Below are positions 1 through 64,000 of a stretch of DNA of 64,000 bases, one piece after another. This DNA comes from Pontibacter coccineus (GTDB lineage: Bacteria > Bacteroidota > Bacteroidia > Cytophagales > Hymenobacteraceae): contig NZ_JAUOTN010000005.1 of assembly GCF_030546575.1 (NCBI RefSeq), forward strand, positions 248,001 to 312,000, given 5' to 3'. Within the stretch, counting starts at the first letter, position 1, and each line of letters opens with the position of its first letter. Made by a program: the position numbers and the translations under genes. The notes under the pieces were generated by a model. That model had not been told where the DNA came from. It saw only the letters and a list, made by a program, of their open reading frames with translations, and searched no databases.

Positions 1-1789
1 CCTTCGTCCACTCCATCAGGTTTGGCATGATGCGCTTCAGGTTGAGAATGCCGTAGTGGCTGGCCAGCATGGCGTCGTCACCCAGGTCCTCGGTCTGTGA
101 AGACGGGTCGATCGGGTTGCCCTGCTGACGGCCGAAGCGGTACATCGGGTCATCTCCTTTTTCCAGGATCCACTGCGATAGCTTGGCCACGTTGTCATAA
201 CCGTTCATCTCCGGGAAATAGGTATAACCCCACTTCACAGAATGCTTGTCATACACGCCTATACCTGGCATCAGTGCCACGCCCTTGTCCTCTGGCTGCG
301 CCACGTAGTTGAAACGGGCATAGTCCATGATAGAAGGGGCGGTACCCATCTCTTTGGTGAATTTGGCATCGCGCAGCTTCTCCACCGGGAAGGCGGCACT
401 GGAGCCCATGTTGTGCGGCAGACCCAGGGTATGGCCTACTTCGTGCGCCGACACAAAGCGGATCAGCTCGCCCATCACTTCGTCTTTGAACTTGATGCCA
501 CGGGCATCCGGGTTCACGGCGGCCGTCTGCACAAAGTACCAGTTGCGTAGCAGGTTCATCACGTTGTGGTACCAGCCGATGTGGCTTTCCAGGATCTCAC
601 CGGAGCGCGGGTCGTGCACGTTCGGTCCGTAAGCGTTTTGCGTCTCCGAAGAGAAGTAGCGGATTACAGAGTAGCGCGCGTCTTCGGTGCTGAACTCCGG
701 ATCTTCCTCCGGGGTAGGGGCATCTTTGGCGATGATGGCATTTTTAAAGCCGGCGGCCTCGAATGCCTTGTTCCAATCCTCTACGCCTTGCTTCAGGTAT
801 GGTCGCCATTTCATCGGCGTGGCCGGGTCAATGTAGTAAACGATTGGCTTGATAGGCTCTACTAACTCACCGCGGGCATAGGCGTCTTTGTCTTTTGGCT
901 CCAGTTTCCAGCGCACAATGTAGCGGCGCTTCGCAGCACGTTGCTCGTCCGTGCCGTAGTCGGTCTGGGAAAGCGTGAAGTAACCTACGCGCTCGTCAAA
1001 GCGACGGGCAGGCATCGGTACCTTCGGCAACAGGAGCATGGAGTGGTTCAGCTCCACGGTGATGGTACCGGCATTGGAGTTGGCAGGCGGATCAGTCGCC
1101 TCGTAGGTCATGAGGGAGCGCGCCTCGATGTTGATCGGGAAGCTCTTGATGCCCTCCACGAAAGAACGCTTGTCGTCCAGGCGCTTCACTTTGTAAGACT
1201 CACGCTGGCGCTTGTTCAGGCCGAGTGCTTGTACGTCTTTCGAGAAAAAGTCGGTCACTTCCACCACAGAAGCACCGTTATTAAAGGCTTTTACATCGAA
1301 GGCCTGTATTACCGGGGCCAGGTTGGAGTTCTGTACCGAATGGTAGATCTCCAGCGTGTCGCTGGCTACGTTCTGGTAAGAGATCAGGCGGAGTAAAATG
1401 CGATTGCCTTTCTTTTCCCATCGCAGCATCTGGCGGTTCAACTCCTCGCCGCCATACCCAAGGTTGGTAGCGGTCTTGGCGATGCGGCTCACCATCAGCA
1501 TGTCGCGGTTCAGAAGCGTATCCGGAATTTCGTAGAAGTACTTATCGTCGATGCGGTGCACCTTGAAAAGTCCCTCGTCGGTTACGGCGTTCGGGGTGAT
1601 AACGCTGGCGTAGGGTTTTACGCCGCTGTCTTCTTTTTTAGCGGCCGGAGTAGCCTGCGTGGTGGTTGCTTCCTGCTTGGCTTTTTTCTTCTTCTTTTTT
1701 TCCTTGCTTTGGGCAAAGGCAGGCGGTGCTACAAGCGCACCAGCCAGAAGCAGTGTAGCCAGCCGGGCGTAGCGTACATTTTTGCTCAT
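1..1789 (-). CDS. Zinc-dependent metalloprotease, DUF5117/DUF4953 type (3' end outside window)
   Basis: Secreted or periplasmic zinc peptidase of the large Bacteroidota family with DUF5118, DUF5117 and DUF4953 domains; the substrate is unknown. Reading the minus strand from the ATG at 1789 gives MSKNVRYARLATLLLAG with a signal peptide ending near AFAQS, followed by a Lys-rich stretch (KEKKKKKKAK). The metal site is HEVGHTLGLPHN around residue 446, an HExxHxxxxxH metzincin-like motif followed by an SIMDYARF turn. About 596 codons are visible and the reading frame runs off the left edge, so the C-terminal part is missing. A paralogue lies at 15606-18041. The family call is firm; the physiological role is unknown. 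Confidence 0.9.
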   Translation of the reverse strand, partial: MSKNVRYARLATLLLAGALVAPPAFAQSKEKKKKKKAKQEATTTQATPAAKKEDSGVKPYASVITPNAVTDEGLFKVHRIDDKYFYEIPDTLLNRDMLMVSRIAKTATNLGYGGEELNRQMLRWEKKGNRILLRLISYQNVASDTLEIYHSVQNSNLAPVIQAFDVKAFNNGASVVEVTDFFSKDVQALGLNKRQRESYKVKRLDDKRSFVEGIKSFPINIEARSLMTYEATDPPANSNAGTITVELNHSMLLLPKVPMPARRFDERVGYFTLSQTDYGTDEQRAAKRRYIVRWKLEPKDKDAYARGELVEPIKPIVYYIDPATPMKWRPYLKQGVEDWNKAFEAAGFKNAIIAKDAPTPEEDPEFSTEDARYSVIRYFSSETQNAYGPNVHDPRSGEILESHIGWYHNVMNLLRNWYFVQTAAVNPDARGIKFKDEVMGELIRFVSAHEVGHTLGLPHNMGSSAAFPVEKLRDAKFTKEMGTAPSIMDYARFNYVAQPEDKGVALMPGIGVYDKHSVKWGYTYFPEMNGYDNVAKLSQWILEKGDDPMYRFGRQQGNPIDPSSQTEDLGDDAMLASHYGILNLKRIMPNLMEWTK

Positions 1790-2097
1790 AATGGGGTGAA
1801 AGATTAGGTTAAATTAGTATTTCACAATATACCAGTTTCCAGGTATAGTCTAAAAGACTATGCTTGAGTGGAATGGTTTAATCAGGTGAACGTGTATACC
1901 TTAATTTCGCGACTTCCATCAGAACAATGCTATCATAACTAAACATATCACAGCAGAATGAGTAATAAATTAGGATAGGCTATACCTTGCTGATACCCTG
2001 TCTGGCTTCTTCCTGTTAAGCGTTCTGCTGCTTAATTCAGACGTGTATCGTCCCTGCTTCTGACACACATTCTTTCCAATTTTTACACCACTTCATC
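1790..2097. other. Divergent intergenic region
   Basis: This gap separates the divergent metalloprotease and TPR genes and must hold both promoters. It is AT-rich and carries copies of the AGGTATA/TATACCT heptamer at about 1836, 1895 and 1981. No clear TTTG / TAnnTTTG pair or operator was recognised. Confidence 0.5.
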
Positions 2098-3714
2098 ATG
2101 CGAACATCACTTGTTACAGCTATAGCATGGAGCATTGCCTTTGCTATACCGGGGTATAGTGCGCTTGCGCAGGGGCATGCCACCAAACACGGCACCGTGA
2201 ACCTGCAAACCTCCTGCAGTGAGCGGGCGCAGCAGTTTTTTGACAATGGCCTGGCACTCATGCACCATATGATGTATGAGGAGGCGGAGCAGGAATTTGC
2301 CGCCGCTGCTCAAGCCGCGCCGGATTGCGGCATGGCCCAATGGGGCATTGCCATGAGCTACATTCACCCGTTGTGGGGCGAGCGGCCTACAGATGAAAAC
2401 CTGCAGAAGGGGAAGGCAGCCGTAGAGAAAGCACAGCAACAAAATAGCCTGACAGATAAGGAAAAAGCCTACGTTAACGCTGTGTCTCAGTTTTATGAAA
2501 ACTGGGAGAATACCAGCTATGCAGATCAACTGAAAGCGTTCGAGGCTGGGTATAAGCAAGCGCATGAAGCTTATCCGGATGAAGTAGAGGCGGCTGCCTT
2601 TTACGCCCTGGGCCAGCTCGGCACGGCCCCGAAGACAGATAAGACTTTTGCAAAACAGAAAGAAGCCGGAGCGCTGCTGGAACAACTGCATGCCAAAAAA
2701 CCCGACCACCCGGGAATGTTTCACTACATCATCCATGCCTACGACAACCCCCTGCTGGCTACCAAGGCGGTTAACGTGTCGCGGGAATATGAGCGCATAG
2801 CCCCGGATGTACCGCATGCCCTGCACATGCCAAGCCATATCTTTGTTCGATTGGGTCAGTGGACGGACGCTGTAGACTGGAACATCCGCTCAGCAGATGC
2901 CGCCATCCGACAGTCGCCCAAAGACGTGGTCTCCATGCACTACCCGCACGCCCTGGATTACATGGCGTACGGCTACCTGCAGCAGGGGCAGGATAAAAAA
3001 GCACAGGCTGTAGTTGAAAAGCTGGAGGCAGCAGTAGGGTATACCCCCACCTTCGCGACGGCCTATGCGCTGGCCGCTATACCTGCCCGCCAGGCCATGG
3101 AAAGGGGCAAATGGGCTGAAGCAGCCGCTTTGCCCGTCCGGTCTCCCGAAAGCTTTGCCTGGGATAAGTATCCGGGCGCTGAGGCCATCACGCATTTTGC
3201 CAAAGGGATAGGTGGCGCCCGCTCCGGAAACACGGGTGTAGCCGAAGAGGCGATTATGGCTCTAAATAAATTGCAGAAGCAATTGAACAGCTCTGGCGAT
3301 ACCTATTGGGCAGCACAGGCCGAGGCCCAGCAACTGGCTGTGCAGGCCTGGCTGGCGTATCAAAAAGGAGACAAGGAAAAAGGGCTTGCCATAATGCGGG
3401 AGGCAGCTGACAAGGAAGACGCACTGGACAAACATCCGGTAACGCCAGGAGCTGTGCTGCCGGCCCGGGAGCTATTAGGTGATATGCTGTTGCTGAGCAA
3501 AAAGCCAGCGGAAGCTATGCTGGCCTATGAAGCAAGCCTGAAAATATCGCCCAAACGCTATAACAGCCTTTATGGAGCAGCCCTCGCCGCTGAAAGGGCG
3601 AAAGACAAAGAGAAAGCCAGGTCTTATTATTTAGAATTACTGAAAACAGCACCGGAGGCTGATGGTGACCGGGAGAGCTGGGCACAGGCCAAAAAGTTCG
3701 CCGCCAGAAAATAA
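2098..3714 (+). CDS. Exported tetratricopeptide-repeat protein
   Basis: A 538-residue exported TPR protein, presumably a periplasmic scaffold; partners are unknown. The N-terminus MRTSLVTAIAWSIAFAIPGY with cleavage near ALAQG is a typical signal peptide. TPR-like helices start at once (AQQFFDNGLALMHHMMYEEA, then MAQWGIAMSYIHPLWGERPT) and recur in the C-terminal third (PAEAMLAYEASLKISPKRYN, then a unit with YYLELLKTAPEADGD). The central HYIIHAYDNP and HMPSHIFVRLGQW segments are His-rich and recur in this group of uncharacterised Bacteroidota TPR proteins. It converges on dinB with only 6 bases between the two stop codons and no terminator hairpin. Confidence 0.8.
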   Translation: MRTSLVTAIAWSIAFAIPGYSALAQGHATKHGTVNLQTSCSERAQQFFDNGLALMHHMMYEEAEQEFAAAAQAAPDCGMAQWGIAMSYIHPLWGERPTDENLQKGKAAVEKAQQQNSLTDKEKAYVNAVSQFYENWENTSYADQLKAFEAGYKQAHEAYPDEVEAAAFYALGQLGTAPKTDKTFAKQKEAGALLEQLHAKKPDHPGMFHYIIHAYDNPLLATKAVNVSREYERIAPDVPHALHMPSHIFVRLGQWTDAVDWNIRSADAAIRQSPKDVVSMHYPHALDYMAYGYLQQGQDKKAQAVVEKLEAAVGYTPTFATAYALAAIPARQAMERGKWAEAAALPVRSPESFAWDKYPGAEAITHFAKGIGGARSGNTGVAEEAIMALNKLQKQLNSSGDTYWAAQAEAQQLAVQAWLAYQKGDKEKGLAIMREAADKEDALDKHPVTPGAVLPARELLGDMLLLSKKPAEAMLAYEASLKISPKRYNSLYGAALAAERAKDKEKARSYYLELLKTAPEADGDRESWAQAKKFAARK

Positions 3715-3720
3715 AGCCAG

Positions 3721-4800
3721 CTAAAACTCCAGCGTCAGCTGGTAGCCTTCCATTTTGTCGTGCTGGTAGAGGAGGGAGGAGGCCGTTATACCTAGCAAAC
3801 GCACCGGATATACCGGCAAATGGGGCGTGCGCAGCAGGTCGCGGGCAATGGTAAAGATGGCGTCGGCCGACTTGATCTCGCCCAGAAAAGTCTTGCTGCG
3901 GGTGGTTTGGTTGAAGTCGAAGTACTTGATCTTGACTGTGATGGTCTTGGCCGTGGTTTGCAGTCGTTCCATGTCGTGCGCCACTTCTTTGGCTAGTTTT
4001 TCCAGCTCCGGCAGCATCACTTCCTCCTCTGTCAGGTCTACCTCAAAGGTGCGCTCTGAGCCGATGGATTTGCGGATGCGGTGTGGCTGTACCTCCCGGT
4101 CGTCCTGCGCGCGGGCAATGCGGTAGTAGTAGCGCCCTGTTTTGCCGAAATGGCGCACCAGCTCCTCCTCTGACTTCTCCCGCAGATCGGCACCGGTGAG
4201 GATCCCCATGCTCTGCAGTTTGGCCGCCGTTACTTTCCCAATACCATAGAATTTCTCGATGGCCAGGGCCGCCACTATATCCTCGGCTTTGTCGGGTGGG
4301 ATGAGTGTGAAGCCATTGGGCTTGTTCATGTCCGAGGCGATCTTAGCCAGAAACTTATTGAAGGATACGCCGGCTGAGGCAGTCAGGCCGGTTTCCGCCT
4401 GGATCTTGGCCCTGATCTCGTTGGCGATAATCGTGGCGGAGGGCATGCCGATCTTATTTTCGGTTACGTCCAGGTAGGCTTCGTCCAGGGAGAGCGGCTC
4501 TACCAGGTCGGTATAGGAGTAGAAGATCTCGCGGATCTGGCGCGATACGGCGCTGTATACCTCGAAGCGGGGCTTCACAAAGATCAGCTGTGGGCAACGC
4601 TGCGCCGCGATCTTGGAGGCGAGGGCCGAGTGTACGCCATACCGACGGGCCTCGTAACTGGCCGCTGCCACCACACCTCTTGCCCGCGAGCCGCCCACAG
4701 CCACGGGTTTGCCACGCAGCTCCGGATTGTCGCGCTGCTCCACGGAAGCGAAAAAAGCGTCCATGTCGATGTGGATGATCTTGCGGATAGGGCTAGGCAT
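3721..4800 (-). CDS. dinB: DNA polymerase IV, Y-family translesion polymerase
   Basis: Error-prone Y-family DNA polymerase that extends past damaged or misaligned template bases. The 359 residues begin MPSPIRKIIHIDMDAFFASV; the DMD aspartate and the later SLDEAYLDVT pair supply the catalytic metal ligands. A helix-hairpin-helix segment (FYGIGKVTAAKLQSMGI) and the little-finger domain (SIGSERTFEVDL onward) complete the fold, and the length is normal for DinB. A TATCTTTG box on the minus strand at 4812-4819 is so close to the ATG that the leader would be only a few bases. No LexA box was recognised. Confidence 0.95.
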   Translation of the reverse strand: MPSPIRKIIHIDMDAFFASVEQRDNPELRGKPVAVGGSRARGVVAAASYEARRYGVHSALASKIAAQRCPQLIFVKPRFEVYSAVSRQIREIFYSYTDLVEPLSLDEAYLDVTENKIGMPSATIIANEIRAKIQAETGLTASAGVSFNKFLAKIASDMNKPNGFTLIPPDKAEDIVAALAIEKFYGIGKVTAAKLQSMGILTGADLREKSEEELVRHFGKTGRYYYRIARAQDDREVQPHRIRKSIGSERTFEVDLTEEEVMLPELEKLAKEVAHDMERLQTTAKTITVKIKYFDFNQTTRSKTFLGEIKSADAIFTIARDLLRTPHLPVYPVRLLGITASSLLYQHDKMEGYQLTLEF

Positions 4801-4811
4801 AAGGATGGGTA

Positions 4812-4819
4812 CAAAGATA
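4812..4819 (-). promoter_or_regulatory. Putative -7 box (TATCTTTG) of dinB
   Basis: Read on the minus strand this is TATCTTTG, matching the Bacteroidota -7 consensus TAnnTTTG. It lies 12 bases before the dinB ATG, implying a leader of about 5 bases. No TTTG -33 element is obvious at the expected distance. Confidence 0.4.
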
Positions 4820-4821
4820 AG

Positions 4822-4885
4822 AGTTTAGAAGTTGAAGAATTTGAGAAGTTAGGAAGTTGAGAAGGTAGAAAGTTATAAAGTAGTG
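4822..4885 (-). repeat. Degenerate CAACTTCTAA-type leader repeat upstream of dinB
   Basis: Read on the minus strand this is a run of pyrimidine/A units such as CAACTTCCTAACTTCTCAA and CAACTTCTAAACTC with a period of about 10-12 bases. Similar runs precede four other genes in this window. Confidence 0.5.
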
Positions 4886-4980
4886 ATGTTACTCCATATC
4901 GTCGTTTCCGTGCAATGGCGTCATGCCGAAACGTCGTTCGTGTGCAGTGGATCAGAGCGAGCTCTCCTGAACATCCTTGA

Positions 4981-5166
4981 CTGGGAAAATTACTGCGGGG
5001 GACATCCATGTCCCCGTATACCTGCAAAGCGGTCACACGGGGATTAGGAAATCCCCGACAATCTTCTTCGGAATTGATAAATCCCGAAGAGCCCCTTTTA
5101 GAAAAGCCTATTAGAAAATTTAATCGCTTCTAGGGACGGGTCGTGACCTGTCCGAATCGCGCGCCC
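4981..5166. repeat. Intergenic repeat block with palindromes (copy 1)
   Basis: The block holds GGGGACATCCATGTCCCC, an 8-bp stem with a 2-base loop at about 5000-5017, then GGGGATTAGGAAATCCCC (7-bp stem), then GGGACGGGTCGTGACC followed by TGTCCGAATCGCGCG. Related sequences occur at 7440-7740 on the far side of the DJ-1 and pirin genes: the GGGGACAT hairpin in inverted orientation and the GGTCG...CCGAATCG unit in direct orientation. No coding potential was seen. Confidence 0.6.
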
Positions 5167-5240
5167 GTAATCATGCACCCGTATACCTTCCTAAATCGTG
5201 CCCTTATCAACAATCAACGGGAAGCAATCGTTAAGCCAAT

Positions 5241-5300
5241 AAGAACAATTAACAATTCAGCAATTCAACAATTTAGCAATTCAACCATTCAACCATCAAC
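5241..5300 (+). repeat. Degenerate AACAATTCAAC leader repeat
   Basis: Tandem-like AT-rich units (ACAATTAACAATTCAGC, then ATTCAACAATTTAGC, then ATTCAACCATTCAACC) run right up to the DJ-1 ATG at 5305. The stretch lacks G almost completely and resembles the leaders at 30871-30904 and 37931-37983. Confidence 0.6.
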
Positions 5301-5304
5301 AGCT

Positions 5305-5997
5305 ATGAAAGTACTATTTGTTTTAACCTCACACGACCAATTAGGTGACACCGGAAAAAAGACTGGTTTCTGGATTGAGGAGTTTGCAGCCCCTTATTAC
5401 ACACTGGCCGATGCCGGCGTGGAGGTGGACCTCGCCTCACCGAAAGGCGGTCAGCCACCGATCGACCCGAAGAGCACGGAAAAGGATGCGCAGACCGAGG
5501 CGACCAGGCGCTTTTACGAGGACGAGGACCTGCAGCACACACTCTCCCGCACCAAAAAACTTACGGAAGTAAAAGCCGATAACTATGATGCCGTTTTCTT
5601 CCCGGGTGGGCACGGACCGTTGTGGGATCTCTCCAGCGATAAAGACTCCATCCGCCTGATCGAGGAGTTTGCCAGGCAGCAGAAGCCGGTGGCGGCCGTT
5701 TGTCACGGACCCGCTGCCCTGATGCAGGCCAAAGGCCCGAACGGGGAGCCACTCGTGAAAGGCAAAAAAGTGGCAGGCTTCACTAACACCGAGGAGGAGG
5801 CTGTGCAATTGACCGAAGTGGTGCCCTTTCTGGTGGAGGACCGCTACCAGGAACTGGGCGGCATCTACTCCAAAGCCGACGACTGGCAGCCTTATGTGGT
5901 TACGGACGGTTTGCTAATCACGGTGCAGAACCCAGCCTCCTCGGAGCCAGCGGCGGAAGCCTTGCTCAAGATGCTCAAAAAGGAGAAAGCGGCTTAA
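5305..5997 (+). CDS. DJ-1/PfpI family protein (Hsp31-like, type 1 glutamine amidotransferase fold)
   Basis: A 230-residue DJ-1/PfpI superfamily protein, probably a glyoxalase III-like or deglycase-like stress protein of the Hsp31 branch. The start MKVLFVLTSHDQLGDTGKKT is chosen because the fold's first strand begins there; an upstream in-frame ATG would translate the repeat leader. The nucleophile-elbow cysteine is in PVAAVCHGPAALM, FFPGGHGPLWDL supplies the oxyanion loop, and GFWIEEFAAPYY is the usual Hsp31 start. It is followed by a hairpin terminator at 6039-6078, so it is probably a single-gene unit. The exact substrate cannot be read from the sequence. Confidence 0.88.
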   Translation: MKVLFVLTSHDQLGDTGKKTGFWIEEFAAPYYTLADAGVEVDLASPKGGQPPIDPKSTEKDAQTEATRRFYEDEDLQHTLSRTKKLTEVKADNYDAVFFPGGHGPLWDLSSDKDSIRLIEEFARQQKPVAAVCHGPAALMQAKGPNGEPLVKGKKVAGFTNTEEEAVQLTEVVPFLVEDRYQELGGIYSKADDWQPYVVTDGLLITVQNPASSEPAAEALLKMLKKEKAA

Positions 5998-6038
5998 GCT
6001 CCTGGTTTTTCGTATACCTCACTATCAGTGTAGCGTGA

Positions 6039-6078
6039 AAATCCCACCCAATCCTATTTGGAAACGGTGGGATTTTTA
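6039..6078 (+). terminator. Rho-independent terminator after the DJ-1 gene
   Basis: AAAATCCCACC at 6039-6049 pairs with GGTGGGATTTT at 6067-6077 (11 bp), followed by a further T. Confidence 0.75.
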
Positions 6079-6300
6079 TGTTAAACTGTTCGGTATGCTT
6101 GTCTTCACAGATGCTTAATATCAAAACTCTTAAGATGTAATTTATTATATAGGGTAATGGAAGGTGAGTTGAAGATAGTAATAGCCTGATTTTCCCTAAA
6201 GTTAAAGCGTTTTCGTTAGTAAGAGAAGAAGCTCAAATCTTAATGTCATTCTGTTAAGAAACTAGGCTAAAGGGAGTTTAAGCTTTTGCTAATCGCTACC

Positions 6301-6320
6301 AAGATCCTTACAGGATGACA
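6301..6320 (+). repeat. AAGATCCTTTCAGGATGACA-family repeat
   Basis: The sequence AAGATCCTTACAGGATGACA contains a small ATCCT/AGGAT inverted repeat. Near-identical copies lie at 26373-26392, 36095-36114 and 62814-62833, always in intergenic repeat regions. Confidence 0.65.
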
Positions 6321-6479
6321 AAAAAGGACTAAACGGTTCTGTCCTCAAGGGGATAGTTTTAGATGTTGTCGAATAGTTCTCCTATAGAGCACACCACGAT
6401 TTGTATATGTAACAATCAGGCTGGTGTTAGTGTAATTAATGTATATACATTAATTTGCGGCCGATCTTAATATAGCCTT

Positions 6480-7334
6480 ATGCGAAAAATAAAGAAATTA
6501 CATAAAGCGGTGCATGCGCCCATGGGCGATCTGGTGACCTACCGCGCTATACCTACACACGAAGTTGAGTACATCGATCCTTTTCTTTTCCTGAACCACC
6601 ATGGTCCACAGGTATACAAGCCCGGCAACAGGGGACTGCCTTTCGGGCCGCACCCGCACCGTGGCTTCGAAACATTGACTTTTATTCTGGACGGCGACAT
6701 CACGCACCAGGACACGGGCGGTGGAAAGGATGTTATTGAGGCCGGTGGCGTGCAATGGATGACGGCCGGAAGCGGCCTGATCCATGCGGAGGTGTCTTCT
6801 GAGAAATTTAAGCAGGAGGGAGGACCGCTGGAGATTCTGCAGCTGTGGTTCAACCTGCCCGCTGAGCACAAAATGACGTCCCCGAAATACATTGGTCTGC
6901 AGAAAAACAAGATCCCGACAGTAGAACTCGACAATGGAAACGTGCGGGTAAACGTGATCTCCGGCAGCTGGGGTGAGGTGGAGGCGCCCATCCAGAACCT
7001 GAGCGACATCCACATGGTGAGCATCGAGCTGCTAAAAGGCGGGGAGTTCGTTTACAACATCCCTTCGGAGCGCAATATCTTTTTCTACGTGGTACGCGGC
7101 GCTGTTAAAGTTAATGGCCAAACGGCGGAAAAACTCACCTTAGTGGAATTCGGAAATGAGGGCAAAGAAGTGAAAGTAGAGGCGACAGAGGACGCCTACA
7201 TCCTCTTCGGCCATGCCCACCCGTTCAACGAGCCGGTTGTATCACACGGACCCTTTGTGATGAACACCGAAGACGAGATTCGTGCGGCCTTCCGAGATTA
7301 CCAAATGGGTAAGATGGGGACTTGGGAGAGTTAA
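6480..7334 (+). CDS. Pirin family protein
   Basis: A 284-residue bicupin of the pirin family. Some members are quercetin 2,3-dioxygenases and others regulate metabolic enzymes. The N-terminal cupin carries FGPHPHRGFETLTFILDG and GDITHQDTGGG, with the metal-binding His triad, and GSGLIHAEVSSE supplies the last ligand segment. The second cupin (MVSIELLKGGEFVYNIPSER onward) is degenerate, as is usual. Length is normal. It stands alone between two repeat-rich gaps, so the neighbours give no functional clue. Confidence 0.92.
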   Translation: MRKIKKLHKAVHAPMGDLVTYRAIPTHEVEYIDPFLFLNHHGPQVYKPGNRGLPFGPHPHRGFETLTFILDGDITHQDTGGGKDVIEAGGVQWMTAGSGLIHAEVSSEKFKQEGGPLEILQLWFNLPAEHKMTSPKYIGLQKNKIPTVELDNGNVRVNVISGSWGEVEAPIQNLSDIHMVSIELLKGGEFVYNIPSERNIFFYVVRGAVKVNGQTAEKLTLVEFGNEGKEVKVEATEDAYILFGHAHPFNEPVVSHGPFVMNTEDEIRAAFRDYQMGKMGTWES

Positions 7335-8031
7335 GGAGTTTGAGTTTTGATTTGTAGCGACGGTACACCGTAAAGTCGTAGTTTGTCTGCCTGGCAAGTC
7401 AATCACCATCCGCAGTGGCAGTCCGTTATGCCATTCTGTATGAACCTATAGGGATGGGTCGCAACCTATCCGAATCGTGCGCTAAGTCTCCTTAAGCTGA
7501 TGCAGGTATATTTGTCAAGTATAAATACAGGCTCCCTATTCCTAACTGATGCAGGTTCCCAGACCTGGGTCTGTAGCAAACGTGAAATTGGAAAACCCCC
7601 AACAGCCACAGAATGCTTTAAACGCTCTTTCGGACATCCATGTCCGAAAGCGATCTGTTGGGGATGTCCACATCCCTGTACTCAGGTTCACAGGTTTACG
7701 GGGACAAGGATGTCCCCGGCAGAAATAATTTTGGGCACGGATATTTGAAAGTGCATTTGGATTTGGAAATTCGAAAGAGCATTTGGAATAGCGGCCAGAG
7801 TCCGCTGATGACTCACACTCGCGGGACGCGAGCGAGGGTGAAGATATCTCATTTTATACTAGATGACATCTAGGTACCTAAGATCTTAAGTTGAAGGCAT
7901 TAGGTCGCGCCCTGCGCCACTCGGTCACCAAACTACTACTTGCACCAAACTTTTTAATGGTCTTGCAGCATCTAATAGATTTTCCCCCAACCACCTATTT
8001 GAGTCCACATACCCAGTAGGTACTTAAAGCA
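7335..8031. repeat. Intergenic repeat block with palindromes (copy 2)
   Basis: About 700 bases without a credible gene. At 7450-7482 lies GGGATGGGTCGCAACC then TATCCGAATCGTGCG, matching the 5134-5166 unit in direct orientation. At 7625-7740 lie three short hairpins (CGGACATCCATGTCCG, GGGGATGTCCACATCCC, GGGGACAAGGATGTCCCC); the segment at 7690-7732 is the inverted counterpart of 4986-5026. At 7815-7845 is CTCGCGGGACGCGAGCGAG, a GC-rich palindrome similar to the core at 20979. Possible short open frames here run through these repeats and were not called as genes. Confidence 0.6.
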
Positions 8032-8068
8032 AAATAGCTCTCTTCCCAGTCAGGAAAGAGAGCTATTT
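8032..8068 (-). terminator. Terminator after the pseudouridine-synthase-like gene
   Basis: AAATAGCTCTCTT (8032-8044) and AAGAGAGCTATTT (8056-8068) form a perfect 13-bp stem with an 11-base loop, 36 bases past the stop codon of the minus-strand gene. Confidence 0.75.
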
Positions 8069-8103
8069 AGGTATAGTGTTAGCTAAATGTGAGCGAGTAA
8101 TTC

Positions 8104-9246
8104 TTATCTTCCACGCTTAGGACCACCTTTTGGCCCATCACTGCGCTTGCCACCACTTTTCGGGGCAGCGCTTCTGCCGGGTGCTGATTTTGGAGAAGCT
8201 TTAAAGCTACCGCCTCGTGAGGTCGGGGTCTTGCCCGGGCTGCCGGCACCTTCTCTGGAAGAAGTTCTTCTAGCATCGGCACCGTCTCTTGAAGGACCTG
8301 TTTTTCTAACATCGCCACCGGCTCTGCTGGTGCCAGGCCTTTTCGCACCTTCACTTCCTTTTGCCGATGAACCGGGTCTGCTGCCTCTGGCAGGACCTTT
8401 GTCCGCGCCTCCTCTGGAAGGCGTACCAGATGCACCGCCTTTTGGAGAGCCACTGCCACTTTTCGTACCTGATCGCTCGCCTCTAGCCGGTCTGTCATAG
8501 GTGCTTTCCGATGTTTTCCGGCTGCTCGTTCCCTTAGCACCGGGCACGAGGCTGGTCAGGCTGCTTACTTCCTGTGGCGTGAGCACGCGCCAGTGGCCGG
8601 AAGGCAATTTGGCCAGTGAAAACTCACCGAAACGAACGCGCTGCAGGTGCATCACTTTATAGCCCAGACTCTCGCACATGCGTTTCAGGTAGTGGTCAGT
8701 GCCCGGTTTCAGAATAATGCGGAATCGTGTCTGTGTTTCTTTGGAAACGGAATTGTTCACCCGCTCTTCGCCAGGTATGGGAGCGCCGCCGCCACTTATC
8801 TTCTGCAGAAAATCAGCCGTGATCATTTTGTCCACAGTCACGATAATCTCCTTCTCAAACTTGTTGTCGGCCCGCTTCACGCCACGCACAAAGTCACCGT
8901 CGTTGCTCAGGAAAATGATGCCCTCTGCTTCGCGTTCCAGCATGGCGGTGGGCTCCAGCGTAGCCGGGAAGTTGATGGCCCGCACTACATTGTCACGCAC
9001 GGCCATATCGGAAGTGGCCGACATATTGGCCGGTTTGTTGAAGATCAGGTATACGGGTTGCTCCTGTTTCACACGAAGCATCTCGTCGTCGATGCGCACT
9101 TTGTCCTTCGGTGTCACTTTCATGCCCGGGTCGGACGGAATTTTACCGTTCACCGTCACGCGGCCCTGTTCTATCAGCTCGTCTGCATCGCGACGGGAGC
9201 AGAAGCCCGAGTCGCTGATGAATTTATTCAGTCTTTTTGGTTCCAT
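8104..9246 (-). CDS. RluF/RsuA-type pseudouridine synthase homologue with altered active site and Gly/Ser/Lys/Arg tail
   Basis: The 380-residue protein has an S4 RNA-binding domain (KRLNKFISDSGFCSRRDADE, residues 4-60), a pseudouridine-synthase core of the RluF branch (about 65-240) and a roughly 135-residue basic, Gly/Ser/Pro-rich tail that looks disordered and could bind RNA. In active enzymes the core has GRLD with the catalytic Asp; here the aligned segment is TAMLEREAEGIIFLSNDGDF, putting Glu at position 104. The conserved Tyr of KEYLV is Ile134 (FEKEIIVTVDK), and the NRQIRRM motif is DHYLKRMCE. All three substitutions are read directly. The protein may be a non-catalytic RNA binder, or an enzyme with a Glu general base. 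The fold call is firm; activity is in doubt. Confidence 0.85.
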   Translation of the reverse strand: MEPKRLNKFISDSGFCSRRDADELIEQGRVTVNGKIPSDPGMKVTPKDKVRIDDEMLRVKQEQPVYLIFNKPANMSATSDMAVRDNVVRAINFPATLEPTAMLEREAEGIIFLSNDGDFVRGVKRADNKFEKEIIVTVDKMITADFLQKISGGGAPIPGEERVNNSVSKETQTRFRIILKPGTDHYLKRMCESLGYKVMHLQRVRFGEFSLAKLPSGHWRVLTPQEVSSLTSLVPGAKGTSSRKTSESTYDRPARGERSGTKSGSGSPKGGASGTPSRGGADKGPARGSRPGSSAKGSEGAKRPGTSRAGGDVRKTGPSRDGADARRTSSREGAGSPGKTPTSRGGSFKASPKSAPGRSAAPKSGGKRSDGPKGGPKRGR

Positions 9247-9314
9247 GTTGTTCGAGGCGTTCGTGTGGCCGAATCTCAGTCACACTTAATTTACGCCGAT
9301 CTTTTAAGAAGAAG

Positions 9315-9322
9315 CAAAATTA
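9315..9322 (-). promoter_or_regulatory. Putative -7 box (TAATTTTG)
   Basis: On the minus strand this reads TAATTTTG, a full match to TAnnTTTG, 69 bases upstream of the ATG at 9246. No good TTTG -33 element was found at the usual 19-20 base spacing. Confidence 0.35.
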
Positions 9323-9390
9323 CGGGAAAATATAGTTTTACCTACTTCTTTGGATCAACCAAAAGATTTCCAGTCGCTCAGTAAATATGA

Positions 9391-10731
9391 CTATTCGCTT
9401 TCGAGGGCGTAGGGGGCCTGTCGCGTAGAAACAACAAAACCGATCACAGCACCGATCAATGCCGGGATAACCCAGCCCATGCCAAGGCTATAGAATGGAA
9501 CGTATTGTGTGAACAAATCACTGATGCCCGACGCAAAACCTGCAGCGCTCAGGCCTTCTACGATGCTCACAATACTTGTCAGCAGCACCGACCAGGTATA
9601 GACGGCGTGTCTGTTGCGGAGCACAGAGCCTAATAAAGTCAGCACGATCAGCACGATCACGATCGGGTAGATGGCCACCAGCACAGGTATAGAGAAAGAG
9701 ATGATCTGCGTCAGGCCCACATTGGAGATAAGAGCGCTCACCAGAGTTAGAACCAGCAGGTAGGTTTTGTATGAGATAGAAGGGCGCAGCTTATGGAAAA
9801 AGCTGGCGCAGGCCACAACCAGGCCAATGCTGGTGGTGAGGCAGGCGAAAATAATGGCAACACTCAGAATCAGGCTACCGGATACTCCGAACTGCAAATT
9901 TGAAATCCGGCTGATAATCAAACCTCCATTTTCCAAATGACCAAGTGCTTGCACACTGGTGGCGCCTGAATATGCCAGGCCTACATAGACCATAGCCAAA
10001 CCGGCAGCCGCAATGAGGCCCGCTGTGGTGCATACTTTCGCGATTTGCCTTGTGCTGTCGACCCCTTTGGAGCGGATGGCGCTAATCACGATCAGGCCGA
10101 AAACAAAGGAGCCGATCGTGTCCATGGTCAGGTAGCCTTCCTGGAAGCCCTTGAAGAAAGGGGCTGCCTCGTAGGTCGCCAACGGAGCCGTAATCTCACC
10201 CAGCGGGGAGATAATGTTTATTGCCAGCAGAAGGGCCAGGATAATGAGCAGCACCGGTGTCAGAATCTTGCCGATCGTGTCCACCACTTTGCCGGGGTTA
10301 AGGGCCAGAAGGTAAGTGACCGTAAAGTATATGACAGAATACAGCAGCATGCTCCAAGAAGATGTTTTCAAGTCCTCCGACAGAAAGGGGGCAATGCCGA
10401 TTTCATACGACACCGTACCGGTTCGGGGCACTGCAAACAGGGGGCCGATGGTCAGGTAAATCACGACCGGGAAAAGCAGACCAAACAGCGGATGTACCTT
10501 CGCTGAAATAGACTGCACGTCCTCGTTCTTGGACATGCCGATCGCAATAACGCCAAGCAGGGGGAGGCCTACACCCGTCATCAGAAAGCCGACAATGGCA
10601 GGTATAAGTTCAGTGCCAGCTGCCTGGCCCAGTGACAATGGAAAAATAAGATTGCCTGCGCCAAAGAAGATGGCGAATAGCATCAAGCCAATAAAAAATG
10701 TTTCTTTAAAAGAGAGGGTTCCTGCTTTCAC
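9391..10731 (-). CDS. brnQ: Branched-chain amino acid:cation symporter BrnQ
   Basis: Inner-membrane LIVCS-family carrier importing leucine, isoleucine and valine with Na+ or H+. The 446 residues begin MKAGTLSFKETFFIGLMLFA, followed by FFGAGNLIFPLSLGQAAG, the signature start of BrnQ proteins. About twelve hydrophobic segments follow, including the family-typical block around FVFGLIVISAIRSKGV. The gene is monocistronic, 68 bases upstream of nothing but the repeat-free gap before the pseudouridine-synthase-like gene's promoter. Length is normal. Confidence 0.95.
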   Translation of the reverse strand: MKAGTLSFKETFFIGLMLFAIFFGAGNLIFPLSLGQAAGTELIPAIVGFLMTGVGLPLLGVIAIGMSKNEDVQSISAKVHPLFGLLFPVVIYLTIGPLFAVPRTGTVSYEIGIAPFLSEDLKTSSWSMLLYSVIYFTVTYLLALNPGKVVDTIGKILTPVLLIILALLLAINIISPLGEITAPLATYEAAPFFKGFQEGYLTMDTIGSFVFGLIVISAIRSKGVDSTRQIAKVCTTAGLIAAAGLAMVYVGLAYSGATSVQALGHLENGGLIISRISNLQFGVSGSLILSVAIIFACLTTSIGLVVACASFFHKLRPSISYKTYLLVLTLVSALISNVGLTQIISFSIPVLVAIYPIVIVLIVLTLLGSVLRNRHAVYTWSVLLTSIVSIVEGLSAAGFASGISDLFTQYVPFYSLGMGWVIPALIGAVIGFVVSTRQAPYALESE

Positions 10732-10988
10732 AATATTTAACGATCGGTGAGAGGATGAATTTAATTATACTGCAAGTAAATATCCAATCCGGCAAAATCC
10801 TACATTTATCTTGTGTTTAGTGAAATGCCTAAGCCACGTGTATTTTGTAATAACACCATATAAACATCTATAAATTAACTTATATTGCTGTTCGCTAATA
10901 CAACGGGAGCATGAACAATAGATACATGAGAAGCCTGCTATGACATTTGCTAAACTTTCTGTTGAGCGAGGTTTTTCTGTTTGTTTTG

Positions 10989-11342
10989 ATGGAGGAAGAA
11001 AGTCAGGTTGCGTCCAGAACTTCTGCTGAAGCTACTGTTCTGTATATGCTTATCATGATGCCGGTTTTGTATGGCGTGTGCTTTGGCTTACATATGTTGT
11101 TTTTGCTGTTTACGCATGCTAAAAAACAGTACATTTTTCTATTCAATCCGGTGATCGCGGCATTCTTTTTCGATCTTTTAATACTCGCCTTCATCGGGTT
11201 AGCACTTGATCAGGATAGAGCCCTCACCAAAACGGTGTTAGCCATCACAGCAGGTACATCGCTTTTTCTCCTGATCGAAATTTACCGCTCTTTTTACCGA
11301 CGAAGCAGGGCAGAAAGCGAAGTAATCTTGATGAATGAATAG
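10989..11342 (+). CDS. Small integral membrane protein, unknown function
   Basis: Not recognised. Starting at the ATG at 10989 gives MEEESQVASRTSAEATVLYM and 117 residues; an in-frame ATG at 10947 would add a short hydrophobic segment (MLNFLLSEVFLFVL). Three strong hydrophobic stretches follow (VLYMLIMMPVLYGVCFGLHM, YIFLFNPVIAAFFFDLLILA, TVLAITAGTSLFLLIEIY), ending in a basic tail (YRRSRAESEV). It lies 42 bases ahead of the T9SS cargo gene on the same strand, so co-transcription is possible. GC is lower than in neighbouring genes. Confidence 0.6.
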   Translation: MEEESQVASRTSAEATVLYMLIMMPVLYGVCFGLHMLFLLFTHAKKQYIFLFNPVIAAFFFDLLILAFIGLALDQDRALTKTVLAITAGTSLFLLIEIYRSFYRRSRAESEVILMNE

Positions 11343-11384
11343 CAGTACTTTGAACTCAGACGATAATAAACTTAATATGCATAC

Positions 11385-12995
11385 ATGAATAAACTTTTAC
11401 TCCTGCTAATAGGCTGTCTCGCTACGATCAACCTGCATGCCCAGATCCAATGGGGGCACCAGGTTGGGACAACAGGGAGAAATGCTGTGGAGAACCACAT
11501 CGTTGATAAAGATGGTAACATCATCGCAGTAGGGCATTTTGAGGGAACTATCACCCTTGGAACCCATACGCTAACCAGTGTAGGGAGCTCGGACATGTTT
11601 ATGTACAAGGCAAACCCAGCGGGGCAAATACTTTGGGCTAAGGCATTGAGCGGCCCGCAATCAGATGGTGCTGGTGGCATAGCGACAGATAAGCTTGGCA
11701 ACCTATATGTAGGCGGCGGATTTATCCAGGAACTGGTTATAGATGGCAAAGTCGTGTTGAAGGGCGAAGGTATATTCAATACGTTCATCGGCAAATTTGA
11801 CACCAACGGGCAGTTACTTTGGTCCAAGGGGGTGCTGACCAGGGAGCGCTACGCCTCAGCGGAGATAAAGGGCGTTTTCATTGCAAGCCCGGAAGGGGAG
11901 GTGGTGTTACCAGTGCAGTTCTGGGGCACAGTTCAGCTCGATAACCAGCGGTACACAAGTCAGAACCCGAGGGGAAATGATCTGCTTCTGATCAAATTAT
12001 CTTCCGCAGGTCAGGTGATGTTCGTTTCCCGGTCTTACCACGAAGGCAGTGTCTACCCACGTGAAGTAAAGCTGGATGCGGCTGGAAATGTGTACATGAC
12101 GGGTGCTTACATCGGTACTTACAAAGTAGCAAATCTTAGTATCGCGACAGGCCCTGAATCCCACGATGATATTTTTGTGGCAAAGTTTGACAAGCAGGGG
12201 CGCCCGCTCTGGCTCAAAGGCTTTCCTAATGCAATTGGAATGTTGAGTTGCGCCGGTTCAAGTCTGGAAATTGATCCCCAAACAAAAAACATATACCTGG
12301 CAGGCTTCTTTAAAGGCAAAGTTGATTTTGATGGCATTGAACTGGAAGAGAAAGGTATGGTCGAACTTCCGGCAGTACCGGCAGATATTTTCCTGGCAAG
12401 CTTAACTGAAAACGGCGCTGTGATCTGGGCCAGGAGTTATGGAGAGGAGGGACACGATTTCGGCAGTGACTTAAAACTGCTGCATTCCGGCGGTCTTGTT
12501 CTGGCAGGGGCCTGGGACTTCAAGCCCTTTATACAATATTTTGACTTGGCAGGAAATCCGGGAGAGCGCATTCACCTGAATGCTGGTGGGTTCGCAGATA
12601 ATATTACGCTTGCCGGGAATGGCGCCTTCTACCTCTCAGGCGAATTTTGGGGGCCGCTCAAAGCGGAGCATATCAACTGGAATGGCCGGGGAGAAATCAA
12701 TGGTTTCCTGCTGAAGTTCGATCCCTGCGCCGCTAAAAAAACCGCGACCGCCACCTTTAAAACCTACAATGTGATCACCCCGAACGGGGATGGCAAGAAT
12801 GATCATTTTGTGCTGGACCCTGCTTTGGCGGGAGCCAGACTGCAAATATACAACCGATGGGGCAACAAGGTATACGGCAGTGAACATTATGAAAACGACT
12901 GGAGCGGTACTGGTCTTCCGGAAGCCGTCTACCATTGGGTTGCCACGCACGATTGCGCCGGGACAATGAAAGGCACCGTGACGATCATTCGTTAA
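11385..12995 (+). CDS. Secreted SBBP beta-propeller protein with type B T9SS sorting domain
   Basis: A 536-residue exported protein predicted to cross the outer membrane through the type IX secretion system. It has a signal peptide (MNKLLLLLIGCLATINLHAQ) and a run of SBBP-like repeats (KFDTNGQLLWSKG, KLSSAGQVMFVSRS, KFDKQGRPLWLKG), each a beta-propeller blade. The C-terminal 80 residues are the gliding-motility-associated (type B) sorting domain: VITPNGDGKNDHFVLDP, then LQIYNRWGNKVYGSEHYEND, and a final VTIIR. The sorting domain implies that porU-type machinery is encoded elsewhere. Its ligand or role is unknown. Confidence 0.88.
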   Translation: MNKLLLLLIGCLATINLHAQIQWGHQVGTTGRNAVENHIVDKDGNIIAVGHFEGTITLGTHTLTSVGSSDMFMYKANPAGQILWAKALSGPQSDGAGGIATDKLGNLYVGGGFIQELVIDGKVVLKGEGIFNTFIGKFDTNGQLLWSKGVLTRERYASAEIKGVFIASPEGEVVLPVQFWGTVQLDNQRYTSQNPRGNDLLLIKLSSAGQVMFVSRSYHEGSVYPREVKLDAAGNVYMTGAYIGTYKVANLSIATGPESHDDIFVAKFDKQGRPLWLKGFPNAIGMLSCAGSSLEIDPQTKNIYLAGFFKGKVDFDGIELEEKGMVELPAVPADIFLASLTENGAVIWARSYGEEGHDFGSDLKLLHSGGLVLAGAWDFKPFIQYFDLAGNPGERIHLNAGGFADNITLAGNGAFYLSGEFWGPLKAEHINWNGRGEINGFLLKFDPCAAKKTATATFKTYNVITPNGDGKNDHFVLDPALAGARLQIYNRWGNKVYGSEHYENDWSGTGLPEAVYHWVATHDCAGTMKGTVTIIR

Positions 12996-13165
12996 ATACC
13001 CCCAGGGAGTTCATTTGACACGCATTTTTTTAGACGATGAACTGGTTGATAATGTGGTGCTTAATTTTTACACTAGACGAACTCCTATACCTGCCCGGCC
13101 CAGGTATGAAACCATTTTAGCCTGCTCAGGCTTATATAGGCAATTACCCGTAGCAACCATTTATT

Positions 13166-13432
13166 ATGCTGGAATACTCCATGTTCGAAAGGCTCCCTTA
13201 CCGGAGCCAACGCGAAGCCCTGAAAAAAGAAGGCACGCTCATAGCGCGACGCCAGGTAAACGGGTATACGATCCAGTTATACAGTTTGGGGCATACCTTT
13301 GTGGAGGTATGGACGGGCACGGAGGCAGAAGTTGTGACTACGTTTAAGAAATCTGCGAACGCAATGGCTGTATTGGAGCCCTACGTTGCTGAAATGGAGA
13401 CGATGGACTGGTTGGGTGAGAACGAGATTTGA
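13166..13432 (+). CDS. Small conserved-looking hypothetical protein
   Basis: Not recognised. The 88 residues (MLEYSMFERLPYRSQREALK through METMDWLGENEI) lack a signal peptide or membrane segment and look like a compact alpha/beta fold (NGYTIQLYSLGHTFVEVWTG). An alternative start is the Met at 13181. Support for a real gene is the balanced composition and the two hairpins just after the stop, the second a strong terminator. An overlapping frame at 13015-13347 is biased and Pro/Arg-rich and was rejected. Confidence 0.65.
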   Translation: MLEYSMFERLPYRSQREALKKEGTLIARRQVNGYTIQLYSLGHTFVEVWTGTEAEVVTTFKKSANAMAVLEPYVAEMETMDWLGENEI

Positions 13433-13436
13433 ATTC

Positions 13437-13459
13437 AATAAGTGAAAAAAGCACTTATT
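13437..13459 (+). other. Hairpin directly after the small gene
   Basis: AATAAGTG (13437-13444) pairs with CACTTATT (13452-13459) around an A-rich loop. It starts 5 bases after the stop codon and sits in front of a stronger terminator. Confidence 0.5.
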
Positions 13460-13468
13460 TAAAGTAGA

Positions 13469-13500
13469 AAGGGAAGGCTGGATGCCTTCCCTTATTTTTT
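13469..13500 (+). terminator. Rho-independent terminator
   Basis: AAGGGAAGGC (13469-13478) pairs with GCCTTCCCTT (13484-13493) with a 5-base loop, followed by ATTTTTT. Confidence 0.85.
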
Positions 13501-13524
13501 TACAGGTATACGGTATACCTACAA

Positions 13525-15552
<2,028 letters not shown>

Positions 15553-15583
15553 AGACCACCCCTCCATAACGGAAGGGTGGTCT
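15553..15583 (-). terminator. Terminator after the metalloprotease gene
   Basis: AGACCACCC (15553-15561) pairs with GGGTGGTCT (15575-15583), 23 bases beyond the minus-strand stop codon; the bases after the stem on the minus strand are ATTTTTTA. Confidence 0.8.
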
Positions 15584-15605
15584 TTGTATACCTGTTCTTT
15601 GCTAC

Positions 15606-18041
15606 CTACTCACATCCGATAGACTCTCCACTTCCAATTGGTGCACCAGGGGGCAGGTCCAACACTTTGGTTGGTTTTACTTCCTCTGGTTTTTCCATAC
15701 GGGCCAGCGCGAAATCCAGATGGGCTTTGTAGCCGGCATCGCGGGTGCGTTTGGCCTGGCTGGTGGCATGTTGCTTGATGTCGGCCAGCGCGCTGGTGGC
15801 TAGGGCGCGTGCCTGGTACGAGGCGCTTTCGTCCTGCGCGAGGGCCATCAGGTGGGTTAGTACCACTTGCTCGGTTTGCAGTTGCACCTGACCGGCCAGT
15901 CCGTCCTGGCGTCTGCTTTTCCAGGTCTGCTCGATCAGGTGGCTGGTGACATCCTGCAGGCTGAGCGTGTTGTGACGGGCGCCAAACTCAACCAGGCGTG
16001 AGGCACGCTCCGGATGCAGTAGGAAAGATAGCGAGAAGTCAGCAGATGCCTGCGCCGCCGCCAGCGGATCGAAGGTGAGGCCGGTTCTTTTAGCGAACAG
16101 CTCCCGGTTGTTGCCCAGGCCCGGCGCACGGGGTGGTATCAGGGGAATAATGTGCTCGGGTAGGGTCAGCACCTCCGGTGAAATGGTTCGGAGCAGGGCG
16201 TCGAGGGCTTTCTGCTGCTCTCTTTTGTCAAGCACCTCGGTTACCAGTTGCTTGTCGCCGCGCAGGGCGTAAGTATAGCGCATGCCACCGATCAGCTTGG
16301 CTGCCGCCTCGGTCTGGTAGCGGTGGAAGTTGTAGACCGGCACCAGCACGTCCTCCAGCGTGCTCATCGGCGCGTTGGGTTTTATGTTCTTCTCAGAGAA
16401 ATTCTGCAGTGCTTTTTTACGGACCTCTAGCACACGCAACAGCTCGTCTGTTGCATTCGCGCCATTGTCCCAAAGGTGGGCGGTGGGGTGAGCACCACCG
16501 GGAGCGCGGGCATCTGTGTCAGAGATAAATGTCAGGCTTTGGGTACGGCCCTGAGCCAACAGTTCATCCAGCGCTTTCGGTTCGTCGGTGCCTTTCGGGA
16601 AATCCTGGTAGCCGTAGGCCACGGCCAGTTTGTCCCACTCGCCAATGCTGGTGCCGTAGGCCTTGCTGATGTCGATGTTGCCGGCTCTGTCCAGCTGCAC
16701 CTGCGGGTGGGGGTAGTCCATCACGGAGGCATTGTTATTGGCGTCGTAGTTGTGCATGATGCCCAAGGTATGGCCAAGTTCGTGTGCCGATAACTGCCGG
16801 ATGCGGGCCAGCGCCATGTCCATCATGGCCTTGTTTTCAGGTTTGCCGTCCTCATAAGGCGCCAGCAGTCCCTCCGCGATCAGGAAGTCTTGCCGCACGC
16901 GCAAAGATCCCAGCGATACGTGCCCTTTGATGATTTCACCCGTGCGCGGATCTATGACCGAGGCGCCGTAAGACCAGCCACGCGTACTGCGGTGCACCCA
17001 CTGAATCATGTTGTAGCGCACATCCATCGGGTCGGCTGTGTCAGGCAACACCTCCACCCGGAAGGCATCCTTGTAGCCAGCCGCCTCGAAAGCCTGGTTC
17101 CACCAGCGCGCGCCGTCCAGCAGGGCTGACCGGATCGGCTCCGGGGCCCCGTTGTCCACGTAGTACACGATCGGCTTTACCGCTTCCGATACCTTGGCCG
17201 AAGGGTTTTTCTTCTGCAGGCGGTGGCGGGCAATGTAGCGCTTTTCAATGTTCTCATTTACTGGCGTGGCATAGTCGAAGTAGGAAATGCCAAAGTAACC
17301 GGCTCGCGGATCGGCCTCGCGTGGGATATAGTTATTGTCCGGCAGCTCGATGAACGAATGGTGTTGGCGCAGCGTAACGGCCTGCGGGTTGGGGGCCACA
17401 CTGCGTACGATAAAGCCACCATTGTCGCTGGTAAAGGTGAGGGTGGATTCGAATTCGGTGTTTTTGGGGAAGTTTTTGGTGCGCGAAAGGTATAGCGCCG
17501 AGCGGCTGGCGTCGAGACGGTAAGTGCCCTGGCCCGCCCGCTTGATGCTGCCGATGGCGTCATGGGCATCCTGCAGCAAAAAGTCAGTGGCGTCTACGAG
17601 CACCCGCTTTCCATCCACGGCTTCCACCTTAAAACCCCATAAAACCGATTGCGCAAAAGACTCTTCCACCGCGCGGGCTTCGTTTTGGTTGTCTGTGATA
17701 GCTCGGTAGCGCAGGTTCGGCTGCACGAGCAGTATTTTGGGTCCCACTTTTTTGAAGGATGCAATGCGCTGGCCGCCCAGCTGCCCGCGGTCGAGCCCGA
17801 TGTCGTTGGAGCCGAGGCCGCCCGGCAGTGAGTTCACATACAGGAAATCGTGGTCAAGCTTGTCGATCTCGAGCCAGATTTTGCCGCTTTGCTCATCCCA
17901 GTAAAAGGGGAAAAAGCCGTTGAATTTCTTCATGCCTGCCGTTTTGGAGGCAATACTGGGCAGTGATTGAGCGGCGGCACTGCCCAGCGCTAAGAGCGGG
18001 AGCAGCAGGAAGAGAAATAGTTTTTTACAGGTCAATGTCAT
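15606..18041 (-). CDS. Zinc-dependent metalloprotease, DUF5117/DUF4953 type
   Basis: Second member of the large exported zinc-peptidase family, about 811 residues from the start MTLTCKKLFLFLLLPLLALG, which gives a signal peptide ending near GSAAAQS; longer frames start with non-signal-like sequence. The N-terminal DUF5118/DUF5117 part (KKFNGFFPFYWDEQSGKIWL, then YVNSLPGGLGSNDIGLDRGQ) precedes the peptidase site HELGHTLGIMHN around residue 419, followed by NNASVMDYPHPQ. The C-terminal part is largely helical. It is divergent from the cytochrome gene and shares a 192-base upstream region with it. It is not a tandem duplicate of the protein at 1-1789, as similarity is confined to the family domains. 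Confidence 0.92.
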   Translation of the reverse strand: MTLTCKKLFLFLLLPLLALGSAAAQSLPSIASKTAGMKKFNGFFPFYWDEQSGKIWLEIDKLDHDFLYVNSLPGGLGSNDIGLDRGQLGGQRIASFKKVGPKILLVQPNLRYRAITDNQNEARAVEESFAQSVLWGFKVEAVDGKRVLVDATDFLLQDAHDAIGSIKRAGQGTYRLDASRSALYLSRTKNFPKNTEFESTLTFTSDNGGFIVRSVAPNPQAVTLRQHHSFIELPDNNYIPREADPRAGYFGISYFDYATPVNENIEKRYIARHRLQKKNPSAKVSEAVKPIVYYVDNGAPEPIRSALLDGARWWNQAFEAAGYKDAFRVEVLPDTADPMDVRYNMIQWVHRSTRGWSYGASVIDPRTGEIIKGHVSLGSLRVRQDFLIAEGLLAPYEDGKPENKAMMDMALARIRQLSAHELGHTLGIMHNYDANNNASVMDYPHPQVQLDRAGNIDISKAYGTSIGEWDKLAVAYGYQDFPKGTDEPKALDELLAQGRTQSLTFISDTDARAPGGAHPTAHLWDNGANATDELLRVLEVRKKALQNFSEKNIKPNAPMSTLEDVLVPVYNFHRYQTEAAAKLIGGMRYTYALRGDKQLVTEVLDKREQQKALDALLRTISPEVLTLPEHIIPLIPPRAPGLGNNRELFAKRTGLTFDPLAAAQASADFSLSFLLHPERASRLVEFGARHNTLSLQDVTSHLIEQTWKSRRQDGLAGQVQLQTEQVVLTHLMALAQDESASYQARALATSALADIKQHATSQAKRTRDAGYKAHLDFALARMEKPEEVKPTKVLDLPPGAPIGSGESIGCE

Positions 18042-18233
18042 AGAATCAGGTATAGGGTGATGTCGTGTATGCAGGCTTAAGTTAAACATTTCGGGCATAG
18101 GATCCCGGAAATATAGTGTAAATTGCATCAAACGATAACCTGATCTGAAACATAAAACTTTAAGAGCGCAGGTCAGTACATATTCTCTAAGTGCTCTTTG
18201 AGTAAAAACCAGAACAACCAAATAATTATCCCT

Positions 18234-18758
18234 ATGAAAAAGATTCTGATGGCCATTTCGGCTTTCGCGCTTCTGTCCGCCTGCGGCAATGAACAGAAAT
18301 CAGAGTATGAACGCTACTACGACAGCGATTATCAGCCTGACACCACAGCCGTAGCCTCACGTCCGCAACCGCCGCGTCCGGCCACAACGCCACCCGATAA
18401 CGCTGCCACTGAGAATGTACAGACAACTCCGGCCGGCACACCAACAGGACCGGGAACTACCGAGGCTGCTGACCAGCAAAAAGAGGCACTTGCCGGACAA
18501 TATGCGAAAGGCGAGAAACTGATCGCAGGATCGGACTGCCTGGCCTGCCACAAAGTAGACCAGAAAGTAGTGGGTCCTTCGTATGAAGAAGTAGCACAGA
18601 AATATGAGGCCAATGACAAGAACGTTACCTACCTGGCAGGCAAGATCATCAAGGGTGGAGCCGGTGTATGGGGACAGATCCCCATGTCTGCGCACCCGAA
18701 CCTGAGTGAAGGCGATGCTAAGGAAATGGCGCGCTACATTCTCTCACTCCGCAAATAA
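18234..18758 (+). CDS. Lipoprotein c-type cytochrome
   Basis: A 174-residue membrane-anchored monohaem cytochrome c for electron transfer on the outer face of the inner membrane. The start MKKILMAISAFALLSACGNE at 18234 gives a lipoprotein signal with lipobox LLSAC. A roughly 60-residue Pro/Thr/Ala-rich linker follows, then a class I cytochrome domain with CLACH and axial Met in GQIPMSAHPNLSE. The final ARYILSLRK helix is typical. Partners are not encoded next to it; the following SMP-30 gene is separated by a terminator. Confidence 0.92.
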   Translation: MKKILMAISAFALLSACGNEQKSEYERYYDSDYQPDTTAVASRPQPPRPATTPPDNAATENVQTTPAGTPTGPGTTEAADQQKEALAGQYAKGEKLIAGSDCLACHKVDQKVVGPSYEEVAQKYEANDKNVTYLAGKIIKGGAGVWGQIPMSAHPNLSEGDAKEMARYILSLRK

Positions 18759-18770
18759 TAACTTTCGCTA

Positions 18771-18814
18771 AAGCTGTCCCTATACCCGTACAGGTATAGG
18801 GACAGCTTTTTTTA
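18771..18814 (+). terminator. Strong rho-independent terminator built from the TATACC motif
   Basis: AAGCTGTCCCTATACC (18771-18786) pairs perfectly with GGTATAGGGACAGCTT (18793-18808) around a 6-base loop, followed by TTTTTT. The top of the stem is made of the heptamer that is iterated across the window. Confidence 0.92.
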
Positions 18815-18842
18815 TACTTATACCTTAGCAAACCGACACGCC

Positions 18843-19745
18843 ATGAGCAAAGCCAAAAATTACAGTGAACTGGAAGCAGAACTGGTGCTCGACGCGAAGG
18901 CGACGCTAGGCGAGGGCGCGATCTGGCATCCGTCCGAGAGACGCCTTTACTGGGTGGATATAGAAGGCCGTGAGCTGCACTTGTTCGACCCTACCACCGA
19001 CGAAGACACCGCATGGCCGGTTGGCGAGCGGATAGGCACGGTGGTGCCCGTGGTGAATGGCGGAGCCTTGGTTGCCTTGCAGAATGGCGTGCATTTCATT
19101 AACACCGAAACAGGTGAGCTTACATTTGTAACCAATCCGCTTGATCGGGATGATATCCGGTTCAACGACGGGAAATGTGACCCGGCCGGCAGGTTTTGGG
19201 TCGGTTCCATGGCCCTCGACTCCCAGGAAGGAGCGGCAGCACTCTACCGCATGGAGCACAACGGGCAGATGACGCAGGTACTGGACAATCTGAGCGTTTC
19301 CAACGGCCTGGTCTGGACTGCCGACAAGCAGTGCATGTATTTCATAGACACGCCTACCCGAAAGGTGCAGGCCTTTGCCTACGACCACGAGGCTGGCACC
19401 CTCCGAAGGGAGCGGGACGTGATCGCTATACCTGAACACGAGGGAAAACCCGACGGGATGACCATCGATGAAAAAGGGCGGCTGTGGATCGCGCTCTACG
19501 GTGGCGGTGGCGTCGGCTGCTGGGACCCGGAAACTGGCGAGATGCTGCTGAAAGTGACGGTACCCGCCCCGCATACCACCTCCTGCGCCTTTGGCGGAGA
19601 GCGCCTGGACACCCTCTACATCACGACCGCCCGTGACGGACTGGACAAAGACCAGCTGCATCAATACCCGCTAAGCGGAGGTGTTTTTGCTATAAAACCC
19701 GATGCGAAAGGCGTGCCGGCAAACTTTTTCCTGAGTCGTTTGTAA
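18843..19745 (+). CDS. SMP-30/gluconolactonase family protein
   Basis: A 300-residue six-bladed beta-propeller lactonase, cytoplasmic (no signal peptide), predicted to hydrolyse a sugar lactone such as gluconolactone. The metal-binding residues typical of the family are visible: Glu in LGEGAIWHPSERRLYWVDI, Asn in RFNDGKCDPAGRFWVGSM and VSNGLVWT, and Asp in GKPDGMTIDEKGRLWIALYG. Length is normal. It precedes the alcohol dehydrogenase on the same strand with a 174-base gap, but no pathway link is clear. Confidence 0.9.
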   Translation: MSKAKNYSELEAELVLDAKATLGEGAIWHPSERRLYWVDIEGRELHLFDPTTDEDTAWPVGERIGTVVPVVNGGALVALQNGVHFINTETGELTFVTNPLDRDDIRFNDGKCDPAGRFWVGSMALDSQEGAAALYRMEHNGQMTQVLDNLSVSNGLVWTADKQCMYFIDTPTRKVQAFAYDHEAGTLRRERDVIAIPEHEGKPDGMTIDEKGRLWIALYGGGGVGCWDPETGEMLLKVTVPAPHTTSCAFGGERLDTLYITTARDGLDKDQLHQYPLSGGVFAIKPDAKGVPANFFLSRL

Positions 19746-19864
19746 GATATAAGATGTCTTCGGAATTGTTGACGATGACCCTTCGGTTTTAGGTTCCTCT
19801 GCTGCTGTGAAGTTCGGGAAAGCTATACCTGTCAAGTATACCTATACCTAAGCTCTACTTTGTT

Positions 19865-19918
19865 GACAGCCCGACAGCCCTTTCAACTTATAACTCTAAA
19901 CTCTAAACCAAAAAGAAC
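19865..19918 (+). repeat. Degenerate leader repeat upstream of the alcohol dehydrogenase
   Basis: The leader reads CAACTTATAACTCTAAACTC then TAAACCAAAAAG up to the ATG, another G-poor run of CAACTT/TAAACT units like that before dinB. Confidence 0.45.
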
Positions 19919-19919
19919 T

Positions 19920-20963
19920 ATGATTCAAGCAAAAGCATATGCGGCATTCGACCCTACCAGTCCGCTCGGGCCATTTAGCCTGGAGCGCCGTGAAGTAGGG
20001 GAGCATGACGTACTGATCGATATCAAATTCTGTGGTGTGTGCCACTCCGACCTGCACCAGGTGCGCGACGAGTGGGGCGGCGCCATGTACCCGCTTGTGC
20101 CCGGCCATGAAATTGTGGGTGTGGTGACAAAAGTGGGATCTGCCGTGAAGAAATTTAAAGAAGGCGACCTGGCCGGGGTGGGCTGCTTTGTCGACTCCTG
20201 CCGTACCTGCGATAGTTGTAAGGAGGGGCTGGAGCAGTACTGCGAAGTACAGAACGTGGGCACCTACAACAGCCTGGAGCGCGACGGCAAAACCATCACC
20301 TACGGCGGCTACTCCAGTCAGATTGTGGTGGACGAGAACTATACCCTGAAAGTGCCGGAGAATCTGGACCTGGCACGTACAGCGCCGCTTCTTTGCGCCG
20401 GCATCACTACCTATTCGCCCATCATGGAGTGGAAGATCGGCAAAGGGCACCGCGTCGGCATTGTGGGTCTCGGTGGACTGGGCCACATGGCCGTGAAGAT
20501 TGCTGCTGCCAAAGGCGCTGATGTGACAGTGCTGAGTACCTCGCCCAACAAAAAACAGGATGCCCTGGACCTGGGCGCACACAATTTTGCCGTGACAAAA
20601 GACGAGGCCACCCTTAAGCAGTTGCGCAATTCCTTCGATTTCATCATCGATACTGTGTCGGCCCCGCATGACTACAATCTATACCTGTCGATGCTGAAGC
20701 GCGATGGTACCATGATCCTTTTGGGAGCGCCGCCAGAACCTTCGACGGTAGCCGGCTTCAGTCTGATCGCTCGCCGCAAACGGCTGGTTGGCTCCATGAT
20801 TGGCGGCATACCGGAGACACAGGAAATGCTAGACTTCTGCGCCGAGCACAACATTATGTCCGACATAGAACTGATCAAAATGAAAGACATCAACGAAGCC
20901 TACGAACGGATGCTTCGCAGTGATGTGAAGTACAGGTTTGTGATTGATATGGCGAGTTTATAA
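19920..20963 (+). CDS. Zinc-dependent NAD(P)H alcohol/aldehyde dehydrogenase, YahK type
   Basis: A 347-residue medium-chain dehydrogenase/reductase close to the cinnamyl-alcohol dehydrogenase and YahK group, which reduces aldehydes with NADPH. The catalytic zinc site is in CGVCHSDLHQVRDEWG and GHEIVGVVTKVG; structural zinc cysteines are in CRTCDSCKEGLEQYC; the nucleotide fold is GIVGLGGLGHMAVK, followed by LSTSPNKKQ, where Ser and Lys favour NADPH. The start at 19920 (MIQAKAYAAFDPTSPLGPF) is chosen over an upstream frame that translates the leader repeat. It converges on the HD-domain gene. Confidence 0.92.
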   Translation: MIQAKAYAAFDPTSPLGPFSLERREVGEHDVLIDIKFCGVCHSDLHQVRDEWGGAMYPLVPGHEIVGVVTKVGSAVKKFKEGDLAGVGCFVDSCRTCDSCKEGLEQYCEVQNVGTYNSLERDGKTITYGGYSSQIVVDENYTLKVPENLDLARTAPLLCAGITTYSPIMEWKIGKGHRVGIVGLGGLGHMAVKIAAAKGADVTVLSTSPNKKQDALDLGAHNFAVTKDEATLKQLRNSFDFIIDTVSAPHDYNLYLSMLKRDGTMILLGAPPEPSTVAGFSLIARRKRLVGSMIGGIPETQEMLDFCAEHNIMSDIELIKMKDINEAYERMLRSDVKYRFVIDMASL

Positions 20964-20978
20964 ATTATAGTTTTAGAA

Positions 20979-21092
20979 ATGGCGCGAGCGCCCTCGCTCG
21001 TGACTTGCTAGCAAGGGGCCTCTGGCCCGGTCAGAATAAGTAGCGGCCGGAGGCCCCACCATAGTAGACACGAGCGAGGACACTCGCGCCAT
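20979..21092. repeat. Large GC-rich inverted repeat (REP-like element)
   Basis: ATGGCGCGAG and CTCGCGCCAT at the outer ends are perfect inverted repeats, as are CTCGCTCGTG and CACGAGCGAG just inside, with a GGCCTC/GGAGGCC pair nearer the centre. Half copies lie at 25786-25840 and 57364-57413. It sits between convergent genes and encodes nothing. Confidence 0.75.
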
Positions 21093-21093
21093 A

Positions 21094-21129
21094 AAAAAAG
21101 GCTCTCCTATTTTTAGGAGAGCCTTTTTT
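21094..21129. terminator. Bidirectional terminator overlapping a stop codon
   Basis: AAAAAAGGCTCTCCTA (21094-21109) pairs with TAGGAGAGCCTTTTTT (21114-21129). It serves the alcohol dehydrogenase on the plus strand and the HD gene on the minus strand, whose stop codon (21128-21130) is inside it. Confidence 0.9.
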
Positions 21130-21757
21130 AGTTATTGTATCGTTCTAACTCACGTTGCAGATTCGCTTCGGCATTCTCTTCAAACTCCTTCTGAAAAGCC
21201 GGGGTCTTATAGATCTGATCTTGAGAAAGGAAATGTTGCAGCACCTTGCGCCTGCCGGGTTTATAGATCAGTTCCGGATAAATGCTGTATTCTTTACGCA
21301 CCCCCAGGCTATACCTGTCATAGCGTTCTTTGTCTGCTCCGAGTATGGCAAGATCTAAGTCGAGTAACAGGTTAATCAGGCCATTTGTGTGTTCTTGATG
21401 CGCCTTGGTCGCGATGATCATCTCTTTCACCATCGAAATATCACTCTCAGGTATACCAAGCCTGCGCAGACGCGCTTCTGCCATGACGGCGCTCTGCTCT
21501 TCGTTGTCAGAGTGGGATGATTTGTACACGATGTCGTGATAGAAAATAGCGAAAAGCAGCAAGTCGAACTCTGTACTTTCAACTTTATACCTGTCTGCCA
21601 GTTCCAGCATGTAAGCGATGTGATCGAGGTTATGATAGTGCCTGTTCCTGGCGGTATAAGCCTTTTCAAGTTCGTGCCACAATTGCTGAATCAGCTCCCC
21701 GTCTGAGCTATACCTGAGGCACAGCGTATCCCATTCTGATTTCACAAAATCCTCCAT
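21128..21757 (-). CDS. HD-domain protein, predicted metal-dependent phosphohydrolase
   Basis: A 209-residue cytoplasmic HD-superfamily protein of the type annotated as predicted metal-dependent phosphohydrolase. Likely metal ligands are in RHYHNLDHIAYML and LFAIFYHDIVYKSSHSDNEE (the HD pair), with a later Asp in LLDLDLAILG. The substrate is unknown. Its ATG directly abuts the stop codon of the anti-sigma gene (21758), so it is the third gene of a sigma/anti-sigma/HD operon. Confidence 0.85.
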   Translation of the reverse strand: MEDFVKSEWDTLCLRYSSDGELIQQLWHELEKAYTARNRHYHNLDHIAYMLELADRYKVESTEFDLLLFAIFYHDIVYKSSHSDNEEQSAVMAEARLRRLGIPESDISMVKEMIIATKAHQEHTNGLINLLLDLDLAILGADKERYDRYSLGVRKEYSIYPELIYKPGRRKVLQHFLSQDQIYKTPAFQKEFEENAEANLQRELERYNN

Positions 21758-23143
21758 CTAGTTTGCTTTTTCAGGTCTGAAGCGCACGACGATCCTTACT
21801 TGCTGCTCAACTTTATGGCCATCCTGGGTAGCCGGTTGCCATTTCGGTCCCTGTGCCACGAGGCGCATGGCTTCATCGTCGCAAGGCCCACAAAGGCCCC
21901 GGACTACTTCCAGATTCTCCACTGCACCGCTTGTCGAGACAGTCGCGCGTATGACGACACGGCCTTTTGGCATTTCCGGGGTATAGCGCAGATTATCTGC
22001 CAGGTACTGCCGGTAGGCTTTATGACCCGCAGCCGGTTTTGCCGCCACAACAGGGGCAGGGTTAGGAGTATATTGACGTGTTACAACCACTTCGCTCAGG
22101 GAACGGTTGTCTACCTCCATGTCCATAACAATGGGCCCTGAGTTGACATCCACTCCTTTTTCTCTGGTTTGGTAGCCGATAAACCGGAAGGCAAGGGTTG
22201 CTTTTTCATCCGGCAGTGTCAGTACAAAGTTACCCTGCGTATCCGTCGCGACGCCATGGGTGGTACCTTTCACCACTACGGAAACGCCGGGCAGCGGCGT
22301 GCCATCCTGATCCACCACTTTACCCTGCACCTGATTTGGACCGAGTTGCTTGCTTCGCTGCACCTGCACGCCAGCCACCCGGCTGTGGAGTGCTTTCGCG
22401 ACAGAAGTGCTTTCCGGCTGGAACGTGTTGCGTTGAGGAGCGGCGGGCACCGTCACTTCGGCGAGCTTCCCGGCTTGTTCTGTGACGGGTGGCTTTTCAG
22501 GTATAGTAGTGACGATACTTTCGGTGTTTGTATGGTTTACCTGCTCCTCGAGTTCGTTATTTGGGGCAGCTGGATAATCAGGAAATACAAAACCTTCGTC
22601 TGCAGAAACTGGTGCTTTACGTGTACGAGGACGATGGAGTGGAACTGGTTTTGTGACAGCCGCAATCTGATTAGGACGCACCGTATCAGGCGCGGCATCG
22701 GCTATAGTTTCAGGTATAGCAGGGCTGGGTTTTTCGCTCAGGTCCATCGCTTCCTGTATCGCTCTTTCCTGCTGGGCTATACCTTGCTTCTCGCGCACCT
22801 GCTGATAGTTGTAGTAGAAAACCACAATCGTGGAGAGCAGCACCATGGCTACGGCAGCCGCAACACGCCAGTCGGTCAGGTATAGCGGCACCGGCTTGCG
22901 CTTCTGGCGACGGCTCTTGGCAGCAATGCGGCGGTTGATCTCCTGCACATGACTTTCCGTTTGGGCAGCTTCCGACACAGCCAAGCCTTCTAGCACATCA
23001 GAGCACAGGTCGCAGTCCAGCAGATGGCGTTCCAACTGGTGGTGCAGGGCAGGGGGCAAGGTGCCCTCGTGGTACTGCTCCAGCAGTTCCACGGAAGGGT
23101 GGTCGCCCCGTTCCCAAAGTATATGTGGCTTATCTGGCTGCAT
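21758..23143 (-). CDS. Zinc-finger anti-sigma factor fused to CarboxypepD_reg-like and TonB C-terminal domains
   Basis: A 461-residue inner-membrane hybrid. Residues 1-60 carry an anti-sigma zinc finger, HLLDCDLC (His40, Cys44, Cys47; HxxxCxxC). A basic segment and one membrane helix follow (DWRVAAAVAMVLLSTIVVFY, about 91-112). The periplasmic part has a Pro-rich linker, a segment SRVAGVQVQ like the start of a SusC plug, a carboxypeptidase-like regulatory domain (GTPLPGVSVVVKGTTHGVAT, about 270-350) and a TonB C-terminal fold (KGRVVIRATVSTSGAVENLE through VEQQVRIVVRFRPEKAN). It overlaps the upstream sigma gene by 14 bases. It probably binds that sigma factor and transmits an envelope signal; the signal is unknown. 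Confidence 0.85.
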   Translation of the reverse strand: MQPDKPHILWERGDHPSVELLEQYHEGTLPPALHHQLERHLLDCDLCSDVLEGLAVSEAAQTESHVQEINRRIAAKSRRQKRKPVPLYLTDWRVAAAVAMVLLSTIVVFYYNYQQVREKQGIAQQERAIQEAMDLSEKPSPAIPETIADAAPDTVRPNQIAAVTKPVPLHRPRTRKAPVSADEGFVFPDYPAAPNNELEEQVNHTNTESIVTTIPEKPPVTEQAGKLAEVTVPAAPQRNTFQPESTSVAKALHSRVAGVQVQRSKQLGPNQVQGKVVDQDGTPLPGVSVVVKGTTHGVATDTQGNFVLTLPDEKATLAFRFIGYQTREKGVDVNSGPIVMDMEVDNRSLSEVVVTRQYTPNPAPVVAAKPAAGHKAYRQYLADNLRYTPEMPKGRVVIRATVSTSGAVENLEVVRGLCGPCDDEAMRLVAQGPKWQPATQDGHKVEQQVRIVVRFRPEKAN

Positions 23144-23729
23144 GGTTTTTCTCCATGATAATTTTCAGGTTTCGCTTTCCGTTCTGGATGTAGCTTTTCA
23201 CTTTGTTCAGGTCGCAACCCGTCAGGCTGCTGATCTCTTTATAACTCTTTTGTTGCAGGTAAAACAGCTCAACGCACTCCCGTTGCTGCGGTGGTAACTC
23301 TTTTAAAGCCGCATGCAAAGCCTGTTCTATTTGCTCGAATTCCTCCGCGTCAGTAGGATGCAGGGGCTCTGCGGTTTCCATAAGGGGTGGGGCATTATCT
23401 GATAGCGGTACCGTGCCTTTGTGCTTGTTGGCCCGGAGTTGCATCAAACAGAAATTTCGGGTGGTGACGTGCAGCCAGCTCTTGAAGTTACTTACCTCGT
23501 GCAACAGCAGTGCTTTCGACACATGCTCGAACAGCTGCATGGTGGCGTCTTTGCTTTCCTCCGGGTCCTGCAGGTATTTCTGGCAGACCAGGTATACGAG
23601 TTTGGAATGGCGCTGAAACAATTCTCCCAAATGCTCCAGATCGCCCGTCTCTTTGTACAAACGCACCAGCTCCGCGTCGTCGGGAGGCGGCTTGGCGTTC
23701 GTAAAGAGCTTGATGAAGAATGGGAGCAT
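23130..23729 (-). CDS. ECF-type RNA polymerase sigma-70 factor
   Basis: A 199-residue sigma factor with only regions 2 and 4. Region 2 is ELVRLYKETGDLEHLGELFQ through SWLHVTTRNFCLMQLR; region 4 is LHAALKELPPQQRECVELFY, followed by YKEISSLTGCDLNKVKSYIQ. The start MLPFFIKLFTNAKPPPDDAE at 23729 is the most plausible; upstream in-frame ATGs would run back into the start of the divergent VWA gene. It overlaps the anti-sigma gene by 14 bases, indicating coupled expression. The 99-base gap to the divergent VWA gene is the likely shared and possibly autoregulated promoter region. Confidence 0.9.
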   Translation of the reverse strand: MLPFFIKLFTNAKPPPDDAELVRLYKETGDLEHLGELFQRHSKLVYLVCQKYLQDPEESKDATMQLFEHVSKALLLHEVSNFKSWLHVTTRNFCLMQLRANKHKGTVPLSDNAPPLMETAEPLHPTDAEEFEQIEQALHAALKELPPQQRECVELFYLQQKSYKEISSLTGCDLNKVKSYIQNGKRNLKIIMEKNHAAR

Positions 23730-23828
23730 GTACCGGAATTGATTTCTAAAGAAAAGAAAAATATTCTGATAAATTTTATGGAAAGCCTGTGGAGGTGGCA
23801 TCATGTCGGAAACCAAAACATAATAGCC
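23730..23828. promoter_or_regulatory. Divergent promoter region between sigma and VWA genes
   Basis: A 99-base AT-rich region between two divergent start codons must contain both promoters. No consensus TTTG / TAnnTTTG pair is clear. Two GGAA cores (CGGAATTG near 23734 and CGGAAACC near 23811) could be ECF -35 elements, but this is a guess. Confidence 0.4.
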
Positions 23829-25706
23829 ATGAAAAAGAACCTCTTCCTGCTTGTCGCCCTGCTGCTGTTTGGGCTGACTGCAATTGCCCAAAGCCGCACC
23901 ATCACCGGCACCGTTACCGATCTAAACGACGGAAGTCCGCTGCCCGGCGTGAGCATCCTGATAAAGGGCACCGCGAAAGGTACCTCTACTGACCAGCTCG
24001 GTAGATATAGCCTGGCCATACCTGATAACAATGCCGTGCTGGTGTTCCGGTTCATCGGCTACAAGACCCAGGAAGTGAAGGTGGGCAAGCAGAATGTAGT
24101 GGATGTGAAACTGCAACTGGATACCCATACACTGCATGAAGTGGTTGTGGTGGAACAAAGCATGCCCCGGGCGCTGGCAGGCAAGATGGCAGGTGTTTTC
24201 TCAAGGAGAGATGCGGCAGAAAACATGACCTATGCACCAGTTCACGTGCCTCTGTCCGATGCCGCTCCGCTGGTGCACAACACCGAAAACTATGATTTTA
24301 TCAAAGAAAACGCCTTCCTGGACGCGCAGAAAAATCCGCTCTCTACTTTCTCCATTGACGTCGACAACGCCTCTTACAGCAATGTGCGCCGCTTCCTGAA
24401 CCAGGGCCAGCGTCCGCCAGCCGATGCCGTTCGCATTGAGGAAATGGTCAACTACTTCAACTACGATTACCCGCAACCGACCGGTGATGCGCCGTTTTCG
24501 GTAACGACCGAATTGTCGGTATCCCCTTGGAACAAAAACAACCAGCTCCTGCACATCGGGCTGCAGGGCAAGCGTGTTGCGACCGATCAATTGCCTCCTT
24601 CCAATCTGGTGTTCCTGATCGACGTGTCCGGGTCGATGTTCTCGCCTGACAAACTGCCGCTCGTGAAAGCCGGTTTGAAGCTGCTGGTAGAAAAGCTTCG
24701 TCCGCAGGACCATGTGTCGATGGTGGTGTACGCCGGCGCGGCGGGCTTAGTGCTGCCCTCCACTTCCGGAAAAGACAAGAAGAAGATCATCGCGGCTTTG
24801 GATCAGCTCGAGGCAGGCGGTTCTACGGCAGGTGGGGCAGGTATCAATCTGGCTTATAAAGTAGCCGAAGATAACTTTGTGAAAGATGGCAACAACCGGG
24901 TAATCCTGGCCTCGGACGGTGACTTTAACGTGGGTGTGAGCAGCGACAGCGAATTACAGCGCCTCATCGAGAAGAAGCGCGAAACCGGCGTGTTCCTGAC
25001 TGTGCTGGGTTTCGGCACCGGCAACCTGAAAGACTCCCGCATGGAGCAGCTGGCCAACAAAGGAAACGGCAACTACGCCTACATCGACAACATCCGGGAA
25101 GCGCAGAAAGTGTTTGTGAACGAGTTTGGCGGCACCCTCTTCACCATCGCCAAAGATGTGAAGCTGCAGCTCGAGTTTAATCCCGCCAAAGTGAAGGCCT
25201 ACCGCCTGATCGGCTACGAAAACCGCGCACTGGCCAATGAAGAATTCAACGACGATAAGAAAGACGCCGGCGACATGGGATCCGGTCACAGCGTTACTGC
25301 ACTTTATGAAATTGTGCCGGTAGGGACTTCATCTGAGACACAAGCGGGTAATGTGGATGCATTGAAGTACCAGAAGACCAGCATCGACCCCAAAGCCAAA
25401 CGTACTGACGAAATGCTCACGATGAAACTGCGTTACAAAGAGCCGGATGGCGAGACCAGCAGATTGATCACCACCACGGTTAGTAGCCAGGCGATACCTG
25501 CTGCCCAGACCTCCGACAACTTCCGCTTCTCAGCTGCTGTGGCTGCCTGCGGCATGCTGCTCCGCGACTCCGAGCACAAAGGCACTGCTTCCTTTCCGAT
25601 GGTGCTGGAGCTGGCAAAGAACGCCCGTGGGAAAGATGAAGAGGGGTATCGGATCGAGTTTGTCAATCTGGTGAAGTCAATGGGCTTGTTGAGTGATGGG
25701 AGGTAG
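23829..25706 (+). CDS. Exported VWA protein (YfbK/DUF3520 type) with N-terminal CarboxypepD_reg-like domain
   Basis: A 625-residue exported protein. Signal peptide MKKNLFLLVALLLFGLTAIA is followed by a carboxypeptidase-like regulatory domain (ITGTVTDLNDGSPLPGVSIL, residues about 21-105) and a short LAGKMAGVF segment recalling a SusC plug start. The YfbK-type N-terminal region (NPLSTFSIDVDNASYSNVRR) leads into a VWA domain with an intact MIDAS motif DVSGS near residue 264, and a C-terminal DUF3520 domain. VWA domains usually bind protein partners through a metal ion. It is divergent from the sigma/anti-sigma operon and shares its N-domain type with the anti-sigma factor, suggesting a joint envelope-sensing role (inference). 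Confidence 0.88.
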   Translation: MKKNLFLLVALLLFGLTAIAQSRTITGTVTDLNDGSPLPGVSILIKGTAKGTSTDQLGRYSLAIPDNNAVLVFRFIGYKTQEVKVGKQNVVDVKLQLDTHTLHEVVVVEQSMPRALAGKMAGVFSRRDAAENMTYAPVHVPLSDAAPLVHNTENYDFIKENAFLDAQKNPLSTFSIDVDNASYSNVRRFLNQGQRPPADAVRIEEMVNYFNYDYPQPTGDAPFSVTTELSVSPWNKNNQLLHIGLQGKRVATDQLPPSNLVFLIDVSGSMFSPDKLPLVKAGLKLLVEKLRPQDHVSMVVYAGAAGLVLPSTSGKDKKKIIAALDQLEAGGSTAGGAGINLAYKVAEDNFVKDGNNRVILASDGDFNVGVSSDSELQRLIEKKRETGVFLTVLGFGTGNLKDSRMEQLANKGNGNYAYIDNIREAQKVFVNEFGGTLFTIAKDVKLQLEFNPAKVKAYRLIGYENRALANEEFNDDKKDAGDMGSGHSVTALYEIVPVGTSSETQAGNVDALKYQKTSIDPKAKRTDEMLTMKLRYKEPDGETSRLITTTVSSQAIPAAQTSDNFRFSAAVAACGMLLRDSEHKGTASFPMVLELAKNARGKDEEGYRIEFVNLVKSMGLLSDGR

Positions 25707-25729
25707 GTAGCGTATTGTTCTTATTGAAG

Positions 25730-25762
25730 AAGAGGGAGAGCAGGTTGCTTCTCCCTCTTTTT
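25730..25762 (+). terminator. Terminator after the VWA gene
   Basis: AAGAGGGAGA (25730-25739) pairs with TCTCCCTCTT (25750-25759), followed by TTT. Confidence 0.75.
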
Positions 25763-25785
25763 GCTAAGCCTGTTTGTGGTATAGC

Positions 25786-26520
25786 GCTGAAGGCGCGAGC
25801 GTCCTCGCTCGTGACTTGCTATCAAGTGGCCTCCGGCCCTGGTATACCTATACCTGGCATCGTTTCAGCCTACCTATACCTTAAGCTAATTTGTTTCATT
25901 GCTTCGCCTGTGCGGCGGGCACTCACTTTTTGTCTTGACACAAAAAGTAAGCAAAAAGGTCAAGACGCTCCAAACTCGCTGAACGCTCAAACAGTGGAGC
26001 GTCATAAGGTGCACCTGGCACAGCTATTTGTTTCATAGTGCAAGGGGCAAGTTACTCTTGCTATACCTACCAGTGGTGCGTGACAGATGACACGAAGCAT
26101 ATACCTGCGAAATAGCAGAAGCATATTCCCCGCCTTGGATAAGGAGGGGTTAGGGGTGGTTGGACCCGGCACTGTATAAAAAGTTGCCACGAAGCTTATA
26201 CCTGTGAAGTAGTAGCGGCAGAAAGGTCCCCCTTCGAAGGGGGCAGGGGGATGACAATCGTGCACAAGGAACTACTGCTACAAAGTCTATACCTGCAAAT
26301 TAGTAGCTGCAGAAATTCCCCTCTCGGGAGGGGCCGGGGTGGGTTAAAACAACTGCCTGACCTCCCTCAGCCAAGATCCTTTCAGGATGACAGGTGGAAT
26401 AGCAGTAGCGAAAAGTTCTTCTTGGGGGTGGGGCCATCGACAAAGAAGGAGGCAGGGTAATGGCAATCGTACACGAAAATCCTGTAAATCCCCTAATCCT
26501 GTAAATCCTTGGGGAAGGGG
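25786..26520 (+). repeat. Composite interspersed repeat, copy A
   Basis: A mosaic of repeat modules with no gene. 25786-25840 is half of the GC-rich REP-like element. 25903-26080 is the CGCCTGTGCGGCGGGC module with the hairpin ACTTTTTGT/ACAAAAAGT. 26125-26176 is the CCCCGCCTTGG...GGGTGGTTGGACCCGG module. 26310-26345 is CCCCTCTCGGGAGGGGCCGG, followed by GACCTCCCTCAGCC and AAGATCCTTTCAGGATGACA. 26475-26515 ends with CCTGTAAATCC units. Modules recur in the same order at 35640-36212 and reversed at 56640-57413. It lies between convergent genes. Confidence 0.8.
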
Positions 26521-26534
26521 CCCTATATAAAGAT

Positions 26535-27161
26535 TCAGACAGCCTTCCGTACTACCCACGTCGTCATCGTCCTTTCCTGCTCCACCAACACAGTCTTTAA
26601 CGGCTCCAGTCTTATCATGCCCAATTCTTTTTCCAACGTTACAACCAGCTTTTTATCTGCCAGAAACCATACCGGTCCGTGCGACATCCGGTAAAACCGA
26701 CTCTCCACCTGCTGCAGTTTATCTTCCAGTCCGATGGTGGTACTGAAACGGGCGAATAGCATGCCGCCCGGTCTAAGCACGCGCCAGAGTTCCTGTACGA
26801 TGCCTTTGAAATGTTCTTCGCTTCGGGCAAAATGTAGCACGGCGCTGCAGAGGACCACATCAAACTTTTCATCTGCAAATGGCAGCGCATCCAGATCAGC
26901 GGTTATAAAGTTTCTGGCCGGCAGTGTAGGCGCCATTTCCGACGCCAACCTTCTGGTTTGTTCGATCGCTTCCGCTGAAATATCGGCTCCATATACCTGG
27001 ACGCCGGCCTGCATCAGGTAGGCGATGTTGCGGCCTGCTCCGCAGCCGGCATCCAGCAATTGCATGCCTTTTTGGATACGACCTTTCAGTAACTGGTCGA
27101 ACAGGTAGATGTCGATGTTGCCAAACTGGGAGCGGAGGGAGGAGAGGGGAATGTGAAACAT
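26535..27161 (-). CDS. Class I SAM-dependent methyltransferase
   Basis: A 208-residue soluble methyltransferase of the UbiE/Methyltransf_11 type. SAM-binding motif I is LLDAGCGAGRNIAYLMQAG, motif II contains GADISAEAIEQ, and LDALPFADEKFDVVLCSAVL covers motifs III-IV. The substrate cannot be inferred. An isolated gene, divergent from hutU with a 121-base gap; its stop codon lies only about 15 bases from the composite repeat, with no other terminator evident. Confidence 0.88.
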   Translation of the reverse strand: MFHIPLSSLRSQFGNIDIYLFDQLLKGRIQKGMQLLDAGCGAGRNIAYLMQAGVQVYGADISAEAIEQTRRLASEMAPTLPARNFITADLDALPFADEKFDVVLCSAVLHFARSEEHFKGIVQELWRVLRPGGMLFARFSTTIGLEDKLQQVESRFYRMSHGPVWFLADKKLVVTLEKELGMIRLEPLKTVLVEQERTMTTWVVRKAV

Positions 27162-27282
27162 AAGGACTATTGTTCAGATAATGATATGACAATGCGTATG
27201 GGGCTGAAATTAAGCATGATTTTACTATCCTTTCTGCTCTTTTTTTAAGAATATTGAACAGAATTATACCACGATAGCCCCT

Positions 27283-28995
27283 ATGAATAACGCAACTGCA
27301 ACCGAAACTGTGAAACGCTCTGGTCTTTCTGTGAGCGAGTTTATCCAGAAATACGCCAACCATCCGACCTATATTCCGCCTATCGGCCCCGTGCTGAACG
27401 CCAAAAACTGGCAGTCAGAAGCTGCTTTGCGCATGTTCCTCAACAACCTGACCGATGAAGTGGCCGAGGATCCGAGCCGATTGGTTGTATACGGTGGCAT
27501 CGGGCAGGCGGCGCGCACTGTGGCTGATGCCCAGAAGATCATTGAAGTGCTGCTCAATCTGGAGTTTGACGAGAGCTTGCTGGTGCAATCGGGTAAGCCA
27601 GTAGGCAAGGTACGCACCCATGCCGAGGCACCGCGTGTACTGATCGCCAACTCCAACCTCGTGCCGCATTGGGCTACGTGGGAGCATTTCAATGAACTAC
27701 GTGCCCGTGGCCTGATGATGTACGGCCAGATGACGGCCGGTAGCTGGATCTACATCGGGACGCAGGGTATTTTGCAGGGTACCTACGAGACCTTTGCCGC
27801 CTGCGGCAGAATACACTTCAACGACGACCTGCGCCACAAGCTGCTCGTGACGGGCGGACTCGGTGGTATGGGCGGCGCGCAGCCATTGGCAGCCACCATC
27901 GCCGGGGCTACCTTCCTCGGTGTGGATGTGGACCCGGAGCGCATCAAAAAACGCCTGGAGACCCGCTACATCGACAAAATGACCTACGACTACGAAGAGG
28001 CCAAGCGTTGGGCGCTGGAGGCAAAGGAAAAAGGCGAGGCCATCTCGATTGGTCTGGTAGGCGATATTGGTGATGTATTGGAAAAACTGATCCAGGATAA
28101 CATCACACCGGAAATACTCACAGACCAGACATCAGCACACGACCCGATCAACGGATATGTGCCGAACGGACTAACCTTAGAAGAAGCCAAGGCCTTGCGC
28201 GAAAGTGATCCGCAGGAATATAAAGCCCGCTCCCTCAAGAGCATGGCCCGCCACGTAGGCTTCATGCTGGAGCTGCAGCGTCGTGGCAGCCGCACCTTCG
28301 ACTATGGCAACAACCTCCGCGAGTTTGCCCAGCAGGGCGGTGAGGCGAATGCCTTTAACATACCGGGTTTTGTGCCGGAGTACATGCGTCCGCTTTTTTG
28401 CGAAGGCAAAGGACCTTTCCGTTGGGCGGCCCTTTCCGGCGATCCAGAAGATATCCGCGTAACGGACGAAGCACTAAAAGAGCTTTTCCCGGAGAATACG
28501 CATATGATCAAGTGGCTGGAAGAAGCGAACGAAAAGGTCGCTTTTCAGGGACTGCCATGCCGCATCTGCTGGCTGGGGATGGGCGAGCGCGAGAAAGCCG
28601 GCCTTATGTTCAACCAACTCGTGCGTGAAGGCAAAGTGAAAGCCCCGATCGTGATCGGACGTGACCACCTCGACTGCGGTTCTGTGGCCTCGCCATACCG
28701 CGAAACCGAAGGTATGCTGGATGGCTCTGACGCCGTATCGGACTGGCCGTTGCTCAACCTGATGTCCAACACGGCAGGCGGCGCTACCTGGGTATCGTTC
28801 CACCATGGTGGCGGCGTAGGCATAGGCTATTCCCAGCATGCGGGCATGGTGATTCTGGCGGATGGTACCGAGCGTGCTGACCGTTGCCTGAGCCGCGTGC
28901 TGCACAACGATCCGGCCATGGGCATCTTCCGTCACGCCGATGCTGGTTACGAAACCGCGCAGGCCAATGCCGAAAAGTTTGGCTTGAACTTGTAA
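27283..28995 (+). CDS. hutU: Urocanate hydratase
   Basis: Second step of histidine degradation, converting urocanate to 4-imidazolone-5-propionate with tightly bound NAD+. The 570 residues include the start block [20 protein letters not shown], the NAD-binding loop [20 protein letters not shown] and the active-site region [19 protein letters not shown]. Length and ending ([20 protein letters not shown]) are normal. It is the first of three hut genes on the plus strand; hutI follows after 386 bases. Notably, it contains no AGGTATA heptamer in 1.7 kb. Confidence 0.97.
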
Positions 28996-29381
28996 TAGCT
29001 GTTACTTTAAGGCAGGCGTATTTTTTGTCATTTCGAACTGGGGATTGGGCAATGCCGTCAACTAAAGCAATCGCTCTTTCGGATTTAGCAATCTGAAATG
29101 GGCTGTTGAGGATTTCCCAATCCCAGTTTCGCTATTTGCTCGGGTCTGGATACCCGCAACAATTGGGAGTAGGGACTCTCTAGTTAGCTTCGGATAAATA
29201 GATCCGAATCAACTTTAAAACTCCCTTAAGTTGACAGCATTGGAGGCTTGAGGTTCTCATTTCGGGGAAAATCTGTGATATAGCCTAAAACCTAAAATAT
29301 TTCAGATCTCTCCATTCTGTCGAGATGGCAATTTTTCTATTAGGCAGTATATTTAATTCATAAATAGTATAAACTAAAACT
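28996..29381. repeat. Intergenic repeat region between hutU and hutI
   Basis: About 385 bases without a gene. ACTGGGGATTGGGCAAT (about 29038) and its near-inverse ATTTCCCAATCCCAGT (about 29112) form an imperfect inverted repeat, preceded by TGTCATTTCGA, a phrase related to the TGTCATCTCGA sequence at about 56839. The last 60 bases before hutI are AT-rich and may hold a promoter. Confidence 0.45.
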
Positions 29382-30626
29382 ATGAAACAAGACAATACCC
29401 ATACCCTGATCGGCCCTTTCAAACAGATGGTGACGATGGCTGGTTTGCCAGCGGCCGGTGCCATAGCTGATGAAGAATTGGAGGTGCTTGAAGATGCCGG
29501 GGTACTGGTGTATGATGGTTTTATCGTGCTGGTCGAGCGTTATGACAAGCTGCTGAAAATCGCCCAGGACAAAGGCTATACCTTGCAGAAGATAGAAGAA
29601 CCCACGGTGCTCCTGCCAGGCCTGATTGATTCCCACACCCACATTTGTTTTGCCGGCTCCCGCGCCAACGATTACGCCATGCGTGTTGCCGGAAAATCTT
29701 ATCTGGAGATAGCCCGCAGCGGCGGCGGCATACTCGACAGCGTGCGCAAGACCCGCGAAGCTACACTGGTAGAGTTGGTGGACCTGCTCAAAAAACGCTG
29801 CGACCGGCACCTGTCCGAAGGCGTGACCACTTGCGAAGTGAAAAGCGGCTACGGCCTGACCACGGAAGAGGAACTCAAGATGTTGGAGGCGATTCAACTC
29901 GTGAACAATCACCATGCACTGGAGCTTGTCCCTACCTGTCTGGCAGCCCACATGCGTCCACCGGAGCACACCGACTCGCGCCTATACCTGCAGGAAGTGG
30001 TTACGCAGCTTTTGCCGCAGGTAAAGGAGCAGGGTCTTGCCAAGCGGGTGGATATCTTCATCGAAGACACGGCTTTTAATGAAGAAGATTCCTTCGAGTA
30101 TTTGTCAGCTGCCAAGGAACTAGGATTTGAGATTACGGTACACGCCGATCAGTTCAGCACCGGTGGCAGTCGCATTGCAGCCGAAGCCGGAGCAATCAGC
30201 GCCGACCACCTGGAGGCGAGTGGTGAATCAGAGATAGCTCTGATGAAAGAAGCCGGTGTTGTGGCCACCGTGTTGCCGGGTGCGTCGCTGGGGCTGGGCA
30301 TGCACTATGCCCCGGCCCGCAAAATGCTCGACGGCGGGCTCTGCCTGGCCATTGCCACCGACTGGAATCCGGGTTCCGCCCCGATGGGAGACCTTTTGAT
30401 GCAAGCCGCGCTGCTGGGTGCAGCAGAGAAACTGACTACGGCTGAAACGCTGGCCGGTATTACAGTTCGCGCTGCAAAAGCATTGAACCTGGCTGATCGG
30501 GGTACAATTGAGAAAGGACAGCTGGCCGACATGATCGCTTTCCCGACCGACAACTACAGAGAGATCCTGTACCAGCAAGGCAAATTGAAACCTGGCAAGG
30601 TATGGAAGCAGGGGAAAGAGGTATAG
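29382..30626 (+). CDS. hutI: Imidazolonepropionase
   Basis: Third step of histidine degradation: hydrolysis of imidazolone propionate to N-formimidoyl-L-glutamate by a metal-dependent amidohydrolase. The 414 residues carry the metal motif LIDSHTHICFAGSRANDYA, the substrate loop KSGYGLTTEEELKML, the second metal His in TVHADQFSTGGS and the Asp in LAIATDWNPGSAPMGDLL. Length is standard. A 283-base repeat-containing gap separates it from hutG on the same strand. Confidence 0.96.
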   Translation: MKQDNTHTLIGPFKQMVTMAGLPAAGAIADEELEVLEDAGVLVYDGFIVLVERYDKLLKIAQDKGYTLQKIEEPTVLLPGLIDSHTHICFAGSRANDYAMRVAGKSYLEIARSGGGILDSVRKTREATLVELVDLLKKRCDRHLSEGVTTCEVKSGYGLTTEEELKMLEAIQLVNNHHALELVPTCLAAHMRPPEHTDSRLYLQEVVTQLLPQVKEQGLAKRVDIFIEDTAFNEEDSFEYLSAAKELGFEITVHADQFSTGGSRIAAEAGAISADHLEASGESEIALMKEAGVVATVLPGASLGLGMHYAPARKMLDGGLCLAIATDWNPGSAPMGDLLMQAALLGAAEKLTTAETLAGITVRAAKALNLADRGTIEKGQLADMIAFPTDNYREILYQQGKLKPGKVWKQGKEV

Positions 30627-30905
30627 CATCAGTTTGTGCCCAAGTACGCATTAGACACCAACGTGGGGTGTAGGCAATATGAGAGGTATAGCTTTAAGGT
30701 GAAAACACACCCCTATCCCTCGCATGTGGGGAATTACACTGGAGGAGTCCCCCTCTGAAGGGGCAGGGCCGTAAAGTTCTGTCGGGAACTATCCCCTCAA
30801 GGGGAGAATTTGCTAGAACTTAACGGCCCTGCCTCCCCGGAGGAGGGAGGGGGGTTACAATCAATCCCGATCAACAATTTAACCATCAACAATTCAACAG
30901 TTTAA
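30627..30905. repeat. Long imperfect inverted repeat between hutI and hutG
   Basis: Arms GGGGCAGGGCCGTAAAGTTC (30760-30779) and its near-inverse AGAACTTAACGGCCCTGCC (30815-30833) could fold into a roughly 20-bp stem. An internal CCCCTCAAGGGG palindrome sits in the loop, and CCCCCTCTGAAGGGG lies just upstream. It has the look of a repeat insertion splitting the hut operon. Confidence 0.6.
30871..30904 (+). repeat. Degenerate AACAATTTAACC leader repeat upstream of hutG
   Basis: TCAACAATTTAACCATCAAC and AATTCAACAGTTTAAA run up to the hutG ATG, with the same units as the leaders of the DJ-1 gene and menD. Confidence 0.6.
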
Positions 30906-30909
30906 ATAC

Positions 30910-31884
30910 ATGTATAAACCCACAGAACCCGGCACCTGGAAAGGCAGAGTAGACGCTGCTGATGGCGAAGAAGGAAAGCGTTGGCACCAGGGTATACAGC
31001 TGCTCAATCTGACTGACAGTGCACAGCCGGCCGAAACTGAGCAAGCCATTGCCTTTCTGGGCTTTTGCTGTGATGAGGGCGTGCGGCGCAACCAGGGAAG
31101 GGAAGGGGCTGTGCAGGGACCGGCAGCCTTGCGTCAGGCGATGGCTTCGTTTGCCTGGCACTTAGAGGATGACATTGCCCTGCTGGACGCCGGGGACGTG
31201 TATTGCACCAACCAGAACCTGGAAGAAGCGCAGAAGCAACTCGGCAAGAAGGTACATGCGCTTTTGACCAACACCTATAAAACGATCATCCTCGGAGGCG
31301 GACACGAAACCGCCTACGGACACTATCTGGGTATAAAACAGGCACTGCCTGCCGACAAGCAACTCGGCATTATCAACTTCGACGCCCACTTCGACCTGCG
31401 CACTTACGAAAAGCAACCCAGTTCCGGCACGCCTTTTCTGCAGATAGCCGACGATCTGATCAAAGACAACCGGGAGTTCAACTACCTGTGCTTAGGTATA
31501 CAGCAGTACGGTAACACACAAAAGCTCTTCAACACGGCAGGAGAGTATGGCGCTGATTATGTGCTCGCGCCCGCCATGCAGGTATACAACTACGAGGCGC
31601 TCCGTGAGAAGCTCCAGCAATTCATGGCGCTGGTGGATGTGCTATACGTGAGCATCGATCTGGATGTATTCGCAGCGGCCTACGCGCCGGGTGTAAGTGC
31701 TCCGGCTGCCCTGGGTATACACCCTGAAATTGCCCTGATCCTACTGCAGGAGATCATCAGCAGCGGCAAACTACTTACCCTGGATGTGGTGGAACTGAAC
31801 CCGGCACTGGACCTTGACAACCGTACGGCCAAACTGGGCGCCTCGCTGCTCTACCACGTGGTGCAGCAATGGAGTCAGGTATAG
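30910..31884 (+). CDS. hutG: Formimidoylglutamase
   Basis: Arginase-fold enzyme completing histidine breakdown by hydrolysing N-formimidoylglutamate to glutamate and formamide. The 324 residues contain the binuclear Mn motifs GGGHETAYGHYLGIKQ, IINFDAHFDLRTYE and YVSIDLDVFAAAYAPGVSAP. Length fits HutG. It is the third hut gene in the row; hutH (histidine ammonia-lyase) is not in this window, so the set is incomplete here. A hairpin at 31909-31945 ends the transcript. Confidence 0.95.
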   Translation: MYKPTEPGTWKGRVDAADGEEGKRWHQGIQLLNLTDSAQPAETEQAIAFLGFCCDEGVRRNQGREGAVQGPAALRQAMASFAWHLEDDIALLDAGDVYCTNQNLEEAQKQLGKKVHALLTNTYKTIILGGGHETAYGHYLGIKQALPADKQLGIINFDAHFDLRTYEKQPSSGTPFLQIADDLIKDNREFNYLCLGIQQYGNTQKLFNTAGEYGADYVLAPAMQVYNYEALREKLQQFMALVDVLYVSIDLDVFAAAYAPGVSAPAALGIHPEIALILLQEIISSGKLLTLDVVELNPALDLDNRTAKLGASLLYHVVQQWSQV

Positions 31885-31908
31885 GATTTTTTCACTTTAT
31901 TGTAAATG

Positions 31909-31945
31909 ACTGCGCCCCGCCACAGATTCTGTAGCGGGGCGCAGT
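31909..31945. terminator. Bidirectional hairpin between convergent genes
   Basis: ACTGCGCCCCGC (31909-31920) pairs perfectly with GCGGGGCGCAGT (31934-31945). It lies between hutG and the minus-strand gene at 31963-32364. There is no long T-run on the plus side; on the minus side the following bases are CATTTACAATAAAG. Confidence 0.65.
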
Positions 31946-31962
31946 CGTTAGAGCGTAAAGAA

Positions 31963-32364
31963 TTATCGACCGACCTTAAACTTCGTCCAATAAGTCGTGT
32001 CTGGGGTGATCACTTCTACCTGGTAGGTGTCCGGCCGCAGCTTACCCAGGTCAAAGCGCCAGGCGGTTTCTTTCTTGGCTACGCTGACAGGCTTTTTGTA
32101 GACCATCTTACCAGCTTTGTTTTTCACTTCCAGTCGTGCGTTTTCAGTAAGCACCTGGTTGAAGTCCAGCACAAAAGTGCCTTTCTTGGTGGGATTCAGA
32201 AATATACCCGACAGCGTTTCCATGCGGGTGGAGGTGTCCGGTTTGGCTACCTTGAATTTATCCTGCTCCACGGGTGGGAGCTGTGTAGAGTTTCCCTGCG
32301 CATAGGCGTTGAAACCAGCCAGCAGCACTGCACCGGCCAGTAAGTACGTTTGTTTCATCTTCAT
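31963..32364 (-). CDS. Small exported beta-sandwich-like protein
   Basis: Not recognised with certainty. 133 residues with a signal peptide (MKMKQTYLLAGAVLLAGFNA, cleavage near AYAQG). The mature part looks like a single immunoglobulin-like domain resembling the type A T9SS sorting fold (FVLDFNQVLTENARLEVKN, then RFDLGKLRPDTYQVEVIT), but it lacks a convincing terminal sorting motif. A second possible start is MKQTYL two codons in. It may be a periplasmic beta-sandwich module. Confidence 0.65.
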   Translation of the reverse strand: MKMKQTYLLAGAVLLAGFNAYAQGNSTQLPPVEQDKFKVAKPDTSTRMETLSGIFLNPTKKGTFVLDFNQVLTENARLEVKNKAGKMVYKKPVSVAKKETAWRFDLGKLRPDTYQVEVITPDTTYWTKFKVGR

Positions 32365-32461
32365 ATTTTATCTTCAGCACTTTAGGTATACCGGACCTAT
32401 ACATAATTTAAGCCAGATTTTACTGGGACCAGAAAATTTCTTTAAAAACCGTGCATTTTTT

Positions 32462-33331
32462 CTAGAATGACACCCGGTAAGCAATCACGCGGTTGTCATA
32501 AAAGGTGGGGACGTAAAGCAAGCCCTGTTCTTCAGAATAGAATATATCTGCTGCGTTGATCTTTTTGTTTTTTGTGTCGAGCACTTTCCAGTTCTTGCCT
32601 GCATTGTTCACGTAGTAGATCTCCCCGTTCCAGTTCGACACCATATACCCGTCCGCACCTGTGCGCACAATGCCGTCCGCCGAAGGAATTTTTTCGGTCC
32701 AGTCCGTGAATTCTTTTTGTTCCATGTCCAGGAAGCGGACTTTGCCTGTGTTGAAGGAGGCCACAATCAGACGATTATTATCATACAGCAAGCCGTTAGG
32801 GCGCTCACGCTTGGTGTCGAGCCAATGGCTGACGCGGCCGTTTCGGAACAGGTAGATGGCGCCACGTTGGGAATCCGACACATATACATTGCCCGCGTCG
32901 TCTACGGTCACGTCGTTGAGCATCTGAGCTTTGTCGGCTTTGTGGCGGGCTAGCACAGCACCGGTCTGGGTAGCAATGGCAACGATCTCGTCCATGTCCG
33001 CTACATAGAGAATGTTATTGTGCAGCGCCAGACCCTTAGGATCATTCAGTCCTGAAACCCAGTACAGCTGCTCTATGTCCCCATTGGGACTGAGGCGTGA
33101 GATAAAGCCGTCGCCATCTTTGCGGTCTTTGCTGGATTCGTTGATGTTGGAGACGTAGAGCACATTGCGCTCCCGGTCAAACACCACCGATTCCGGGGAG
33201 CGCAGGGTGTTGTCGGTGGCCCAGGCTTCGGTCAGCGTTACCGGACCTTTGGAGGAAAAGAGGCCGCCACTGCAGCCCTGCAGAGCAAGTGCGGTCAGTA
33301 TGAAGAGACTAAGAAAGGAGAATGGTCGCAT
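32462..33331 (-). CDS. Lipoprotein with SMP-30/NHL-type beta-propeller
   Basis: A 289-residue predicted lipoprotein (MRPFSFLSLFILTALALQGC; lipobox LALQGC) with a six-bladed propeller of the SMP-30/NHL kind: LRSPESVVFDRERNVLYVSN, GLNDPKGLALHNNILYVAD, MLNDVTVDDAGNVYVSDS and RPNGLLYDNNRLIVASF. Glu in SPESVVFD and Asn residues in LNDVTVDD and RPNGLLYD fit the metal site of lactonases, but activity is unproved. It lies 48 bases downstream of menE on the same strand. Confidence 0.82.
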   Translation of the reverse strand: MRPFSFLSLFILTALALQGCSGGLFSSKGPVTLTEAWATDNTLRSPESVVFDRERNVLYVSNINESSKDRKDGDGFISRLSPNGDIEQLYWVSGLNDPKGLALHNNILYVADMDEIVAIATQTGAVLARHKADKAQMLNDVTVDDAGNVYVSDSQRGAIYLFRNGRVSHWLDTKRERPNGLLYDNNRLIVASFNTGKVRFLDMEQKEFTDWTEKIPSADGIVRTGADGYMVSNWNGEIYYVNNAGKNWKVLDTKNKKINAADIFYSEEQGLLYVPTFYDNRVIAYRVSF

Positions 33332-33379
33332 AGGAAAGTGTTTTGTTTTACCCTACTACGCGATAGCGCCCTACCTGTT

Positions 33380-34492
33380 TTAGTCAGTTTCCAGTCCCAG
33401 CTTCTGCATGGTGCGCAGGCGGGACACTTTGCCGGTCGCTGTCTCAGAAAAAGCGGGACTGTAGTACACGTCTTTCGGCATTTCAAACTTGTGCAGCAGG
33501 CTGCGCATTTTATCCATCACCTGCAGCTCCGCATCTTCAGGGAGTTGTTTACCTTCCAGCACCAGAATCACTTTTTCACCCAGCAGTTCGTCAGGCTGAG
33601 AGGCCACAAAGAAACGCGGTGCCCGCTCCAACTCCGCAAGAGCTTCTGAGACGGCCACTTCCACTACTTCCGTCTGCACTTTCACGCCTCCGGTATTGAT
33701 GGTATTGTCAGCTCGGCCTATCCAGCGGAAGCGGGTAGGGGTGAGGATCTCGACAATATCGTTGGTTACCAGGGTTTCGTTTGCTGTGAGGTCTCCTGTA
33801 ATCGTGAGGCAGCCCCGGTTGTCCTGACCGATGGTAACGCCCTCAAGGGTTTCGTAATAATCAGCCGCGTCAGGGCCGTTGAGCAGGCGCAGGGCAATGT
33901 GCGAGGCTGTTTCCGTCATGCCATAGGTATGGTACAGCGGCACCTGCAGCAGCTGCATTTCACGCTGCAGCGAAAAACTCACCGGGGCGCCCCCCACCAG
34001 AATGGCCTTCATGTTGTCCAGGCGCTCCATGGTCCCCCCGCTCTCTTGCAAAATGGTCTGCAGCTGCATCGGCACAAAAGAAGAGAAATGATACACTTCA
34101 TCAGCCGGGGTAAGCGCGAGCGGATTTCCAACCGGCTCTACAATGGTCATCTGCATATCTGCCAGCAGCCCGCGTACGATCATCATCATACCGGCGATGT
34201 ACTCTGTATTAAGGCAGACAAGCATGTGCTCACCTGCTTTCAGGCCAAGTAACTTAATAGTGCGGCGGGCACTGATCTCCATCTGCTTTCGCGTGAGCGT
34301 GATCTGTTTTGGCGTGCCGGTAGAGCCTGAAGTGTGAATTGGAAACTCCTGCACCCCGTTGAGCCAGTCGCGGCAAAATTCGAGGGTCTTTGCTTCGTAG
34401 CCGTTAAGCGGCACACTGTTGCGGAAAGAATAAGCCGCTATTTCGTCGTAGAAGAACTTGTTTCCGTTTAGGGTTAGGAACCTTTGCGTCAT
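33380..34492 (-). CDS. menE: o-Succinylbenzoate-CoA ligase
   Basis: Adenylate-forming ligase of the menaquinone pathway, activating o-succinylbenzoate with CoA. The P-loop is IHTSGSTGTPKQITLTRKQM, the adenylate motif is PLYHTYGMTETASHIALRLL, and the C-terminal hinge is RFRWIGRADNTINTGGVKVQ with VYYSPAFSETATGKVSRLR holding the late Lys. The start at 34492 (MTQRFLTLNGNKFFYDEIAA) gives 370 residues; an ATG at 34516 adds eight. It is shorter than the roughly 450-residue enterobacterial MenE, as appears usual in Bacteroidota. menD lies upstream beyond the DoxX gene. Confidence 0.92.
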   Translation of the reverse strand: MTQRFLTLNGNKFFYDEIAAYSFRNSVPLNGYEAKTLEFCRDWLNGVQEFPIHTSGSTGTPKQITLTRKQMEISARRTIKLLGLKAGEHMLVCLNTEYIAGMMMIVRGLLADMQMTIVEPVGNPLALTPADEVYHFSSFVPMQLQTILQESGGTMERLDNMKAILVGGAPVSFSLQREMQLLQVPLYHTYGMTETASHIALRLLNGPDAADYYETLEGVTIGQDNRGCLTITGDLTANETLVTNDIVEILTPTRFRWIGRADNTINTGGVKVQTEVVEVAVSEALAELERAPRFFVASQPDELLGEKVILVLEGKQLPEDAELQVMDKMRSLLHKFEMPKDVYYSPAFSETATGKVSRLRTMQKLGLETD

Positions 34493-34945
34493 GGGGTGTC
34501 TCAGTATTTGAAGCAAAAGCAGTGTGTTTACTGCCTTGCCGCATGTTCATTTGTTTTACTTTCCGGAGCCTGGCAGGTATAGCCTTCGGCTCGTATGTGT
34601 ATTTTGTACCATACGCAATTAGCGCGCCGTCAGATTATAACGGGTACGTTATTCGCAGGTATAGCCACCGTAAATTTTGCTCAAAATTACGACAATCAGG
34701 TATAAGACCTAAACCAGGGCAGGTATAATTTTGGGGATGAAGTTATTAAGCGGGCCTGTTTTGTAGTAGTACAAGTATAAGTAAATGAAGTGCTCCCGCT
34801 TTCCTTTGCAATAAGTAGAACGGGAGCATTTCGGGAAAATCATATCGTGCGGTCGTACTTCCCGCGCCCTTCTCTTTGGTTAGAGAAAGTAGTTGATGCT
34901 AGCGCGCGTAATTGGCAGGTCTGGTTCAGCGTTTGCCTCTCAGGA
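34493..34945. other. Intergenic region dense in AGGTATA heptamers
   Basis: About 450 bases between the menE start and the DoxX stop codon, presumably containing the menE promoter. Four AGGTATA copies lie within about 150 bases (near 34576, 34657, 34699 and 34721), one of the densest clusters in the window. No gene was seen. Confidence 0.45.
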
Positions 34946-35401
34946 CTAATAAAGTATGTCCCTTTCTGGTCGGCTGATCAGGTTATCTACAGAAAGTCGG
35001 CCGGAGCCCAGAATCAAAAAGACGATCAGCAGGATCAGGACAATGACAGATGACCAGAGCTCGGTGTTCTCAGAGTAAAAGCCATGCTGCGGGTTAATGA
35101 AAAATACGGCGCCCAGCAGGATCGGTATCTGAAAGAGGATGGCGATGCGTGTCACCAGGCCCATGGCAATGAGCAGTCCGCCCACCAGGTGAACGAATGC
35201 CACATAATGGGCCATCCCCAACGACACCCACTGAAACTGGCTGTTGCTCATAATGCTTTGCAGTGCTTGCGTATCCTGAATAAACATGACACCTTTCACG
35301 AATAAAAAGATACCCAGCGCCATGCGCACAAAGTCTACCCAAACCGGATGGTGCGTGTCAGCCCAATGCTCAATCCGGTGCATATCTTGCGTTAAGTTCA
35401 T
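34946..35401 (-). CDS. DoxX family membrane protein
   Basis: A 151-residue inner-membrane protein with four hydrophobic helices (FVRMALGIFLFVKGVMFI, YVAFVHLVGGLLIAMGLVT, IAILFQIPILLGAVFFI, SSVIVLILLIVFLILGSGRL), matching the DoxX/DoxD-like family, which is sometimes tied to quinone or redox stress functions. It lies between menD and menE on the same strand, but separated from both by 450-830 bases of repeat-rich DNA, so an operon link is doubtful. Confidence 0.85.
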   Translation of the reverse strand: MNLTQDMHRIEHWADTHHPVWVDFVRMALGIFLFVKGVMFIQDTQALQSIMSNSQFQWVSLGMAHYVAFVHLVGGLLIAMGLVTRIAILFQIPILLGAVFFINPQHGFYSENTELWSSVIVLILLIVFLILGSGRLSVDNLISRPERDILY

Positions 35402-35639
35402 GGCTGTAAAGTTTTAGGTTTAACAAATTAGTATACAATTATTTAAACGATTCGTGCTGTTAAACGGATGATTAAATAATGGATATATGCTAGGGTTAAG
35501 GTTTTCGCTCTCGTGGAGGGGTAGGATTGGGATGTGGCTACTGCTATCGTAAGTATAACGTTGGCTTAGCGTCAGCGTAGCTTATGTTGGTCTATACAGC
35601 TAGTTTGTGACTGGCATAGCGGAGGTCTTTTTATACCTT

Positions 35640-36212
35640 AAAGTGTTTTGCTTTGTAGTTTCGCCTGTGCGGCGGGCGCTACTTTTTTCCTTGATGGGGG
35701 TAGGGGCCCTCGATAAAGAAAAAAGTAGGCAAAAAAATCAAGATGCTTTTAAACTCGCTGACCGCTCAAACAAAAAATCGTCAAAGGTGCACCTGGCTAA
35801 TGCAATTTGTTTCATTGCTGAGGGGCAAGTTAGTTTTGCTATACCTGCCAGTGGTGATTTGCTACAGTTCCTATACCTGTGAATTGGTAACGGAAGATTC
35901 CCCGCCTTGGACTACTGAGAACGAGAGTTCGAAGGTAGCGAGCGGAGCTCTGAGAGGCTAGGGGTGGTTGGACCCGGTACATCACAGGAACCGCTATAAC
36001 TACAAGGCTTTGCCTGAAAATTAAGCAGGGGCAGAAATTCCCCTCTCAGGAGGGGCCGGGGTGGGTTAAAATAACTGCCTGACCTCCCTCAACCAAGATC
36101 CTTTCAGGATAACAGAACAAAAAGCAGGAGCCAAAAAGGGCCCTTTGGGGGCATGTGGATGTCAATCGTGTACGATAATCCTGTTAATCTGTAAATCCTG
36201 ATTCAGACAAGC
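35640..36212 (+). repeat. Composite interspersed repeat, copy B
   Basis: Modules in the same order as copy A: the CGCCTGTGCGGCGGGC module (35659-35856), here with a 17-base TGGGGGTAGGGGCCCTC unit in its hairpin loop; CCCCGCCTTGG...GGGTGGTTGGACCCGG (35900-35978) interrupted by about 40 extra bases; CCCCTCTCAGGAGGGGCCGG (36040-36059); GACCTCCCTCAACC and AAGATCCTTTCAGGATAACA (36095-36114); and CCTGTTAATCTGTAAATCC (36180-36200). It lies between the menD stop codon and the DoxX promoter. Confidence 0.8.
35695..35711 (+). repeat. 17-base G-rich unit TGGGGGTAGGGGCCCTC
   Basis: An exact copy inside the hairpin loop of composite repeat B. In copy A the same loop is just CTTGAC. Other copies are at 56917, 57094, 57141 and 62751-62807. 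Confidence 0.8.
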
Positions 36213-36228
36213 TATACCTCCCTATACC

Positions 36229-37926
36229 CTAGAAAGCCTTCAGCAGTGCCTGCTTATAAGCAGCAAACTCCACAGCATTTGCTTTGCTGTCGGTGAAGAT
36301 CTCGAGTATACCTGCTCCGGTATCGGGAGCAAAAAAGTCAGGGAGTGCTTGCTCCAGTTCCTCCAGCGATGAGCAGGCGGTATAAGCCATACCAAAATCG
36401 CTGGCGGTATTGCGGGCGTCGAGTTGCTGGCGGGTTTCGAAATATTCCTCCAATTCGGGCTGTCGCTTAGGGCCATCGATCAACCGGAAAATACCGCCCG
36501 CGTGGTTGTTGATGATCACGATACGCAAGTTAGCCGGCAGGTAGTTGTGCCAGAGTCCGTTGCGGTCGTAGAAGAAGGCCATGTCGCCGGTGAGCAGGGT
36601 GGTGATGCGCTCGCTGCTCAGCGCGCAGCCGACGGCTGTGCTGGTGCTGCCATCAATGCCGCTGGTACCGCGGTTGGCGTGTACCTGCACGTCCTGTTCC
36701 GGTTGCAGCGCCAGTATATTGGCGTAACGCACGGCCATGCTGTTGGCCAGGTGCAGGTTACTCTGCTGCGGAAGGCTGTTCAGTACACGGCTAATGGCGG
36801 TCAGCTCACTGTAAGGAGAACTAGAGGTATAGTCTTTCAGAAACTTGCCCGCTTTGCTCTCTGTACCTGCCCACGACTCGATGTAGCCCGGGTCTTCGCG
36901 CGTGCTGCCGGCCATGCTGCGGAAAAAGCTAGCAGGCGTGCAACGGATGATGCGGGTGAGTGACTGAAACGTGTCGGCCACCTGTCCGGCCGGTTGTATG
37001 TGCCAGTGCGCCTTCGGTTTGTATTTTCGCAGGTATAGCTTCAGACTTTTGGAGATGACCGACTTGCCAAAAGTGATCAGCAGATCGGGTTGCAGGGACT
37101 GCATTTTCTCCGGATCGGGGCAGGCCAGCATCGCATCCTGGTGGCGCACCACACCCGGCAGTTGCTGCATGTTGCTGATAATGTCACCCACTGCCACGGC
37201 ACCCGTTGAGCCCATGAAGTTCTGCAGGGCATTCAAAAGCCTTGGATCATGATTCCCCTGACCCGCAACGATCAGCACACGTTTAAAAAAGAGCATTTCC
37301 TGCTCCAGTTTAAGGGACTGCATCGGGTTAATTTCAAAGGCATTGTGGTCTTCCTCGATCACTTTCACCTGAGTGTCATATGACAGGTTTTCTCCATCGG
37401 CAGGGTAGAAGGGCTCGCGCAATGGCACGTTGATGTGCACTGGCCCGGCCGGGTAGGCCACCGCCTCGTTCAGCGCTTCCGATACCATGCGTTCCGTATG
37501 CCACACGGCATCGGGGTGCTCAAGCGCTACCGGAAAGTCGAAGCTGCGTTTGATATGCTTGCCGTATACCTGCTGCTGGCGAATGGTCTGCCCGTCGAGC
37601 TGATCGATCCACTCCGGCGGACGGTCCGCAGTGAGCACCAGCAGGGGCACCTGCAGAAAGAAAGCCTCGGCCACAGCGGGGGCGTAGTTGAGTGCAGCTG
37701 TGCCAGAAGTACAAATCAGTACCGTCGGCTTGCCTGTTGTCTGCGCCATGCCGAGCGCGATGAAAGCGGCCGCTCGTTCGTCGCTCACCGTGCGCACCGT
37801 CAGTTTCGGGTGGCGGGCAAAGGCTATGGTTAAAGGAGCACAGCGCGAGCCCGGAGACAAGACCACGTTTTCCACCCCTTTGCGGGCACATATCTCGGCT
37901 ATATTGACAACAGGCGCTAGTAGCAT
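36229..37926 (-). CDS. menD: SEPHCHC synthase (menaquinone biosynthesis)
   Basis: Thiamine-diphosphate enzyme adding 2-oxoglutarate-derived succinyl semialdehyde to isochorismate. 565 residues; the N-terminus carries NVVLSPGSRCAPLTIAF and the catalytic Glu region in VRTVSDERAAAFIALGMAQ. The ThDP-binding C-domain has NRGTSGIDGSTSTAVGCALS and LLTGDMAFFYDRNGLWHNYL. Length fits MenD. It is the third gene of a menI-menF-menD row on the minus strand, but a 202-base gap with an AACAATTTAACC-type leader separates it from menF, so it may have its own promoter. Confidence 0.96.
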   Translation of the reverse strand: MLLAPVVNIAEICARKGVENVVLSPGSRCAPLTIAFARHPKLTVRTVSDERAAAFIALGMAQTTGKPTVLICTSGTAALNYAPAVAEAFFLQVPLLVLTADRPPEWIDQLDGQTIRQQQVYGKHIKRSFDFPVALEHPDAVWHTERMVSEALNEAVAYPAGPVHINVPLREPFYPADGENLSYDTQVKVIEEDHNAFEINPMQSLKLEQEMLFFKRVLIVAGQGNHDPRLLNALQNFMGSTGAVAVGDIISNMQQLPGVVRHQDAMLACPDPEKMQSLQPDLLITFGKSVISKSLKLYLRKYKPKAHWHIQPAGQVADTFQSLTRIIRCTPASFFRSMAGSTREDPGYIESWAGTESKAGKFLKDYTSSSPYSELTAISRVLNSLPQQSNLHLANSMAVRYANILALQPEQDVQVHANRGTSGIDGSTSTAVGCALSSERITTLLTGDMAFFYDRNGLWHNYLPANLRIVIINNHAGGIFRLIDGPKRQPELEEYFETRQQLDARNTASDFGMAYTACSSLEELEQALPDFFAPDTGAGILEIFTDSKANAVEFAAYKQALLKAF

Positions 37927-37930
37927 AGTG

Positions 37931-37983
37931 AGTGATTGAGTTGGGTGAATGGTTAAATTGTTGAATGGTTAAATTGTTAATCA
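37931..37983 (-). repeat. Degenerate AACAATTTAACCATTC leader repeat upstream of menD
   Basis: On the minus strand the sequence reads TTAACAATTTAACCATTCAA then CAATTTAACCATTCACCC up to the menD ATG, a two-copy direct repeat with a period of about 18 bases. Related leaders precede the DJ-1 and hutG genes. Confidence 0.65.
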
Positions 37984-38128
37984 AGTTTGGGAGGTCTTCC
38001 GTTAAGTGCCATGCTGATGCTAGGTATAATTTCAGGTAATCAATACTCATTTAGAAGTAAATAATCACCAATAAAAAATCTTCAATTCACAAACACACGA
38101 ACTCGCTCAATCACCAACTCACTCATTT

Positions 38129-39331
38129 TTAAAAATCCGATAGGATTTTCCCCATCGTTTGAAGTTTATGTTGCGTTTCCTGCCATTCCTTTTCGGGGGA
38201 CGAGTCGCCGGTGATGCCGGCTCCCGCGTATAGTACGGCTTCGTGCTGCAATAGCTGCATGCACCGGAGGTTTACGTACAGGTGCGTGCCTGCCTCGCTG
38301 TTCACGGGACCTAGAAAACCGCTGTAGTAGCTGCGGTCGTAGCCTTCATGATCCAGTATAAAGCGCAAGGAAGGTTCCTTGGGGAGTCCGCACACGGCGG
38401 AGGTAGGGTGCAGCAGGCGCAGCATGTCGGTGCCGAGCGTGGGGAAATCCACTTCTTTCAGGTCTACTTTAAAGTCGGTGCGCAGGTGCATCAGGTTGCC
38501 GGCTATCACGGTGCGGGGACCCACTTCGGTATACTCGCGCAAACGCAGCTTTTTGAAACAGCTCAGCACATAGCGTTCTACCATGCCTTGTTCTTCAATT
38601 TCCTTTTGGCGCCAGATAGCATTGGCGGTGGAGCCGTCTTCGCAAAGAGGTTGCGTGCCGGCCAGTGCCACAGTCTTGAATAACTGTTGCTGGTCCACAC
38701 TCACCAGTATCTCAGGGGTTGCGCCCAGCCAGGTGCCTATGCCAGGTATAGCCACCAGCGATATGAAGGCATTGGGGTAGGCCAAACACATTTTTTCGAA
38801 GGCTTTGTGCAGACTGAAGGCATCAGGCAAAGGGAACGTACTACTTCTGGAAAGCACGACCTTTTCCATCGCCTCCGCACGAATGACATCCACAGCGAGG
38901 CTCGCGGCCGCCTTGAAGTTTTCTTCATTCCGGTCAGAGTGGCGGGCAGGGTTGGCAGGTATAGGCCAGGTATAAGGCTTCCCGTTTTCATCTTGTGTCA
39001 AAGCTTCTGTAAACAAACTGACCTGTGCGGCGGATGCATCAGGAGCTGTGCGAAGTTGCTTTGTCAGGGAACTGTAGGTGATGTCGGCTTTCAGGAAAAT
39101 GTGTTTGTGCGCGCCCTCTGTCACAAAGGGGCAGAAAAGGAAACCCGCCGGACTAGGCTCTAACGCAGGTATAGCGGAAGTTGTTTGTGGAGCAAACGAT
39201 ATGCAGGCCTGTACCTCGGTTTGCAAAGGTAGTCGCCAGACAGCAATGGCCGTTTGCTGGCGTATGGCTGCCGCTAGCACCTGTGCCAGGGTATGGCCTT
39301 TCACGTTTTCTCCTCCAGCTGCCTGTCCCAT
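38129..39331 (-). CDS. menF: Isochorismate synthase
   Basis: Chorismate-binding enzyme converting chorismate to isochorismate, the entry step of menaquinone synthesis. The 400 residues include AMEKVVLSRSSTFPL, IPGIGTWLGATPEILV, the TSAVCGLPKEPSLRFI block and the C-terminal signature HEGYDRSYYSGFLGPVN, with AGAGITGDSSPEKEWQETQH. An isochorismate synthase fits better than salicylate synthase or EntC because of the menD/menI context. The start codon lies 3 bases after the menI stop codon, indicating translational coupling. Confidence 0.94.
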   Translation of the reverse strand: MGQAAGGENVKGHTLAQVLAAAIRQQTAIAVWRLPLQTEVQACISFAPQTTSAIPALEPSPAGFLFCPFVTEGAHKHIFLKADITYSSLTKQLRTAPDASAAQVSLFTEALTQDENGKPYTWPIPANPARHSDRNEENFKAAASLAVDVIRAEAMEKVVLSRSSTFPLPDAFSLHKAFEKMCLAYPNAFISLVAIPGIGTWLGATPEILVSVDQQQLFKTVALAGTQPLCEDGSTANAIWRQKEIEEQGMVERYVLSCFKKLRLREYTEVGPRTVIAGNLMHLRTDFKVDLKEVDFPTLGTDMLRLLHPTSAVCGLPKEPSLRFILDHEGYDRSYYSGFLGPVNSEAGTHLYVNLRCMQLLQHEAVLYAGAGITGDSSPEKEWQETQHKLQTMGKILSDF

Positions 39332-39334
39332 ACC

Positions 39335-39745
39335 TTATTTTTTATCGATGATGGCCACTGTCATGCGGCTGAGGCATACCAGATCGCCTGACTCGGATGT
39401 GATCTTGATTTCCCATACCTGCGTGCTGCGACCCTGGTGCAGGGCCTTGGCCTCGCCGTACACCCAGCCTTCGCGCACGCTACGGATGTGGTTGGCATTA
39501 ATCTCCAGCCCTACGCAGGCTTTTTGGCTCAGGTCTACTGAAAGTGCTGCGCCGATGCTGCCCAGCGTTTCAGCCAGGGCCACAGAAGCGCCGCCGTGCA
39601 GAAGGCCCATCGGCTGGTGGGTGCGTTTGTCTACGGGCATCTTTGCGGTTAAAATGCCGTCCTTAAAAGAGACAACTTCGATGCCGAGGTGCTCCACCAT
39701 CGTATTTTTACTCCACTCCTGCAGCTTTTCTAACGTAGACTCCAT
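39335..39745 (-). CDS. menI: Hotdog-fold thioesterase, probable DHNA-CoA hydrolase
   Basis: A 136-residue single-hotdog thioesterase that would release 1,4-dihydroxy-2-naphthoate from its CoA ester. The start MESTLEKLQEWSKNTMVEHL at 39745 is chosen; longer frames run into the divergent phosphatase gene. The active-site helix is GLLHGGASVALAETLGSIGA, with the catalytic Glu in ALAET. The symbol rests on position next to menF and menD; other PaaI-like roles cannot be excluded from the sequence alone. Confidence 0.85.
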   Translation of the reverse strand: MESTLEKLQEWSKNTMVEHLGIEVVSFKDGILTAKMPVDKRTHQPMGLLHGGASVALAETLGSIGAALSVDLSQKACVGLEINANHIRSVREGWVYGEAKALHQGRSTQVWEIKITSESGDLVCLSRMTVAIIDKK

Positions 39746-39811
39746 GTTGTATAGGCTTTGAATGCTAACTTCGCATTCTCGTATTGGTAAAGAGGCAAAA
39801 TTAGAACAATT

Positions 39812-40438
39812 TTGAGTATTAAGAAAATATACCTGATCCGTCACGGACAAACCGATTTCAACCTGCAGGGTATCGTGCAGGGCAGCGGTGTGGATGCATC
39901 ACTCAACGAGCTGGGTCGCAGACAGGCGGCCGCTTTTTTCAAAGAATACCAGCACATTCCCTTCGACAAGGTATACACCTCCGTTTTGCAGCGCAGCATA
40001 CAGTCGGTGCAGGGCTTCTTAGACAAGGGCATACCGCACGAGCAACATGCCGGTCTGAACGAGATCAACTGGGGAACACGCGAAGGCACACGCATCACGC
40101 CGGAAGAGGACGCCTACTACCACCGCATGCTGCAGTCCTGGACCGAGGGCGAGACCAGCCTGTGCATAGAAGGAGGGGAGAGCCCCGAACTGGTGGCCGC
40201 CCGACAGAAACCGGTAGTGGATTTGATCTTGAGCCGACCCGAGGAGGAAAACGTATTGATTTGTATGCACGGCCGCGCGATGCGCATTTTATTGAGCCAA
40301 TTGCTGCGCTATCCGCTGCGCTGCATGGACCAGTTCGAGCATCAGAACCTGTGCCTTTATCAGCTCGATTTCACAGGTAGTATGTTCACCGTGAAGAAGT
40401 ACTGTGACGTGGGCCATTTGCAGGATCTGCAGGTATAA
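39812..40438 (+). CDS. Histidine phosphatase family protein (TTG start)
   Basis: A 208-residue phosphoglycerate-mutase-like phosphatase. The start is a TTG at 39812 (MSIKKIYLIRHGQTDFNLQG); no in-frame ATG precedes the RHG motif, so the non-ATG start is forced. The phospho-accepting His is in RHGQTD near residue 11, and the second His is in VLICMHGRAMRILLSQLL. NWGTREGTRITPEEDAYYHR carries the catalytic acid. The substrate is unknown; small phosphosugars or alpha-ribazole phosphate are possibilities. It is divergent from menI with a 66-base gap. Confidence 0.88.
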   Translation: MSIKKIYLIRHGQTDFNLQGIVQGSGVDASLNELGRRQAAAFFKEYQHIPFDKVYTSVLQRSIQSVQGFLDKGIPHEQHAGLNEINWGTREGTRITPEEDAYYHRMLQSWTEGETSLCIEGGESPELVAARQKPVVDLILSRPEEENVLICMHGRAMRILLSQLLRYPLRCMDQFEHQNLCLYQLDFTGSMFTVKKYCDVGHLQDLQV

Positions 40439-40469
40439 ATTGCCCGCGGCAACAATTTAAGAGGTATAG

Positions 40470-40500
40470 TTTGAATAAAATATTTTTAGGTCTAATTTTG
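40470..40500 (+). promoter_or_regulatory. Bacteroidota-type promoter of the E2 gene
   Basis: TTTG at 40470-40473, 19 bases, then TAATTTTG at 40493-40500, matching the -33 TTTG and -7 TAnnTTTG elements with standard spacing. Transcription would start near 40507, about 40 bases before the ATG. Confidence 0.65.
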
Positions 40501-40547
40501 GGCTTTATTGATTACACGAAACAGGCGAACAAACAAGACGATAAATT

Positions 40548-42278
40548 ATGGCTGAAGTGATACGAATGCCTAAGATGAGCGACACGATGACGGAGGGGGT
40601 GATTGCATCTTGGCTTAAGAAAGTAGGTGACAAGGTTAGCTCAGGCGATGTGCTGGCCGAAGTGGAAACCGATAAGGCGACCATGGAACTGGAATCATAC
40701 GAAGATGGCACTCTGTTGCACATTGGTCCGAAGAAAGGCGATTCTGTACCTATTGATGCTGTAATAGCGATCATTGGCAAGGAAGGCGAGGACATTTCCG
40801 GTCTACTGGGTGAGGCTGGCGGAAGCGCGAAGCCTGCTGCCAAAGAGGCTCCAAAAGAAGAGAAAGAGGAAGCTCCGAAGCAGGAAGAGAAGAAAGAGGC
40901 GGCTCCGGCCAAGGCTGACGCTCCTGCCGCAAAAACTTCTGTGGACACCTCCAACATCAAAGCCTCTGTTATCCGCATGCCGAAGATGAGCGACACCATG
41001 ACAGAAGGTGTGCTGGTATCTTGGCTGAAGAAAGTGGGCGACAAAGTGAGCTCAGGCGACGTGCTGGCCGAAGTGGAAACCGACAAGGCGACCATGGAGC
41101 TGGAGTCTTACGAAGACGGTACGCTGCTTTACACCGGCGTAAACGCGGGTGATTCTGTGGCCATTGATGCGATCATCGCCATCATCGGCGACAAAGACGC
41201 GGACTACAAAGCCCTGCTTGATGCGGAAGGTGGTAAAGAAGGACGTTCACGCGAAGAGAACGCGCAGTCTGACGAGAACATAGAAGCCCGAACCGAGGCC
41301 ACAACAGAAGATAAAGTACAGGAAACAGAAGTGCCGGCTGGCGAAACAGAGCAGATTGCTGCGGAAGGTAATGGCCGCATCAAGGCTTCTCCGCTTGCCA
41401 AAAAAGTAGCGAAAGACAAAGGCATTAAGCTGAACCAGATCAAAGGATCAGGGGAGGGTGGCCGCATAGTGCTGCGCGACGTGGAGAATTTCACGCCGTC
41501 TGCTGCACCGCAGAAAGCTGCAGCTCCTGCTGCCGCGCCAACTCAGGCCGCTGCTCCTGCCCCACAAGCTGCAGCAGCTACGCCAGCTGCCACTACAGAC
41601 GCCTACGAAGAAGTGAACGTATCGCAGATGCGCAAGGTGATTGCACGTCGTCTGGCCGAGAGCAAGTTCTCTGCACCGCATTTCTACCTGACCATGGAAA
41701 TCGACATGGACAAGGCAATCGAGTCCCGCGCTTCTATCAACGAGGTGTCTCCGGTGAAAGTATCGTTTAACGACCTGGTGATCAAGGCGGCCGCTGCGGC
41801 GCTTCGTCAGCACCCTGCCGTGAACTCATCCTGGTTAGGCGACAAGATCCGTTACAACAAGCAGATCAACATTGGCGTGGCTGTAGCTGTAGAAGAAGGC
41901 CTGCTGGTACCAGTGGTGCGCAATGCCGACAGCAAGTCACTTTCTGCGATTGCATCTGAGGTGAAAGACCTGGGCGGCAAGGCGAAGAACAAGAAGCTGC
42001 AACCGTCTGACTGGGAGGGCAACACCTTCACGATCTCTAACCTGGGCATGTTTGGCATCGAAGAGTTTACCGCCATCATCAACTCGCCGGATGCGTGCAT
42101 TCTGGCAGTAGGCGCCATCAAACAGACGCCTGTGGTGAAGAACGGTAACATCCAGATCGGTAACGTGATGAAAGTAACCCTTTCCTGCGATCACCGCGTG
42201 GTAGACGGTGCTGTTGGTTCTGCCTTCTTGCAGACCTTCAAGAGCATGATGGAAAACCCACTGCGCATCCTGGTATAA
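40548..42278 (+). CDS. aceF: Pyruvate dehydrogenase complex E2, dihydrolipoamide acetyltransferase
   Basis: Core acetyltransferase of the pyruvate dehydrogenase complex, passing acetyl groups from lipoamide to CoA. The 576 residues contain two almost identical lipoyl domains with lipoyl Lys in ETDKATMELESYEDG (Lys43 and about Lys181), Ala/Glu/Lys-rich linkers, an E1/E3-binding domain (IKASPLAKKVAKDKGIKLNQ) and the catalytic core ending with DHRVVDGAVGSAFLQTF. The E1 genes are not adjacent, so E2 is a single transcription unit between its own promoter and a terminator. The two lipoyl domains are alike at DNA level as well (GTGCTGGCCGAAGTGGAAAC in both). Confidence 0.95.
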   Translation: MAEVIRMPKMSDTMTEGVIASWLKKVGDKVSSGDVLAEVETDKATMELESYEDGTLLHIGPKKGDSVPIDAVIAIIGKEGEDISGLLGEAGGSAKPAAKEAPKEEKEEAPKQEEKKEAAPAKADAPAAKTSVDTSNIKASVIRMPKMSDTMTEGVLVSWLKKVGDKVSSGDVLAEVETDKATMELESYEDGTLLYTGVNAGDSVAIDAIIAIIGDKDADYKALLDAEGGKEGRSREENAQSDENIEARTEATTEDKVQETEVPAGETEQIAAEGNGRIKASPLAKKVAKDKGIKLNQIKGSGEGGRIVLRDVENFTPSAAPQKAAAPAAAPTQAAAPAPQAAAATPAATTDAYEEVNVSQMRKVIARRLAESKFSAPHFYLTMEIDMDKAIESRASINEVSPVKVSFNDLVIKAAAAALRQHPAVNSSWLGDKIRYNKQINIGVAVAVEEGLLVPVVRNADSKSLSAIASEVKDLGGKAKNKKLQPSDWEGNTFTISNLGMFGIEEFTAIINSPDACILAVGAIKQTPVVKNGNIQIGNVMKVTLSCDHRVVDGAVGSAFLQTFKSMMENPLRILV

Positions 42279-42326
42279 GGTGCGCGTGACAAAACTTCCA
42301 GAAGTTTAAGCACAGCATAACATAAA

Positions 42327-42364
42327 GCAAAAGAGCCTCTTCGGAAACGGAGAGGCTCTTTTGC
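42327..42364 (+). terminator. Terminator after aceF
   Basis: GCAAAAGAGCCTCT (42327-42340) pairs perfectly with AGAGGCTCTTTTGC (42351-42364), a 14-bp stem. Confidence 0.85.
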
Positions 42365-42561
42365 TTATACATCCTGGTCTTTCTGGAATTCAATTAGGAG
42401 GCGTAATACTACTGCGGTATTTATATATATTGATATTATGCAACCAGTTCCGTTTAATGTACGTTCTATGTTATAGGTAAGAAAGTGCTCTTAGGTAAAT
42501 CATCAGGATTTGACAGATTAGCCATTTTTGTTTGCCATCACCAGTTCCAGATTTTCATTAT

Positions 42562-42807
42562 ATGAAATTCATTTATGTATTGAGTGCGCTTGCACTGACC
42601 TTCACATTTGGCTGTAATAATCAACCTGCAGAAGAGCAAGTAAAAGTTGTAGAGAAAGAAACAGTAAAAGTGGTTGAGGTAGAGAAGCCTGCCGCAGTTC
42701 CAGCTACCAAAGTAGTGGTGGAGCAGGAAAAGGGAACATCCATCGAATTGGGTCCAGAGGGCGGTTCGCTTAAAACGAAGAAAGTAGATATCAAAATAAA
42801 CAATTAG
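42562..42807 (+). CDS. Small Val/Glu/Lys-rich lipoprotein
   Basis: Not recognised. 81 residues with a lipoprotein signal (MKFIYVLSALALTFTFGCNN; lipobox FTFGC) and a mature part of alternating Val/Glu/Lys (QVKVVEKETVKVVEVEKP), an Ala-Pro break, then IELGPEGGSLKTKKVDIKIN. The start at 42562 fits the signal; an in-frame ATG at 42532 does not. A perfect terminator directly follows, supporting a real single-gene unit. It may be a periplasmic spacer or surface lipoprotein. Confidence 0.75.
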   Translation: MKFIYVLSALALTFTFGCNNQPAEEQVKVVEKETVKVVEVEKPAAVPATKVVVEQEKGTSIELGPEGGSLKTKKVDIKINN

Positions 42808-42830
42808 TCCCAGACAGTTGTGGGTAGATG

Positions 42831-42859
42831 AAGCCGGGCCGAACGCCCGGCTTTTTTTT
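42831..42859 (+). terminator. Rho-independent terminator after the lipoprotein gene
   Basis: AAGCCGGGC (42831-42839) pairs with GCCCGGCTT (42845-42853) around CGAAC, followed by six more T. Confidence 0.92.
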
Positions 42860-43044
42860 GATCATCGGCCAAGGCCTGATACTGGCAACGTGGTGCCTTC
42901 CGTGCGAATATGTTGCTGACCGACTTGATGGTAACGGCGGCAGATACAGCGCTTTGTCAGCACCCGGCCGAAATTCTTCATGGCCGGGAGACAGGAATCG
43001 TAAGGGGCTGTCGCCAAAAGACAATCTTAGTATCCTGTCTCATT

Positions 43045-43088
43045 CAAAACAAAGGGCCTCTCTATTTCCGGAGAGGCCCTTTGTTTTG
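43045..43088. terminator. Long perfect hairpin, terminator of the DUF417 gene
   Basis: CAAAACAAAGGGCCTCTC (43045-43062) pairs perfectly with GAGAGGCCCTTTGTTTTG (43071-43088), an 18-bp stem 23 bases past the minus-strand stop codon. Confidence 0.85.
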
Positions 43089-43110
43089 GCAGGTATAGCT
43101 TTTGAAACTG

Positions 43111-43749
43111 TTAGTCCACCGGCTGGGCCATTACTTTTAGCCGATGCGTGGGAACTTCATGCGTGGCAAGCGCAGCGTTTCTTTCTTTTAAGATTCTGCT
43201 TGCCGCATCAGATGCTACCACCAGCCCCGCTGCCATCATGATAATGTCTTTGAGGACCAGCCGGCCCGCACCGGAAAGGTATGGGAAGCCGTGGTCAGGC
43301 CCACCCAGGTCAGGTACGTATACCTCCGGCGTGGTGATGAGGAAAGAGAGCGTCACGACCGACATACCTACCGTGAGCAGTCCTCCCAGTAAACCGATCT
43401 TGGCGTTGTAGATGCCGAGTAGGGTCAGCAGTCCGATGGCGATGATAACCGCACCGAGGGCATAGGAGAAAATGTAGGTGCCGTTTTCCAGATGCCAGGC
43501 AATGTTTTTAGGGACTACCTCGCCCTCCTTGTTTTTGTATTGCTGGTACTCAGGTGCATCCTTGGTATAGAAAAAGCCCATCATGGGACTGTTGGCTACA
43601 AAGGGCACAATGCCGTCCGCTTCGTACTGAAAAGCTTTCAGGCCGCCGATCCAGGCCATGACAATGAAAATAGAGATTCTGGTAAAATGCACAAAATAGC
43701 GCTGGGAATTCGAAAGTGTTTGGAGTAGTTGCTGTACGTTGTCGTTCAT
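43111..43749 (-). CDS. DUF417 (YkgB/RclC-like) membrane protein
   Basis: A 212-residue inner-membrane protein of the DUF417 family. Visible features are RYFVHFTRISIFIVMAWIGG, the typical LKAFQYEADGIVPFVANSPM motif, and three further helices (YIFSYALGAVIIAIGLLTLL, IGLLGGLLTVGMSVVTLSFL, LKDIIMMAAGLVVASDA). In E. coli the homologous RclC is needed for reactive-chlorine resistance and is controlled by the AraC-type RclR. Here an AraC-family gene lies 71 bases upstream on the same strand, a similar arrangement; the functional parallel is inference. Confidence 0.85.
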   Translation of the reverse strand: MNDNVQQLLQTLSNSQRYFVHFTRISIFIVMAWIGGLKAFQYEADGIVPFVANSPMMGFFYTKDAPEYQQYKNKEGEVVPKNIAWHLENGTYIFSYALGAVIIAIGLLTLLGIYNAKIGLLGGLLTVGMSVVTLSFLITTPEVYVPDLGGPDHGFPYLSGAGRLVLKDIIMMAAGLVVASDAASRILKERNAALATHEVPTHRLKVMAQPVD

Positions 43750-43820
43750 CAGTTAAGTATAGGATTGGTGACTATACAAAACTAAAGCCTTCCGAAGGGT
43801 AAAAGAATGGACGGATCGGG

Positions 43821-44651
43821 CTATCTCATGGACAGATCCGCCACTATCGAGATGCCAACTTTCTCTCTGAAATGGGTAGGAGATATGCCGGTATGCTTCT
43901 TGAAATAGCGGCTAAAGTAGTGCTCGTCCTCAAAATTGAGCGCGGCCGCCACCTCTTTGATGCTCTTGTGCGTGAGGTGCAGCTGCTTTTTAGCCTCCAG
44001 GATTACCCGGTCCTGTATCAGTTGAGAGGGAGACTTGCCAAAGTGCTTTTTAACTTTCCGGGCGAAGGCGCTGTGGGAGAGGGCCATTTCTTCGGCGTAG
44101 AACAGGGTATTGCGTTGTGTCAGAAAGTGTTGCTCCACCAACTCCCGGTACTGCTCCATGGGATGAAGCGTGCCTTCCGCCCCCAGCTGTTGCTCCCTCT
44201 TTTTGATCCTGCTCCCGATGGCCAGGATGAGCTGCAGATAACTCCGCAGGATCGGCTCCGAGTGCGGTTCATTCTGGTTGAGCTCAGACCGGAGCTTATC
44301 AAAGATCAGGCGGATTTCGTCGTCTTGTAAGGTGATAAAGGGCTGCTTGTAGATGTTGTTAAACAGCAGGCCATTGCAGGCTACCTCATTCTTGTGATAC
44401 TCGATGCAATAGAAATCACCATGAAATATCAGTTGGTCAACTTCAAAGTCCGTGTTGGAGGTGATGCTCAGGTGTTGGTAAGGGGAAGTGAAGAGCGCTA
44501 TTTTCCCTTCAAATGTATAGATGGTAAAGTCAACGCTGAGCGTACCACTGCCCTCTAGCAGCAATATGTTGTAGAATTCAGAAGCGTAAGGCCGTGCAAA
44601 GGCGCTGCTACGGTGTTTCTGCAGCTGAAACATGTCCTGATAAGCTTCCAT
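43821..44651 (-). CDS. AraC family transcriptional regulator
   Basis: A 276-residue regulator with an N-terminal cupin-like sensor region (residues 1-150, containing FHGDFYCIEYHKNEVACNG with two cysteines) and a C-terminal double helix-turn-helix (FYAEEMALSHSAFARKVKKH, then IKEVAAALNFEDEHYFSRYF with the GISPTHFRE ending). It probably activates the DUF417 gene that follows it. Whether the two cysteines act as redox sensors, as in E. coli RclR, is untested and not aligned here. Confidence 0.88.
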   Translation of the reverse strand: MEAYQDMFQLQKHRSSAFARPYASEFYNILLLEGSGTLSVDFTIYTFEGKIALFTSPYQHLSITSNTDFEVDQLIFHGDFYCIEYHKNEVACNGLLFNNIYKQPFITLQDDEIRLIFDKLRSELNQNEPHSEPILRSYLQLILAIGSRIKKREQQLGAEGTLHPMEQYRELVEQHFLTQRNTLFYAEEMALSHSAFARKVKKHFGKSPSQLIQDRVILEAKKQLHLTHKSIKEVAAALNFEDEHYFSRYFKKHTGISPTHFREKVGISIVADLSMR

Positions 44652-44725
44652 AAGCGAGGGAGTAACAGAAGTTAAAGATAGCGCCTTCTGAGTGATTTCT
44701 CAAAGCTTGAGGAAGAGCTCGACTA

Positions 44726-45286
44726 CTACTTATCCAAATGCCGGATTACCCGACAGGGGTTGCCTGCCGCAAATACATCAGCCGGAATGTCCCTGGTTAC
44801 CACGCTTCCGGCACCGATTACGCTGCGGTCACCAATCGTGACGCCAGGACAGATGACGGCGCTGCCGCCTATCCAGACATCTTCTCCGATAGAAATGGGC
44901 TTTGCGCTCTCCACACCGGAGGCACGTACCCGATGATCCATCGGGTGGGTGGCGGTATATACCTGCACGTTGGGGCCAAACAGCGTGCGGCTGCCAATAC
45001 GCACTTCCATCACATCGAGCACCACGCAGTTAAAGTTAAAGAACACCCTTTCGCCGACCACCATGTTGTAGCCGTAGTCACAGTAGAAGGGGGGCTGTAG
45101 CCAGAGTCCCTCCCCCGCATTCGGAATCAGGGCTTTCAGGATACGGTTGCGCTCATCTACCTGGTCTTCGCGGCTGTCATTGAGTTCTTTCAGGAGCAGG
45201 CGTGCCTGCAGGCGTTCGTCGCTCAGCTGCTTGTCTAGTGGGTCGTAGAGTTCTCCCGCCAGCATCTTTTCTTTCTCGGTCTTCAT
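44726..45286 (-). CDS. maa: Sugar O-acetyltransferase (maltose acetyltransferase type)
   Basis: A 186-residue acetyl-CoA-dependent transferase of the maltose/galactoside acetyltransferase group. The N-terminal Mac domain (KEKMLAGELYDPLDKQLSDE) precedes a left-handed beta-helix of hexapeptide repeats (ISIGEDVWIGGSAVICPGVT, then IGDRSVIGAGSVVTRDIPAD). The catalytic His lies in YTATHPMDHRVRAS. Length is normal. It precedes the DUF1801 gene's stop codon by 30 bases on the same strand, so the two may be co-transcribed. Confidence 0.92.
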   Translation of the reverse strand: MKTEKEKMLAGELYDPLDKQLSDERLQARLLLKELNDSREDQVDERNRILKALIPNAGEGLWLQPPFYCDYGYNMVVGERVFFNFNCVVLDVMEVRIGSRTLFGPNVQVYTATHPMDHRVRASGVESAKPISIGEDVWIGGSAVICPGVTIGDRSVIGAGSVVTRDIPADVFAAGNPCRVIRHLDK

Positions 45287-45316
45287 AGGCAGGTATACGG
45301 AGGCTGCTTTTTTCGG

Positions 45317-45646
45317 CTATACCGAAGCCGCTCTGAACCACTCACGCAACAGCTCCCGGTCAATGTCCTGCACGTTTTTGATCTTGATGTGGCGCATGTC
45401 CTTGCCCGTTCCTTCCAGCAGGTTATTGGGGTCATTCAGTTTCTCGGCCTGAAAGAAGCCCAGCGTGACGTAGGTTTTGGCGGTCTTGAGGTAAACGAAG
45501 TCTTTGTTGGCGCGGAACACCGGACGGCTCCACTTGAACTCTTCGGTTACGCCCGGCACGGTGTTGTGGACGAGCTGGCGCAAGGCTTCCAGGGTTTCTT
45601 TGTGCTTTTCGGAGGTGTTGATGTAGTCGGTTACTTGTGGGTGCAT
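45317..45646 (-). CDS. DUF1801 domain protein
   Basis: A 109-residue cytoplasmic protein of the DUF1801 family (YdhG-like). The start MHPQVTDYINTSEKHKETLE at 45646 fits family starts; a longer frame from 45721 adds residues without similarity. The family core is LRQLVHNTVPGVTEEFKWSR followed by PVFRANKDFVYLKTAKTYVT. The function of the family is unknown. Confidence 0.82.
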   Translation of the reverse strand: MHPQVTDYINTSEKHKETLEALRQLVHNTVPGVTEEFKWSRPVFRANKDFVYLKTAKTYVTLGFFQAEKLNDPNNLLEGTGKDMRHIKIKNVQDIDRELLREWFRAASV

Positions 45647-45786
45647 GGGTATACGTAAGGTGAAAGTATGGGACGTAAGCAGCCGCCTGATGAAGGTTTT
45701 GGGTGATGAGTTACCCTTCACAAGCTAGCCATTGTTCAAATATACATTCTTCTGCCTGTATTCGAGCAATACTAGGTTAAGTGCCC

Positions 45787-46266
45787 TTATTGGTTCTGTG
45801 AAGCCTTAGGTGTCGAGATTTCAACTGCATTCTTCCAAGTGCCATCTGTTTGTTTACGCCAAATACTAACTGCTCTATCGTTGAAGGAGACCGGTTTACC
45901 TGTCGAATCAGTATATGAAATCTGCACATTTTCTATAATATATGCCATATCACCGCTCTCTGAAACCGTAGCACTTTCCGGTTGCCAGCTTATACGGAAA
46001 TCAGGCGTCTTGAAGCTTTCTTCCACCATTCTTCGTATTTCTTGCTTACCGCGTAAAACAGGTGCACCGGCTGATATGACAACAGCATCATCTGCCCAGT
46101 AACTAACAACTTTCTCTACATCTCCGGAAGAAGCTGCCTCGGACCACTCTCTGCTGAGCTGCATCATCTTTTCACCTTCCGCATTGGTGTCTACTTTCTG
46201 ATCGGCCTCCTGTGGACTACAACCTAAAAGGGAGATCGCACTTACAATTAGTATCAGCTTTTTCAT
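45787..46266 (-). CDS. Lipoprotein with SnoaL/DUF4440-like domain
   Basis: A 159-residue predicted lipoprotein (MKKLILIVSAISLLGCSPQE; lipobox SLLGC) with a nuclear-transport-factor-2-like fold: LSREWSEAASSGDVEKVVSY, WADDAVVISAGAPVLRGKQE, FNDRAVSIWRKQTDGTWKNA. Two upstream in-frame ATGs (from 46275) are possible. Such proteins bind small ligands or act as isomerases; nothing specific can be said. Codon use is AT-richer than in most of the window, as in the next gene. Confidence 0.82.
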   Translation of the reverse strand: MKKLILIVSAISLLGCSPQEADQKVDTNAEGEKMMQLSREWSEAASSGDVEKVVSYWADDAVVISAGAPVLRGKQEIRRMVEESFKTPDFRISWQPESATVSESGDMAYIIENVQISYTDSTGKPVSFNDRAVSIWRKQTDGTWKNAVEISTPKASQNQ

Positions 46267-46455
46267 ATGCATCAATTTAATGTTTTATTTATATACCATA
46301 CGTAAATATTTAAATTGATATCAGTGGTTTGTAGCAATCCGTAGCGGGGGAGTTTGTCCTCAGAACTTCCCGTAAAGCAAGGCATTTCAAATGTGTAATT
46401 TTACAGTGCTATAAAGCTTGAAGGCCTGATTTATTGCAACTGCTGTTAGGCACGG

Positions 46456-47367
46456 TTATTCTTTCAGTTTTAAAAATCTTGCAGCGTTGTTATAGAAAAT
46501 GTCTTCTTTGTCTTGTTTGGTCAAAAAGTCGAGGCTATTCAGGAAATTAATTGACTTCTCAATAGCATAAGGCCATATCATCTGATCCGATCCGAACATT
46601 ACTCTGTTTAGATATCCGGCATGTTTAGCATTTTTTAGGAAGTCGGCAATATACCTTTGAGTGTTTGGTTCTACCCATAACATCGCGGCAACATCTGTGT
46701 AGAGTTGTGGATAATAGGCCATAAGTCGGATTCCGCGTTCTGGCCAGTCTTCTCCCCCTGCATGCATCATATAGATTCTGAGCTTAGGGTATCGTACCAA
46801 TACATCTTCAATTAAGTAAGGGTCTCCTAACTGTAGCCTTGCTTTGGGTGACCATGAATAAGTTCCGCCGGGATCGCCACCCCCGGTATGAACAGCAACC
46901 GGAATGTCATATTTTTCACATATACGCAGGTATGGTTGCCAGATGGAATCGCTTAGTGTGGTACCGCTATAGTAGGGGGCAATTTCACCGAATACTTCGA
47001 TCTTTTTCTCTTTAATTAACTGTTCGAATTTTAAAGTGTCCAACTCATAATCTTCTGGCGAATACATCAAAATTCCTCTGATTACAATATCATCAGTATC
47101 TTTTGCCGACCAGTTCGCCACACTTCCGGGGTGCCCGCTAACCACAGCTTTCACAACATTCCACTTCTTAAAGGCTGCAAAGGTCTCCACTCTATGCGCT
47201 TCTGCATTTGCTGCCCCCTTCATTCCATAATAATCTGTTGCTGGTTCTTTTCCGCCAAAGTCTCTGTTTGTGTAGGAGTGAATATGCATGTCAATAATTC
47301 TCGTCTTGGATTGCGCCAACAAGAACTGCGGAAGTAAGGCGAGAAAAATTAAAATGCATTTGTTCAT
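46456..47367 (-). CDS. Exported amidohydrolase (TIM-barrel, amidohydrolase-2 type)
   Basis: A 303-residue metal-dependent hydrolase or decarboxylase of the amidohydrolase-2 family with a signal peptide (MNKCILIFLALLPQFLLAQS). Metal and catalytic segments are IIDMHIHSYTN, IPVAVHTGGGDPGG, IYMMHAGGEDWPERGI and NRVMFGSDQMIWPYAIEKS. The substrate is unknown. The gene is clearly AT-richer than its neighbours and carries only one AGGTATA-type heptamer, which suggests recent acquisition together with the SnoaL-like lipoprotein. Confidence 0.85.
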   Translation of the reverse strand: MNKCILIFLALLPQFLLAQSKTRIIDMHIHSYTNRDFGGKEPATDYYGMKGAANAEAHRVETFAAFKKWNVVKAVVSGHPGSVANWSAKDTDDIVIRGILMYSPEDYELDTLKFEQLIKEKKIEVFGEIAPYYSGTTLSDSIWQPYLRICEKYDIPVAVHTGGGDPGGTYSWSPKARLQLGDPYLIEDVLVRYPKLRIYMMHAGGEDWPERGIRLMAYYPQLYTDVAAMLWVEPNTQRYIADFLKNAKHAGYLNRVMFGSDQMIWPYAIEKSINFLNSLDFLTKQDKEDIFYNNAARFLKLKE

Positions 47368-47684
47368 GATTCCTCCCTTCTAATTGTGCTTGACTAGTTA
47401 ATGTGTTTTATTCTAAACCTTTACTATATGCAATAGCTGGTAGCACCGCTCCAGGAAAATCACAGTCTTTTTGATACACCCAAGATTCACCTTTATACGT
47501 TTTAAACTTTTAAAAACCACTAACACATGTCTGGTAATCAGGTCTGTAGTTGGTTATTGAGTATGATGTCTTAATCATTCATCATCTTCCGGAATTGTAT
47601 TTACCCGATTCATGATAGCCCAAACAACAAAAAAGCCGCTCCTCTACAGAGCGGCTTCTCTATTCTATACCTAATGGCTATACC
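47368..47684. other. AT-rich intergenic region
   Basis: Upstream of the amidohydrolase and downstream of menB, both on the minus strand. It is AT-rich and contains the menB terminator at 47633-47657 and two TATACCT copies at 47666-47685. No gene was seen. Confidence 0.45.
47633..47657 (-). terminator. Terminator after menB
   Basis: AAGCCGCTC (47633-47641) pairs with GAGCGGCTT (47649-47657); on the minus strand the stem is followed by TTTTGTTGTTTG. Confidence 0.82.
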
Positions 47685-48527
47685 TTACGGAATCCATTTG
47701 ATATCCTTGAAGTCCGGCTTGCGCTTCTCCAGGAAGGCGTTGCGGCCTTCTTTGGCTTCGTCGGTCATGTAGGCAAGGCGGGTGGCTTCGCCGGCGAACA
47801 CCTGCTGGCCCACCATACCGTCGTCGGTGAGGTTGAAAGCAAATTTCAGCATTTTGATAGAGGTAGGGGACTTGGCCAGGATTTCCTGCGCCCACTCGTA
47901 GGCGGTGTCTTCCAGTTCGGCATGCGGGATCACAGCATTCACCATGCCCATGTCGTAAGCATCCTGTGCGGAGTAGTTGCGGCCGAGGAAGAAGATCTCG
48001 CGAGCGCGTTTCTGACCCACCATTTTGGCCAGGTAGGCTGAACCATAACCACCGTCGAAGCTGGTTACGTCGGCATCTGTCTGTTTAAAGATCGCGTGCT
48101 CCTGGCTGGCCAGCGTGAGGTCACACACCACATGCAGGGAGTGTCCGCCACCTACGGCCCAGCCCGGTACCACGGCGATCACCACCTTTGGCATAAAGCG
48201 GATCAGGCGCTGCACTTCCAGGATGTTCAGTCGCGGCATACCGGCCTCATCCACATAGCCCTGGTGGCCACGTGCGTTCTGGTCGCCGCCGCTGCAGAAG
48301 GAATATACCCCGTCTTTGGTCGAAGGTCCCTCGGCCGACAACAGCACTACTCCGATTGAGGTGTCTTCGCGGGCATCCAGGAAAGCCTCGAACAATTCGC
48401 CCACTGTTTTCGGGCGGAAGGCATTGCGCACGTTTGGCCGGTTGAAGGCGATGCGGGCCACGCCATTGCATTTCTTGTAGGTGATGTCTTCGTATTCTTT
48501 AACTGTTACCCAGTTTGCTTTGCTCAT
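47685..48527 (-). CDS. menB: 1,4-Dihydroxy-2-naphthoyl-CoA synthase
   Basis: Crotonase-fold enzyme that closes the naphthoquinone ring from o-succinylbenzoyl-CoA. The 280 residues show RNAFRPKTVGELFEAFLDAR, the oxyanion loop FCSGGDQNARGHQGYVDE and GWAVGGGHSLHVVCDLTLAS, and the MenB-specific TSFDGGYGSAYLAKMVGQKR with AREIFFLGRNYSAQDAYDMG. It is separated from the other men genes by 8 kb. The upstream FkbM gene is on the same strand with a 66-base gap. Confidence 0.96.
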   Translation of the reverse strand: MSKANWVTVKEYEDITYKKCNGVARIAFNRPNVRNAFRPKTVGELFEAFLDAREDTSIGVVLLSAEGPSTKDGVYSFCSGGDQNARGHQGYVDEAGMPRLNILEVQRLIRFMPKVVIAVVPGWAVGGGHSLHVVCDLTLASQEHAIFKQTDADVTSFDGGYGSAYLAKMVGQKRAREIFFLGRNYSAQDAYDMGMVNAVIPHAELEDTAYEWAQEILAKSPTSIKMLKFAFNLTDDGMVGQQVFAGEATRLAYMTDEAKEGRNAFLEKRKPDFKDIKWIP

Positions 48528-48593
48528 TATCGTCAGTTTTTGATGTAAAATTATCGCATTTTCAGCTTTGCAGCAAATATCGTCACTTGGCTC

Positions 48594-49427
48594 TTATCCC
48601 TGTGTGCCGGCTAACAGGCCTTTTCTGCTAAACTTTATCACGTGCGGGAAGCCGAGGGTATGCTGGTCGCCTACGGGTTGGTATTTATACGTTGCCCCTG
48701 TCATGCTGAGTAGCCTGTTGTATTTCTGTTGCATGTCTTCGCTGCTGGCATGCAGTTCCACAACGAGCTGCAACATGTCGTTCAGGCGACCCGATGCACT
48801 TAGCTCTTCCAGAAGTTGAAATTCCGCTCCTTCAATGTCCACTTTCAAAAAGTCAACTTCCCGGGCGGGTGGTAATAAGCTGGATAGTCTGTACGCCTGC
48901 AAACGCTGCCTGGTGCCTTTGGCGATGGAGGGGTTCAGGGAGCCGTTCAAACCGGCCGTGGCGGCAGGTATATAAAAATCAACCTTGCCTTCGGTGTCCG
49001 AGAGTACGTAATTAAACAGGCGCACTCCCGCTAACTTATTGGCCGAAACGTTGCGTTGCAGCAAGGCAAAGGCATCAGGATTTGCTTCATACGCCCAGAC
49101 CTCACACTCAGGGTATAGTTGCTTAAAATAGAGCACCGCCATGCCAATGTTAGCACCGCAGTCCACGATAAAGGGCCGTTTGGCATCGGTTTCGAAACGG
49201 TATACCTGCTTGATGAAAATATCCGTGTAAAGCTCGGTTAGAGTCACGTAACTATATCCGGCAACGGTAAAGCCTTCCAGTTGCAGCTGTATGATTTCGT
49301 CGGTTTTTTTGCTGAGCTTGGCTTGCGCGTAGATGCGCAGGAGGGTTAGGAAGGTACCAAGCCGACCAGCCAGATGCGTATTCTGGCGGCTAGAGGCAAG
49401 CTTCCATAACCTGAAAAGTGTCAGCAT
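48594..49427 (-). CDS. FkbM family methyltransferase
   Basis: A 277-residue SAM-dependent O-methyltransferase of the FkbM family, often found with polysaccharide genes, though none surround it here. Motif I is FIVDCGANIGMAVLYFKQLY, followed by WAYEANPDAFALLQRNV; the family signature VDFLKVDIEGAEFQLLEEL is present. An N-terminal 60-residue helical segment (FRLWKLASSRQNTHLAGRLG) precedes the domain. Substrate unknown. Confidence 0.88.
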   Translation of the reverse strand: MLTLFRLWKLASSRQNTHLAGRLGTFLTLLRIYAQAKLSKKTDEIIQLQLEGFTVAGYSYVTLTELYTDIFIKQVYRFETDAKRPFIVDCGANIGMAVLYFKQLYPECEVWAYEANPDAFALLQRNVSANKLAGVRLFNYVLSDTEGKVDFYIPAATAGLNGSLNPSIAKGTRQRLQAYRLSSLLPPAREVDFLKVDIEGAEFQLLEELSASGRLNDMLQLVVELHASSEDMQQKYNRLLSMTGATYKYQPVGDQHTLGFPHVIKFSRKGLLAGTQG

Positions 49428-49649
49428 TAGAAATCATTAAGTGAAGTGACCGGCAATGGCTATACCTGACACAAAGGCTCCTGTACAGCGAAGATACGGT
49501 TTCTCTACATGACACCCAATCTATACCTGCTGCTCACCCGACAATTTGTCGGCTGCTATACCTTTGGCTTTTTGTTTGCAGATGCCCATGCTTTAGCACA
49601 AGCATTTTAAGGTATAACCGTATACCTTCACATAAACCAACACACAGCA

Positions 49650-50192
49650 ATGGCAAAAATAAGATCGACTACAGTAGTAGGCATATACCACAACGGAGAA
49701 GTATGCGTAGGTGCCGACGGACAGGCCACCATGGACAAGCACATCGCCAAGAGCAACGTGAAGAAGATTCGCAAGCTGCTAGACGGCAAGATCGTGACGG
49801 GCTTTGCCGGCTCCACTGCCGATGCCTTCACCCTGCTGGAGCGCTTCGAAGAGAAGCTGAACACCTACCAGAGCAATATGAAGCGTGCCGCCATCGAACT
49901 GGCCAAAGACTGGCGCAAAGACCAGTACCTGCGCAAGCTCGAGGCAATGATGGTCGTAGCCAACAAAGAGGAGCTGCTCATCATCTCCGGCACCGGCGAC
50001 GTGCTGGAGCCTGACAACCAGATTGCGGCCATCGGCTCGGGCAGCATGTTCGCCCATGCAGCAGCCCTTGCTCTGAAGAAGCACGCGCCACACCTCACGG
50101 CAGAAGAAATGGTACGCGAAAGCCTCAACATTGCAGCCGACATCTGCATCTACACCAACCACAACCTCATTCTCGAGAAACCGGCCAAGTAA
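49650..50192 (+). CDS. hslV: ATP-dependent protease proteolytic subunit HslV
   Basis: Threonine peptidase subunit of the HslVU (ClpYQ) protease. The 180 residues start MAKIRSTTVVGIYHNGEVCV; the predicted N-terminal nucleophile is the first or second Thr of STTVVG, so a short propeptide must be removed. Typical segments are GADGQATMDKHIAKSNVKKI and VTGFAGSTADAFTLLERFEE. The ATPase gene hslU is not adjacent; a Crp-type regulator follows after 17 bases on the same strand. Confidence 0.95.
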   Translation: MAKIRSTTVVGIYHNGEVCVGADGQATMDKHIAKSNVKKIRKLLDGKIVTGFAGSTADAFTLLERFEEKLNTYQSNMKRAAIELAKDWRKDQYLRKLEAMMVVANKEELLIISGTGDVLEPDNQIAAIGSGSMFAHAAALALKKHAPHLTAEEMVRESLNIAADICIYTNHNLILEKPAK

Positions 50193-50209
50193 ATTCAGGT
50201 ATAGCGCAC

Positions 50210-50779
50210 ATGGTGCAGACCATCGAACAGGCCATCCGGCAATTATACCCCATCTCTGATAAAACCTTTGGACAGCTCACGGCGCTCATGCAGCGGCAGG
50301 AGTTGCCCAAAGGCCATATTCTTTTCCGGGAGGGGGAGGTGAGCAACAAAGTGTATTTTATGGAGCGGGGCATTGCACGCGCCTTCTGCTACCGCAACGA
50401 CCAGGAAGTAACGTTCTGGTTCGGCGCCGAAAACGAGATGTTGCTTTCCTACTATAGCTATGTGGCCAATAAGCCCGGCTACGAAACCGTGGAGTTGCTC
50501 GAAAACGCGGTGGTACACGCCATCGATCTGGCCCGTCTGCAGGACCTATACCTGACCAACATCGAATTGGCCAACTGGGGCCGCAAGCTCGCCGAGTACG
50601 AACTCATCAAAACGGAGGAGCGGTTCATGGTCTTCCAGTTTCAATCGGCTACCGAGCGCTACAAAGCCCTGCTGCAGCAAAACCCCGGCCTCATACAGCG
50701 CGTTCCCCTCAACCAGATCGCCTCATACCTGGGCGTGACACAGGTTACCCTCAGCCGCATTAGGGCGCAAGTCAGGTGA
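50210..50779 (+). CDS. Crp/Fnr family transcriptional regulator
   Basis: A 189-residue regulator with an N-terminal cyclic-nucleotide-binding fold (GHILFREGEVSNKVYFMERG, then ARAFCYRNDQEVTFWFG) and a short C-terminal helix-turn-helix (VPLNQIASYLGVTQVTLSRI). No Fnr-type cysteine cluster is present. This is a common Bacteroidota Crp type with unknown ligand. It sits 17 bases after hslV and 62 bases before the SMR exporter gene, so it may be co-transcribed with one or regulate the other. Confidence 0.88.
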   Translation: MVQTIEQAIRQLYPISDKTFGQLTALMQRQELPKGHILFREGEVSNKVYFMERGIARAFCYRNDQEVTFWFGAENEMLLSYYSYVANKPGYETVELLENAVVHAIDLARLQDLYLTNIELANWGRKLAEYELIKTEERFMVFQFQSATERYKALLQQNPGLIQRVPLNQIASYLGVTQVTLSRIRAQVR

Positions 50780-50841
50780 TTTTTTAACATTTGTTAAATT
50801 TCTTTTGACGCCAAGTCCCGACCTTTGTAAAAAAAGGAAAA

Positions 50842-51159
50842 ATGGGCTGGATTTACTTAATCATTGCAGGCATGTTTGAGATCGGGTTTACCACCTGCCT
50901 CAAGCTCTCCAACAACTTTAGTGTGCTGAAGTGGTCAGTCGGCTTCTTCATCTGCATCTCCCTGAGCTTCTTCCTGCTCAACAAAGCCATTCAGACCATC
51001 CCCATGGGCACCGCCTATGCCATCTGGACAGGTATAGGAGCTGTAGGCACCGTGATCATCGGCATGATCCTCTACAAGGAGCCAACTGATTTCTGGCGCC
51101 TGTTCTTCGTCTTCCTGCTCATCGGCTCCATTATTGGCCTAAAGCTGGTGTCGAAGTAG
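50842..51159 (+). CDS. SMR family exporter, Gdx/SugE-like
   Basis: A 105-residue four-helix transporter. The conserved Glu is in IAGMFEIGFTTCLKLSNNFS, and the second signature PMGTAYAIWTGIGAVGTVII matches the Gdx/SugE (guanidinium exporter) branch rather than EmrE. Gdx proteins expel guanidinium in exchange for protons. No guanidine riboswitch was recognised in the 62-base gap in front. A divergent-paralogue partner gene, seen for some SMR heterodimers, is absent. Confidence 0.88.
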   Translation: MGWIYLIIAGMFEIGFTTCLKLSNNFSVLKWSVGFFICISLSFFLLNKAIQTIPMGTAYAIWTGIGAVGTVIIGMILYKEPTDFWRLFFVFLLIGSIIGLKLVSK

Positions 51160-51186
51160 GAAGGGCCCGGATGTCATTTTAAAGCT

Positions 51187-51194
51187 TATCTTTG
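51187..51194 (+). promoter_or_regulatory. Putative -7 box (TATCTTTG)
   Basis: TATCTTTG matches TAnnTTTG, 78 bases before the deoxyhypusine-synthase-like start codon. No clear TTTG element lies 19-20 bases upstream. Confidence 0.4.
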
Positions 51195-51271
51195 CCGAAG
51201 TACATATTTTTTAACTCATAGCGAGTTACAGGAGTATAAACACGAATCAGTAAAAGCATAAACACAAGGAA

Positions 51272-52243
51272 ATGGAAGTATCTAATTTTTTAAAGAAGCA
51301 CTACAAACACTTCAATGCTGCTTCGCTCATCGACGCTGCCGAAGGATATAAGACGCACCTCAACAACGGGGGCAAAATGCTCGTGTCACTGGCTGGTGCC
51401 ATGTCTACGGCGGAGCTGGGCATCATCCTGGCCGAGATGATCCGCCAGGACAAAGTGCACGCGATCTCTTGTACCGGTGCCAACCTCGAGGAGGATATCT
51501 TCAACCTGGTAGCGCACGATTTCTACGAGCGCGTGCCGCATTACCGTGAGTTGTCAGCTGCCGACGAGGAAGAGCTGCTGAGCCGCCACATGAACCGCGT
51601 GACCGATACCTGTATACCTGAAGAGGAGGCCATGCGCCGTATCGAGCACACCGTGCTGAAGTTCTGGGAGAAAGCCGACCAGGAAGGCAAGTCTTACTTC
51701 CCGCACGAATTCTTCTACCAGATCCTGTTGTCAGGTGACCTGGAGCAGTACTACCAGATCGACCCGAAAAACAGCTGGATGCTGGAAGCTGCTAAAAAGA
51801 ACCTGCCGATCATCTGCCCGGGCTGGGAAGACTCCACGTTGGGTAACATCTACGCCGGTCACGTGATCAGCGGCGACATTAAGAATGTGCACACCATGCG
51901 CACAGGTATACAGTACATGATCTACCTGGCTGACTGGTATACTGAGAACGCAAAAGAGGAGTCTACGATAGGTTTCTTCCAGGTTGGCGGCGGTATAGCC
52001 GGTGACTTCCCGATCTGCGTGGTGCCGATGCTGCACCAGGATCTGCAGCGCACGAACGTTCCGCTTTGGGGCTACTTCGCGCAAATCTCTGACTCTACGA
52101 CCAGCTACGGTTCTTACTCCGGCGCTGTACCAAACGAGAAGATCACCTGGGGTAAACTCGGCAAAGACACACCAAAGTATATGATCGAGTCAGACGCCAC
52201 CATCGTAGCGCCGCTCATCTTCGCGATCGTGCTGGATATGTAA
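51272..52243 (+). CDS. Deoxyhypusine synthase family protein
   Basis: A 323-residue NAD-dependent aminobutyl transferase fold. Residue blocks matching deoxyhypusine synthase are MLVSLAGAMSTAELGIILAE, HAISCTGANLEEDIFNL, FFQVGGGIAGDFPICVVPML and SYSGAVPNEKITWGKLGKD, the last holding the catalytic Lys of WGK near residue 294. In eukaryotes the enzyme modifies eIF5A; bacteria lack that substrate, and bacterial homologues have been linked to homospermidine or other polyamine chemistry. No polyamine gene lies nearby, so the substrate is open. Confidence 0.88.
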   Translation: MEVSNFLKKHYKHFNAASLIDAAEGYKTHLNNGGKMLVSLAGAMSTAELGIILAEMIRQDKVHAISCTGANLEEDIFNLVAHDFYERVPHYRELSAADEEELLSRHMNRVTDTCIPEEEAMRRIEHTVLKFWEKADQEGKSYFPHEFFYQILLSGDLEQYYQIDPKNSWMLEAAKKNLPIICPGWEDSTLGNIYAGHVISGDIKNVHTMRTGIQYMIYLADWYTENAKEESTIGFFQVGGGIAGDFPICVVPMLHQDLQRTNVPLWGYFAQISDSTTSYGSYSGAVPNEKITWGKLGKDTPKYMIESDATIVAPLIFAIVLDM

Positions 52244-52596
52244 TTTCTGCGACCAGGGAATTTCCTGACAAGAGAAATTCCAGATAAATAGAGAAGCCCG
52301 CTGCATCAACAGCGGGCTTTTTGTTTTGCAGACAACTGATATCGGCTCTTCAATACAGAAGCCCTTTAGTGCCGGCCTGCGAAAGGTATAGGGAAGCTGT
52401 ATTTCAAAACCTGGTATTCCGGTATTCGGATTGGGTAGTTTGCAGCGGTGTGAATGTATATGCTCTAGGAGCCGTTACAGTGATCATAAATCAAGCCGAA
52501 TACTGACCCGGCGACTGGTATGAAAATTCTGGGGCTGAATCTTAAACCACAAGTTACCAGTATATTAATCCTATCATATATTCATAACAACCCTAT
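52244..52596. other. Intergenic region, terminator then nothing recognised
   Basis: After the terminator at 52294-52325 the remaining 270 bases contain one AGGTATA at 52386 and an AT-rich stretch before the barrel gene ATG (TATATTAATCCTATCATATA). A 61-codon frame here has no supporting feature and was not called. Confidence 0.45.
52294..52325 (+). terminator. Rho-independent terminator
   Basis: AAGCCCGCTG (52294-52303) pairs with CAGCGGGCTT (52310-52319), followed by TTTTG. Confidence 0.9.
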
Positions 52597-53868
52597 ATGA
52601 AAACAACCTTTACCCTTATACTGCTGTTGAGCTGCTCCCTTGTTTTCGGGCAGAAAAAGTTTATGCCGGGTCGGTACGTGACGCACCAGGGGGACACCGT
52701 GCAAGTGCTCATCAACGACCAGAACTGGAAAAGAAGTCCCACCTACATCGAAGTGAAGCAGGACTTGTCCAGCACCAGCACACAGCGACTCGGCGTGGCA
52801 GACATCAAAGGATTCTCGCTTACCTTTGGTGACAGGTATGAAGTGCATGCCGTGGATAAGGAAAAGAGCGTGACGAAGATAGGCAGCACCTACATCTACG
52901 ACAGCCAGTCCAGCATGGTGCGGGACACCGTGTTTCTGCGCGTCCTGGTCAAAGGCAGGGTGAGTTTGTATACATTGAATGAACCGGATGCCCAGGAGCG
53001 CATCTACATGCAGAAAGACGGCGAACCTCCTGTTGAACTAGTGTACCGCTCCATTATGAAGCGATCAGCTGGCAAGTCAGGCCTGGTGAAACTGCCGGTT
53101 TACAGGGGAATGCTGACCGCTAAGATGACGGACTGCCAGGATTTGGCCAACAAGATAAGCAAGGTGGCCTTCAAGCCGTCGGCTCTGAAACGTCTGGTGC
53201 AGGACTACAACATGTGCGCCAGCGGCACCGAGGGAGACTATGTAGCCGCTGAAGAGAAGGTAAATTTCAGTGTTTATGCCTTAGGAGGCGTTTCATATAC
53301 CTCCCTGAACATCAATGGCCATCCGAGCAGGGCACTAAACGAACCCGAGTTCACAGGGATGGGCTATACCCTCGGCACTTCCTTTATCGCCACACTCCCC
53401 AGAAGCCATGGCAAATATGCCCTGATAGGAGAGTTGCTCTACAAAGCCTATCGAAATGAGGGAACCTTCAAACACGTGAACCCGCACACAGAGGAGGTTT
53501 ACACGGAATATACCACCACTTTTGACATGTCCCAGCTGGCGATCAACGTAATGGGACGTTACCGGCTTCTGGACAAAAGTATACGGCCGTACATAAGCCT
53601 GGGTGTTGGCAACAGCTTCATCATACATGATAATAGCCACCAGGAAGTATACTCTCCATCCTATCCAACAGGGAATCGCGAAGGAGGCAACCCAATGGCC
53701 AACGTCATGCGAAAGCATGAGCAGGTGTTGCTGCTAGGTATAGGAGGCGAGTGGAAACGAGTGCAGACAGAGGTGCGGCTTGAAAATGGAAATGGTTTCT
53801 CTGCTGCAAAGGGCGTGAAAACCGCCAATAATTCAGTGACCCTCCGACTAGGCTACAAAATAAAGTAA
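52597..53868 (+). CDS. Outer-membrane beta-barrel protein, function unknown
   Basis: A 423-residue exported protein with signal peptide MKTTFTLILLLSCSLVFGQK. The first half is a soluble region (YVTHQGDTVQVLINDQNWKR, then VELVYRSIMKRSAGKSGLVK). From about residue 215 the sequence alternates in the manner of an outer-membrane barrel of the porin OmpA-like/PorT type (YALGGVSYTSLNINGHPSRA, YRLLDKSIRPYISLGVGNSF) and ends NSVTLRLGYKIK with a terminal aromatic and Lys. Similar proteins are frequent in Bacteroidota and have no known role. Single gene with its own terminator. Confidence 0.8.
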   Translation: MKTTFTLILLLSCSLVFGQKKFMPGRYVTHQGDTVQVLINDQNWKRSPTYIEVKQDLSSTSTQRLGVADIKGFSLTFGDRYEVHAVDKEKSVTKIGSTYIYDSQSSMVRDTVFLRVLVKGRVSLYTLNEPDAQERIYMQKDGEPPVELVYRSIMKRSAGKSGLVKLPVYRGMLTAKMTDCQDLANKISKVAFKPSALKRLVQDYNMCASGTEGDYVAAEEKVNFSVYALGGVSYTSLNINGHPSRALNEPEFTGMGYTLGTSFIATLPRSHGKYALIGELLYKAYRNEGTFKHVNPHTEEVYTEYTTTFDMSQLAINVMGRYRLLDKSIRPYISLGVGNSFIIHDNSHQEVYSPSYPTGNREGGNPMANVMRKHEQVLLLGIGGEWKRVQTEVRLENGNGFSAAKGVKTANNSVTLRLGYKIK

Positions 53869-53886
53869 AACAGACATTGCTATACG

Positions 53887-53930
53887 CAAGAGAGGCTACC
53901 CGATTCCGTTGGGGTAGCCTCTCTTGTTTT
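53887..53930. terminator. Bidirectional terminator between convergent genes
   Basis: CAAGAGAGGCTACCC (53887-53901) pairs perfectly with GGGTAGCCTCTCTTG (53912-53926), followed by TTTT; it also lies 25 bases past the aminopeptidase stop codon on the other strand. Confidence 0.88.
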
Positions 53931-53950
53931 TCAAGCCGTGCAATTTACCA

Positions 53951-56533
53951 TTACTGCTTCACTAGTTTCTCCGCCCTGAACACATGGTCCGCAGCCTGCA
54001 GAATTTTGCCTTTCAGCTTGGGGTTGTAGTCCGGGTGCTCGGCCAGAAATGTGCGAATGGCGGCGGCGGCCGTCGGCGTCTGGTAATACCCAAGCGTGGA
54101 TTGCAGCCAGTTGGTAGGGAAGAAGATGTCGCCGGTCAGTTGAATTTCTTCCACCAGTTCCAGGCTCTCACGCAGGTATTTCTCTGACGAGGCTGCCCGC
54201 AGTGGGTGGTGCAGGTAGGAGAGGGCAGAACCCACCCAGGCTTCCTTGTCACGGTTGCCGCGATCTTTGAGCGTGGCAAAAAAGGCGTCACGCACCTGTT
54301 CGTTTCCTGACAGGGCCGGCATCAAGTACTGCAGACGTTTTTGACGGTCCGGGTTTTTGAGGCGTGCCAGTTGTTGGCGCAGTATACCTTCCGAATCAGC
54401 GTAGTCACGCACAGCCAGCGACAGGGCCAGGGGGGTATAGTCCTCTTCGGTGAGGGTGACGCCTGTTGGTGCTTTCTGAGTCTGCCATACCTGGTGTAAA
54501 CGATCCTGCGCCTCACGAGTCATGGCTATGTTTTGGTAAGCTTTGAAGAGCAATTTTTTGGCATTCCCGGATTGCTGTTTCTCCATGGCCCCCCACAAAA
54601 TTTTCTCATAGGCAGGGGCTAATTTCGCTCTTTGCTCCGGACTGGTGAATTTCCAGAAGGTGTCGCTCAGGTAACCTGTTAATAGCTTCAGATTCAACTC
54701 GTCCTGCTCGTTAGCTGATTGCGGGAGCGCAATATGCTGCAGGATATCGGGCGTGATGTCCACTCCGTTGAGCATATTCTCATACAAATTGATGTAGGAT
54801 GAAGCTCGCATCACGGGATTCTGTAGTCTATTGAGGTAGCTAAGGCCACGCGCATCGATTGGGAAAGTACCGTAGCCCTGCCCGGAGGAGTTGAACAACA
54901 CATAGAGCGGCCATTCTTTACCAATCACCTCCTGGAATTCAATGGAGGGACGGTCCATGTTTACCGTATATTCCTCGACGCGGTCATCGTACACCAGGGC
55001 AACTTCAAAAAGCTGCGGCCACAGTCGTTCCGATCCGTCCTCGCCTTTTTGGGAGATAGAAAAAACGTTGATTTTCCCATCTTCCACATCCAGCTTACTG
55101 TCGAACACCGGACGGCCCGGTTCATTCACCCATACCTGGTTCCAGGCCTGCAGGTCTACTGGCGTGCGGGCATCCAGAATCTCAATCAGTTGTGGCCAGG
55201 TGGCGTTGCTGTTGGCATAGGTTTTCAGGTATACCTGCAGCCCTTCCTGAAACGCTTTTTCGCCCATCAGCCGCTCCAGCTGCCGCATCATAATGGGGGC
55301 CTTGTGGTAGATGATGTGCCCGTAGAGCGAGCCGGCATCCTGCAGATTAGCCAGGTCCTGACGGATCGGGTTGGCGCCTGCCGTACGGTCTACACTGTAG
55401 GCCGCGGGAAAGTGGTCGATCAGGAATTTGAGGTCGTAATTGCTGTCCTTTACCGTCGTTTTGGAGATTTTATCGGCCATGAAGTTGGCAAACACCTCTT
55501 TCATCCACACGTCGTTGAACCAGCGCATTGTTACCAGGTCGCCGAACCACATGTGCGCCGTTTCGTGCGCGATCAGGTTAGAACGTGCCACCAGCTGGTC
55601 TTTAGTCGCGCCTTCGTCCAGGAACAGGGTAGAGGCCTTGTAGTCGATTGCCCCCACGTGCTCCATACCGCCATACTGGAAATCAGGTATAGCCACAAAG
55701 TCGAATTTCTGGAAAGGGTAGGGAATCCGGGTGTAGTCCTCCATAAAGTCGAGCGCATCACGGTGAATGCTGAAGATCGGGGCAACACTCTTCAGCTTGT
55801 CCGGATCGGTTTCGCGGTGGAGGAAATGCATGGTACGGCCGCGATCTTCGTTCGTGATCCTTCTAAAATCGCCTGCCGCAAAAGAGAAGAGGTAGGTCGG
55901 AATGGTATCGGAAGGCAGGTAGGTATAGGTCTTGGTCGCGCCGGTCAGTACCGAGTCCTGCAATGGGGCATTGGCCAGGGCTTTCCAGTCCTTCGGCAGC
56001 GTTAGTGAGAGGGTGAACACCGCTTTCAGGTCCGGCTGATCGAAGCAGGGGAACACGGTACGGGCCCGGTCCGGCACAAGCAAGGTATAGAGGTAATCCT
56101 CGTTGCGGTTGAGCGAGAGGTTGCCGGCCGTAAAGCCAAGCTGCACTTGGTTATGGCCTTCTTTCAGGTAGCGCGGCTCGATGACGATGTGCTCGTTCCG
56201 GAACACAATCGGGATCTGTTTCCCATTCACCCGAACGGCATGCAATTGATCCTGCTGCTCTTTAAAATCGATCTGCAGCGCCTGCTCCTTGTTGAGCAGG
56301 TGAAACGAAATGACTTCGGAAGCAGGTATAGACGCGTCCTTAGCGGCAGGGATTTGCAGCTTGATATCATACTGCACATTGCGCAAGGTCTGTTTGCGGT
56401 ACTCCGCCAGTTCGCGCGACACACCCGTCTCGACAGGTAAGGTATAGGCGCTGGTGGCAGGGGTTTTGCTGCAAGCTCCAAGCAGCAGGAGCGACAGGGC
56501 TGCGGCGCTCAAGGTATAGTTAAAGTTGTTCAT
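53951..56533 (-). CDS. M1 family aminopeptidase (lipoprotein)
   Basis: An 860-residue gluzincin aminopeptidase, predicted to be a periplasmic or surface lipoprotein (MNNFNYTLSAAALSLLLLGA then CSKTP; start at 56533). The zinc motif is HETAHMWFGDLVTMRWF, with the third ligand Glu in DVWMKEVFANFMADK, HExxH near residue 320. The exopeptidase motif GAMEN reads GGMEH in FQYGGMEHVGAIDYK, and the catalytic Tyr lies in SLYGHIIYHKAPIMM. A long helical C-terminal domain follows, as in PepN/ERAP-type enzymes. Single gene; upstream lies composite repeat copy C. Confidence 0.93.
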   Translation of the reverse strand: MNNFNYTLSAAALSLLLLGACSKTPATSAYTLPVETGVSRELAEYRKQTLRNVQYDIKLQIPAAKDASIPASEVISFHLLNKEQALQIDFKEQQDQLHAVRVNGKQIPIVFRNEHIVIEPRYLKEGHNQVQLGFTAGNLSLNRNEDYLYTLLVPDRARTVFPCFDQPDLKAVFTLSLTLPKDWKALANAPLQDSVLTGATKTYTYLPSDTIPTYLFSFAAGDFRRITNEDRGRTMHFLHRETDPDKLKSVAPIFSIHRDALDFMEDYTRIPYPFQKFDFVAIPDFQYGGMEHVGAIDYKASTLFLDEGATKDQLVARSNLIAHETAHMWFGDLVTMRWFNDVWMKEVFANFMADKISKTTVKDSNYDLKFLIDHFPAAYSVDRTAGANPIRQDLANLQDAGSLYGHIIYHKAPIMMRQLERLMGEKAFQEGLQVYLKTYANSNATWPQLIEILDARTPVDLQAWNQVWVNEPGRPVFDSKLDVEDGKINVFSISQKGEDGSERLWPQLFEVALVYDDRVEEYTVNMDRPSIEFQEVIGKEWPLYVLFNSSGQGYGTFPIDARGLSYLNRLQNPVMRASSYINLYENMLNGVDITPDILQHIALPQSANEQDELNLKLLTGYLSDTFWKFTSPEQRAKLAPAYEKILWGAMEKQQSGNAKKLLFKAYQNIAMTREAQDRLHQVWQTQKAPTGVTLTEEDYTPLALSLAVRDYADSEGILRQQLARLKNPDRQKRLQYLMPALSGNEQVRDAFFATLKDRGNRDKEAWVGSALSYLHHPLRAASSEKYLRESLELVEEIQLTGDIFFPTNWLQSTLGYYQTPTAAAAIRTFLAEHPDYNPKLKGKILQAADHVFRAEKLVKQ

Positions 56534-56916
56534 TTGCTCTGAGTGTATGCTGTAAATATAGTGGGAAAGGTGAAATGATACCCACCCTGACACTCAGAAT
56601 CAGGATTTTCAATGAAGGTGGTCATCCTATTGCCTTATTGTCTGAATCAGGATTTTCAGGATTTAAGGATTTTCAGGATGCTCGTGCACGATTGACATCC
56701 CCCTGTCTGATTCTTTATCGAGGACCCTAACCAAGGGGGATTTTCTATAGCTACCAAATCAAAGGTGTAGTAGTTACAGCAGATTTTTTGCTAAACCGGG
56801 TCCAACCACCCCTACCCTCTAATCTAAGGGAAGGTTAACCTAAGCTGTCATCTCGACGATAGGAGATATCTCGATTCTTTCAAAATTTTCACGCTCATTC
56901 GGATTTCTCTCGAAAA

Positions 56917-56933
56917 GAGGGCGCCTACCCCCA
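56917..56933 (-). repeat. 17-base G-rich unit, one mismatch, minus orientation
   Basis: GAGGGCGCCTACCCCCA differs from the inverse of TGGGGGTAGGGGCCCTC by one base. Confidence 0.65.
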
Positions 56934-57093
56934 GGCGGGGAATCTGTGACTATCAATCCAAAGGTAAAAGTGCCATAGCTACCGTTATACACCCCGACAG
57001 GTATAGCAAGACTAACTTGCCCCGGAGTCTACGAAGTGAATCACGCTAGCCAAGTGCACCATTTGGCGCTCCACTGTTCGAGCGTTCAGTGAG

Positions 57094-57110
57094 TGGGGGT
57101 AGGGGCCCTC
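57094..57110 (+). repeat. 17-base G-rich unit TGGGGGTAGGGGCCCTC
   Basis: An exact copy inserted within the GCTCCAAACTCGCTGAACGC part of the composite repeat: copy A has that segment uninterrupted. Confidence 0.8.
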
Positions 57111-57140
57111 GATTTGGAGCGTCTTGATTTTTTTGCTTAC

Positions 57141-57157
57141 TGGGGGTAGGGGCCCTC
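57141..57157 (+). repeat. 17-base G-rich unit TGGGGGTAGGGGCCCTC
   Basis: An exact copy in the hairpin region of composite repeat C, only 30 bases from the previous copy and in the same orientation although the host repeat is reversed. Confidence 0.8.
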
Positions 57158-57454
57158 TTTCTCTTCATCAAGGAAAAAAGTACGGCCCGCCCGGCCAGGG
57201 CAAGCTACAAAGCAATGCAGGCTGCTATACCTGCAACAACCCCTACTACGTTAGCTACAAACTGGCTGTATGCAAAACCACAGGTTGCGCTTCGCTAAAC
57301 TTGCGGTATGTTGGGCTTCAATGAAATCATTTATACCTAAACCTGGAGGCTATACCCTGTGCCCGGGCCAGAGGCCCCACAATAACCTTCAAGAGCGTGG
57401 ACGCTCGCGCCATGGCGCACCATCAAGCCAGCTGGAAGCACTACTCACCACAAA

Positions 57455-57485
57455 AGCAAAAGCCGCGAATATCACGGCTTTTGCT
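57455..57485 (-). terminator. Terminator after the catalase gene
   Basis: AGCAAAAGCCG (57455-57465) pairs with CGGCTTTTGCT (57475-57485), about 35 bases past the minus-strand stop codon. Confidence 0.75.
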
Positions 57486-57519
57486 CCAAACAAACAATCA
57501 ATAACAAACATCCAAATGC

Positions 57520-59715
57520 TTAAGCTGGTGTCATAGTTTTTTCGCGGTCCCAGTGGCGGTGCTTCTTGATGGCCTCCACAAACTTAGTGGCAAACTCACC
57601 GGCATCAGCGTTGGCTCCGGCCGTGATCACACCGGTGTGGGAAACTACTTTGCCTGACTCCTTGTCAGCGAAATTCACGCCTACCACAAATGCTCTCTCA
57701 AATAGATTGATGCCGAAACCGGAAGTGGCAATCGGCTTGCAGTGTTTGAAGGCCTCGGCGACAAAGTGCAGGGCATCACCCATACCCATCATTTTGCGCA
57801 CACTCTTCTCTCCGTCCGGAATGTAGACGGCGTCGAACATGACAGATCCCGTCGTCACATGGCTCATATCCACCTCTAGTTCCTGACCAGTGCTGGAGAT
57901 GCGCTTGCCCTGCACCTTCGACACGATCTTGGCATGAACGCCGGCAGCCTCCAGGGCTTCCTTCACTTGCATCGCCTCGTTGTAGTCGAAGCCATCTTCT
58001 ATCAGGATGGCGACTCTGCGGGATTTGGAACCCTCTACCTTGTCTTTATCCATGCTGATGCTCGGCGATTCTGTCACAGACTTGCCTTGGCTGATTTTCT
58101 GCGAGGCGGCGTCTTTTACAAAGTTTCCGGTCGGCTCCGAATCCTGGTCTATTGGCATTTTAATACCTATACCTGCGGCCACCAGGGCAGCAAACTGCGG
58201 ATCTACTCTATAGAAATTCGCCACTTGCCTTTCACGTATCGCTTTGATGTTCACCTTACCTAATTCAAAGTGTGCAGCCGATACCAGATGATCTTTTTCT
58301 GCCTCCGTAAGGGAGTTCCAGAACATGGTGGGCTGGCTGTAGTGGTCGTTGAAGCTTTCGCTGCGGGCGCGTATCTTGTGGCCTTCCACCTTCTCCATGT
58401 GGTGCACATAGCCGCCCATGTTCTCCGGGGCCATCATCGGGCAGCCGTTGCCAATCGAGTTAGGCCAGTAGTTGGCCTTGCCCTTGCCAATGGTCATCTT
58501 CATAAAACCCGCCCCGTGGTGGTTGTGAACCGGAGCCAGCGGCCTGTTGATCGGCACTTCGGTGAAGTTGATACTACTAAAACGGTTGATCTGCGTGTCG
58601 AGGTAAGAGAAGAGGCGGCCCTGCAGCAGCGGGTCGTTGGTCACGTCAATGCCCGGCACCAGGTTACCCGGGTGAAACGCCACCTGCTCGGTTTCTGCAA
58701 AGAAGTTGTCCGGGTTGCGGTTGAGCACCATCTTGCCAACCGGGCGGAGCGGAACCAGTTCTTCCGGGATGATTTTGGTGGCATCCAGCAGGTCAAAGTC
58801 ATATTTGAATTCATCTTCTTCCGGCACCAGCTGAACCGACAGTTCATACTCCGGATAGTCGCCCATTTCGATGGCTTCCCACAGGTCGCGTCGATGCCAG
58901 TCAGGGTCTTTACCCGCCAGTTTCTGCGCCTCGTCCCATACCAGCGAATGCGCCCCCAGCATGGCGCGCCAGTGCAGTTTCACAAAAGTCGATTTACCAG
59001 CCTCATTAATGAAGCGGAAAGTGTGCACCCCGAAGCCGTCCATCATCCGGAAACTACGCGGAATAGCCCGGTCCGACAGCAGCCACATGATCATGTGGGT
59101 AGACTCAGGCATCAGGGATATGAAGTCCCAGAAGGTGTCGTGGGCGGCGGAGGCCTGCGGCATTTCGTTGTCCGGCTCAGGCTTCACGGCGTGCACCAGG
59201 TCGGGGAATTTGATGCCGTCCTGGATAAAGAAAACAGGTATGTTGTTGGCCACCAAGTCATAGTTGCCTTCTTCGGTGTAGAATTTCGTGGCAAAACCTC
59301 GTGCATCGCGCACCGAATCGGCAGATCCCCGTGAGCCCGCCACTGTGGAGAAACGCACGAACACAGGCGTCTTCGTGTTCGGGTCGGTCAGGAATTTGGC
59401 TTTGGTGAATTCCTTCAGCGAGCTGTCGTAGGGCTGGAAGTAACCGTGTGCGCCCGAACCACGGGCATGCACCACCCGCTCCGGTATGGACTCGTGGTCC
59501 AGGTGGGTCATTTTTTCGCGGAAGTGAAAGTCCTCCATCAGCGTTGGCCCGCGTTGTCCCGCTTTGAGCGAGTCGTCGGTATGGTTGACCCTCAGGCCCT
59601 GATCTGTGGTCATGTATTGGTCCTCACCGTCTGACCGAAAGTGCTTTAGTTGTTTGTTTTTGCTGTTTTCATCGACGCTTGTGGGCTTGGCTTTGTTGTT
59701 GTCTTTCTCTTCCAT
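57520..59715 (-). CDS. katE: Catalase HPII (large-subunit, clade 2)
   Basis: Haem catalase that splits hydrogen peroxide. The 731 residues include an extended N-terminus, the catalytic His in RVVHARGSGAHGYFQ (His83), the Asn in VANNIPVFFIQDGIKFPD, the haem-ligand Tyr in GRLFSYLDTQINRFS, and an added C-terminal flavodoxin/DJ-1-like domain (SRRVAILIEDGFDYNEAMQV, about 565-715), the mark of large-subunit catalases. It has no signal peptide. It is a single gene with its own terminator; no OxyR gene is adjacent. Confidence 0.96.
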   Translation of the reverse strand: MEEKDNNKAKPTSVDENSKNKQLKHFRSDGEDQYMTTDQGLRVNHTDDSLKAGQRGPTLMEDFHFREKMTHLDHESIPERVVHARGSGAHGYFQPYDSSLKEFTKAKFLTDPNTKTPVFVRFSTVAGSRGSADSVRDARGFATKFYTEEGNYDLVANNIPVFFIQDGIKFPDLVHAVKPEPDNEMPQASAAHDTFWDFISLMPESTHMIMWLLSDRAIPRSFRMMDGFGVHTFRFINEAGKSTFVKLHWRAMLGAHSLVWDEAQKLAGKDPDWHRRDLWEAIEMGDYPEYELSVQLVPEEDEFKYDFDLLDATKIIPEELVPLRPVGKMVLNRNPDNFFAETEQVAFHPGNLVPGIDVTNDPLLQGRLFSYLDTQINRFSSINFTEVPINRPLAPVHNHHGAGFMKMTIGKGKANYWPNSIGNGCPMMAPENMGGYVHHMEKVEGHKIRARSESFNDHYSQPTMFWNSLTEAEKDHLVSAAHFELGKVNIKAIRERQVANFYRVDPQFAALVAAGIGIKMPIDQDSEPTGNFVKDAASQKISQGKSVTESPSISMDKDKVEGSKSRRVAILIEDGFDYNEAMQVKEALEAAGVHAKIVSKVQGKRISSTGQELEVDMSHVTTGSVMFDAVYIPDGEKSVRKMMGMGDALHFVAEAFKHCKPIATSGFGINLFERAFVVGVNFADKESGKVVSHTGVITAGANADAGEFATKFVEAIKKHRHWDREKTMTPA

Positions 59716-59971
59716 GGTTTAGTTTGTTTTTGGATGTAGGTGAGGTATACCTTTTTTGAAATCTGTGCGGAATTCTCTCCAACAATACGGGCCAGCATTT
59801 TAAGTGGTTAACAAAAAGTGAAACTTTACAAGATTAAAATGGAATTAAAATAAGACTTTAGGTATAGCCAAAGCAGGTATACCTGTGCTGTTTTTGGATA
59901 AAACACAGGTATAGCGCAAACATAATTAGGAGTATTCTGATTAAATGAAGAATTTCTTAATGCCCGTATTA
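59716..59971. other. Intergenic region with a cluster of AGGTATA heptamers
   Basis: Within about 180 bases, six AGGTATA/TATACCT sequences occur, including the full palindromes AGGTATACCT near 59742 and 59876. The region upstream of katE probably contains its promoter. No gene was seen. Confidence 0.5.
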
Positions 59972-60523
59972 CTACAGACTAAACTCTTTACGGCCAAAGC
60001 TGTATTCGTCTTCCTTTAGGTAATAATCCCCGCATTTCTGCAGAATCGTCAGGTTGTCAATCGTGATTTCCCAGTTGAAGTTATAGTTGAAAAGAAAGGT
60101 AAGGACAGGTCCCAAGACATCAGGGGAGGTATCGCCGAGGGCAAGCGAAATATGAGGGAGCCACATGTTGGGGTTGTAGTAAACGCCCATTTCGCTGCTC
60201 ATCTCAGAAATGTCGCGGTGCAGGCGGGCATGCAATTGGTTGAGTGGGGAGGTACGCAGCACTGGTATGTAAATGACCGGTTTCTCACCCGGAAACACGC
60301 CCAGGCCTGTAGTGCGGATTGTAAACGGCTCGGTCTCACGGCTGGTTTCCTGCAGGTATTGCTGGAGCTCTTCCATATCCGGGATTTCAGCCGTCAGCAG
60401 GGTCAGGTGCGGGTAGGGCGTCATCTTCACCTCGTTGAGTCCGAATTGGGAGTCGAGTAACTCGGTCAGTTCGGTCACACGTGCAGAATGGGAAGGGTCG
60501 AGCAGGGATGTAACTGCGATCAT
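59972..60523 (-). CDS. 2'-5' RNA ligase family protein (2H phosphoesterase)
   Basis: A 183-residue soluble protein with the two HxT/S motifs of the 2H phosphoesterase superfamily: YPHLTLLTAEIPD (about residue 39) and LPHISLALGDTSPDV (about residue 124). Such enzymes act on 2',5'- or cyclic phosphodiester bonds, often in RNA or ADP-ribose derivatives. The physiological substrate is unknown. It is divergent from the ABC-F gene. Confidence 0.88.
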   Translation of the reverse strand: MIAVTSLLDPSHSARVTELTELLDSQFGLNEVKMTPYPHLTLLTAEIPDMEELQQYLQETSRETEPFTIRTTGLGVFPGEKPVIYIPVLRTSPLNQLHARLHRDISEMSSEMGVYYNPNMWLPHISLALGDTSPDVLGPVLTFLFNYNFNWEITIDNLTILQKCGDYYLKEDEYSFGRKEFSL

Positions 60524-60714
60524 AAAAGGTTATTTTTTATTGCTGTTCTCAACGTCTCGCACACACATTTCTCAAAAGCATAAAGCTATAGAACGAGGCA
60601 CATGTGATAATGTTTGCCTGTCCAGGGCTTTTAGCGGCGGGCAACGTCTTATTCTACGTATGAGGCGACTTTTGGTCTGTGGGCCTTTAAGCTGGGGATG
60701 TTTCCCAAAATAAG

Positions 60715-60722
60715 TACCTTTG
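60715..60722 (+). promoter_or_regulatory. Putative -7 box (TACCTTTG)
   Basis: TACCTTTG matches TAnnTTTG, 21 bases before the ABC-F start codon, implying a short leader. No TTTG element at the usual distance is evident. Confidence 0.45.
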
Positions 60723-60742
60723 TAGCTCAGCTTTCCGAATCT

Positions 60743-62674
60743 ATGATCTCTATTAATAACCTTAGCTTTCATTTTGGCAGCCGCCCCATGTACGAGGATG
60801 CCAATCTGCACATCAAACCCAAAGACAAAATCGCCCTGATCGGGCTGAACGGTACCGGCAAGTCCACGCTGCTGCGCATCATTGTGGGGGAGTATAAACC
60901 CGACGGCGGCAGTATCCAAATGAGCCGTGACACCACCATCGGTTTCCTGAACCAGGACCTGCTTAGCTACGAAACGCACGAGAGCATCCTGTCGGTGGCC
61001 ATGCAGGCTTTTGACGAGGCCATCTCGCTGCAGAAGGAGATCGACCAGGTATTGGTAGAGTTTGATCATAATTTCCATGACAAGCTGGTTGATAAACTGG
61101 CCTCGCTGCAGGAGCGGTTCGAGGCGCTCGGCGGCTATACCATGCAGGCCGAAGCTGAGTCGATTCTGGAGGGCTTGGGCTTTACGACTGAGGAGCTGCA
61201 ACAGCCGCTGGCCTCTTTCTCGGGTGGCTGGCGCATGCGTGTGATGCTGGCCAAAATCCTGTTGCAGAAACCCTCGCTGCTGCTGCTCGACGAACCGACT
61301 AACCACCTGGACCTGCCCTCCATCAAATGGCTTGAGTCCTACCTGGATCGATTTGAAGGCGCTGTTGTAATCGTGTCGCACGACAGGGAGTTCCTGGATA
61401 AGACGACCAACATTACCGTGGAGGTATCGGGCGCAAAGCTGAACTTATACCCGGGTAACTACAGCTTTTATGTAGAAGAAAAAGCCCTGCGTAACGAAAT
61501 ACAGAAAGGCGCTTACGAAAACCAGCAGGCCCACATCCGGCAGACAGAGCGCTTTATTGAGCGCTTTAAGGCCAAGGCGACCAAAGCCAAGCAGGCCCAG
61601 AGCCGCATGAAGCAGCTCGAGCGCATGGAGCGCATCGAAGAGGTGGCTGGTGAGGCCGCGAAAGTGAATTTCAGTTTCCGCTTTAACGTGCAGCCGGGCC
61701 GACACATTTTTCGCTTAGAGCACATGAGCAAGAGCTTCGGCAGCAAGCTTATTTTCCGGGACACGAACGTGCACATCGAGCGGGGCGACAAAATTGCCCT
61801 CATCGGTGCCAACGGAAAGGGTAAGTCCACGCTGCTGCGCATCATTGCCGGCACCGAGCCGATAGAGGGCAAGCGCGAAATGGGGCATAACGTGATCATG
61901 TCGTTTTATGCGCAGCACCAGCTCGAGGCCCTGAACGTGGAAAATGAAATTCTACAGGAACTCCAGCAGGCAGGCTCCGGCAAAACGGAGGTAGAACTGC
62001 GCACGCTGCTGGGCTCCTTCCTCTTCACCGGCGACGATGTGTTCAAAAAGATTAAGGTGCTGTCAGGAGGGGAGAAGAGCCGCGTGGCGCTGGCCAAAAC
62101 GCTCATCTCGGAGGCCAACTTCCTGATGCTCGACGAACCGACCAACCACCTGGACATGCAGTCTGTCAACATTCTGATACAGGCGCTGGAGCAGTACGAG
62201 GGCACGTTCATCATCATCTCGCACGACCGCTATTTTGTGGAGAATGTGGCGACTAAAATTTGGTACATTGAAGACTACCAGCTGAAGGAATATCCCGGCA
62301 CTTACCACGAATTTGAGACCTTCCAGGAGAAGCGCGAGAAGGAAACGAAACGCGAAGCCGCTGCGGCGCCAGCTCCCAAAAAAGACGAACCGAAGCCAAA
62401 GCGTGACAACAGCGAGTTCAATGCGCTTAACAACCAGCTAAAGCAGGTGAACCGGCAGATAAATGAGCTCGAAAAGCAGGTGCAGCAACTGGAAAAGGAA
62501 CTCGCCAAATATGAAACCGAGCTGGCGGATCCGAAGGTATACGGCAACCCCAGCCTACTGCAGGAAACATCCCAGAAGTTTGAATCTGTGCAAAAAGAGT
62601 TGGATGCTGTCAACAAGAAGTGGGAGAACCTGATGCTGGAGGCCGAGGAGTTGGAAGAGCAGCTGAGAAGTTAG
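60743..62674 (+). CDS. ABC-F family ATPase
   Basis: A 643-residue cytoplasmic protein with two ABC ATPase domains and no membrane domain, the ABC-F type that acts on ribosomes (translation factor or antibiotic protection). The start MISINNLSFHFGSRPMYEDA at 60743 is standard. Walker A motifs are GLNGTGKSTLLRII and GANGKGKSTLLRIIAG; signatures are LASFSGGWRMRVMLAKILL and VLSGGEKSRVALAKTLI; Walker B motifs are LLLLDEPTNHLDLPS and FLMLDEPTNHLDMQS. The interdomain linker (QTERFIERFKAKATKAKQAQ) and a C-terminal coiled coil (about 570-640, Uup-like) are visible. The precise subfamily is not assigned. Confidence 0.94.
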   Translation: MISINNLSFHFGSRPMYEDANLHIKPKDKIALIGLNGTGKSTLLRIIVGEYKPDGGSIQMSRDTTIGFLNQDLLSYETHESILSVAMQAFDEAISLQKEIDQVLVEFDHNFHDKLVDKLASLQERFEALGGYTMQAEAESILEGLGFTTEELQQPLASFSGGWRMRVMLAKILLQKPSLLLLDEPTNHLDLPSIKWLESYLDRFEGAVVIVSHDREFLDKTTNITVEVSGAKLNLYPGNYSFYVEEKALRNEIQKGAYENQQAHIRQTERFIERFKAKATKAKQAQSRMKQLERMERIEEVAGEAAKVNFSFRFNVQPGRHIFRLEHMSKSFGSKLIFRDTNVHIERGDKIALIGANGKGKSTLLRIIAGTEPIEGKREMGHNVIMSFYAQHQLEALNVENEILQELQQAGSGKTEVELRTLLGSFLFTGDDVFKKIKVLSGGEKSRVALAKTLISEANFLMLDEPTNHLDMQSVNILIQALEQYEGTFIIISHDRYFVENVATKIWYIEDYQLKEYPGTYHEFETFQEKREKETKREAAAAPAPKKDEPKPKRDNSEFNALNNQLKQVNRQINELEKQVQQLEKELAKYETELADPKVYGNPSLLQETSQKFESVQKELDAVNKKWENLMLEAEELEEQLRS

Positions 62675-62750
62675 AAAGGTAAGTACGAGGACAGTATTAG
62701 ATTAAAGCATAAAAGAGAGTTGTTATTCTGAAAGAAACCTGGTAGAAATA

Positions 62751-62807
62751 GAGGGCCCTTACCCCCGGGAGGTTCAGCTGATGCAGCTTGCGGGGGTAGG
62801 GGCCCTC
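62751..62807. repeat. Inverted pair of 17-base G-rich units
   Basis: GAGGGCCCTTACCCCCG (62751-62767) and CGGGGGTAGGGGCCCTC (62791-62807) are inverted copies with one mismatch around a 23-base loop containing CAGCTGATGCAGCTTG. This could be the complete form of the element whose single units are inserted elsewhere. Confidence 0.75.
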
Positions 62808-62927
62808 TTCATCAAGATACTTTCAGGATGACAAAACAGGGTAAATTAATTCTGTTCTTCTGCTTATAAGTATTAACTGTCAAAATAGAAAGGTCTGATT
62901 AGGGCCTTTTGATGTGATTTAAAATTG

Positions 62928-62960
62928 AAGCAGCAAACCACAGGTTTGCTGCTTTTTTTG
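62928..62960 (+). terminator. Rho-independent terminator
   Basis: AAGCAGCAAACC (62928-62939) pairs with GGTTTGCTGCTT (62943-62954) around a 3-base loop, followed by TTTTT. Confidence 0.85.
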
Positions 62961-63107
62961 TGCTAAAATACATGTATTTGGTTGATTATCAATGTTAAAA
63001 TAACTTCAATACGCTATACTTTAGTGCAATAAAATGCGTATGTAAAAATTGCACTTTGAGATAAAGCGCCATTTTGCTATTTTGTTTCCAATACGCACCA
63101 TATATCT

Positions 63108-63587
63108 ATGAAAACTTCCTTACCGTTGTTATTGCTTTTTTTAAGCAGCGTACTTAATTCCAGCTTTGCGCAGCCGAGCGATGAAATTATTGTACAGAAA
63201 AAAGGCCTGGGATTTGTCTACTATCGCAACGGCAACCAGATCAGTAAAAAACAGCTGTTGCACATTTTGGACCAGCATCCGGAGGCCCGAAAAGAGCTTC
63301 AGAAAGGTCATCGCAATTCATTGCCAGCCTCAGCACTCGCCTTTGCAGGTGGTCTCCTGATTGGCTATCCGATGAGCAGGCAGTTGACCGGTTATCAACC
63401 CAACTGGCTGGTTTCCGGAGCGGGCCTGGTGACATTCAGCATCCCTTTTGCGGGAGCCAAAATGAAACGGGAACACCAGGCTATCTACGTTTACAACGAA
63501 GGATTGCGCTACGCCAAACGGCCAAATACGGATCTTCGCGTTGGCTATGCCTATAGCCAGGCCATGCTGGTCTTCACTTTCTGGTAG
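63108..63587 (+). CDS. Exported protein of unknown function
   Basis: Not recognised. 159 residues with a signal peptide (MKTSLPLLLLFLSSVLNSSF, cleavage near SFAQP). A short N-terminal domain (IIVQKKGLGFVYYRNGNQIS, then KKQLLHILDQHPEARKEL) is followed by one or two glycine-rich hydrophobic segments (ALAFAGGLLIGYPMSRQL, WLVSGAGLVTFSIPFAGAKM) and a barrel-like end (DLRVGYAYSQAMLVFTFW). Similar short exported proteins occur in Bacteroidota without a known role. Confidence 0.7.
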   Translation: MKTSLPLLLLFLSSVLNSSFAQPSDEIIVQKKGLGFVYYRNGNQISKKQLLHILDQHPEARKELQKGHRNSLPASALAFAGGLLIGYPMSRQLTGYQPNWLVSGAGLVTFSIPFAGAKMKREHQAIYVYNEGLRYAKRPNTDLRVGYAYSQAMLVFTFW

Positions 63588-63698
63588 TACGCTCATTTTG
63601 CAGGCAAATGGTGCAAGCAGAATAGCCTTAAGTACTGCCTCTGCGTTAACATACCGCCCGGTGCGCCGTATTTACAAATGCGCATATGGCACCTTATC

Positions 63699-64000
63699 AT
63701 GAACCAAACAGACATAATTCATCAAATAGGAGAGCAGAGTTCAAAAGTCCTATTTCAGTACAACCTGGCACTCAATCAATTCGACTATTTATCGCCTGCT
63801 TTTCGTGACATCTGGCAAGTGGAGGAGTCGCAGATGCAGGAGCTTCTGAAGCTGCTGCCCGACTCCCTTATGGAGGAAGACCGTCCTGCAGTGCTGCGCT
63901 GCTGGCAGAAGCTGTTGCATGGAGACCATGTAGACACAACCGTGCGCATTTACCAGGGCGGACAGAAACGCTATATACGCTGCTTAGCCTACCCGATCCT
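63699..64000 (+). CDS. Start of a PAS-domain-like protein, probably a sensor kinase (partial)
   Basis: An open frame from the ATG at 63699 (MNQTDIIHQIGEQSSKVLFQ) runs off the right edge after about 100 codons; an in-frame ATG at 63678 would add seven residues. The segment YNLALNQFDYLSPAFRDIWQ, then VEESQMQELLKLLPDSLMEE, then GDHVDTTVRIYQGGQKRYIR, has the shape of a PAS domain like those at the start of Bacteroidota histidine kinases. The C-terminal part is outside the window, so the kinase call is inference. Confidence 0.65.
   Translation, partial: MNQTDIIHQIGEQSSKVLFQYNLALNQFDYLSPAFRDIWQVEESQMQELLKLLPDSLMEEDRPAVLRCWQKLLHGDHVDTTVRIYQGGQKRYIRCLAYPI

Follow-up and report, generated by a model that had tools for sequence, protein, structure and literature searches.

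In most Pontibacter species the chromosome is marked by an iterated word, 7 to 9 bases long, which occurs in at least three dialects within this one genus: AAGTATA, AGGTATA and AACTATA. Among the genera compared, the word is confined to Pontibacter. It is held in place at the nucleotide level, and on those second replicons of motif-bearing species that were sampled it is scarce, near background. We suggest, with a probability of roughly 0.4, that it may act as a self-tag, through which kin DNA is taken up in natural transformation or which serves the subsequent recombination.

The window (the whole 64-kb stretch of DNA that was analysed, positions 1-64000) holds 128 AGGTATA/TATACCT heptamers, 67 on the plus and 61 on the minus strand, with the consensus (C)AGGTATAG(C). 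An earlier sequence-only reading of the same window had counted about 125 copies and put the enrichment at about 15-fold. The count was close and the excess holds, but its size is larger: the expected number is 3.7 under a first-order Markov model and 6.2 when the model is second-order and the motif is masked, which gives an enrichment of 20- to 35-fold. That reading would have given way to a Markov or codon-based null model that predicted the count, or to a lack of enrichment in the genome and its relatives. Neither Markov expectation comes near 128, and when synonymous codons were shuffled in 347 predicted genes, the word and its complement came out at 29 and 36 copies where 265 and 264 are observed. 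The excess extends through the source genome, with 4,844 AGGTATAG against 96 for the reversed word, and is also seen in related genomes. Codon usage or peptide bias is out as the cause, as the shuffle fails and the excess is present between genes as well.

Outside Pontibacter the word does not exceed 1.4-fold over control (100 genomes from five further genera in the family). In motif-bearing species the second replicons carry 0.24, 0.27 and 0.12 copies per kb, where the chromosome pieces sampled from these species carry 0.92, 1.62 and 1.75, two of the three plasmid-sized contigs having been read in part; a further 5.9-kb contig has zero copies. Our literature searches returned no report of this iterated Pontibacter word and no paper on competence in Pontibacter.

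With respect to genes, the coding copies occupy all six frame/sense classes on both strands, in the window as well as in 464 kb of its genome, in line with the earlier description of copies on both strands and in several reading frames. Copies in intergenic gaps had also been described, and the density there is in fact 2.4 times that in coding DNA (3.3-3.4 against 1.43 per kb). Convergent, divergent and tandem gaps have equal densities (3.31, 3.36 and 3.42 per kb) and the orientation of the word relative to the genes in tandem gaps is even (83 same, 91 opposite), hence a role as promoter or terminator element is rejected. We found no inverted-pair terminator arrangement, convergent gaps being no denser than the others, and facing word pairs within 20 bp number 13 in genes and 10 between genes. 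One AGGTATA (18792-18798) does lie in the 3' arm of a terminator-like hairpin on the plus strand at 18770-18809, with CTATACCC in the 5' arm, as had been noted for the stem at 18771. Two long genes reported as motif-free, hutU (urocanase, 27283-28995, plus strand) and aceF (2-oxoacid dehydrogenase acyltransferase, 40548-42278, plus strand), have zero copies. Word density is 1.72 per kb in genes of less typical codon usage against 0.99 per kb otherwise. Motif deserts longer than 3.5 kb number four in the 464 kb, one of them ending at the segment edge, where 1.3 are expected; as we read the translations, their genes are ordinary ones for metabolism, TonB receptors, ribonucleotide reductase and sigma factors, with no clear pattern to mark the deserts as foreign DNA.

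The dominant form of the word is asymmetric, not palindromic. The extended forms CAGGTATA, AGGTATAG and CAGGTATAG occur 73, 67 and 41 times in the window, the base after the core is G in 60% and the palindrome's C in 20%, and in the whole genome 43 CAGGTATACCTG palindromes stand against 2,420 CAGGTATAG. Some copies are palindromes, as the sequence-only reading had it: AGGTATACCT is present at 55227, 59743 and 59875. The first is part of a full palindrome CAGGTATACCTG at 55226-55237, within the open reading frame 53951-56593; the second (59743-59752) is intergenic; the third belongs to an intergenic CAGGTATACCTG at 59874-59885, itself part of a four-copy cluster at 59860-59913 on the plus strand (copies 59860+, 59875+, 59878- and 59907+).

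Other clusters are like-oriented. On the minus strand there are three copies at 19824-19849 and three at 25843-25881, two of them in each case overlapping by one base (in the former as AGGTATAGGTATA), and a run of four at 26062-26294 (starts 26062, 26100, 26197 and 26288) outside the genes picked out; on the plus strand three intergenic copies lie at 34657-34727 (starts 34657, 34698 and 34721). Over the distance of 20-150 bp, 64% of neighbouring copies share their orientation. Local duplication does not account for the clusters, as flank similarity is 0.271 for same-orientation neighbours and 0.262 for opposite ones. Insertion of a longer element is likewise unsupported, because the sequence logo has almost no information past about 10 bases and alignment gaps are not enriched at intergenic motif sites (0.30, against 0.36 at control words).

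Chi is a short word, over-represented and recognised by an enzyme that handles DNA, and a Chi-like element, at which a helicase-nuclease would halt degradation and recombine and so spare self DNA, would suit both the scarcity on second replicons and the like-oriented local clustering, the latter being of help to a one-directional reader. AAGTATA is also slightly commoner on the strand richer in G, with 498 copies against 399; strands were assigned by the sign of local GC skew over pieces of 20 kb, which stands in for the direction of replication. This bias is weak, just 55.5%, and a strong replication-linked orientation bias is absent by this measure; in the 464 kb of the window's genome the strands are near equal (438 against 420). 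The Pontibacter word further differs from Chi in its stronger enrichment, in being denser between genes than inside them, and in its restriction to one genus, in part of which it is weak, though recombination nucleases are widespread. We consider a Chi-like role unlikely.

Comparison between species shows how firmly the word is kept. In ungapped species-pair comparisons it was retained in 1,272 of 1,979 coding cases (64%, against 25% for same-letter words) and in 232 of 536 intergenic cases (43%, against 19%). Fourfold-degenerate sites of the AGG dialect are identical in 82.5% inside the word and 55.4% outside it, and AAG and AAC go in the same direction. One-base departures from the word are spread over all its positions, which means that it is not the product of one targeted mutation. 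This bears on a mutation or mismatch-repair bias that would produce the word mechanically, much as E. coli very-short-patch repair creates its own site. Accumulation independent of gene context would agree with such a bias, but the differences at all word positions, the barely affected sampled second replicons and the retention of the word at synonymous sites make it a very improbable source.

To follow the dialects we set the tree of one gene against word counts in 50 Pontibacter genomes. AGGTATA is the word in 12 genomes, AAGTATA in 20 and AACTATA in 5, while 2 have a mix of AACTATA and AAGTATA and 11 are low. Dialects follow the Pontibacter phylogeny: the AGGTATA genomes form one clade of 12, and the AACTATA genomes together with the two mixed ones form one clade of 7, each with support 100/100, while the AAGTATA genomes are paraphyletic and basal and include the most basal genome. 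The ancestor of the genus probably already had the word, in the form AAGTATA. Weaker dialects perhaps exist as well, GGTATA in genome G059 and TATATA in G057. In 6-10% of comparisons an AAG word and an AGG word occupy the same site, roughly 100-fold above background. The placement of the low genomes needs at least two separate changes, and the word count in them is still as much as about 5 times that of the control, so its loss is not clean. The existence of several dialects could not be seen by the earlier reading, which was based on a single window.

These data also bear on an abundant DNA-binding protein that would organise, segregate or protect the chromosome through many weak sites selected for their total number. 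A density independent of gene context, the chromosome specificity of the word in our sample and its conservation beyond control words all fit, as do the like-oriented clustering and the arrays of overlapping copies, since local clusters in the same orientation would aid binding. However, restriction to one genus and weakness in 11 of 50 genomes would be odd for an architectural protein, thousands of sites would have to shift to give three dialects, and about 2 sites per kb is high. On balance we regard such a protein as rather unlikely.

If the word is a self-tag it should have a reader, and we looked for one among several families. Across the 50 genomes there was no convincing match to a type IV pilus/secretion ATPase (PF00437); the matches are partial, cover the P-loop only and reach at most 25.9 bits, with three narrowly above the cut-off of 24.9. 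As no convincing pilus and secretion ATPase turned up, a machine like that of Neisseria or Haemophilus is excluded. ComEC is present in 50 of 50 genomes, all 11 low genomes included, and its presence is therefore uninformative on the word; comEC has an in-frame stop in G009 and G022. Riemerella, of the Bacteroidetes, is reported to be naturally competent; among its essential competence proteins as listed in PMC8459023 there is no pilus protein, one competence protein has a DUF5689 domain, and a Riemerella pair joins DUF5689 and CarboxypepD_reg (PMC8459023). DUF5689 occurs in 22 of the 50 Pontibacter genomes. Its short form is found in 12 of 39 motif-bearing genomes and in none of the 11 low ones, and is thus too rare for a common reader. 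The neighbours of the short genes have SusD-like domains, or CarboxypepD_reg and TonB plug domains, and a DUF5689 gene in the genome that the window comes from directly precedes a gene with the latter two. SusC-type neighbours are common in Bacteroidota, and with the short form in so few genomes DUF5689 is not diagnostic of a Riemerella-like uptake machine.

The sequence-only reading had compared the word both to DNA uptake sequences and to HIP1 (GCGATCGC), the iterated word of cyanobacteria. HIP1 is described as tied to methyltransferases, and a few genomes have other words in its place (PMC4390886, which also names Chi sites as a class of such words). By this precedent an orphan DNA methyltransferase could enrich the Pontibacter word through selection or repair at methylated sites, and the two words are alike in being short, dense and, in some genomes, replaced by another word. 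However, HIP1 is a palindrome and the Pontibacter word is asymmetric. PF01555 matches are present in 31 of 50 genomes and missing from the motif-bearing G042, G043, G045, G048, G054 and others, and strong PF02384 matches are sporadic, with only weak ones in the motif-bearing G043 and G006, so neither of these two families tracks the word. G-to-A, the change expected from methylation and deamination of C on the other strand, is not the leading class among departures from the word. It seems quite unlikely that the word is of the HIP1 kind, and that half of the earlier comparison fits less well. No reader gene was found among the families searched (PF00437, ComEC, DUF5689, PF01555 and PF02384).

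The other half, the likeness to uptake sequences, is upheld by the dialects, the lack of gene orientation preference, the conservation, the permissive positions and the scarcity on the second replicons sampled. Uptake sequences (DUS) of the Neisseriaceae are likewise short words on both strands; they are described as highly conserved with clade-specific dialects, as lying in permissive positions and being rare in accessory DNA (PMC3630211, PMC7371117, PMC2397512), and their reported density of one per 400-1,100 bp (PMC7371117) is similar to that of the Pontibacter word. Uptake signals (USS) of the Pasteurellaceae share the chromosomal iteration and the clade subtypes (PMC1626085, PMC1939737; the Apl subtype is named in PMC3630211). 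Both differ from the Pontibacter word in that they belong to another phylum, are 10-mers or longer where the Pontibacter core has 7-9 bases, and use inverted-pair terminators and a pilus, where Pontibacter has no such terminator arrangement and no convincing pilus ATPase.

By analogy, then, the Pontibacter word may work like the Neisseria uptake sequences. We propose that a sequence-specific DNA-handling machine would read the word, and that word-bearing fragments would be taken in or recombined by preference; a chance mutation creating a word would therefore spread, and persist wherever the sequence tolerates it. The outcome would be a word that is dense between genes in any orientation, found in all frames, and scarce in constrained genes and on replicons that are inherited separately. 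Should the specificity of the reader shift, a new dialect would start and replace the old words, for the most part at new sites and to some extent in place, and loss of the reader would let the words decay. Together this would amount to pilus-independent DNA self-recognition in Pontibacter, in at least three dialects and by a reader protein of an undescribed kind, which we put forward with the same tentative confidence. Some observations go against a self-tag: the coherence of orientation at 20-150 bp (64%) is not predicted by it, genes of atypical codon usage are richer in the word, not poorer, and the low genomes keep both ComEC and a residual word excess (up to about 5 times control).

Sequence-specific uptake tags are to our knowledge confined to two families, Neisseriaceae and Pasteurellaceae, both of which use pili; should the tag instead serve chromosome structure or repair, we know of no close parallel. 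If the self-tag reading is true, it would mean an independent invention of a genome-wide dialect tag in Bacteroidota, in bacteria whose genomes yielded no convincing pilus ATPase. It would then be testable how short words fill a genome, by selection or by molecular drive, and by what means DNA is recognised in Gram-negative bacteria that have no such pili; the genus offers natural controls in its three dialects, its mixed intermediates and its low species at no fewer than two places in the tree.

The word AGGTATA or its complement TATACCT occurs 128 times in the window, G000:C8:248001-312000 (67 and 61), where 3.7 copies were expected from a first-order model and 6.2 from a second-order model with the motif masked. 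The copies start at 220+, 260-, 1841+, 1895-, 1981-, 3078-, 3787-, 4556-, 5017-, 5182-, 6013-, 6548-, 6610+, 7504+, 8069+, 9047+, 9594+, 9685+, 10600+, 11768+, 12292-, 12868+, 13086-, 13504+, 13514-, 13635+, 13923+, 14631+, 14736+, 15263+, 15587-, 17488+, 18048+, 18792+, 18819-, 19427-, 19824-, 19837-, 19843-, 20680-, 21310-, 21449+, 21586-, 21709-, 22499+, 22712+, 22778-, 22878+, 23590+, 25843-, 25849-, 25875-, 26062-, 26100-, 26197-, 26288-, 26992-, 29577-, 29983-, 30619+, 30684+, 31494+, 31580+, 31877+, 32384+, 34575+, 34657+, 34698+, 34721+, 35632-, 35840-, 35872-, 36213-, 36307-, 36825+, 37031+, 37565-, 38022+, 38744+, 38957+, 38968+, 39167+, 39828-, 39969+, 40431+, 40462+, 43091+, 43319-, 44958-, 45291+, 46650-, 47666-, 47679-, 48966+, 49201-, 49461-, 49522-, 49557-, 49610+, 49621-, 50197+, 50547-, 51030+, 51613-, 51904+, 52384+, 53296-, 53736+, 54383-, 55227+, 55230-, 55685+, 55921+, 56083+, 56324+, 56440+, 56512+, 56999+, 57226-, 57332-, 58168-, 59743+, 59746-, 59860+, 59875+, 59878-, 59907+ and 62535+. 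AGGTATA was the most enriched heptamer both here and in 464 kb of the genome (4.66 Mb, 12 contigs), where we counted 858 matches including overlaps (strands 438 and 420) and 838 excluding them. Over the whole genome we found 4,844 copies of AGGTATAG and 96 of its reversed control; the corresponding counts were 2,420 and 18 for CAGGTATAG and 43 and 0 for CAGGTATACCTG. The closest named relatives by protein comparison are Pontibacter, and MenD shares 93% identity with the Pontibacter amylolyticus protein. CATATG, CCTCAG, ATGCAT, CCGCGG and GGATCC were under-represented in the genome sample, a pattern that restriction-avoided words might show.

Across the 858 matches the base 5' of the core is C in 52% and G in only 9%, and the base 3' is G in 60% and T in only 4%, followed by C in 41%; beyond these flanks no position departs from background by more than 0.03 bits. 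In the window AGGTATA is enriched 20-fold, and its one-base neighbours GGGTATA 4.4-fold, AAGTATA 2.9-fold, AGGTAGA 2.7-fold, AGGTATG 2.5-fold and the remainder at most 2.2-fold. Coding DNA holds 529 matches (1.43 per kb) and the gaps hold 69 where genes converge (3.31 per kb), 60 where they diverge (3.36) and 174 in tandem (3.42); of the rest, 19 fall on borders and 7 at the ends of segments. Within genes 265 copies run along and 264 against the reading direction, occupying all three phases, while synonymous shuffling within 347 predicted genes predicts 29.2 and 36.1. Codon use, peptides and gene control thus all fail to explain the word: we reject codon use and peptide bias on the shuffle and the excess between genes, and gene control on the similar density in every type of gap.

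Pairs of copies at distance 6, overlapping by one base (AGGTATAGGTATA), numbered 27, and 15 of these lie inside two intergenic hexamer arrays of overlapping copies, nine at G000:C4:235360-235414 and eight at G000:C7:442823-442871 of the window's genome. With arrays collapsed, 64% of neighbours 20-150 bp apart share orientation against 50% when shuffled (p 0.001, the floor of a test with 1,000 orientation shuffles). The flanks of same-orientation neighbours are no more similar than those of opposite pairs, so duplication is not indicated. In the sample of this genome the sharing is greatest between genes; in loci of the species iterating AAGTATA or AACTATA it is weaker and uneven.

Conservation of the AGGTATA sites was measured across 11 species with this dialect (AGG), aligned over about 16 kb, the others being 76-87% identical to the window. 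In ungapped comparisons between species, which are mutually non-independent, the word was kept in 1,272 of 1,979 coding and 232 of 536 intergenic cases, compared with 5,414 of 21,263 and 824 of 4,323 for every other word composed of its letters; heptamers flanking the word were intact in 25%. Identity at fourfold-degenerate positions of conserved amino acids, inside versus outside the word, was 82.5% vs 55.4% in AGG, 62.5 vs 47.0% in the AAGTATA dialect (AAG) and 77.0 vs 53.2% in the AACTATA dialect (AAC). There are 68 distinct sites in the AGG alignment, 25 of them in a single species, and one-base departures hit every position, most often giving GGGTATA (116), AGGTGTA (66), CGGTATA (39) and AGGTATG (37).

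The dialects are evident at the 21-kb menD loci. Those of ten relatives of the window hold 25-44 copies of AGGTATA each, where 1.1-1.5 would be expected; nine further species iterate AAGTATA and three AACTATA, one has both of these and two have neither. The three words share A..TATA and vary in the second and third base. Among 50 whole genomes, 12 carry 2,823-5,222 copies of AGGTATAG, 20 carry 2,246-7,030 of AAGTATAA and five carry 6,288-8,208 of AACTATAG, one of these (G047) with an additional 2,125 of AAGTATAA. Two are mixed, with 4,476 AAGTATAA and 2,002 AACTATAG in G045 and 3,911 and 2,617 in G061; in G063, grouped with AAG, there are a further 907 AACTATAG. The remaining 11 genomes are low, with 178-751 AGGTATAG and 204-1,201 AAGTATAA, up to about 5 times the controls. 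Sampling 40 to 62 kb of every low genome brought out a weak related word in three, TATATA in G057 (186 times vs 50, both strands counted), GGTATA in G059 (114 vs 34) and AAGTATA in G007 (31 vs 9), and the other eight had no comparably prominent word. It is possible that the weak TATATA of G057 (loci L131, L205, L206) and GGTATA of G059 (L150, L207, L208) are further or fading dialects. The sample from G056, also low, has CTATAGC 14 times vs 2.4; its loci L016, L223 and L224 hold nine copies apiece of ACTCTCTA, GTTAGAGA and AGTTAGAG, perhaps a single local repeat array. In an AAG genome, G020:C1:1944098-1946633 has AGGTATAG at intervals of 64-69 bases, resembling a CRISPR array with the word in the repeat.

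We built a tree of the 50 genomes from the DNA of one gene, menD, using Adhaeribacter as the outgroup; 24 of its 48 inner branches have good support. In it AGG is a single clade (100/100), and the AAC and mixed genomes form one seven-member clade (100/100) adjoining G063. The low group requires three changes, at least two forced by well-supported branches. AAG is paraphyletic, G040 followed by G049 and G019 lying near the base, and is for that reason probably the ancestral dialect. Where an AAG species has its word, an AGG species has its own there in 218 of 3,410 comparisons, and in the other direction an AAG species has its own at an AGG word in 218 of 2,211; this sharing is about 100 times background, so dialect change is mainly site turnover, a part of the words being converted in place. 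Conserved peptides could be the source of part of this overlap. The ratio of the degenerate word ARSTATAR to its control is 4.5 to 16 in the 39 Pontibacter genomes that bear the motif, 0.95 to 3.6 in the 11 low genomes and no more than about 1.4 in 100 genomes from five other genera of the family. In 50 loci of at least 12 kb from non-Pontibacter Cytophagales the top 7-mer has z of about 11, and under the same model AAGTATA scores 19 to 26 in five of seven 20-kb AAG loci and 8 and 13 in two.

Second replicons of three AAG species are poor in AAGTATA compared with 40-60 kb of each chromosome: 0.24 per kb vs 0.92 in G020 (80 of the 204 kb of C2), 0.27 vs 1.62 in G021 (all 73.8 kb of C2) and 0.12 vs 1.75 in G001 (40 of the 116 kb of C2), the reversed control being 0.05-0.17. 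In G049 the 5.9-kb contig C4 has no AAGTATA, and 20 kb of each of the 0.8-0.9 Mb contigs C2 and C3 gave 2.30 and 1.75 per kb. From their size we infer that the small contigs compared are plasmids, genes having been viewed in two 20-kb pieces. C2 of the low species G002, read over 20 kb, has 14 AGGTATA and 9 AAGTATA, close to one of two chromosome pieces from that genome (13 and 6) and above the other (4 and 5). Chromosomal genes in the lowest quartile of codon typicality carry 1.72 words per kb and those in the highest 0.99; this counts against a simple self/foreign reading and fits permissiveness instead. On contig G040:C6 two family searches gave double matches (4104 and 78441; 24129 and 98466) with the same 74,337-base spacing, which would fit dimeric assembly of a circular element.

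We found no gene for a reader of the word among PF00437, PF03772, DUF5689, PF01555 and PF02384 in the 50 genomes. The type IV pilus / type II secretion ATPase PF00437 gave only partial P-loop matches of 19-26 bits, three over the cut-off, and matched in 14 of 14 control genomes. ComEC (PF03772) is in all 50 and hence does not track the motif; two matches in motif-bearing genomes, G009:C76:160505-161305 and G022:C1:2771217-2771876, have an in-frame stop, which may reflect a sequencing error or gene decay. DUF5689, which PMC8459023 places in a protein that Riemerella needs for transformation, is in 22 genomes, in a short form in 12, all motif-bearing, and in a long form in five motif-bearing and five low ones. 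In the window's genome a CarboxypepD_reg/TonB plug gene comes after the short gene (L193:1312-3526, on G000:C6), a pairing alike in domains to the Riemerella transformation pair of that paper, and in G054:C1 the short gene lies after a SusD-like and before a PLD-like gene (L188:60-3532). N6_N4_Mtase (PF01555) is in 31 genomes, and N6_Mtase (PF02384) has some match in all 50, with strong ones sporadic; the motif-bearing G043 lacks PF01555 and has PF02384 only weakly.

The motif was unreported among the matches listed, mostly without subscription journals, on Bacteroidetes uptake sequences and transformation, over-represented words, iterated palindromes, and Pontibacter competence and methylomes, and a search by term in the main text of a spaced-motif survey of prokaryote genomes (PMC5217627) gave no mention of Bacteroid-, Pontibacter, Cytophaga or Hymenobacter. 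The inverted terminator pairs and pilus machinery of uptake sequences are unmatched in the Pontibacter motif, so we liken the word to them and do not class it as one. It shares with them, as portrayed in passages of PMC3630211, PMC2397512 and PMC7371117, the existence of dialects, conservation, a preference for permissive positions and perhaps scarcity in accessory DNA, and by this analogy the Pontibacter word would work like an uptake sequence.
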